Shown here piece by piece: positions 1 to 24,510 of a stretch of 24,510 nt of DNA; within the stretch, counting starts at the first letter, position 1; the number at the start of each line of letters is the position of its first letter. The notes under the pieces are model-generated. The model did no database searches, was not told the origin of the DNA, and saw only the letters and a program-made list of their open reading frames with translations. This DNA is from a virus. A program made the translations under genes and the position numbers. The DNA is taken from positions 1-24,510 of IMG/VR virus record IMGVR_UViG_3300025771_000179. One strand, written 5' to 3'.

Positions 1-371
1 CAGAACCCTAAATCTTCCAGAATGCGCCGGTCGTTTATCTCGCGCTGAATCTTGTGCTTAATGTGCTGCATGTGCGCGGAGTTATTAGCACGCAACAATT
101 CCGGGAATCGGTCGGTGTATTCCGCGTACTCGCCTAAGTCCATCGCGGCGTCGTAGGTCGGATCGACATAGCCTGACATGTCGTCTTGCAAGGCTCGGTA
201 GCCCGCAGCAAACAAGTTTTCCTGGCGAAAGGCCGCGCCCATTTGCTGAAGCAGCGTAGTCGTGTGGCTAGGCGTTTCCAAGAACGCACGACGCGAAGCT
301 TCTCCGTATGCCCGATAGGTCGGCATGGAGTTGTACGCAGTTTGCAGTTGCTCGGTAGTAGCCCAGCCCAT
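1..371 (-). CDS. Internal virion protein, T7 gp16-like (N-terminal part, cut by window edge)
   Basis: The reading frame opens with ATG at 371, preceded by a GGAGG ribosome-binding site five bases upstream, and stays open to the left edge (123 codons seen). The visible protein starts MGWATTEQLQ and is hydrophilic and helical, with a stretch (about residues 68-120) rich in Asp, Glu, His and Arg that includes YVDPTYDAAMDLGEY and NDRRILEDLGF. It directly follows the gp15-like gene, 14 bases after that stop, which is where T7 places gene 16, the very large ejected protein that crosses the cell envelope and often carries a lytic transglycosylase domain. No transglycosylase motif can be judged in this fragment. 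The gp16 assignment rests mostly on gene order and on similarity of style to large podovirus ejection proteins; function is inferred. Confidence 0.7.
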   Translation of the reverse strand, partial: MGWATTEQLQTAYNSMPTYRAYGEASRRAFLETPSHTTTLLQQMGAAFRQENLFAAGYRALQDDMSGYVDPTYDAAMDLGEYAEYTDRFPELLRANNSAHMQHIKHKIQREINDRRILEDLGF

Positions 372-385
372 GTGTGCCTCCGACG

Positions 386-3013
386 CTACGGCGTTTTACC
401 TGTGTTGAAAAAGCGCACCCATTGTTGCGCTGTCCAGCTTTGGCTGTCGCGCTCAATAGCTTTTCGCACTACCTGCAACGCTTCGTGGTCCACGCGAATG
501 CTAGTAGTCTCTTCAGCAAACAATCCGGTCAAACCAGACATTCTTCGCTCAGTAGGATCGAACCCGCCAATAGTTTGTGGCCGAGATACTCGTTCTGCTT
601 TCAAAGCACTTTCGTACATGTTGCGATATTTTGTGTTGGCCATGAACACATATCGCTGCCCCGGCAATTGCTCTAGCTCTGCGATGTACTCGCGGTTGCG
701 GCCAATGCGGTCCAAATCTTCAGCAGAAGGTCCGATATCAAAACGCAAACCGCCACGAGTCGCTTGCATCAGTCCTAGCTGTACCTGAGTTAGCCAACCT
801 TCTTGGCCTTGCCAAGCCGCTATAGCTTTTTTGAGCCCTGCAATTTTCTGCTTTGGCGACATCATAGCCAGATCGACAAATTCTTGGCGAGCTCGAGACG
901 CCGCTACTTCAGCGCCTGCTACACCTTCACCACGCAAGGCTTGGTTGGCTCCATCTAGCCACAGCATGTCTTGCGTTGCTTGTGTAGCGCGCAGCCAAGC
1001 GTTGTCTGCTGCGTCGAATCTAAAGCGGGTACCGCCATACAATTCGTCGCCAGGTCTAGTGTAGAAGGTAAAAACGCCGTCTTCGTCTTCCGGTCGCAAC
1101 ATCACCTTAAACCCAGTGCTTGGGTGATAGTCGTAGAGCATGACGCGGTTGAGCAATGCTGTGGCGTCTCTGTCGCTGTAGCCGTCTTCTTTGAAGTATG
1201 TGTAGAGCTCAAACTCAATCGCGTCTGGCGGGTTGTCCCCCAAAGCGTCAGTTAGTTCGCGATTGAAATGCACCTTTTCGCCGATGCGAATTGGTTTATG
1301 CGTGTTCAGGAAATCGTGAACGGCAAGATCGACGGCATATTGCTGCATTGCTGCGTCGTCTTTAAGAGGCGTCCCGCGCTGCGCTTCCGCAAGGTAGTGG
1401 ACATTTGCGGCAGACAAGATGTCTCGCGTTTGCTGAACGGTCAAAGAATCAAACTCGACCTTGTCCAGCCCCATAGATTCAGCGCCCGCCTCAAACCGTT
1501 TTTCGACCAGGCGCAGTTCGTCTTTGACTTTCTCTTGCATTGCCTTGCTTGCCGACGCCGGCAGTTGCGCTGTGCCAACAAATGCAGCTTGGCCCGCACC
1601 AAGTCCGGTTGCTGTTTGCAATGCTAGCGAAGCAGAAACGGCGTCTGTCGTACTGCCGTATTTTGCCAAGTGACTCAGCATGGCTACTGTAGAGCCATCA
1701 AACACGGTAGTCGGCATGGCGTCTGGCCCGGTGCCAACAATGCGTCCAGGATTACTGTCGTTGATCCCCATGACAGCTTTGGCTACAGCCGATGCCATTA
1801 GCGGGTTGGGGTTGTTGTTGTTGAGCTGACCCAGAACGAACCGCTGCACCGAATCAGGAAGTCGGTCCATTTGCGGCAAATGACCGCGAAGCCACCGGTA
1901 TGCTTCGTCGGGCTCCATTCGCAGCAAATCTTGCTCGGCAGCTTGTGACCACCAAGTGTTGAAAACCGTCTCCACTTCTGGAGTCATCGTCAGCACGCCG
2001 ACATGCTGACCTCGGCCCATCGCCCATTCGTCAATCACGCTCAAATACTGCTCTTGAGCTTGCGCTTGAGTGATTGAGGACCGTAGCGTAGCACTCAATG
2101 CTGCGCCAATTGGAGTGTCCTGTGCCGGCTCTAGTGACACTAGCAAGCTCTGCAACTGATCGGGAATGCCAGTGCGCTGTAGCGTGCTAATCGGCCCCAT
2201 TGTCGGCACCGCGTCACCGAACATGGGCGTAGTTTCAGTAAGCTGCAACAACCGGCTTGCGCTAAACGCCGCTTGCTCTAACGCAATGACTTTTGTCGGA
2301 CCCACAATGTCTGCGCCTAGTGCGTCAAATGCGCCTTGGCTCAAATCAATTTGATAGGCAACCTGGCCCCAGTCGCTGCCGTAGCCCGTTTTGATCGCCG
2401 CGAAAATGCCCTGACGATACTTGTCTACCTGCTCGCGAAACTCTGGGTAATCAGCCACCAGATTGTCAGCAAACTTGCCGAACTCTTCTGCTGCTGTTTC
2501 GCCAAACCCGTCTGCCGCAAACTGCGACAACTCGGCGTAACTGTCCTCCAGCGAGTACAGGCTGCGTGCCGCTACGGCAGCGTCGATGTCCACCTGTCGT
2601 TCTTCTGGCGTCCGAGCTTTGTAGGCGTCGTAGACTCCTTGGTACTGGCCTTTGAGCTGTGGGTGCGTCACAACTCCAGACACACGCCCGTAGAGCTCAT
2701 CGGTCAGTTTGTCTTGCAGCGCGGCGTAGCCTTCGGTCGTGAACTCCGGGCTCCGAACATAGTCGTCAAGTTGGTTCTGAATGGCTGTTGCGCCGCTCGA
2801 GAACATGGCGCGAGCCTGCGACTGCTGTTGCGTGTAGTCTAGCCGGTCCTGCTTGCGCTGCTTCTGCTGGGCTAGGCTGCCAAGCACGCCTGCAACCTGT
2901 CCGACCGCTCCAGCCAGAGCCTGGGCCGGCGCAGCCTGAGCCGCCGCGCTGGGCAAGTATGCCGGAGCTCCCATGCCGACTTGCGTCTGAGGTACTCTGA
3001 CTGGACGAACCAT
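386..3013 (-). CDS. Internal virion protein, T7 gp15-like
   Basis: An 875-residue protein starting MVRPVRVPQT, with an AAGGAG ribosome-binding site just upstream of the ATG at 3013. The first 60 residues are Ala/Gln/Pro-rich and followed by a QQKQRKQDRLDYTQQQSQAR helix; the rest is mostly charged, helical sequence with little sign of membrane segments. T7 gp15 (747 residues) is an inner-core protein ejected with gp14 and gp16 to form the DNA conduit through the cell envelope. Size, lack of enzymatic motifs, and position between a gp14-like and a gp16-like gene support this role. I did not recognise a diagnostic motif, so the assignment is mainly positional. Confidence 0.72.
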   Translation of the reverse strand: MVRPVRVPQTQVGMGAPAYLPSAAAQAAPAQALAGAVGQVAGVLGSLAQQKQRKQDRLDYTQQQSQARAMFSSGATAIQNQLDDYVRSPEFTTEGYAALQDKLTDELYGRVSGVVTHPQLKGQYQGVYDAYKARTPEERQVDIDAAVAARSLYSLEDSYAELSQFAADGFGETAAEEFGKFADNLVADYPEFREQVDKYRQGIFAAIKTGYGSDWGQVAYQIDLSQGAFDALGADIVGPTKVIALEQAAFSASRLLQLTETTPMFGDAVPTMGPISTLQRTGIPDQLQSLLVSLEPAQDTPIGAALSATLRSSITQAQAQEQYLSVIDEWAMGRGQHVGVLTMTPEVETVFNTWWSQAAEQDLLRMEPDEAYRWLRGHLPQMDRLPDSVQRFVLGQLNNNNPNPLMASAVAKAVMGINDSNPGRIVGTGPDAMPTTVFDGSTVAMLSHLAKYGSTTDAVSASLALQTATGLGAGQAAFVGTAQLPASASKAMQEKVKDELRLVEKRFEAGAESMGLDKVEFDSLTVQQTRDILSAANVHYLAEAQRGTPLKDDAAMQQYAVDLAVHDFLNTHKPIRIGEKVHFNRELTDALGDNPPDAIEFELYTYFKEDGYSDRDATALLNRVMLYDYHPSTGFKVMLRPEDEDGVFTFYTRPGDELYGGTRFRFDAADNAWLRATQATQDMLWLDGANQALRGEGVAGAEVAASRARQEFVDLAMMSPKQKIAGLKKAIAAWQGQEGWLTQVQLGLMQATRGGLRFDIGPSAEDLDRIGRNREYIAELEQLPGQRYVFMANTKYRNMYESALKAERVSRPQTIGGFDPTERRMSGLTGLFAEETTSIRVDHEALQVVRKAIERDSQSWTAQQWVRFFNTGKTP

Positions 3014-3022
3014 GGTTTCTCC

Positions 3023-3442
3023 TTAAGTGGTGTCTTGCGTGGGGGTCGCGCCTGCCGAGCTGATACTTGCCGCTTGCCCCAAGTAGCCAATAGCTTGCCC
3101 GTACCCCTGCAGCCGGCTCGCAGACGCTTGTGCGCGGGCGTCCAGCAAGGCGTTGCGAGCTCCAGCAAGCAGCCGCTCCCGCTGGCGGATGTTGTCCATG
3201 GCAGTCTGCCCCATGACCATGAGGGGCGTCCCAGAGCCTGTCTGAACGCCTGCGGCTCCGTATGCGGCTGTCTGGGCAGCCCGGAGCCGGCGGCCCCTCT
3301 CGCGCTCTGCAGCGGCTTCTGCACGCATGGCAGCCGCTTGACGGCGACCCGCTTTGCGTTGCTGCCTTGCCTGCTCTTCCCCCGCATACACAGAGGTGCC
3401 GGCAGCGACTACGGCAGCAGCGACGGCTACTTCAACTCCCAT
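3023..3442 (-). CDS. Internal virion protein, T7 gp14-like
   Basis: A 139-residue protein with ATG at 3442. That ATG overlaps the TAA of the upstream gene (TAATG), and a GAGGAG ribosome-binding site lies in the end of that gene. A longer in-frame extension to 3529 is possible but would run back through the neighbouring gene and has no such signal. The protein opens with a small hydrophobic helix (VEVAVAAAVVAAGTSVYAG) and continues with a long Ala/Arg/Glu/Gln-rich helix (about residues 20-60). The C-terminal half is again Ala/Gln/Gly-rich. Hydrophobic N-terminus, helical body and place between gp13-like and gp15-like genes fit T7 gp14, the ejected protein that inserts into the outer membrane. 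It is shorter than T7 gp14 (196 residues). Confidence 0.7.
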   Translation of the reverse strand: MGVEVAVAAAVVAAGTSVYAGEEQARQQRKAGRRQAAAMRAEAAAERERGRRLRAAQTAAYGAAGVQTGSGTPLMVMGQTAMDNIRQRERLLAGARNALLDARAQASASRLQGYGQAIGYLGQAASISSAGATPTQDTT

Positions 3443-3810
3443 TACTCCTCTTTCTGCCAGCGGTGAATGATCTGGCCTTTTTCGTCCACCAATGTCGTCT
3501 CCAGTCGAAAGCCAAGGAACATCAGCCACCGCTCGTTTCCAGGCTTGGTGTGCGCGAAAATCTTCTTTTCAAGCTCGAGTTGCAACGCCACAAACCGCCT
3601 AGCTATCCGAGCTCCTCGCATCCGCTCGTAATCCGTTATGTCGTCTACCGTGCAAATCCACAGCTCTGCGCCCCATGGGAAATCTGCCACCCCTCCCGAC
3701 ATGCACGGCAACCCGCTATTTCGTAACAGCGTCAGTCCGTACATGCCGTCCACAAACATGTCTCCGGGGTACGCTTCTGCGTGCTCGTATTTGAACGGCA
3801 CGACCTGCAT
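3442..3810 (-). CDS. T7 gp13-like protein (degenerate GNAT fold)
   Basis: A 122-residue protein starting MQVVPFKYEHAEAYP, its start lying just beyond the stop of the tail tubular B gene. The layout resembles T7 gp13: a short N-terminal approach, then a self or environment phrase (GLPCMSGGVADFPWGAELWICTVDDI split over about residues 33-58), an Arg-rich helix, and the C-terminal pattern NERWLMFLGFRLE, which recalls the acetyl-CoA-fold ending of gp13-type proteins (N..rfL..lGF). In T7, gp13 is needed for virion morphogenesis but is not firmly a structural component; the GNAT-like fold appears to lack enzymatic function. Its position between gene 12 and gene 14 homologues supports the call. Confidence 0.72.
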   Translation of the reverse strand: MQVVPFKYEHAEAYPGDMFVDGMYGLTLLRNSGLPCMSGGVADFPWGAELWICTVDDITDYERMRGARIARRFVALQLELEKKIFAHTKPGNERWLMFLGFRLETTLVDEKGQIIHRWQKEE

Positions 3811-3811
3811 T

Positions 3812-6607
3812 CTATCTCCCGTGCGTCAGTTGGAAGTTGAGCCCTGCCACCTCAAAGTGGTACGGCAACTCATGCGTAATTGGGATTTCGTGCATTGTCC
3901 CGTATGTCCCGACCGACACGACCTTCCGCCATTCCGTTACAGCACTAACTGGTGTTGCCAGAGATGTCGCATTCGGGATCGACACCCCCGGCGGCATGAC
4001 CGTGTTGCCTGCCACCTTGCCGCCAATGGATTCACGAATCAGCACAATCAGAGTGGAGACTGATTCCAGCCGCCCCTGCGAATCCCCTTGGTTAGGGATC
4101 ATGAAATGGGGGATTGTCGGAGTCAGCTTGAACGGAATCGCTCTGCCAGCTTGAGACGCATTAGGCGTGAAGCCCACTTCTGGGTGCGTCACCACGCCTT
4201 GGGAATCGACTGCGTAGTCGCCAATGTACACAAACGGCCCACCCGCGTTTTGCTGCACCATGACTTGGACTGGCTTGGACGCCGGCAAGTCAATGAGGTT
4301 GGACCCGGTATTCAGCCCGGTTCCAGACAGCGACGATCCGTTCACCGTCATGTCCATTGCGAACTCGGGCGTCATGCGCTCAATGGTGCGGACCACCGTC
4401 CCTGCACTCGTTTGACCCCCTTGCGTCCACCGACGGACAATCCAGAGCTCGTCCTGCTGCACGCGAATGCCGTCGCCCCGCACCGTGGTAATGGACTCAA
4501 TGGTAGAGTCCTCGCTAGCGGTCCCCAGCGTCGTCGGGAACGACGGCTGCGTCAGGCGAGACCACCCGGTCACATTGTTGGCTCGCCACATGGAGAGGGC
4601 GTACAGGCGGTCCTGCGTGTCTTTTGCGTACAGTGCCTGTCCTGGCGTGCCGACATAGGACAGTTGCTCAATGACGATGTCCTCAAACAGGTGCTTGGCC
4701 AAGTCCGTCAGGTCAGGGCTCTGGTACCTGTTCGCGTCGTCCCGGAACACCATCTCCCGGAGACCCTTGCCGGCAGCGTCAGTAAAGATCACCGCGTTGT
4801 CCACCATGGGAGGGCGCACATTCCGCGAGCCGATGCTGCTCTGTTTCTCAACGGCTAGGTTGGCGGGAGTGATCGGTCGTCCGCCTATGGCGTATTCGCC
4901 GGTAGCAGTCCCGATGAGAAGATCCGACGCAGAGGCCATCCAAGTAAGGCTGCCCCCGTAAGAGTCGGCGATGTCCGCGCTGATGCCGTCACTGTCCAAG
5001 CCGCCTGCGGTAAAGTCCTCCGGCTCGTAGACCTTGGAGGCTACGACGCGCCCTGGCTTTTCTTTGTAGCCGCCCATCCAGATACGGCCTTGGTGTGACG
5101 CCCCACAGGACGGGAATCCTACACCGTGGCTCTGGGTCAGTCCCCACTGCATCGACGGCCCTTGGTGCGCCATGGGCTTCACAATGCGAGCGTCGTAGAC
5201 CACCTCGTCGCCGTCAGGGCCAGCAGCCGTATCGACTCCTGTGATCGCGACAATGCCGCCGTTGATGTGAATCCCACCGCCGACCAAGTTGCCTTCCCAG
5301 CGGTCGTAGGTAGTGGCGTGTCCGGCAGGCAACCATTGGCTGTCAGTAAATGTGGGGTTGCTGTAATACTGCAAGTATCCGTTTGGGCTGTAGACTTTGT
5401 ACTCGTCTGCGATGAGCTGCCCTGCCCCGTCTCGAGCCTGCCCGACATACACCGGCAATTTCTTGAGGTAACTCCGGTTCAGCAAGCTGTCGGGCACCGT
5501 CTGCTGCGCGGAATTGGCCGCAATCCCGTACACGGTAACCTCGACGCTGTCGCCAGCAGGGATGCCGTTGCCGTTTTGCAGTCGCACGATTTCCACACTG
5601 CTGCTGGTGTTGACATAGGTAATGACGCCTAGAATCGTGGCGTCCACCGCGAACGTGGTACTAGAGACCTGCACAACAAAGCCAGTCCAGTTAGCTTTGG
5701 CTGCCGGTGTTGTTGGTCCCGTCAGCGTCACATCGCTCAAGAGGTTAGCGGAGTTGACTCCCCAACCTTGCACCGCTGTGCCAGTGTAGGTAATCAGAGG
5801 GGTATAGGGACCAGTCCAGTCGAGCGAGTCTGGCCCTACTCCACCATAGCGTGTTACGACATCTAGATCCGTGCGGCTCTTGTAGCGCGTAACCTGCACC
5901 CAATTGCCCCAAGGATTATCCACCGGGTCTGCTGCGTTTGCGCCCATGACGCGCCAATAAGAGTCGTTGTCGTCAGGCACAAAGAAGTCAGAGTCGGTCG
6001 TTAGAGTGTTGCCGACAAACTCAACCGGCGTTCCAACACGGTAGTCAATGATGACCGGGCTGCCCGTCTGCTTGGGATACAGCCCGTACTCCCACGCTTC
6101 GGAGCCAGGATCTTGCACCTGCCTCTCGAGGTACACCGCCGGCTTGTCTGGGTGCATGAAGTAGATGCGCTCAGAGTCTTGGAACGAATACACCGAGCGC
6201 AGTTCCGTAGCCGTGAAGTTGTGGTAGTAGGCTGTTCCGTCACCAAATGCGCTGAACGGCCCATGCGCTGCGTTGTCGCCAAAATCGACAAAGGTTTGCG
6301 TGGCAGCGTCCATGACTCGCAGTTGCCGAGCCGGCGTGTTGGTGTCTGCTGCGTCGTCGCCTGCGGAGACAAACTGCACGACATACTGACGGCCCTTGGC
6401 GTAGTAGAAGAACAGGCGGGCGAAGTTGTTGCCCGTTGTGTTCGTCACGATTTGCGTGCCGTACCGTTTCCGGGCCGCTCCTGTCGGCGTTAGCAGCGCG
6501 TTCACGAGCTCCATGCACCCAGCCTGGTACTGGCTGGTGCTGACCATGCCGTACACAGACGGGCTAATTTCACCCGTGGCAAAGGACTGCTTGGCGACCC
6601 AGACCAT
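3812..6607 (-). CDS. Tail tubular protein B (tail nozzle), T7 gp12-like
   Basis: A 931-residue protein starting MVWVAKQSFATGEISP, with an AGGGGGA ribosome-binding site before ATG 6607. The N-terminus carries the phrase typical of podovirus nozzle or tail-stabilising proteins: an F.tGEiSPsvyG block, then a Y..GC.ELvNallTPtGaarkRyGT block (about residues 7-52). The rest is beta-rich, as expected for a propeller-like nozzle that hexamerises below the gatekeeper ring. T7 gp12 is 794 residues, so this is somewhat longer. It follows the tail tubular A segment with 8 bases between. The only ACGT tetranucleotide found in the window lies inside it at 5653-5656. Confidence 0.92.
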   Translation of the reverse strand: MVWVAKQSFATGEISPSVYGMVSTSQYQAGCMELVNALLTPTGAARKRYGTQIVTNTTGNNFARLFFYYAKGRQYVVQFVSAGDDAADTNTPARQLRVMDAATQTFVDFGDNAAHGPFSAFGDGTAYYHNFTATELRSVYSFQDSERIYFMHPDKPAVYLERQVQDPGSEAWEYGLYPKQTGSPVIIDYRVGTPVEFVGNTLTTDSDFFVPDDNDSYWRVMGANAADPVDNPWGNWVQVTRYKSRTDLDVVTRYGGVGPDSLDWTGPYTPLITYTGTAVQGWGVNSANLLSDVTLTGPTTPAAKANWTGFVVQVSSTTFAVDATILGVITYVNTSSSVEIVRLQNGNGIPAGDSVEVTVYGIAANSAQQTVPDSLLNRSYLKKLPVYVGQARDGAGQLIADEYKVYSPNGYLQYYSNPTFTDSQWLPAGHATTYDRWEGNLVGGGIHINGGIVAITGVDTAAGPDGDEVVYDARIVKPMAHQGPSMQWGLTQSHGVGFPSCGASHQGRIWMGGYKEKPGRVVASKVYEPEDFTAGGLDSDGISADIADSYGGSLTWMASASDLLIGTATGEYAIGGRPITPANLAVEKQSSIGSRNVRPPMVDNAVIFTDAAGKGLREMVFRDDANRYQSPDLTDLAKHLFEDIVIEQLSYVGTPGQALYAKDTQDRLYALSMWRANNVTGWSRLTQPSFPTTLGTASEDSTIESITTVRGDGIRVQQDELWIVRRWTQGGQTSAGTVVRTIERMTPEFAMDMTVNGSSLSGTGLNTGSNLIDLPASKPVQVMVQQNAGGPFVYIGDYAVDSQGVVTHPEVGFTPNASQAGRAIPFKLTPTIPHFMIPNQGDSQGRLESVSTLIVLIRESIGGKVAGNTVMPPGVSIPNATSLATPVSAVTEWRKVVSVGTYGTMHEIPITHELPYHFEVAGLNFQLTHGR
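5653..5656. other. Only ACGT tetranucleotide found in the window
   Basis: A by-eye read of every line for ACG followed by T gave this single hit, inside the nozzle gene at a Thr-Thr-Phe stretch. All other ACG trinucleotides are followed by A, C or G. Confidence 0.85.
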
Positions 6608-6615
6608 TGTTCCCC

Positions 6616-7269
6616 CTAGTAGAATGCGTCGTGAATGCTGTAGTCGGTCAGAGTCAAGCGAGCTGCAGATTGTCCGTCGGTGCGGCGGGCGTTGCGACGA
6701 GCCATCTCAGCCTGCTGCTCCAGCAGGGCGACATCCGCGTTGCTCGACCCAAGGTCGCTGGCCATGTGGACAGCAAAGGTCAGAGCCATAGCCCACCGCA
6801 TGTCTTCCGGCAGGTACATGTCAATGTCGCAGTCCTGCACCATGAAGACATAGTCCAGCGTGGCGGACGCCTCATTGGTGACGAGGCAAAATGCCCCTGC
6901 GCCGGCGTCGTTGAAGATGACTTTCTCTTCCCACAGCCCCATGCCATTAGCCGTCTTGGTGCCCGGTTGGTTTTCTCGACCGTTGAGACGGATAGACCTC
7001 ACCCAATGCGGCGTCAGGTTGTCCAGCCGGTATGCGTACTTCCACGGGCCAACCGGGTTCACATCGCCTGGTGTCACCGTGTTCTGGTATTTGGCGAGCT
7101 CCACCGAAGTGTACGCACCGTTCCACACATGATCGCGCAGGAAGGTTCCTTTAAATGACGGCCAGTTGGCAGCCATGGCTACCGCCTGTGCGACATTGTC
7201 GGTCGTTGCCGTCAGCGTCTCCAAACCCAGTTTGGTCAGCGCGACATTCCAGATGTCTAGCTTGCTCAA
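6616..7269 (-). CDS. Tail tubular protein A (gatekeeper), T7 gp11-like, internal in-frame start
   Basis: Within the 1625-residue frame a TTG codon at 7269-7267 would start a 217-residue protein, MSKLDIWNVALTKLG..., matching the length of T7 gp11 (196 residues) and its usual beginning. A GGAGG sequence at 7279-7275 sits five bases upstream, as good as any ribosome-binding site in the window. TTG is also the most likely start for the small gene at 19404. Gatekeeper proteins form the twelve-subunit ring between portal and nozzle and hold the fibres in T7. The nozzle gene follows directly. Family membership is clear; separate translation is inferred from the start signal. Confidence 0.75.
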   Translation of the reverse strand: MSKLDIWNVALTKLGLETLTATTDNVAQAVAMAANWPSFKGTFLRDHVWNGAYTSVELAKYQNTVTPGDVNPVGPWKYAYRLDNLTPHWVRSIRLNGRENQPGTKTANGMGLWEEKVIFNDAGAGAFCLVTNEASATLDYVFMVQDCDIDMYLPEDMRWAMALTFAVHMASDLGSSNADVALLEQQAEMARRNARRTDGQSAARLTLTDYSIHDAFY

Positions 7270-10200
7270 GTAATCCTCCAAGCTGCACAGGTACACGGTT
7301 ACCGACTCAATCTCGTCGATGATTCCTTCAAGGCTGCCTGCAGCCACCGGCGGGTTGCTGTTTGTGCCTGACGAGTCGTCCAGCACTGGCAACATGCCGC
7401 GTTGGCGAATGATCGTGGCAGAGGCCGCACTGCCGCTGCCCAGCCCACCCGTGGCAGCGATGCCATGCGACCGGATCAGTATGACCGGCAACTGCGCCGT
7501 GCTGCTGCTAGACACGCGGGGGATCAGCTCAGGACGCACTCCCAGGCGAGCGGTCAGCCCGCTAGACAGCGCAGCGTCTGCAGGTGGCACATAATCCCGA
7601 TTGATGAGAATGTCCGGGATCAGGTACCCGCTAGTCGCCGGCGCATTGAACACGGCGTTGGACATAAAGCGCGTAGCCCCGGTCTCAATATTAGAGAACC
7701 CGAACGACACGGATCCGGGCTCATTCGCAGCAGACATTGCGACATTGCGAGCTGGCGCGATGACAGCAGGCTGATCGCTAATGACCGCCGGCGGGTCACT
7801 GACGCCCATGCCTCTCGCCATGGAAGTTGGCACAAGCAACTGGCCCGACGCACCGGCCTCGTTTTGCAGCAAGTTGTGGAACGGGATCGCAGTGTTCTTC
7901 TCGAGAACAGCGAACAGCACAGTCGCCGCCGAGCCTGGGTCTTGAGTCGCAGACAGCACAATGTCCAAGTACCAGTCTACAACCGGTCCTTCGGATTGCA
8001 CGAGTGCCGGATCGTCGGGGTTGCCTACGCCACGACTGATCTCGAGCGGCAGCAATGCGTGATCGCTCGTTCCAGCAGCGGGGTTGTTTGCGTTCCCAAG
8101 GAACCTCACCGGGGTCAGCTCGACTGGCGCGAGCTCAAAGCTGCTGCTTTCCACTCCAGGCTGCAGCGCGGACATTACCACTTGCTTTGCCATGAAGACC
8201 GGCGGCTCGTCAGACAGCAAGTTAGACGGAGTGTTTTGGTTGGTTAGCGGGCGTACGCCGTATCGCTCAAGAACGGGTCGCGTTTCAAATGCGCGGATGT
8301 CTGTCCGTTGTGCCTCGCGACCACGGTTAATGCCCAATGCGACAACTTCACCCGACTCGGTCGGCAGTAGCACATTGGTGCCGCTAAAGTCTTTGCTGAT
8401 TGACAGCGACGGCAAAGACTCCGACGCGCTAGACGGAATCTCGGCGTTTGTAGCCGTAAACGGAATCTCGCCGGCTACGCTAATGGTCGGTAGCAGTTGC
8501 GTGCTGCGAGCGTTGATGGGGGTATTTGTTGCGTTTTGACGGCGGAGCAGCGCGTTGCTAGACCCGTCAAGCGTTCGCGACAGAGACGGCGTGTTCTGGT
8601 TATCGGGCTTGAGGATCAGCGCAGTGCCCGCTGATTGCGTGACGAATGCTGTGCTAGCATTGCCTGCGTTGCTCATGTACAGCGGAGGCGTCACGGTCAT
8701 GTCTGCTTGTAGCTGATTGCTCTCTGTGCCACCCAGTCCGTCGTCTGCCATGCCTCGAATGACGCTAGGGGCAGCCGTAATCAGGCTAGCTTCGCTGCCG
8801 ATCTCCAACGCCGTGCCGGACATGCCTTTCTCGACAGCGAAGCCGCCAGACTCAGCGGCCAGTACCGGCACCGGGTCAATCGTGTTGCTCAACTGCGGGT
8901 TGCCAGCCACCTGCAAGATAGGCGTATGCTGCGACGAGGCGGTGCGATGCCCGTTTGGGTGCTGAGGCTTGAAGTCCGCCAAGCGAGCAAAGTTGAACAA
9001 GTCCTGCTCGCTGACACTGCGGTGGGCCAAACTTGTAGCAGCGGCTTTGCGATCTACGAGTAGCTTCGGCGCAGGTTGCGTAGTCGCGGCAGGAATCTGC
9101 ACCGTTGGCGCAATGCCTCGAGACGCTCCAAAGCTCGGCACGCTTTGACTAGAGTCTGCCGGTACCGGAGCTGCGCTAGCCGTAGCGGCACGCTCAATGA
9201 GCAAGGTGACGGCGTCGTCTGCGCTGGTCACGACCGTCACATCTTGAACATTCTCCAGCGGGATCTCGCCTGCCGTGACAAGTGTCACAATAGCGTTTGC
9301 GCTAGCTGTGTCAGCCGTAGCCTCATGCGCTCGCGCCATAGACGCGGCGTTGTCTTCGCTCGCAACAGCGTCTAGAGAAGCGTCAGCGACCGACATGCGG
9401 GCTTCGCGGTCAAGCGTAACGGTTTCTGCGCTATCGGACTGGCTGGGCGAACCGGACGCCGGCAACGGGCGCAAACGGCCAAGCAGCACGGGGGTGTCGC
9501 TACTACTCGTCGCGCTAGGCGTGCCGGCGTTGCCCATATCGTCCGACTGCTGCAGCGACGGGTTGTCCTGGCTGCTTGTCCCGTCGTTTGTCGCCGCGTG
9601 ACCCCGTTGAACGACCAACTCATTAGACTCACCGGCGACCACCACGCTAGGTGCGCCAGTTGTCGTGGGGCCGACCAGCCGCGCTAGAGTGGGAATGTCG
9701 TTGGCACTAGTAACGGGCTGATCTGTCGTGCTGGACGACATCGGTTTTTGACCGGCGGTCGTGATCGTCAGCACGCTCTGGCCAGACACGGTCCCGTCAG
9801 CGCGTTGAAATGCTACCTGTCGGCGCAGCACTACGGCGTCTTGCCCAGCCGCTGCCTCACCAGGCACCGCCGCCAGCACGCGGCCTGCGTCAATGTCTGC
9901 AGAATCTTGGGTGGCCGTTGTGCTAGGCGCGAGCACATTGTACAGCGAGACTGCGCCGGCAATCGTTAGCGTGGGCTGGCCGACCTCTGCTCCGCTGCTG
10001 TTGTTCCCTGCTCCAGTAGCCGCAACAAGCACCGTTACGCCTACATACGGGACATTATTGTCGCTCAGAACGAAATCTGCCGGGTCGTCAGCAGTCATGT
10101 TGCGACTGAACGCAATTTCTGGCAGAGCTCCGTTCTCCGATTGCGAACGATCTGGGAACGCGGTGTTGTTTGTAGACAGCGTGCGGTTTAGGTCGGCAAT

Positions 10201-11493
10201 GCCGTCAGGCTCGGTTGCGTCAGCGTCAACGGCAGCAGGCTGATATCCTCGAGCCCGCACCCACGCAGCGTCGTCCTGATCGGTGTCGGAGTTGTCGCCG
10301 GCTACGGCAAAACCTGGCACTCCCCTAATTGTCGCGTTTTCTTCTGCAACAGAATTGTTGCCAGCTCTTGTAGCCGGGAACGGCACCAAGATGACAACGC
10401 TAGGGTCGCCTTGCCCGCTAAAGCTAGCGTTGGCCAGCGAGACTTCCGCCGCAGTCATTTCTCGGATCGTGCCGCCATACGGCTCAATAATTGGGCTCGA
10501 CGCGAAACCTATCCCGAACGCGCCGCTAATTGTGCCGTCAAAGCCACTTGAAGACTGCCCAACATGAGTGACGCCAGAAGCGGTAGTCCCAGGCGCGTCG
10601 TTAAAGCGGAGGCAATGTCGCAGCCAAGAGCTTCCAACGCTTTGCGTTGGCGATTCGCTAGTAACGCCGCTATGCCGCACATACACATTGCGCCGCGCTT
10701 CCAATTGCGACGGAGACGGCACAGCTTCGTTTGTTGGATTAGGGCTCCACCATCTGCCCCACACGCGCAATTCCGCTACGCCACCGTCCAATATGCTAGA
10801 CGGCACCACTGAGGTTTGCGTTCCGTTGAGTTTGCAGCCGACCGTAATGGTGTACGACAAAGCCGTTGTAGCTAGCTGCCTAAATCCAGCCATGCCGTCA
10901 GCCAACAAATACGGAGCAGAAGTGCTTGTTACAGCCCCAACATTTTGATGCATATAAGCGTTGGGCAATTGATCGGGATTGCTGCCGTACAAACTGTCCG
11001 CCTGAACAGCAGAGCCCAACACGCTTACGCCAGTTCGACCGTGGTACACATGAAAGTTGTTGTCGCCAAAAATGTTTTCGTTATCTGCGCTTTGCGTTGC
11101 GCTGGGCTCATATTGCACAATCGTGTGCCACCATTGGCCAGATACATTAGACCTGTTGCCTAAGTTCAACGCGCTTGTTTTGTACTGGCCCCCTCCGCTA
11201 GTGCGAAATTGGACTAGCGCAATGACATCGCTTTTGTTTTCTTGCAGTTGGACGACAAAAAGCGGCTGATTACCACTGTTAACATCTGTGCGGGACGCAA
11301 ACACAGTCTGATCGTGTACAGAGCCATTGTCGTTGATAAACCAGAACAACTCGTAGCATTGCAATCGCGTAGTGTAGTATTGGAAAAAACCTGTTGGCCA
11401 CCATTGCTCATTTGCAGAGCCCGCCGTCACCAAGTACGCCGGAGCCTGGTTCTTGTTGAGCGTGCCAATGCAACGCGGCTCAAGGCTAGGCAT
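6616..11493 (-). CDS. Giant fibre-like protein fused to tail tubular protein A
   Basis: A continuous 1625-residue frame starting at ATG 11493 (GAAGG ribosome-binding site seven bases upstream), overlapping the previous gene by 8 bases. Three regions are visible. Residues 1 to about 345 are aromatic and Asn/Gln-rich and look like a LamG/concanavalin beta-sandwich (for example SGQWWHTIVQY and the late DGGVAELRVWGRWW phrase). Residues about 345-1385 are low in aromatics and Lys, rich in Ala, Ser, Thr, Asn and Asp, and form a degenerate repeat of roughly 22-25 residues whose best copies end in a P.L.I.RG-like strand. Residues 1409-1625 are a complete T7 gp11-type gatekeeper (SKLDIWNVALTKLG, then PEDMRWAMALTFA, ending in the helix EQQAEMARRNARR). 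Usual podoviral gp11 is about 200 residues and free-standing, so the 1400-residue N-terminal extension is very unusual. A frameshift or lost stop merging two genes cannot be excluded from sequence alone. Confidence 0.85.
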   Translation of the reverse strand: MPSLEPRCIGTLNKNQAPAYLVTAGSANEQWWPTGFFQYYTTRLQCYELFWFINDNGSVHDQTVFASRTDVNSGNQPLFVVQLQENKSDVIALVQFRTSGGGQYKTSALNLGNRSNVSGQWWHTIVQYEPSATQSADNENIFGDNNFHVYHGRTGVSVLGSAVQADSLYGSNPDQLPNAYMHQNVGAVTSTSAPYLLADGMAGFRQLATTALSYTITVGCKLNGTQTSVVPSSILDGGVAELRVWGRWWSPNPTNEAVPSPSQLEARRNVYVRHSGVTSESPTQSVGSSWLRHCLRFNDAPGTTASGVTHVGQSSSGFDGTISGAFGIGFASSPIIEPYGGTIREMTAAEVSLANASFSGQGDPSVVILVPFPATRAGNNSVAEENATIRGVPGFAVAGDNSDTDQDDAAWVRARGYQPAAVDADATEPDGIADLNRTLSTNNTAFPDRSQSENGALPEIAFSRNMTADDPADFVLSDNNVPYVGVTVLVAATGAGNNSSGAEVGQPTLTIAGAVSLYNVLAPSTTATQDSADIDAGRVLAAVPGEAAAGQDAVVLRRQVAFQRADGTVSGQSVLTITTAGQKPMSSSTTDQPVTSANDIPTLARLVGPTTTGAPSVVVAGESNELVVQRGHAATNDGTSSQDNPSLQQSDDMGNAGTPSATSSSDTPVLLGRLRPLPASGSPSQSDSAETVTLDREARMSVADASLDAVASEDNAASMARAHEATADTASANAIVTLVTAGEIPLENVQDVTVVTSADDAVTLLIERAATASAAPVPADSSQSVPSFGASRGIAPTVQIPAATTQPAPKLLVDRKAAATSLAHRSVSEQDLFNFARLADFKPQHPNGHRTASSQHTPILQVAGNPQLSNTIDPVPVLAAESGGFAVEKGMSGTALEIGSEASLITAAPSVIRGMADDGLGGTESNQLQADMTVTPPLYMSNAGNASTAFVTQSAGTALILKPDNQNTPSLSRTLDGSSNALLRRQNATNTPINARSTQLLPTISVAGEIPFTATNAEIPSSASESLPSLSISKDFSGTNVLLPTESGEVVALGINRGREAQRTDIRAFETRPVLERYGVRPLTNQNTPSNLLSDEPPVFMAKQVVMSALQPGVESSSFELAPVELTPVRFLGNANNPAAGTSDHALLPLEISRGVGNPDDPALVQSEGPVVDWYLDIVLSATQDPGSAATVLFAVLEKNTAIPFHNLLQNEAGASGQLLVPTSMARGMGVSDPPAVISDQPAVIAPARNVAMSAANEPGSVSFGFSNIETGATRFMSNAVFNAPATSGYLIPDILINRDYVPPADAALSSGLTARLGVRPELIPRVSSSSTAQLPVILIRSHGIAATGGLGSGSAASATIIRQRGMLPVLDDSSGTNSNPPVAAGSLEGIIDEIESVTVYLCSLEDYLSKLDIWNVALTKLGLETLTATTDNVAQAVAMAANWPSFKGTFLRDHVWNGAYTSVELAKYQNTVTPGDVNPVGPWKYAYRLDNLTPHWVRSIRLNGRENQPGTKTANGMGLWEEKVIFNDAGAGAFCLVTNEASATLDYVFMVQDCDIDMYLPEDMRWAMALTFAVHMASDLGSSNADVALLEQQAEMARRNARRTDGQSAARLTLTDYSIHDAFY
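7267..7279 (-). promoter_or_regulatory. Internal ribosome-binding site and TTG start for the gatekeeper
   Basis: Reading leftward, GGAGG is followed by ATTAC and TTG. It lies in the middle of a longer open frame, exactly at the boundary where the gatekeeper domain begins, so it decides whether a free gatekeeper can be made. Confidence 0.65.
7339..10461 (-). repeat. Degenerate 22-25-residue protein repeats (fibre shaft)
   Basis: The translated region shows dozens of weakly conserved units. Clear examples include SASESLPSLSISKDFSG, TSDHALLPLEISRGVGN, NQNTPSLSRTLDG and AQLPVILIRSHGIA. The shared pattern is a small/polar turn, often with Asp, Asn or Gln, then [L/T/A]-P-x-[L/V/I]-x-[I/V/L], then Arg or Lys with Gly or Asn close behind. 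Repeats have diverged at DNA level, so no exact tandem repeat is seen. A beta-solenoid or similar elongated shaft is the likely structure. Boundaries are approximate. Confidence 0.55.
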
Positions 11494-12091
11494 TGCGCGG
11501 CCTTCTAGCAGAAGTCAGGTCGTAGTAGTAATGCGTGTTGCCGTACGGAAACGCCGCGCCTGCGTTGACGCCTGTACGCGCTTGCCTTGCGACATACACA
11601 TTGGCCCACAGCTCATGGATTACCTCAAACGGGCGGTTCCACAAACGGGGCTCATGCGTTACGACGGTCTTGATGTCGATGTAGTCCAAGCCTGCAACAT
11701 CGTCCGGCGTGATGTACTGCTCGTACGGGCTCAAGGCTAAGTTGTACCCAGCAGTCGTGACTTGCGCGGCAGACACATCCGTCCACACGCCGTTCTCTGC
11801 GGTGGGGGGCGCTCCGCCGACCGCCGGAGCGGACACCAGCCCTGCGACGGCTCGCATGGTGCGCTTCCACGATTGCGGGCCGCTGTTGGCTTTCAAGTAC
11901 ACCCGCTGATACAGGTCCACATAGCTAGCCACCGGCAACCCTAGTTGAGCTCCTGCCACATAGGTCACCGTGTCCGGCTCGAGAACCTGAATGACATTGG
12001 CTGCGACCAGAATGCGCCCACGACGGTACTTTGACGGGGATCGCCCGTAGCCATTACCCAGCGGTCGATGTCGTTGCGCGTCCCAGCCCAT
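11486..12091 (-). CDS. Virion-associated protein of unknown function
   Basis: A 201-residue protein starting MGWDAQRHRPLGNGYGR, with a GAGGT ribosome-binding site before ATG 12091 and six bases after the stop of the 907-residue fibre gene. The first 30 residues are Arg/Gly-rich; the middle has alternating hydrophobic residues suggesting beta strands (VIQVLEPDTVTYVAG) and one helix (YVDLYQRVYLK). It ends with a Tyr-rich HYYYDLTSARRPR tail. I recognise no family. Its place between two fibre-like genes suggests a fibre adaptor, chaperone or minor tail component. The stop overlaps the next start by 8 bases, pointing to translational coupling with the giant fibre-gatekeeper gene. Confidence 0.75.
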   Translation of the reverse strand: MGWDAQRHRPLGNGYGRSPSKYRRGRILVAANVIQVLEPDTVTYVAGAQLGLPVASYVDLYQRVYLKANSGPQSWKRTMRAVAGLVSAPAVGGAPPTAENGVWTDVSAAQVTTAGYNLALSPYEQYITPDDVAGLDYIDIKTVVTHEPRLWNRPFEVIHELWANVYVARQARTGVNAGAAFPYGNTHYYYDLTSARRPRNA

Positions 12092-12097
12092 GGTACC

Positions 12098-14821
12098 TCA
12101 CGCGAAAATCAGGAATCGGTCTCCGTTGCTTGGCGCAACATTGAGCCGGTCCACAGTGAGTGTCTTGGTGCTGTCCGTGTATCCGGTTACGACAAAGCCT
12201 CGCAGCTTGGCGTTACCGTCTACAAACACGCCTACCTTGTCGATCAGTTGCGCGTCGTTGGTTGTCGGGATTCCGGTAGAGCTCCAGCTATCCGTGCTGC
12301 CGCCGCCGCTCGTCACCGTCGCGTCAATCGTTGCATTGAGAATGCGAACCCAGGTTTCGACCGGGGCCGTCTGGCCCATGATCTCAGTCAGGTTGACGCC
12401 CGTCACAGCAGTCACCGTGACGGTGTTGTTGGAGTTGTCTGTGACATCGATCTGCCCGCGCACATAGACTCGACCACCCGTGCAAGACGAGTCTAGAATT
12501 ACGCTGCACTGCCCGTCGATCACGACCGTGTTAGTTGCGTCTAGATTGCTCAAGGTTACCTCGCCGCTGAACTTGGACATGGCAAGGCTGCTGGTGTTGG
12601 CTGTCATGTCGAAGATCAGCGGGCTAGAGGCTGCGTGGCTGCAGTTGTCGAAGTAGCTCCAAGAGCCGCCTTGCAGCGCAACCGTGCCGTTAAGCAATGC
12701 GCTACGCACGCCGTCTACAGACTTGAATGTCGTAGTCGTGCTAAGTGTGCCGCCGTCAATCGAAACATTGCTTGCAGCTCCACAAATCCCGAACACCAAC
12801 ATTCCGACAAGCCGCACATTCGTATGCACGACGCCGCCAAAGTTGTAGGTGCTGCTGCCAATGCCAACGATCTCGAGGTCGGTCAAGGTACTGGTTGGCG
12901 AGCAGGTGCTGGCAATCGCGTAGATCCGGTTCAGCCCCGTAGACTTGCACAGAGCAACGGCATCGTCGAAGTCGTTGACCGGCGCGTCTGGCAGCCCGTG
13001 CGTTCCAATTGTGGTGCCCGTCGTCGCTGCGCTGTCGTCAAACCAAATGGCTCCAAGGTACGCGGCGATCCCGATAGTAGCGGTAGCGTCAGCGGGAACC
13101 TTGCCGGCGGTGTGGGTCGCGAGGGTTACGCCGTCCACTTCAATCAGGTTCGCGTCCACCGTGCCGCTGACCGTGGCTGTCGCGTCAGCCGGAACCTTGC
13201 CCGCCGTGTGGGTCGCCAAGGCCACGCCGTCAACGCTACGCAGGTTGGACTGGACCTGGCTAGTCACGCTAGCCACATTGGTCACATTCGTAACCGTGTC
13301 GGTAGCCGGATCGAAAGTGGAGCGAGTGGTGATCGCCGCGTCCAGGAGGGAGGCGTTGAGCCCCGTCACTGACCCGACCGTAGTCACATTTGCAACCGCG
13401 TCCGTCGCTGGGTCAAAGTCATTGAGTGCCGTGATCTGCGCCGGGATGTCCGTCCCCGTGTCTACGAGAATGGCGTCCACTACAGTATCCACGGTGTCCA
13501 CTTTGCCGTCGATTGTAGTCAGCGTGGCTGGGAGGCTCGTGCCCGTGTCGATCAGGATCGCGTCAACGACCGTATCGACCGTATCGACCTTGCCCTCAAT
13601 CGTCGTGAGCGTAGCCGGAATGTCCGTGCCCGTGTCCACCAGGATCGCGTCCACCACGGTATCAACGGTGTCCACCTTCGTCTCAATGCTCGTGGTGTCG
13701 ATCTCGATCCGGTCCACCACTGTGTCCACTGTGTCGATCTTGGTCTCAATGCTTGCAAGCTCGCCGGGGATCGTGGTGCCCGTATCTTCGAGGATGTCCA
13801 GCGCAGTCTGCATGTGGCTGTCGTAGGTCAGGCTGCTGGTCGTGCCGAGGTCGCTGACGAGCCACGCCCCTCGCACCTGCACGGCAAGGGAGGTGCAGGT
13901 CGCGGCGATCACCAGCTTGCCGACTCCCTCGACGGTGACGGCGTTGGTGGCTGCACCGCTGTTGAACTGAATGCCGCCCGAGTAGTGACGGAACCCGACG
14001 CTCGCGCTGGCAGCGAAGGTAAGCCCCGGAGTTGAAGCACCCGGCACGAGGGAGTAGCACTTCTCGAAGGTCATGGCTGTAGACGCGATCACCGACGAGG
14101 TTCCGGTCAACCCGCATTCCTTCGCCAGACCGCGCAGCCCCGTGACGGAATCCAGTTCGCAGTTGATGAAGGTGGCGTCTCCGGTGGCACCCGAAGTCCC
14201 ACTCACCTTGATCCCCTCGAACTTGGCGTTCTTGATGTCTTGGCCGCCAAGGATTACTTCCGCGCTGCTCCGGTTGCCCGTGCCGTAGAAGTGGTAGTCG
14301 TTGGCAGAAGCGGTGAAGGTGGCGGAAGCGTCGGGCAGCATGTAGATCAGGTTCACGCCGAGCGTGTCAGCAATCGACTTGGCGTCCCCAATGCTGCTGC
14401 ACGGGTTGGTGGCCGTGCCGGAGTAGCCGAGGGTGGTGCCCGCCGCGCCCGTGGTCTGCTGGAAGTAGACGCCGGGGCCGACCGGGCCGTCGTAGTATCT
14501 CGACGCCACCTCGGCGAGCGACAGAATCCGCACCTCTAGAGCCGTGGAGAGCCAAGTCTGCGGCGAGGTGAGGTCGCGCACGACGAGGAGCCCGCTCTTG
14601 TTTCCAGCGGTGGTGGAGCCCGCCGTAATCGAGACAAGGTAGATACCGTCACCCCGATGCTGCGGCGTAAAGTTCGTTGAAGTTCCACCGTCTACCTTGA
14701 ACTTGGCGTCGCCGGAAGCAAAGGTCGGGCTGGTCGTCAGAATGTCGGTCCCGTCGAGGGCGTACAGCGGGAAGAACACATCCTTCTGCACGCCGGGGAT
14801 GATCTCGTAGGGTCCGTTCAT
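12098..14821 (-). CDS. Tail fibre or spike-like protein with coiled-coil repeats and two beta-helix-like modules
   Basis: A 907-residue protein whose ATG overlaps the upstream TGA (TGATG), with AGGGG six bases before it. Residues 1-100 look like the small beta-sandwich anchor seen at the start of many phage fibres (KDVFFPLYALDGTDI ... GDGIYLVSITAG ... KSGLLVVRD). Residues about 115-340 resemble a parallel beta-helix. Residues about 355-470 are four tandem 21-30-residue repeats built on VDTVDTVVD, likely a coiled coil. Next come FDPATD and VDGV.LATHTAGKVPADATAT repeats, then a second beta-helix-like module (about 580-800) resembling the first, and a C-terminal domain beginning PVETWVRILNATIDATV. 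The architecture fits a trimeric receptor-binding fibre. Which surface structure it binds cannot be told. Confidence 0.82.
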   Translation of the reverse strand: MNGPYEIIPGVQKDVFFPLYALDGTDILTTSPTFASGDAKFKVDGGTSTNFTPQHRGDGIYLVSITAGSTTAGNKSGLLVVRDLTSPQTWLSTALEVRILSLAEVASRYYDGPVGPGVYFQQTTGAAGTTLGYSGTATNPCSSIGDAKSIADTLGVNLIYMLPDASATFTASANDYHFYGTGNRSSAEVILGGQDIKNAKFEGIKVSGTSGATGDATFINCELDSVTGLRGLAKECGLTGTSSVIASTAMTFEKCYSLVPGASTPGLTFAASASVGFRHYSGGIQFNSGAATNAVTVEGVGKLVIAATCTSLAVQVRGAWLVSDLGTTSSLTYDSHMQTALDILEDTGTTIPGELASIETKIDTVDTVVDRIEIDTTSIETKVDTVDTVVDAILVDTGTDIPATLTTIEGKVDTVDTVVDAILIDTGTSLPATLTTIDGKVDTVDTVVDAILVDTGTDIPAQITALNDFDPATDAVANVTTVGSVTGLNASLLDAAITTRSTFDPATDTVTNVTNVASVTSQVQSNLRSVDGVALATHTAGKVPADATATVSGTVDANLIEVDGVTLATHTAGKVPADATATIGIAAYLGAIWFDDSAATTGTTIGTHGLPDAPVNDFDDAVALCKSTGLNRIYAIASTCSPTSTLTDLEIVGIGSSTYNFGGVVHTNVRLVGMLVFGICGAASNVSIDGGTLSTTTTFKSVDGVRSALLNGTVALQGGSWSYFDNCSHAASSPLIFDMTANTSSLAMSKFSGEVTLSNLDATNTVVIDGQCSVILDSSCTGGRVYVRGQIDVTDNSNNTVTVTAVTGVNLTEIMGQTAPVETWVRILNATIDATVTSGGGSTDSWSSTGIPTTNDAQLIDKVGVFVDGNAKLRGFVVTGYTDSTKTLTVDRLNVAPSNGDRFLIFA
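13083..13234 (-). repeat. Two direct repeats with 96-bp period in the fibre gene
   Basis: Each copy encodes VDGV[A/T]LATHTAGKVPADATAT. Copies begin at 13234 and 13138 and are also very similar at DNA level. Confidence 0.85.
13420..13756 (-). repeat. Tandem coiled-coil repeats (four copies) in the fibre gene
   Basis: Four consecutive units share I[E/D][T/G]K[V/I]DTVDTVVD. The first is shortened (about 21 residues) and the rest carry the longer I.VDTGT..PA.[L/I]T tail (29-30 residues, 87-90 bp). Valine and isoleucine spacing suits a heptad-like coiled coil. The DNA copies are close enough to allow copy-number change by recombination. Confidence 0.85.
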
Positions 14822-15519
14822 CAGTACCCCTGACTTCTAAGGGTGAGGATCTCTTGTCCGCCGGGAGGCGCAGCAGCAGCGTGCCAGCTAGTACCGGCTG
14901 AACCGAACTTGTCGGTTGAGTTGTTGGTGTTCGCCCAAAAGTTCCACGAAGCCTGTGTGGTTGTCGATTGTTTAGAAGCGACATAAATCGACATGTCTGT
15001 GTTGCTGATCGTGAAATGAAAAATTCCGGGCGGGTATGTAAGGTTTTGGAGGTCGCGAGGAGTCAGCGTTGCAGCTCCGTATTGGACGGCAAACGACAGC
15101 CGCATGTCATCAGGCAGGTTGCTGCTCAGAGTGCTAGAAAGGGCGTACACGGCTGTACCGCCAAACACCGGAGTTGTGTTGACGGTCTGTGCGCTGTTGA
15201 GAAATGTTGCTGCGTACTGAGAATCAAACTCCATAGCCCAACATGTGCTGTTGCAGCTTTGAGAGAAAGTTACCGTCACTGACGAAACAGACGCAGCCGA
15301 TGTGTTGTAGTAGATTCCAAAGTTGTAGCTGTTCGTCGCGTCGTTCACATGACGCGCCTGGGTTAGCGTCTGCGAAAACGAGGGCGCACCAGTCGCGGAA
15401 AAGTTTGCTACATACCCAACGATTAGCGTATTGCCGCCCGTCGTGGCAGAGGGAAAAGTGACTGCGTTTGACGCAGAACTCGTCCGGTAGTTAGACGCGG
15501 ACTGAATGTCATACGCCAC
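14821..15519 (-). CDS. Beta-rich minor structural protein, possible fibre subunit
   Basis: About 232 residues, beginning AYDIQSASNYRTSS after the start. I prefer the GTG at 15519: it has GAGGG six bases upstream and overlaps the preceding stop by 11 bases. A TTG at 15546 would add nine residues but lacks a clear ribosome-binding site. The sequence is Ser/Thr/Asn-rich with alternating strands (NTLIVGYVANFSATG, VSSVTVTFSQS, CWAMEFDSQ) and a distal SWNFWANTNN segment, typical of a jelly-roll or concanavalin-like sandwich. No enzymatic motif is seen. Located in the fibre cassette just upstream of the large fibre gene, it is probably a virion surface protein. Confidence 0.75.
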   Translation of the reverse strand: MAYDIQSASNYRTSSASNAVTFPSATTGGNTLIVGYVANFSATGAPSFSQTLTQARHVNDATNSYNFGIYYNTSAASVSSVTVTFSQSCNSTCWAMEFDSQYAATFLNSAQTVNTTPVFGGTAVYALSSTLSSNLPDDMRLSFAVQYGAATLTPRDLQNLTYPPGIFHFTISNTDMSIYVASKQSTTTQASWNFWANTNNSTDKFGSAGTSWHAAAAPPGGQEILTLRSQGY

Positions 15520-15718
15520 AGGTTGCCCTCGTGTATCCACCTGCAAAGTAGTAGGCGAACACCTTCACTTTGCAGTCGGTAGCCGCGTTGATCGAATCAA
15601 TCATCACGAACTCGTCGTCGTACTCATGCTGGCCAAAAAACGGTTGTGCTTCTTCCGCGCACTCCGCAGGCGTCATGTTTGGGTTGTGCAGTTCTAGCTC
15701 CACAATGTCGAACAGCAT
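15509..15718 (-). CDS. Small acidic protein of unknown function
   Basis: A 69-residue protein starting MLFDIVELELHNPNMTPAECAEEAQPFF, with a GGGGG ribosome-binding-like run four bases before ATG 15718. It is acidic in the first two thirds (QHEYDDEFVMIDSI) and ends in a Tyr/Phe/Gly-rich strand. No family recognised. It lies directly after the hairpin at 15735-15768 and overlaps the following gene. Confidence 0.6.
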   Translation of the reverse strand: MLFDIVELELHNPNMTPAECAEEAQPFFGQHEYDDEFVMIDSINAATDCKVKVFAYYFAGGYTRATCGV

Positions 15719-15734
15719 GTCGCCCCCGCGAAGA

Positions 15735-15768
15735 GATGGGGGCCAGAGCGTGTGCCCCGACCCCCATC
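15735..15768 (-). terminator. 15-bp perfect RNA hairpin with ACAC tetraloop
   Basis: On the leftward transcript, bases 15768-15754 pair with 15749-15735 without mismatch, closing a four-base ACAC loop. Eight outer pairs are strictly Watson-Crick (GAUGGGGG with CCCCCAUC); the inner seven include three G-U pairs that would be A-C mismatches in the opposite strand, so the minus-strand RNA is the functional form. It is followed only by UCUUCG, not a U-run. A weak terminator or attenuator is possible, comparable in place to T7 T-phi downstream of the capsid gene, or an RNase III site. Confidence 0.6.
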
Positions 15769-15779
15769 AAGCCCCAACG

Positions 15780-16259
15780 CTAAGTGAGTCGGAGAACCAG
15801 GTTGGTAGAAGCAATGGTAACAGTGTCGTTCACATCGACATTCTTGCCGGTGTCGAACGCGCCGGTCCAAATGCAGGACGGCGTAGCTGCGTTGTCGTAC
15901 AACGCCCAGCCGCTGACATAGTTGGTGCCGGTAGCCCATGCAGTGCCCTGGCAGGTCGGGAAAGTCACAGTGGCATCGTTCGAGATTGACGCAGGGTTGC
16001 CACTAGTCGGCTGTTGAGCAGCCGTACCGAATTCGACTGGTGTGCGGGCGTATGCAGTGCCACTAGACGACACTTCGTCAGCTACAGAAGCAGCACCGTC
16101 TGCAGTGTCGTCTCCGGGGTCAACTCCATTACCGCTACCGCCAACAAACAAAGCCAAGTTGAGCCTTTGGTCGCCGACGGCAAGGTAAGTGTACGGGTTC
16201 GCGTCACCGCGAATGATTGCGTTGAGAAAATCTTGCCGAGCTCCAATAGTCAAAGGCAT
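15780..16259 (-). CDS. Phage tail-fibre/decoration-like protein
   Basis: A 159-residue protein with AAAGGAG eight bases before ATG 16259; this ribosome-binding site lies in the last codons of the upstream gene. The layout is that of a widespread small phage structural family: an N-terminal helix (RQDFLNAIIRGDAN), a first strand with a size-limited payload (TYLAVGDQRLNLALFVG), an acidic loop, the EV...GTAYARTPVEFG strand, then ATVTFPTC, SGWALYDNA and a final VNDTVTIASTNLVLRL. Such proteins are found beside capsid genes in many phages and are thought to be head decoration or fibre proteins. The adjacent gene at 16263 looks like a divergent paralogue. Confidence 0.72.
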   Translation of the reverse strand: MPLTIGARQDFLNAIIRGDANPYTYLAVGDQRLNLALFVGGSGNGVDPGDDTADGAASVADEVSSSGTAYARTPVEFGTAAQQPTSGNPASISNDATVTFPTCQGTAWATGTNYVSGWALYDNAATPSCIWTGAFDTGKNVDVNDTVTIASTNLVLRLT

Positions 16260-16262
16260 GTT

Positions 16263-16670
16263 TTAATCTCCTTTAATCAGTAGTTCTGCAGTGCCGATTG
16301 TGCGTGACTCGCCGTCTGACACCACATGAGGATCTATCTCGTCCCATGTCAGCAGATTGCCGTTGGTTTCAGCGTCAAACACGCCCACGCCAATGACAGT
16401 TGCTGGGCTCACGGTTAGAGCTACATTCGACCACAGCACCGACCCCACATTCCGAATGACACGCACCCGGTTGGTGAAGTCTGCCGGCTCAGACCAATGA
16501 GGGCTGCCCAGGCTCGAGTTCGGGTAAACCCGAACCCGGCCTGGACCCCACTCAATTGCGCCATGAGCGGTCGGGTGGTCTGCAGTCGGATTCGTCGTGA
16601 ACAGCGTGACCCATGTCTCTACCGGGGTCGCCGTTTCGGCGCGGTAGAGATTCAGGGCCTTGTCAGCCAT
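16263..16670 (-). CDS. Capsid-proximal decoration/fibre-like protein, paralogue of the next gene
   Basis: I take ATG 16670 (MADKALNLYRAETATPVETW) as the start, giving 135 residues; a GTG at 16691 would add seven and neither has a strong ribosome-binding site. The protein shares the fold outline of its 159-residue neighbour: helix, WVTLFTTNPTADHP strand, GRVRVY strand, WSNVALTV, a GVGVFDAETNGNLLTW turn and a closing GTAELLIKGD strand. It starts about 30 bases after the capsid stop, so decoration of the head is a reasonable guess. Confidence 0.68.
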   Translation of the reverse strand: MADKALNLYRAETATPVETWVTLFTTNPTADHPTAHGAIEWGPGRVRVYPNSSLGSPHWSEPADFTNRVRVIRNVGSVLWSNVALTVSPATVIGVGVFDAETNGNLLTWDEIDPHVVSDGESRTIGTAELLIKGD

Positions 16671-16699
16671 GAGCGTAGTCCGACCTGCCACAGCTAGAC

Positions 16700-17674
16700 C
16701 TAGTCAGAGTTGTTGACAGAAGTGACGCCGAGATCGTCCACACGCACCGCACCGTAGAACGCTCCGTGGTAGACGAGCTCCGTGTTGCCTCGCGACGGCA
16801 CATTCCGCACGAACGCCTCTTGGCGTCCCATGCCGCAAACCATCGCGTTGCTGTTCCAGCCGTACACGCGGTGTTGACTAGCAGAACCCGGCACCTGCGT
16901 GCAGGAAATCCACTGGCAGCCCAGCAGGCGCGTAATTTCGCCGTCCATGAGCGGGCGCATAGCGTTGAAATCGCTGCTGACCGCTCGGTTGGTGGTGTCG
17001 TTGAAGAGCTGCGCCACTTGAATCGGGTGAATCCCAATGTAGGCGTCGTAGAAAGCGTCGTTCTGCTGCAGGATCGAAACGAGTTCGACCGCTTTAGCCA
17101 TGCAAAACGGCTGCACACCAGTTCCGGTAGTGCCGTCTGAGAGCAGAGAGTCGTTGCCGGCGGTGCCGGCATAAGCGGAAGTGCCGCCGCCCTCGCCAAG
17201 GTTGACCGCCGCCAGAATCTCCGAAAAGAAGATTTCGTCGAACTTGCGACCCATGGCAGCGAGCACATTGTTCTGGTACTCGCCACCCGGCACAAGCGCG
17301 TTCATCAGGCCCAGCGTTCCCATTTGGTCACGCAGGTCAAAGAACTCCGGGTACTCAAAATGCTGCGGGCGAATCACGACCGTCCGAATGCCGGTCTCGG
17401 CACTGTCCACGCCACCGATGTCAGCACCGATAGCCTGGGTCCGCTGGCGAGTTTGCAGGGTCGCTTTGTTCCAGCGGTCGATGCGCTTCTCGTAACCCTC
17501 GAGCTCCACCATGCGGCTCGCCGTGTTGGCGACCATGGAGCGAGTTTGCTGCATCTCTTTGAACATGGTCTGCTCGTACGCCATTTTCAGCGCGAACAGG
17601 CCAATAGGGGAATCAGTGGTACCACCAGCCGGAGAAGTGGCACCGCCCAACGGGATGTAATCAGTAATAGCCAT
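16700..17674 (-). CDS. Major capsid protein
   Basis: A 324-residue protein starting MAITDYIPLGG, with GGAG nine bases before ATG 17674. It has the features of the T7-type HK97-fold capsid families: an N-terminal helix (LFALKMAYEQTMFKEMQQTRSM), a P-domain helix LQTRQRTQ, IRPQHFEYPEFFDLRDQM, a long spine region with MGRKFDEIFFSEILAA, and a beta-rich C-terminus with a HRVYGWNSNAMVCGMG-like turn. T7 gp10A is 345 residues. It is placed after scaffold and small accessory genes, and it alone in this part of the operon has a 146-bp untranslated leader carrying a large hairpin, hinting that its expression is controlled separately. Confidence 0.92.
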   Translation of the reverse strand: MAITDYIPLGGATSPAGGTTDSPIGLFALKMAYEQTMFKEMQQTRSMVANTASRMVELEGYEKRIDRWNKATLQTRQRTQAIGADIGGVDSAETGIRTVVIRPQHFEYPEFFDLRDQMGTLGLMNALVPGGEYQNNVLAAMGRKFDEIFFSEILAAVNLGEGGGTSAYAGTAGNDSLLSDGTTGTGVQPFCMAKAVELVSILQQNDAFYDAYIGIHPIQVAQLFNDTTNRAVSSDFNAMRPLMDGEITRLLGCQWISCTQVPGSASQHRVYGWNSNAMVCGMGRQEAFVRNVPSRGNTELVYHGAFYGAVRVDDLGVTSVNNSD

Positions 17675-17733
17675 GCTGGCTTACTCCATTCACAAGTCAT
17701 TCACTTGATCGGGGAGTAATCCGCCCAAAGCAG

Positions 17734-17813
17734 GCCCCCCTCGGCGCTTGCCGTATCGAAGAGCGGCCCAGGGGGGGTAGTCGCTCTTGCACACAGCGGA
17801 CACCGAGGGGGGC
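17734..17813 (-). ncRNA. Long structured RNA element in the capsid gene leader
   Basis: In the leftward transcript the two halves form one long stem: 11 pairs (17813-17803 with 17744-17734), three pairs, a 2x2 internal loop, seven pairs, another 2x2 loop, then seven pairs (17788-17782 with 17765-17759) closing a 16-base loop. Of the 28 pairs, four are G-U and exist only in the minus-strand RNA. No U-run follows, so a simple terminator is unlikely. An RNase III processing site, a mRNA-stabilising hairpin for the capsid message, or a translational control element are all possible. Confidence 0.65.
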
Positions 17814-17820
17814 AGTATTG

Positions 17821-18105
17821 TCAAGCGGATTCTTCGCCGGAAATGTTGTCCGTCGCGCTGAAATCCACTTCTTCGGGCTTTTTACGGGGCCTGCCGCGCT
17901 TTTTGGGCTTTATGCCAGAAGGCGGATTATCGTTCGCCAGAGGATCAAATGGCTTGGAACCAGTCATGTCCAGAGCGGCGTCAAGGTGCTCCAGCACACC
18001 TACAACTGTTTGCCGCAGGCGCATGACCGTCGCCGTGGGGTGCATTTCGTACATCAGCATACCGTGCAGCACATCCCGCGCTTTCTGCACTCTTTCTGCG
18101 TCCAT
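17821..18105 (-). CDS. Small AT-hook protein
   Basis: A 94-residue protein; ATG 18105 overlaps the upstream stop (TAATG) and has GGAGTG upstream. A longer frame to 18135 would overlap the neighbour without a start signal. Residues 1-48 form likely helices (MDAERVQKARDVLHGMLMYEM, then VVGVLEHLDAALDM). Residues 66-77 are a textbook AT-hook, KKRGRPRKK, followed by an acidic tail. AT-hooks bind the minor groove of AT-rich DNA. Genes between scaffold and capsid often encode head components, so a DNA-contacting head or packaging accessory is possible; a control role over late expression is equally so. Confidence 0.75.
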   Translation of the reverse strand: MDAERVQKARDVLHGMLMYEMHPTATVMRLRQTVVGVLEHLDAALDMTGSKPFDPLANDNPPSGIKPKKRGRPRKKPEEVDFSATDNISGEESA

Positions 18106-18293
18106 TAGGAACACTCCTCTCCGCACGACAGGCACACGACCTTGCTGCCAGCCGTAATGATTTTGGCGTTACAGCAGTCACTTTCCCATGTCGTGGGGTG
18201 TTGCTCCAGCGTGCCGTCACGCCGTTGCTGCTGCTCCAGGTAATGACGCTTCCGCAAAGCGTCCTCGTAGATTTGTTTAGCCTGGTCGTCCAT
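18105..18293 (-). CDS. Small zinc-ribbon protein
   Basis: A 62-residue protein; its ATG at 18293 overlaps the scaffold stop (TAATG). Residues 1-35 are a charged helix with QQQRR. Residues 39-61 carry five cysteines at 40, 41, 54, 57 and 61 in the pattern DCCNAKI...VCLSCGEEC, a small zinc ribbon common in phage genomes. Function is unknown; nucleic-acid or protein binding is the usual guess. Confidence 0.8.
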   Translation of the reverse strand: MDDQAKQIYEDALRKRHYLEQQQRRDGTLEQHPTTWESDCCNAKIITAGSKVVCLSCGEECS

Positions 18294-19117
18294 TAGATGA
18301 ACCGAGTCCCGTCAGGCAGAAACGCACTCGGACGGGTCGTGAACCGAGGATCGTTGATCCCCTGATCGTACCCCAGCGACTTCAGCGTCATCAGCACCTC
18401 GAGGAACCGCGCCTCTGCCAGAGCGGCCTTGGGGTGCTTTTTGTTTTTGAACTCTTCAGAACCCATGATGTCCACGGCTTCGATGTAGAGCTCATTGGGA
18501 GTGGGGCCAGCGGGTTGCGCCGGCGATGCCCCGACCGGGGCGCTGTCTTCGCTCATGTAGTCTCCTGCCTGCAGCAGAACATTGACGAGGGCCGGGTGTC
18601 GGTCCAAGCCGGTTTCCTTCAGAACCTGCGCTACGGCAGGATCGTCTCCCATCATTTTTGCCAGAGTCTTGTCAGCCAGCTCCAGCCGCTTGTCAGCAGC
18701 GTCTCCGAGCTTGTTGCGCGTCTGGCTTTCCCATTCGGTGCGCTGCGCGTCCACCTGCTGCATACGCGCTTGCGCGTTAGTGCCGGCGGCCTCCGCAAGA
18801 CTCTGCCACTGCGATTGCGTCAGACCTCGTTGGTGCGCCACTTCGCGCAACGACTCCAGCGTGACGCGCAGCGTATCGTTGACATTCTCTGGAATCCCAT
18901 AACCCTCGTGGCTGTCCGGCCTGCCCATGGAGCTGTAGAACTTGCCCCAGTCGTCCGGGGTGGCGTCTTCTCCAGGCACACGCCGGGTCGAAGTGAGTTT
19001 GTTGCGCGTTTCAAGAAAGCTACGAGCCAGCACATTCACATCGGCGTCGTCGCCGAACTGCTTCAGCACTGCCTCGCGTTCAGGACCGTCAGGTAGAATG
19101 TCTGCCAGTCGGTTCAC
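18293..19117 (-). CDS. Capsid assembly scaffolding protein
   Basis: A 274-residue acidic, helical protein with GTG start at 19117, GGGAG five bases upstream, and a GTGA overlap with the preceding stop. The N-terminal part includes the PGEDATPDDWGKFYSSMGRPDSHEGYGIP segment (about residues 48-77, split here for length) that is characteristic of T7-like scaffold families, and the middle is a long helix rich in Gln, Glu and Arg. T7 gp9 is 307 residues. The scaffold directs assembly of the prohead around the portal and leaves before DNA packaging. Confidence 0.88.
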   Translation of the reverse strand: MNRLADILPDGPEREAVLKQFGDDADVNVLARSFLETRNKLTSTRRVPGEDATPDDWGKFYSSMGRPDSHEGYGIPENVNDTLRVTLESLREVAHQRGLTQSQWQSLAEAAGTNAQARMQQVDAQRTEWESQTRNKLGDAADKRLELADKTLAKMMGDDPAVAQVLKETGLDRHPALVNVLLQAGDYMSEDSAPVGASPAQPAGPTPNELYIEAVDIMGSEEFKNKKHPKAALAEARFLEVLMTLKSLGYDQGINDPRFTTRPSAFLPDGTRFI

Positions 19118-19404
19118 ACGATCTCCCTTTTATCTGCCCGCCTAGCCATGCCGTCGATGAACCAGTAGACCCGGCGCATGGTGTCCTGTCGCACCACGGT
19201 AGTCGGGTCTGTTGGGCCGTCCAGCCCACCGACTCTTGCACCTAGCACTGCCCCTAGAATCTCGAGGCACCGCTTACCGCTGGCCGTTGCAAAGGTGTCT
19301 TCAAACACCTTTTTGGCCTCTTCGCCAATTGCCTTGTGGCGCAACTGGCGTTGCTTGAGCTCGCGCTCCACATCAAAGAAATTGAACTCTGGAGTCTCGC
19401 TCAA
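19114..19404 (-). CDS. Bbp19-like small phage protein
   Basis: A 96-residue protein. The start is TTG at 19404, overlapping the portal stop (TTGA), which places the first residues as MSETPEFNFF. The core VFEDTFATASGKRCLEIL ... RQDTMRRVYWFIDGMA follows the F..tF.t..Gk.vL...........GrR.v...I outline of Bbp19-like phage proteins, which are commonly found next to portal genes of podoviruses. Function is not established. Its coupling to portal and scaffold implies a head-assembly role. Confidence 0.68.
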   Translation of the reverse strand: MSETPEFNFFDVERELKQRQLRHKAIGEEAKKVFEDTFATASGKRCLEILGAVLGARVGGLDGPTDPTTVVRQDTMRRVYWFIDGMARRADKREIV

Positions 19405-21068
19405 ATCACCGGTCCCGTCATGTCAGCCAGACCTGCGCCGTTACGCCGCGTACCGCCCGGTCGGAGCTGTACTTGAGTTTGCGATTGACCCGCCCGCTCC
19501 ATGAGCTGCGAAATACGGTCGTCGGCAGCCTGATCGCCCCGCGCCTCTCGCAGTTGCTCGATCTCGTCCTGCGACCGGAAAATCTTCGCCGGCACATCGC
19601 CCAGGAACTTCTCGACCTCGCGCAGTTGGTCATTGTCGATGTCTTCCAGCGCACCGGGGTCGCCCGTGCGCTCAAACCGCTGGAACCGCCGCTCAAGAAA
19701 CGAATCAATCCGGGCCAGGCTTTGCGCTTTCATGGCGGTGAAGAACGGCGAGGTGAACTCAAACTCCAGCTCTAGGTTCGGGTTCTCGTTTATGATCGCC
19801 TGCAGTTCGGGCAACGCTCCCTTGGACAGCATGATGTCCGTGACATTCTCAAATAGCGGCGACAGCTTCTCATGGACAATTGTCTGGCTCGTAGAAGCCA
19901 GACGCGCCAAGGCCCGCGCTTGGCGGCTCCTTTCCGCTTCGGCACTCCGAGTCTGCGCTTCCGGCTCACCAAGCGCGTCTCCAAGAAATGCCTCGCGCAC
20001 CGTCATGTGCATGTTGGCAATCACCTGCTCGATCAGGCCAAAGTCCGTGCCGGATCGCAGGTATCCCGGCTGCACTTCCTTGGGTGGGCGCACTACCACA
20101 TGCCCGCCTGGCGTCAGGTCGAGCTGCGCGATCTCGTCCTCTTCTGCCATGAACGGCGGGTTCATTTCCTTGCCCAGCGCGATGAACTTCTGCCGAGCAA
20201 TCTCGTTCACGCCCTTCATGATCGGACGCGCCAAGTGCCCTCGCCCGCGCCCGTACTGCTCGCCGTCCATGACCATCATGCGAGCTGCAATGTAGGGGCA
20301 GTTGTTGAACTGCCCGCGCCGGATCGTGAACGGATCGTCTTTGAAAACCCACCGGCTGTCCCATGGCTTGATGTCACCGCCCTTCTTGCCCTTTTCGTTG
20401 CGCTGAATGAAGTGCAGCACCTTGACCATGGTGAACGGCTGGTCTTTCGCCAATTGCGCCATGCGCGGCGGGATCTTGTCTCCGGGCTTGTTGAAGAACG
20501 CAACATGGTCAATGGCAGGCCGCTCCAGCTCGCGCACCAGCAGCAGCGGACGGCCAATGCACGAAAACACCCACCACACTCGAGAGAACGGGACGGGGTC
20601 GAAGTTCAGCCCGCCGAACTCGTCGTTGTCGCCGGCGTACTCGTCGTCGTGCTGCACATACAGCGTGCTGTTGCCCAACACACCCCAGTCGCGTGTGTCG
20701 GTCTGCGCGGCGACATAGAAATTGGAGGCGGACAGCGCGTCCATGACTCGCATGGAAGTGTCGTACAAGGCAGCGTCGATCTCGCGACTAAACTCAACAG
20801 CACCGCGCACCCTGTATTTGACCCAGTCGCTGGAGCTCGGGTACAGCGTGCCGTTGAGGAAGTTGACGAACCTGTCCGCCTCCACTGCACCAAACGAATC
20901 AAACAGCGGCTTTCTGCGCTCGCCTGGACTGTACCGCGTTGTGATGTCTCCGCGATACGGCATGAAGAGATCCGTAATCTCCTGCATCGTCCACTCGTAA
21001 TTGGTGCGTTGATTCTCGAGGAACGAGAACCTCTGCATGAGTTGCCGCACATCTGTCGTTACCGCCAT
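19401..21068 (-). CDS. Head-to-tail connecting (portal) protein, T7 gp8-like
   Basis: A 555-residue protein starting MAVTTDVRQLMQRFSFLENQR, with AGGAGA before ATG 21068. The N-terminus has the signature of the podovirus connector family: an R..W....ditdlf.Py block and FDSFGAVEADRFVNFLNGTLYPS. Later hallmarks are GRGRGHLARPIMKGVNEIAR and a helical AEAERSRQARALARLAS region. T7 gp8 is 536 residues. The twelve-subunit ring forms the DNA entry and exit vertex, docks terminase, nucleates head assembly and later binds the gatekeeper. It starts 9 bases after the large terminase stop. Confidence 0.95.
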   Translation of the reverse strand: MAVTTDVRQLMQRFSFLENQRTNYEWTMQEITDLFMPYRGDITTRYSPGERRKPLFDSFGAVEADRFVNFLNGTLYPSSSDWVKYRVRGAVEFSREIDAALYDTSMRVMDALSASNFYVAAQTDTRDWGVLGNSTLYVQHDDEYAGDNDEFGGLNFDPVPFSRVWWVFSCIGRPLLLVRELERPAIDHVAFFNKPGDKIPPRMAQLAKDQPFTMVKVLHFIQRNEKGKKGGDIKPWDSRWVFKDDPFTIRRGQFNNCPYIAARMMVMDGEQYGRGRGHLARPIMKGVNEIARQKFIALGKEMNPPFMAEEDEIAQLDLTPGGHVVVRPPKEVQPGYLRSGTDFGLIEQVIANMHMTVREAFLGDALGEPEAQTRSAEAERSRQARALARLASTSQTIVHEKLSPLFENVTDIMLSKGALPELQAIINENPNLELEFEFTSPFFTAMKAQSLARIDSFLERRFQRFERTGDPGALEDIDNDQLREVEKFLGDVPAKIFRSQDEIEQLREARGDQAADDRISQLMERAGQSQTQVQLRPGGTRRNGAGLADMTGPVI

Positions 21069-21077
21069 GGTCTTCTC

Positions 21078-22580
21078 CTAGAAGAACTCGTAGTCGCCAC
21101 GCGCTTGCGGCGTCGTGTAGACCTCGAAACCCTTTTGTGCGCCGTGCGCTGGGGCTTTGGCGTAGCGCAGCATCATCATTGCCTTGTGTAGCGCGTCGAT
21201 CAGGTGATCGTCTTGGTTCGGCTTCACAAGACCCTTCTCGTGTCGGTAGATCCGCATCTCCTCTAGGAGCTCGCGGCAGTTCTGGGAAATCTTCAGCCGG
21301 CCTGTGGCAAGTCGGTCCTGCACCATTTCAATCGCCGTCATGATTGACCGGCTCTTGCGGTTCTCGTGGTCATACACGAATGCCGGATCTTTCAGCATTC
21401 GCAGACCCATGGACCGGTATTTCTCCGCAATCGTGCCGCCGCTCGTCGTGGACCCAAACCCGCGCCCGCCGTCGTGCGGCCACGCGACCGGCACTACCGT
21501 GCCGCCCATCATTCGCACCCGGTCCACATACACCGGCGTCTCCTGGTTTGACGCCTTGAACTCGTCCACCACATGAACCATGTCGCGTTCAGGCTCAATG
21601 ACCAGTTTGACTGCTGCGAATGTTCCAGTCCCGTGGGGGAGGTCCAGCCCGATGATCTGTGGGAGGTGCGGCTGCGCGTGGAAGGTGGGCTCGATCATCA
21701 TGCGGCGAGGATAGGCGTAGATCATTCCCGCGCCTCGGCAGGGCCGGCCATACAGCCGCGCTTCCGCCTCCGGGTGGTCTTTCCACCGCAGCATGTTGAA
21801 GTCGTACTCCTCCTGCGTCAGGTGAGTACAGTCGTCAATGGTGTAGTTGAGCAGGCACATGAGACCCGTCTCGTCCCGCTCGAACAGCAGGTAAGTCTCC
21901 GTGTCGCCCAGCAGCGGGCACGCCGCAATCCAGATGTAGCCCAGCGTGGCGTTGATCCGCGCCCGCATCTCGTTGTAGATGTCGTCGGCGGGCATCTCGT
22001 TCAGGAAGATACCGTCTAGCGTGTATCCCTGAATCCGCCGCCACCCCTTGGCGTAGCCGAAGAACCGCAGCACCGTCTTGCCCTGCACCACGCCGTTCTC
22101 GTCATGCCAGTCAACGAGCGCATAGTCTAGCAGGTGGTCCGCGTTGCCTCTCAGACTGACCAAGTCCGTTTTCGGATCGTAGCACTGCTGGGGGATCCAC
22201 CCCTCCCCGTAGTTCGGAGCCATCCCGAACAGCTTGTCGCAGATTTGGTCTCGAGTCGCCTGGGCCGTCTCGCCGGCGGCAGCCAAGTGCGGCGGCTTCT
22301 TGAAGCGCGGACCTTCCCACTCGTCTGGGTACAGGCCCGTCGCATGGATCGACATCAGATAGTCGATGGTGTAGGTCTTGCCCCCGACCTGGTTCGGGCC
22401 ACTGAGCAGAATCTCGTGCGCCTTTGGATAGCTCGTCGGCCCGCCGGCAGAACAGAAATCCCACTGACGCGGGTTTGGCGCGAACAAATCCATCCACCGC
22501 GTGGATAGCCGCTTCGCCATTTCTGTTTCTAGCGCAAGCTCCTCCTCGAGGTCTGCTCGCAAGGACTCGTAGTCACTCAT
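21078..22580 (-). CDS. Terminase large subunit
   Basis: A 500-residue packaging motor. The ATPase half has the P-loop SGPNQVGGKT at residues 60-69, a Walker B-like IFLNE at 191-195, and the coupling motif around IAACPLLGD. The nuclease half has GLD (D313), VVDEF (D339), HDGG at 369-372 and DDHLIDALHKA near 458, consistent with the RNase H-like two-metal site. Two features deviate: the P-loop has one extra Gly relative to the usual GxNQxGKT, and the Walker B Asp is Asn (N194) while catalytic Glu (E195) is kept. Start ATG 22580 overlaps the small terminase stop by 8 bases. Confidence 0.93.
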   Translation of the reverse strand: MSDYESLRADLEEELALETEMAKRLSTRWMDLFAPNPRQWDFCSAGGPTSYPKAHEILLSGPNQVGGKTYTIDYLMSIHATGLYPDEWEGPRFKKPPHLAAAGETAQATRDQICDKLFGMAPNYGEGWIPQQCYDPKTDLVSLRGNADHLLDYALVDWHDENGVVQGKTVLRFFGYAKGWRRIQGYTLDGIFLNEMPADDIYNEMRARINATLGYIWIAACPLLGDTETYLLFERDETGLMCLLNYTIDDCTHLTQEEYDFNMLRWKDHPEAEARLYGRPCRGAGMIYAYPRRMMIEPTFHAQPHLPQIIGLDLPHGTGTFAAVKLVIEPERDMVHVVDEFKASNQETPVYVDRVRMMGGTVVPVAWPHDGGRGFGSTTSGGTIAEKYRSMGLRMLKDPAFVYDHENRKSRSIMTAIEMVQDRLATGRLKISQNCRELLEEMRIYRHEKGLVKPNQDDHLIDALHKAMMMLRYAKAPAHGAQKGFEVYTTPQARGDYEFF

Positions 22581-23232
22581 CCTTCTCTGGACCCTTCAGA
22601 CGCGCACCCCCACTCTCCCGCACCCGCTTCGCTTCGTCTGCCTGCGTCTGCAACTGCAACCGCTGCTCCCGACGCTTCACCAGCTCCTGCATGAGCTGCT
22701 CGTCCGTCAGCTCCTTCACCGGCTCTGGCGGCTTCTCCTGGTTCGTATTCTCCGTCTCCTTCGGCAGCAAATGGTTCAGGACGAACTTCCCAAAGAAACC
22801 GAGCACATTCATGCCCTCTTTGTCGTACTCGCCCGTCTCCGGGTCAATCACCCGAATATGCGCAGCCGCCTCCGCAAACCGATCCCCCAACCCCGCCGCG
22901 AACAACTTGTTCACCAAGTCATGCTTCAACTGCAACGGGTTCTTCGTCTCCGGCAACACATCCGCGTCCTCAGCACGGATCAAGCTACGCCTACCCGAAC
23001 ATTCCCTGTACCATTCACGCAGGTCGTCGTTGTGAGGGAGCTGGGCTAGCACCAGTTCGTACGGGATGCCCGCCGCCTTGGCCGCATCGGCGAAAGCCAG
23101 ACCGGAGTCAATGCCTTGCCTCATTTGCTTCAGCAGCGTCTCCCGAATGAAAAACCCACCCATCTTCTGGGCGCGGATCTCATTCGACACCACCGGCACC
23201 TGCCTGTCCTCACGCTCATGGTGCTTACTCAT
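22573..23232 (-). CDS. Terminase small subunit (probable)
   Basis: A 219-residue protein starting MSKHHEREDRQ. Residues 44-75 form a helix-turn-helix-like segment (GLAFADAAKAAGIPYELVLA and on), fitting the DNA-recognition domain that selects phage DNA for packaging. The C-terminal 60 residues are a charged helix (ELTDEQLMQELVKRREQRLQ), usual for terminase small subunits. It is the first gene of the leftward operon and overlaps the large subunit. No strong ribosome-binding site precedes ATG 23232; a later in-frame ATG (MGGFF) is possible. Confidence 0.8.
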   Translation of the reverse strand: MSKHHEREDRQVPVVSNEIRAQKMGGFFIRETLLKQMRQGIDSGLAFADAAKAAGIPYELVLAQLPHNDDLREWYRECSGRRSLIRAEDADVLPETKNPLQLKHDLVNKLFAAGLGDRFAEAAAHIRVIDPETGEYDKEGMNVLGFFGKFVLNHLLPKETENTNQEKPPEPVKELTDEQLMQELVKRREQRLQLQTQADEAKRVRESGGARLKGPEKDE

Positions 23233-23283
23233 GCCCGCAAGTGTCCAAAAACCACCACTTTACTGCAAGCATGAAAGGCGTCC

Positions 23284-23595
23284 ATGTCCAATATCTCCGT
23301 CAACGATAGCCCCCTCCACAACCGCGTAGACCTCAATATGATCGCCAATACCCAGCAATCCTGGCATTCCGTGCTGACCGAGCTCCGCGACGGAGGCGAA
23401 CACGGCGTCAACAACAATCAACTCAAAGAACGAGCCCGGATCTTCAAAGCACATGTCGAAGCCCTCTGCCTCACCATTGAAGCCCTACCCCCCCAAGGCC
23501 GCACCCTCGAGTTCTCCGGCTCCTCCAACATGTTCACCCCCGACTCCTTCAACAACATTATCCACACACCCAGAAACACCCAATTCCCCACTTGA
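23284..23595 (+). CDS. Hypothetical protein
   Basis: A 103-residue rightward protein starting MSNISVNDSPLHNRVDLNMI, with AAAGG six bases before ATG 23284. It lies divergent from the terminase operon, 51 bases away. The first two thirds are helical and hydrophilic (QSWHSVLTELRDGGEHGVNN ... KERARIFKAHVEALCLTIEAL); the tail is Ser/Pro/Asn-rich. No family recognised. Sense-strand composition is C/A-rich and G-poor, unlike the G/A-rich sense strand of the late genes. Confidence 0.55.
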   Translation: MSNISVNDSPLHNRVDLNMIANTQQSWHSVLTELRDGGEHGVNNNQLKERARIFKAHVEALCLTIEALPPQGRTLEFSGSSNMFTPDSFNNIIHTPRNTQFPT

Positions 23596-23608
23596 CCAAA
23601 ACAACACC
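23591..23608 (+). repeat. Copy 1 of CTTGACCA(A/C)AACA motif
   Basis: An 8-base match plus a further AACA-rich stretch is repeated at 23813-23830, 222 bases on. This copy overlaps the stop of the hypothetical gene. TTGACC resembles a -35 box, but no convincing -10 follows. Confidence 0.5.
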
Positions 23609-23677
23609 ATCCTCCAAACTCCCTTACACCTACCTCCAGTGCCTGTGAGGACTTCCATCACCCTCACTGACCACTGT

Positions 23678-23716
23678 CCCCGCTCGGTGCGATACTCCCA
23701 TCTCGCACCAGCGGGG
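23678..23716 (+). terminator. Strong GC-rich hairpin, possible rightward terminator
   Basis: Bases 23678-23684 and 23686-23692 pair with 23703-23709 and 23710-23716 as a 14-bp stem with one bulged C and a 10-base loop. Rightward it is followed by AATTTCATTT, an imperfect U-rich tail, about 80 bases after the stop of the hypothetical gene. Confidence 0.5.
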
Positions 23717-23734
23717 AATTTCATTTACACAGAA

Positions 23735-23805
23735 TTCGCCAGGGACGGAATTGCCCTAAACCAGCAATTCAGGCCGGTATTGTGGCGGTAGCCCGGACTG
23801 GCGAA
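23735..23805. other. Nested inverted repeats
   Basis: Outer arms 23735-23742 and 23798-23805 are perfect 8-base complements; inner arms 23748-23754 and 23764-23770 are perfect 7-base complements; a small GGC/GCC hairpin may form at about 23784-23793. Together they could fold into a three-way junction in RNA or DNA. Confidence 0.5.
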
Positions 23806-23812
23806 CTTTGCC

Positions 23813-23830
23813 CTTGACCACAACACCCAC
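23813..23830 (+). repeat. Copy 2 of CTTGACCA(A/C)AACA motif
   Basis: Second copy of the motif at 23591-23608. A TCTAAC lies 16 bases after its TTGACC, so a weak sigma-70-like promoter reading toward the two small rightward genes is conceivable. Confidence 0.4.
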
Positions 23831-24055
23831 TCCCCTCTAACCTCCCCTCGCGGGCAACGGATCGCAGTCAGCCCTCTCGAGCCAATAGCCGAACGACTGA
23901 CTCCCTCTCCTTGCCGGTCAGCCTTGATGGATCTGACCCCCCCTTGTCCCAGCCGACAGGGCACGCCGCCCATTCCCAGCGGAGAGCCGGACTTTTTCAA
24001 GTTCCGGGCCTGGGGATGGGCGACAGCCCTGTCCCAACCACCCCCAGGCCAGCCC

Positions 24056-24241
24056 ATGAAGCTCGACAACAAAACCACTCACAGCCCAGCCAAACTCTCC
24101 TACAACAAACAATCCAAAGAACTTACCATCGAACTCACCCCACATAACTCCGACCACATCCCACTAGCACTCACCCTCTCCTATGACCAAGTCGTTATCC
24201 TCGCCAGCCTACTCAAAAAAGCCGGCATTCATGCCCCGTAA
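24056..24241 (+). CDS. Hypothetical small protein
   Basis: A 61-residue protein starting MKLDNKTTHSPAKLSYNKQ; the frame is open further upstream but that part is Pro/Gly-rich and looks non-coding. It alternates a strand-like segment (KELTIELTP) and a helix (LSYDQVVILASLLKKAG). No clear ribosome-binding site, no family. Its last 11 bases overlap the next gene. Confidence 0.5.
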   Translation: MKLDNKTTHSPAKLSYNKQSKELTIELTPHNSDHIPLALTLSYDQVVILASLLKKAGIHAP

Positions 24242-24425
24242 ACGCAAAATCGTCACTAAAGCCGACCTCGCCTGGATCAGACAATCCCCCGGCACCAAAG
24301 CTCACAAGCTACGACTCCTCGCCCATATGATCCGAATCCGCTCCAACCCCCTCTACCAACAGCATGAAGCCAAACGAGCTCTCCACCAAAAACTCTACAA
24401 AGAACGGCTAAAGGGTCGCGTGTAG
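24231..24425 (+). CDS. Hypothetical small basic protein
   Basis: A 64-residue, strongly basic protein (MPRKRKIVTKADLAWIRQ ... RALHQKLYKERLKGRV) beginning inside the end of the preceding gene. It is predominantly helical with regularly spaced Arg and Lys, so nucleic-acid binding is plausible, but no family is recognised. Confidence 0.5.
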   Translation: MPRKRKIVTKADLAWIRQSPGTKAHKLRLLAHMIRIRSNPLYQQHEAKRALHQKLYKERLKGRV

Positions 24426-24510
24426 GCCGGGGATATATTGGGGGGACCTTACTCCCATCCCGCGCGTTCCCAAAGGGGACCGCCCCCCCCCTCGAACCCG
24501 TCCAGGCCCC
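24426..24510. other. Right-end G-run/C-run stretch
   Basis: No gene. It holds a run of six G (24440-24445), two GGGGACC direct repeats (about 24442 and 24476) and a run of nine C (24483-24491). The G and C runs could pair. The sequence runs off the window. Confidence 0.4.

Follow-up and report, generated by a model that had tools for sequence, protein, structure and literature searches.

Loss of ACGT and of many six-base palindromes from an uncultured podovirus: a probable record of restriction avoidance

Why should a four-base word be almost absent from the DNA of a virus, and what does its absence record? The question is raised by IMG/VR record IMGVR_UViG_3300025771_000179, of which the whole stretch analysed, hereafter the window, comprises 24510 bases with a GC content of 58.8%. 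An earlier note, made from the letters alone, had put GC roughly at 57% and had reported a single ACGT where about 90 would be expected. The GC figure was slightly low and the observation itself is confirmed: ACGT occurs once, at 5653-5656, against 93.3 expected from a trinucleotide Markov model and 89.4 from base composition, and the count stays below the handful that the note had set as the limit for its observation. The z score of -12.2 is the lowest among all 256 tetranucleotides, and the ratio of observed to expected (O/E) lies below 0.1 at an expectation above 15, the threshold adopted for avoidance. A second expectation gave 103.5. When synonymous codons were shuffled 200 times in 16 ORFs (21,873 nt), the mean was 90.8 (sd 6.0, minimum 72).

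The loss is specific to the word, and composition, codons and proteins do not account for it. Avoidance of CpG is rejected, as the note had argued, because other NACG/CGTN words are common (ACGA 78, ACGC 142, ACGG 112, CCGT 202, GCGT 241, TCGT 189); CG occurs 2292 times in the window. Depletion is seen in each gene separately, which supports the coding half of the claim that it holds in coding and non-coding DNA alike. Non-coding DNA is scarce: the stretch 23233-24510 also has no ACGT, yet fewer than two are expected there because it contains just 12 ACG, 11 CGT and 75 CG. Among the 15 other four-base palindromes, only GGCC (90 of 146 expected), AATT (39 of 59) and TATA (4 of 9) fall below 0.8. 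The depletion of GGCC (0.61) is partly due to the absence of CGGCCG, GGGCCC and AGGCCT, and GGCC was not counted as a second four-base target.

Features of the window (positions are those of the whole stretch)
Feature	Position	Strand	Remarks
Whole stretch	1-24510	.	ACGT 1 observed vs 93.3 expected; about 20 six-base palindromes depleted
Probable small terminase subunit	22573-23232	-	named by position only, without family match
Terminase large subunit	21078-22580	-	84% identity to G002, 66% to L021
Portal / head-tail connector	19401-21068	-	
Scaffold/protease-like protein	18293-19117	-	phrog_3742, phrog_458
Major capsid protein	16700-17674	-	
Large ORF, 1625 aa	6616-11493	-	without Pfam match; ACGT 0 vs 22.6 expected
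Tail tubular protein B-like protein	3812-6607	-	
Sole ACGT	5653-5656	.	codon pair ACG-TTC, tail tubular protein B gene; common to G005

The window is a genome fragment of an uncultured podovirus. Its gene order (terminase, portal, scaffold-like protein, capsid, tail tubes) resembles that of HTVC010P, and partial stretches of its tail protein B, portal and capsid are 22-31% identical to those of pelagiphages. The nearest phage match of the terminase is Microcystis phage MJing1 (35% identity), and a search of phages with the internal ORF 386-3013 gave no match. About one third of the genome, the early region, is absent from the window; a 45-mer from its right end matched no viral contig, and the left end of G005, a contig of the same population, matched only G005 itself. 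The virus is probably virulent, and the named ORFs of this incomplete genome include no integrase. Restriction-site avoidance is strongest in virulent phages.

Four contigs are 99.7-99.9% identical to the window, and ACGT is depleted in all five members of this population; the sole ACGT is present in both contigs covering position 5653 (the window and G005). Single-nucleotide polymorphisms (52, 15, 10 and 4 in the four contigs) neither make nor destroy an ACGT, but this comparison has no power, as a random change would produce the word in just 2% of cases. The comparison with relatives that the note had proposed is more informative. ACGT stands at full expectation in the closest IMG/VR relatives by large terminase identity, G002 (95 of 93.5) and L021 (52 of 50.5), and also in L024 (55 of 56.1), which was found through the RecT of G002. 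Because these relatives keep the word, its loss is specific to the lineage of the window. Full purging of a four-base site can thus divide viruses whose terminases remain 84% identical. One end of G002 is itself low in ACGT (3 against 10.6).

ACGT is not the only word to have gone. Eighteen of the 31 testable six-base palindromes are eliminated from the window, compared with 24 of 1338 non-palindromic hexamers; 17 of these 24 contain ACGT. The eliminated set includes CAGCTG, CGATCG, GTCGAC, GCATGC, RGCGCY, GCGCGC and TGCGCA. Equal depletion of many unrelated palindromes had been named in the note as evidence against its account, and for ACGT as the only target that is what was found. These six-base words had been overlooked. 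Their number points to several Type II specificities rather than one. Depletion of RGCGCY extends to its non-palindromic members (5 observed against 24.1), which fits an enzyme specificity. In most other degenerate families, such as GRCGYC, CMGCKG, YGATCR and YGCGCR, only the palindromic members are missing, so the enzymes concerned would have to be strict.

The absence of perfect palindromes alone from so many families, together with an O/E of 0.47 for all six-base palindromes, could also reflect a general pressure against palindromes, through cruciforms, RNA or DNA hairpins or trouble in replication, with no sequence-specific cutting. The pattern, however, is on or off: GCCGGC (31 observed, 19.6 expected), GAGCTC (22, 8.5), CTCGAG (21, 6.8) and CCATGG (15, 8.4) are still abundant. 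Moreover, hexamers in which only the four-base core is palindromic show no reduction (1223 against 1059), the remaining four-base palindromes are near normal, and the set missing from G002 overlaps that of the window but differs from it. A force of this general kind is therefore disfavoured, and we regard it as very unlikely.

Selection by restriction, proposed in the note, remains the best explanation once ACGT is no longer taken as the sole target. Very probably, recent ancestors of this podovirus met Type II enzymes, one of them cutting ACGT, and both ACGT and six-base sites were purged. These ancestors would have repeatedly infected cells carrying orthodox Type II enzymes, one of which would cut ACGT whatever flanks the four bases. 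Survival would then have favoured genomes with fewer unmodified sites, and the sites would have been replaced until nearly gone, in coding sequence mostly through synonymous codons. ACGT is indeed the recognition site of known orthodox Type II enzymes (HpyCH4IV, HpySE526I and MaeII in Biopython), and avoidance of recognition sites by phages is documented (PMC6286503). The agent would be a restriction endonuclease, that for ACGT being presumably located in the host or hosts. The palindrome set would be the combined product of several systems encountered at different times. Given how many palindromes are eliminated, a single host with all these enzymes seems unlikely, and successive hosts are assumed instead. 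The persistence of one ACGT, in two contigs, counts against a restriction account, and so do the absence of the early region and the failure, described below, to find a host or a cognate gene.

The nuclease might instead be encoded by the virus itself, or by a satellite or plasmid sharing its cells, as an ACGT-specific enzyme with no methylase, directed at host DNA or competing viruses and obliging its own genome to lack the site. That the relatives keep ACGT is what one would predict if they lack such a gene, and the early region absent from the window could hold it. Nevertheless, the window, G005 and G002, all of them fragments, gave no HNH match and no DNA methyltransferase of the C5 or N6/N4 type, and the eliminated six-base palindromes would stay unexplained; the chance that this proposal is correct is slight.

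The codon record bears on the main alternative, that a host or phage m5C methyltransferase acts on ACGT and that subsequent deamination leaves ATGT or ACAT in its place with no selection involved, as has been proposed for Helicobacter pylori, which loses the same word (PMC10423294). The note had described ACAT and AATGT as recurrent in place of ACGT. For ATGT this is borne out: the coding strand has 106, where shuffles give 45, an excess that decay would produce; ACAT is barely raised (77 against 67.5). Asparagine, aspartate, tyrosine and histidine codons preceding GTn end in T in 78 of 78 cases, compared with 190 of 1038 elsewhere. The threonine codon preceding Tnn is ACG in 1 of 65 cases, compared with 243 of 549 elsewhere, and the remaining threonine codons there are ACA, ACC and ACT in the same proportions as elsewhere (p = 0.67). 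ACA occurs in 13 of these 65, where decay predicts 37.9 (p = 3e-10), and the concentration of ACG-T into ACA-T expected of loss of the H. pylori type was not observed. Lost codons were thus replaced by synonyms in ordinary proportions and not by C-to-T products, which points to selection and away from decay of methylated cytosine. At conserved amino acids, none of the ACGTs of two relatives is kept in the window (0 of 11 and 0 of 10), compared with 439 of 1191 and 328 of 844 other CG words. Differences such as ACG-TCG vs ACG-AGC, GTA-CGT vs GTC-CGT and GCA-CGT vs GCG-CGG, whose direction was not reconstructed, go beyond deamination; no C5 methylase was found in the fragments of the window, G002 or G005, and decay leaves the missing six-base palindromes unexplained. 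It is largely refuted and deserves hardly any credence.

With restriction as the preferred cause, the loss of ACGT had been expected to point to the host. Scans of genome contigs gave no host, methyltransferase or nuclease: a terminase profile and the portal protein both failed to find a relative there, and the scans yielded no cognate gene for restriction or modification. Microcystis phage MJing1 gives no host evidence because its ACGT is normal (67 of 75.5 in the 25.5 kb examined). It is conceivable, although rather doubtful, that the eliminated words (ACGT, RGCGCY, CAGCTG, CGATCG, GTCGAC, GCATGC and about a dozen more) form a readable fingerprint of the enzymes of the host or host guild, acquired in part after the split from G002. 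Fingerprints of this type, if they could be matched to enzyme repertoires, would aid host assignment for uncultured viruses; were the fingerprint real, comparison with the enzymes of bacteria living in the same waters could identify hosts for viruses beyond the reach of any other method.

The window reveals no new mechanism. It is, most likely, a clear new example of the well-known viral evasion of bacterial restriction, and as an instance of site purging in nature it is unusually clean, with five contigs depleted of ACGT, sister viruses that keep it and codons that separate selection from decay. Non-temperate dsDNA phages avoid recognition sites (Rusinov et al. 2018, PMC6286503). As in the cases of that study, a palindromic orthodox Type II site is nearly lost (ratio below 0.1, expectation above 15) and close relatives may differ; unlike there, the ratio is derived from Markov models in place of that study's own measure, and on a genome fragment. 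H. pylori (M.Hpy99XI) has likewise lost ACGT mostly without protein change, but this is a bacterial genome, in which the loss runs mainly to ATGT/ACAT and has been tied to m5C deamination (PMC10423294). G006 and G007 (IMGVR 3300006030_000083 and 3300025585_001077) represent a second virus without ACGT, apparently unrelated to that of the window. ACGT occurs there 0 of 70 and 1 of 101 times, six-base palindromes have an O/E of 0.23, and the genes include sugar-epimerase, glycosyltransferase and an N6/N4 methyltransferase domain; they have no detectable relative of the window's terminase. Phage T7 (NC_001604) keeps ACGT (170 of 198) and avoids a different word set, with a six-base palindrome O/E of 0.45 against 0.47 for the window; it has eliminated GATC and 23 of 57 testable six-base palindromes, compared with 20 of 37 in the shorter window (24.5 kb). 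A wider viral sample was drawn from at least 119 loci sharing a 14-mer of the window and hence is not strictly random; loci below 8 kb and L065, from the window's own population, were dropped, and 61 were kept, including L113, which also belongs to that population. At least one four-base palindrome is missing in 13 of the 60 other loci, among the matches listed. Since T7 scores alike and such losses recur in these loci, the kind of avoidance seen in the window is an ordinary one.

The window contains a single ACGT, at 5653, whereas trinucleotides predict 93.3 (z = -12.2) and base composition predicts 89.4. The near-total depletion claimed in the earlier note is thus correct and very strong: among all 256 tetranucleotides set against a Markov expectation, ACGT has the lowest z. 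Shuffling synonymous codons in 16 ORFs restores it to 90.8 (sd 6.0, minimum 72, 200 shuffles), so that the depletion is due neither to protein sequence nor to codon usage. Flanking bases are irrelevant to the loss (observed/expected: SACGTS 0/37.3, RACGTY 0/33.6, WACGTW 0/16.6, YACGTR 0/19.2). Four further contigs of the same population, 99.7-99.9% identical to the window across the overlap, contain 1 (the identical site), 0, 0 and 0 ACGT against 91.8, 60.1, 14.8 and 11.7 expected; the word is also absent from the 3 kb by which the population contig G005 reaches further left.

Comparison with relatives, a check proposed in the same note, sets the window apart. G002 (IMGVR_UViG_3300002231_000783, 34.8 kb), with terminase and portal 84% and 79% identical to those of the window (BLASTP), has 95 ACGT against 93.5 expected; the IMG/VR locus L021, 66% identical in both proteins, has 52 against 50.5, and L024, which shares 54% RecT identity with G002, has 55 against 56.1. 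Among the viruses seen, the depletion is therefore a trait of the window's lineage. None of the codon-aligned ACGTs of G002 (0/49) or L021 (0/30) is also ACGT in the window. Where the amino acids are conserved, 0/11 and 0/10 are retained, against 439/1191 and 328/844 for other CG-containing words. The terminase end of G002 (L011:12500-17302) has 3 ACGT where 10.6 are expected, a shortage that the remainder of the contig does not share, and in the early region of G002 (L010:2707-5223) a YqaJ/RecE-like exonuclease adjoins the RecT annealing protein.

The losses extend to six-base palindromes. Among those with an expectation of 6 or more, and with elimination defined as an observed/expected ratio of 0.15 or less, 18/31 are eliminated from the window. 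Of the non-palindromic hexamers expected about as often, 24/1338 are eliminated (Fisher p = 1.5e-21), and ACGT is contained in 17 of these 24. Absent are CGGCCG (0/18.4), CAGCTG (0/16.6), CCGCGG (0/14.1), GCATGC (0/13.7), GGCGCC (0/13.3), GTCGAC (0/13.0), AGCGCT (0/10.9), ACGCGT (0/9.2) and CGATCG (0/9.0); GCGCGC (1/19.2), CGCGCG (1/18.0) and TGCGCA (1/12.3) are down to one, and others are eliminated besides. At full level are GCCGGC (31/19.6), GAGCTC (22/8.5), CTCGAG (21/6.8), CCATGG (15/8.4), CTGCAG (15/12.3) and TCGCGA (9/9.6). A generic dislike of palindromes would suit the several degenerate families (e.g. GRCGYC, CMGCKG, YGATCR) in which palindromic members alone are missing. This reading is disfavoured, since the non-palindromic members of RGCGCY are avoided too (5 against 24.1 expected; 17 against 20.6 in G002), as would be predicted for an enzyme specificity and not for such a dislike.

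Forty hexamer palindromes have enough expected copies (at least 4) to be compared between the window and G002; 22 and 20 respectively are eliminated, 14 in common. Missing from the window alone are CAGCTG (G002 18/15.7), CGATCG (16/14.5), TTCGAA (20/15.0), GCATGC (8/8.7) and AGGCCT (13/7.3); ACGCGT, GTCGAC and GTGCAC score likewise, yet are low in G002 (1/5.7, 4/11.0, 1/4.3). G002 alone lacks GAGCTC, GCCGGC, GGTACC (window 6/6.8) and three more, and has none of the four ACGT-core palindromic hexamers though its overall ACGT is at expectation. These partly common, partly private sets suggest enzymes encountered both before and after the two lineages split.

Mutational decay does not fit the window. 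In Helicobacter pylori, ACGT loss has been linked to m5C deamination, the changes there leading predominantly to ATGT and ACAT (PMC10423294). In frame nAC-GTn, Asn, Asp, Tyr and His codons end in T in 78/78 cases, against 190/1038 elsewhere, but this frame has no power between selection and decay because C to T is the only synonymous escape. In frame ACG-Tnn (n = 65), ACA, ACC, ACT and ACG number 13, 30, 21 and 1; the first three match usage elsewhere (77:133:96; p = 0.67), whereas decay would yield about 38 ACA (p = 3e-10). After nnA, CGT is missing (0 against 7.5 expected) and CAT is not in excess (2 against 5.7), while TGT (2 against 0.6) is too rare to judge. With synonymous replacements in their usual proportions and CGT absent without a CAT excess, the codon record bears the mark of selection acting on the ACGT word itself.

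Site avoidance under Type II restriction is the best account of the window's losses; a restriction endonuclease of the host or hosts would be the agent. HpyCH4IV, HpySE526I and MaeII have the site ACGT in the Biopython list. No C5 methyltransferase, N6/N4 methyltransferase or HNH domain was found in the window, G005 or G002, all fragments. The proposal of long selection by an ACGT-cutting system was broadly right but too narrow, many six-base palindromes being eliminated as well. The phenomenon is of a known kind, of which the window is a new example: avoidance has been studied across almost 4000 prokaryotic viruses, and that study puts elimination of orthodox Type II sites at 7.1% where the phage's host has the corresponding system, mostly among non-temperate phages (PMC6286503). 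The literature searched, with subscription journals mostly outside it, did not yield any phage described as having eliminated ACGT, so the present case may not have been reported before.

The window corresponds to one 24,510-base IMG/VR virus record and is a fragment of a podovirus genome; no tRNA genes were found in it.

Genes and sequence features of the window
Feature	Position	Strand	Basis or remarks
Probable small terminase	first in order	minus	position only
Terminase large subunit	second in order	minus	PF03237/PF17289
Portal	after terminase large subunit	minus	PF12236
Scaffold/protease-like protein	after portal	minus	
Major capsid protein	after scaffold/protease-like protein	minus	PF19821
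Tail tubular protein B	after major capsid protein	minus	phrog_376
87-base tandem repeat	13440-13678, within ORF 12098-14821		2.7 copies, 75% matches; encodes repeated 'VDTVVDAILVDTGT'-like segments
Right end, probably start of early region on opposite strand	23233-24510	plus	small ORFs; strong strand asymmetry, with plus-strand GC skew between about -0.35 and -0.40

At least 119 IMG/VR loci have a 14-mer in common with the window. Sixty-one of them, each 8 kb or longer, were scored, L065 being dropped; L113, of the window's own population, was set aside, leaving 60. Among the matches listed, 13/60 have eliminated at least one four-base palindrome and 2/59 with at least 10 ACGT expected have none. 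These two, L102 and L058, seem from their matching ORF lengths to represent a single further virus, in which no relative of the window's terminase could be detected. Viruses like these therefore commonly lose a four-base palindrome completely, and for ACGT this is uncommon, not unique. L077 (without AGCT, CCGG and GGCC), L134 (without CATG, CTAG and GATC), L033 and L078 each lack two or three together, so that multi-site purging is common among these matches. The other virus without ACGT, represented by IMGVR 3300006030_000083 and 3300025585_001077 (0/70 and 1/101), has six-base palindromes at a ratio of 0.23. It has nucleotide-sugar epimerase, glycosyltransferase and aminotransferase genes, and one of its proteins contains an N6/N4 DNA methyltransferase domain.

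Named phages reach only about 22-35% identity to the window's core proteins; pelagiphage HTVC010P has a similar gene order. At a threshold of 5 expected per hexamer palindrome, the window has eliminated 20/37, compared with 23/57 in T7 (plus GATC), 17/33 in HTVC010P and 15/32 in MJing1 (25.5 kb), whereas Rhizobium phage RHph_N3_2 has eliminated 0/45.

Follow-up and report, generated by a model that had tools for sequence, protein, structure and literature searches.

The proteins closest to the one described here are the gp11-type adaptors, or gatekeepers, of podophages, such as T7 gp11 (7box), the Carin-1 connector (8ck1_E), PhiM1 gp52 (8vb4_M) and LME-1 orf17 (9efk), which stand alone, are ~190-220 aa long and are encoded directly upstream of the nozzle gene. 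The T7 fibre, gp17, comes from a separate gene and sits on the short tail near the gatekeeper, with its N-terminus as anchor and its C-terminal part binding the receptor. Podophages with separate fibres match a fixed number of fibre trimers to the 12-fold ring by means of an attachment domain. An internal start that adds a shorter collinear protein to a ring is also known, since the T7 gene 4A/4B primase-helicase contains both a long and a short form, although this is a replication enzyme without a structural fibre. In M13, gene 1 gives G1p and, from an internal start in the same frame, G11p, and the two products are built into one oligomeric ring (PMC9228878), which in this case belongs to the machine that assembles a filamentous phage at the membrane. 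As regards fibre attachment, the PhiM1 adaptor contacts six trimeric fibres (PMC11440229), which makes the ring plausible as a fibre site.

The locus reported here differs from the gp11-type systems in that the adaptor is part of a much longer frame. The window, that is, the whole stretch of 24,510 nucleotides analysed (IMG/VR record IMGVR_UViG_3300025771_000179), carries on its minus strand a frame of 1625 aa (11493-6616) in which a probable tail fibre, made up of an N-terminal module and a shaft, together ~1400 residues, is joined without interruption to a gatekeeper that resembles the above adaptors in profile and fold. The same architecture was found in 11 frames, including those of diverged relatives. 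As in the phages with stand-alone adaptors, the gp12-like nozzle gene (931 aa, 3812-6607, minus strand; PHROG 376, E 2.8e-68) follows directly downstream; the portal (21068-19401), capsid (17674-16700) and terminase genes lie upstream, which places the gatekeeper inside a portal-capsid-tail module. Two adjacent genes of the window (15780-16259 and 16263-16691) both match the head-protein family PHROG 240 and are probable tandem paralogues. The start of the fusion is overlapped by 8 bases by the 3' end of a 201-aa ORF (11486-12091, minus strand), and it is possible that the translation of the full-length product is coupled to that of this gene. The ORF begins with MGW, contains RPLGN.YGRS, gave no family match and has a counterpart of similar size at the same place in two relatives (G001 and G002).

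That the gatekeeper is fused in frame, as had been proposed, is confirmed by an IMG/VR contig from another metagenome (L002), which is 99.7% identical over 19.5 kb and keeps the frame without a gap. A sequencing error masking a stop upstream of 7269 was rejected, since L002 is gapless and the diverged relatives are open at the boundary too. Of the 51 differences between the window and L002, 46 fall in positions 98-965 (two end ORFs), as if this were a recombined tract.

The original prediction had assigned the last 217 residues of the frame (residues 1409-1625) to a gp11-like gatekeeper, and both profile and structure comparisons agree with it. A podophage 'tail protein' family, PHROG 394, covers residues 1410-1612 (E 2.7e-18). 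When a profile built from the domain was compared with the PDB, it hit the Carin-1 connector 8ck1_E (E 1.4e-19). Foldseek matched the predicted structure to the adaptors of Carin-1 (8ck1), LME-1 (9efk), PhiM1 (8vb4) and T7 (7box), the best 20 matches being podophage adaptor or tail complexes with prob 0.98-1.00 and TM ~0.3-0.4, the latter computed on a query that still carried a disordered N-terminal segment. In the AlphaFold fragment, pLDDT is ~33 at residues 1-40 and 84-88 from about residue 50 (domain ~80), and the leucine codon proposed as internal start corresponds to residue 47, so that the confident fold begins approximately there, after a boundary segment that covers residues 1363-1408 of the fusion (7270-7407). 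A separate gatekeeper of ~190 aa was not found in these phages, the domain forming the C-terminal end of longer frames (931-2001 aa). A stand-alone gatekeeper would exist in them solely as the predicted product of an internal start.

Several features make the N-terminal part of the frame a likely fibre: the shaft is repetitive and practically free of cysteine, one relative has a ConA-like domain, and the N-terminal modules vary. In the window this part belongs to no known family (no Pfam match; PDB sequence search empty), and a structure model of the N-terminal module was discarded because of its pLDDT of 41. This module (residues 1 to ~340, 10474-11493), presumed to be distal and receptor-binding, is homologous to those of G001 and G002 and to a separate ORF in another relative, L026. 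The degenerate shaft (residues ~345-1395, 7309-10461) has a period of ~23-24 residues; the autocorrelation peak at 23 is strong in the distant relative L043, and in the window the peaks at 23 and 73 are weak, at or just above those of shuffled sequences. Cysteine is absent or almost absent from the shafts. A Laminin_G_3 (ConA-like) domain was matched significantly in L026 (6.6e-17); in G001 the match stays below the threshold. The layout of T7 gp17, with an N-terminal anchor and a C-terminal receptor-binding end, does not apply, since the C-terminus of the fusion is the gatekeeper; compared with T7, the fibre would run in the opposite direction, anchored by the ring protein itself.

The fusions differ in their N-terminal modules. 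L026 (3986-9991) and L041 (5043-7838) share an 'SRICD' type, and other types are found in L043 (4332-7757), L047 (5529-8699) and L052 (3947-6982), a distribution which suggests that a distal module is exchanged on a conserved C-terminal anchor. In L026, the N-terminal module lies in an ORF of its own (485 aa, 2528-3985), whose TAA is immediately followed, without a change of frame, by the ATG of the 2001-aa fusion; a GGAGG stands 8 bases upstream of this ATG. This is either a further in-frame split within the fibre or a stop to be checked. In the G002 fusion (L020:3715-9558), of 1947 aa, the shaft is interrupted midway (residues ~970-1560) by a long non-repeat insertion without a Pfam match.

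At the boundary between the two domains, a GGAGG followed by five bases and a TTG had been predicted at 7279-7267, and the minus strand, ...TTGGAGGATTACTTGAGC..., reads exactly so, with GGAGG at 7279-7275, ATTAC, and TTG at 7269-7267 (Leu1409). Initiation at this codon is predicted to yield a free gatekeeper of 217 aa (6616-7269). Among the 1625 codons this is the sole ATG, GTG or TTG with a Shine-Dalgarno (SD) sequence of at least 4 bases at a distance of 4-10 bases. Its predicted SD duplex (-9.3 kcal/mol) ranks first among those of the 118 in-frame start-like codons and equals that of the nozzle gene, the value for the full-length start being -3.3 kcal/mol. TTG starts are usually inefficient. 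Synonymous codon shuffling of the window still yields the site in 14% of cases, so that the window alone is suggestive and the relatives are decisive.

Relatives were found via portal, nozzle and gatekeeper, and are uncultured phages represented by metagenomic, mostly incomplete contigs. Eleven frames were compared, those of the window, G001, L026 and G002 (nearer) and those of L041, L043, L047, L049, L052, L053 and L054 (distant; the L054 frame runs off the end of its contig). The gatekeepers are 79% (G001), 64% (L026), 61% (G002) and ~30-33% (second group) identical to that of the window, and are always C-terminal in fusions of ~931 to 2001 aa. The same frame is thus present in relatives, and none of the 11 has a stop at the boundary between fibre and gatekeeper; among close relatives the two are not separate genes. 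One PHROG 394 match was found per scanned contig, inside the fusion, and no second gatekeeper gene; since most contigs are incomplete, another gatekeeper, or a fibre gene of its own, could sit elsewhere. Full-length tblastn found no such fusion in cultured phages, for which searches with the gatekeeper domain gave weak matches, the records examined having separate genes of ~180-195 aa, and none was confirmed in bacterial and archaeal genomes. In the deposited phage records MW202898 (L055) and MW202742 (L056), the gatekeeper-like genes bear the label 'major capsid protein', which is probably a misannotation.

The frame is open over ~900-2000 codons in every relative, and residues at the boundary are partly conserved within groups (C.LE.YL; IDGVGD...NLL.RS.I). 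Both observations favour use of the fusion, and its retention in evolution is strongly supported by the comparison. The strength of the two start signals is not the same everywhere: in the window and in G001, L043, L047 and L052 the internal SD is the stronger of the two, in the window and several relatives by a wide margin, which is not so in L026 and L041, and the ratio of fusion to free gatekeeper may differ among phages. Where the internal signal is stronger, most of the output could be free gatekeeper. It could then be the case that both proteins are made and do not share a ring, either because the fibre is released by proteolysis, for which the predicted disorder of the boundary segment would leave room, or because the ring is made up of free gatekeeper, the fusion being rare or non-structural. 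We regard this as improbable, in view of the conservation of the frame and of the boundary residues, and because constant cleavage of the fusion would leave the internal start largely redundant.

Evidence for use of the internal start itself comes from its conservation. A single alignment column has, in 11/11 frames, an in-frame start codon preceded at 5-7 bases by an SD of at least 5 bases, the next-best column having both in 3/11. The codon in that column is TTG (Leu) in four frames, ATG (Met) in four and GTG (Val) in three, and the residues that encode the SD also differ, GGAGG being read through Leu-Glu-Asp/Ala in the nearer phages and AGGAG through Arg-Ser in the seven distant ones, where it lies 7 bases upstream of the ATG or GTG. 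The four nearer phages have identical DNA, TTG GAG GNN TAC TTG AGC, which is exactly the longest codon-identical run among them. In all four, each of the two leucines of the site is encoded by TTG, although TTG makes up 28, 24, 6 and 10% of their Leu codons, and none of the other invariant leucines is codon-identical in either the gatekeeper (0/13) or the nozzle (0/16). At other conserved residues, codons are shared about as often as independent choice would predict, a few pairs lying modestly above this level (window-G002, 0.46 vs 0.38 expected), so that silent sites are near saturation and the lineages are almost independent there. Synonymous shuffling of the four nearer phages yields the site at frequencies of 0.14, 0.06, 0.02 and 0.03, with a product of ~5e-6 that somewhat overstates the odds, given the excess in some pairs. 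The sequences of the distant group are closer to one another, and their synonymous conservation alone is less informative. The position also agrees with the limits of the protein. The PHROG profile opens, in most fusions, at the residue right after the internal start, the predicted free products are 209-217 aa long, and the stand-alone gatekeepers of L028, HTVC034P and Baldr have their Met one column before.

It is also conceivable that only the full fusion is used, all twelve ring subunits carrying a fibre chain, and that the start-like site is the relic of a gene whose upstream stop was lost. The gatekeeper stands alone in cultured relatives, so the site probably does descend from a true gene start, and all fusions have an open frame. 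A relic should nevertheless decay, whereas SD and start codon have been kept in 11/11 frames despite nearly saturated silent sites, and the signal stays while the residue at the start codon changes between Leu, Met and Val. We consequently hold this explanation to be quite unlikely. It is very improbable that the conserved block is some different kind of DNA or RNA element, for instance a promoter or a processing site, rather than a ribosome-binding site. Although the conserved nucleotides of the TTG group (TTGGAGGNNTACTTGAGC) reach slightly beyond SD and start codon, the two groups differ in sequence (GGAGG-5-TTG vs AGGAG-7-ATG/GTG) and have in common the SD-plus-start grammar, the frame and the position.

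Since the start signal is kept while its residue varies, it is conserved beyond what amino-acid constraint demands, and selection for internal initiation is strongly supported by sequence comparison. To this extent the prediction of two proteins from one gene holds; the further step, that both proteins are made, is one that we infer. We think it very probable that the gene gives rise to a fibre-gatekeeper fusion and to a free gatekeeper, presumably co-assembled in a 12-subunit ring. The 1625-aa fusion would be initiated weakly at 11493, probably coupled to the upstream gene, and the 217-aa gatekeeper at TTG 7269, where it has a strong ribosome-binding site to itself. As the two would share the ring-forming domain, they could co-assemble between portal and nozzle, and the ratio of fusion to free form, together with spacing, would limit the number of fibres on the ring. 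In this arrangement the C-terminus would anchor the fibre, and the variable N-terminal module would be its outermost part. We favour, with less assurance, the complete reading of a two-product tail ring in which translation from two starts sets the fibre number and modules are exchanged at a free N-terminus, the reverse of T7. Unlike M13 G1p/G11p, the ring would be that of a virion tail, and its long form is predicted to bear a fibre. In a search of open-access literature we found no precedent for a fibre-gatekeeper fusion or for an internal start in tail genes. Both the protein family and the gene-expression trick are known, and it is their combination that is new, with a possible structural consequence.

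In these uncultured short-tailed phages the probable fibre and the ring protein are one polypeptide, and the internal start appears to supply subunits free of fibre, which would constitute a translational solution to the problem of stoichiometry and symmetry in a virion ring: a single gene could set how many ring subunits bear a fibre. This reading predicts a reversed fibre polarity, with a C-terminal anchor and an N-terminal tip, and places the exchangeable modules at the N-terminus. Moreover, a gene caller would list a single protein for a locus that probably yields two, and a start codon whose encoded residue varies between Leu, Met and Val clearly marks internal initiation when relatives are compared.
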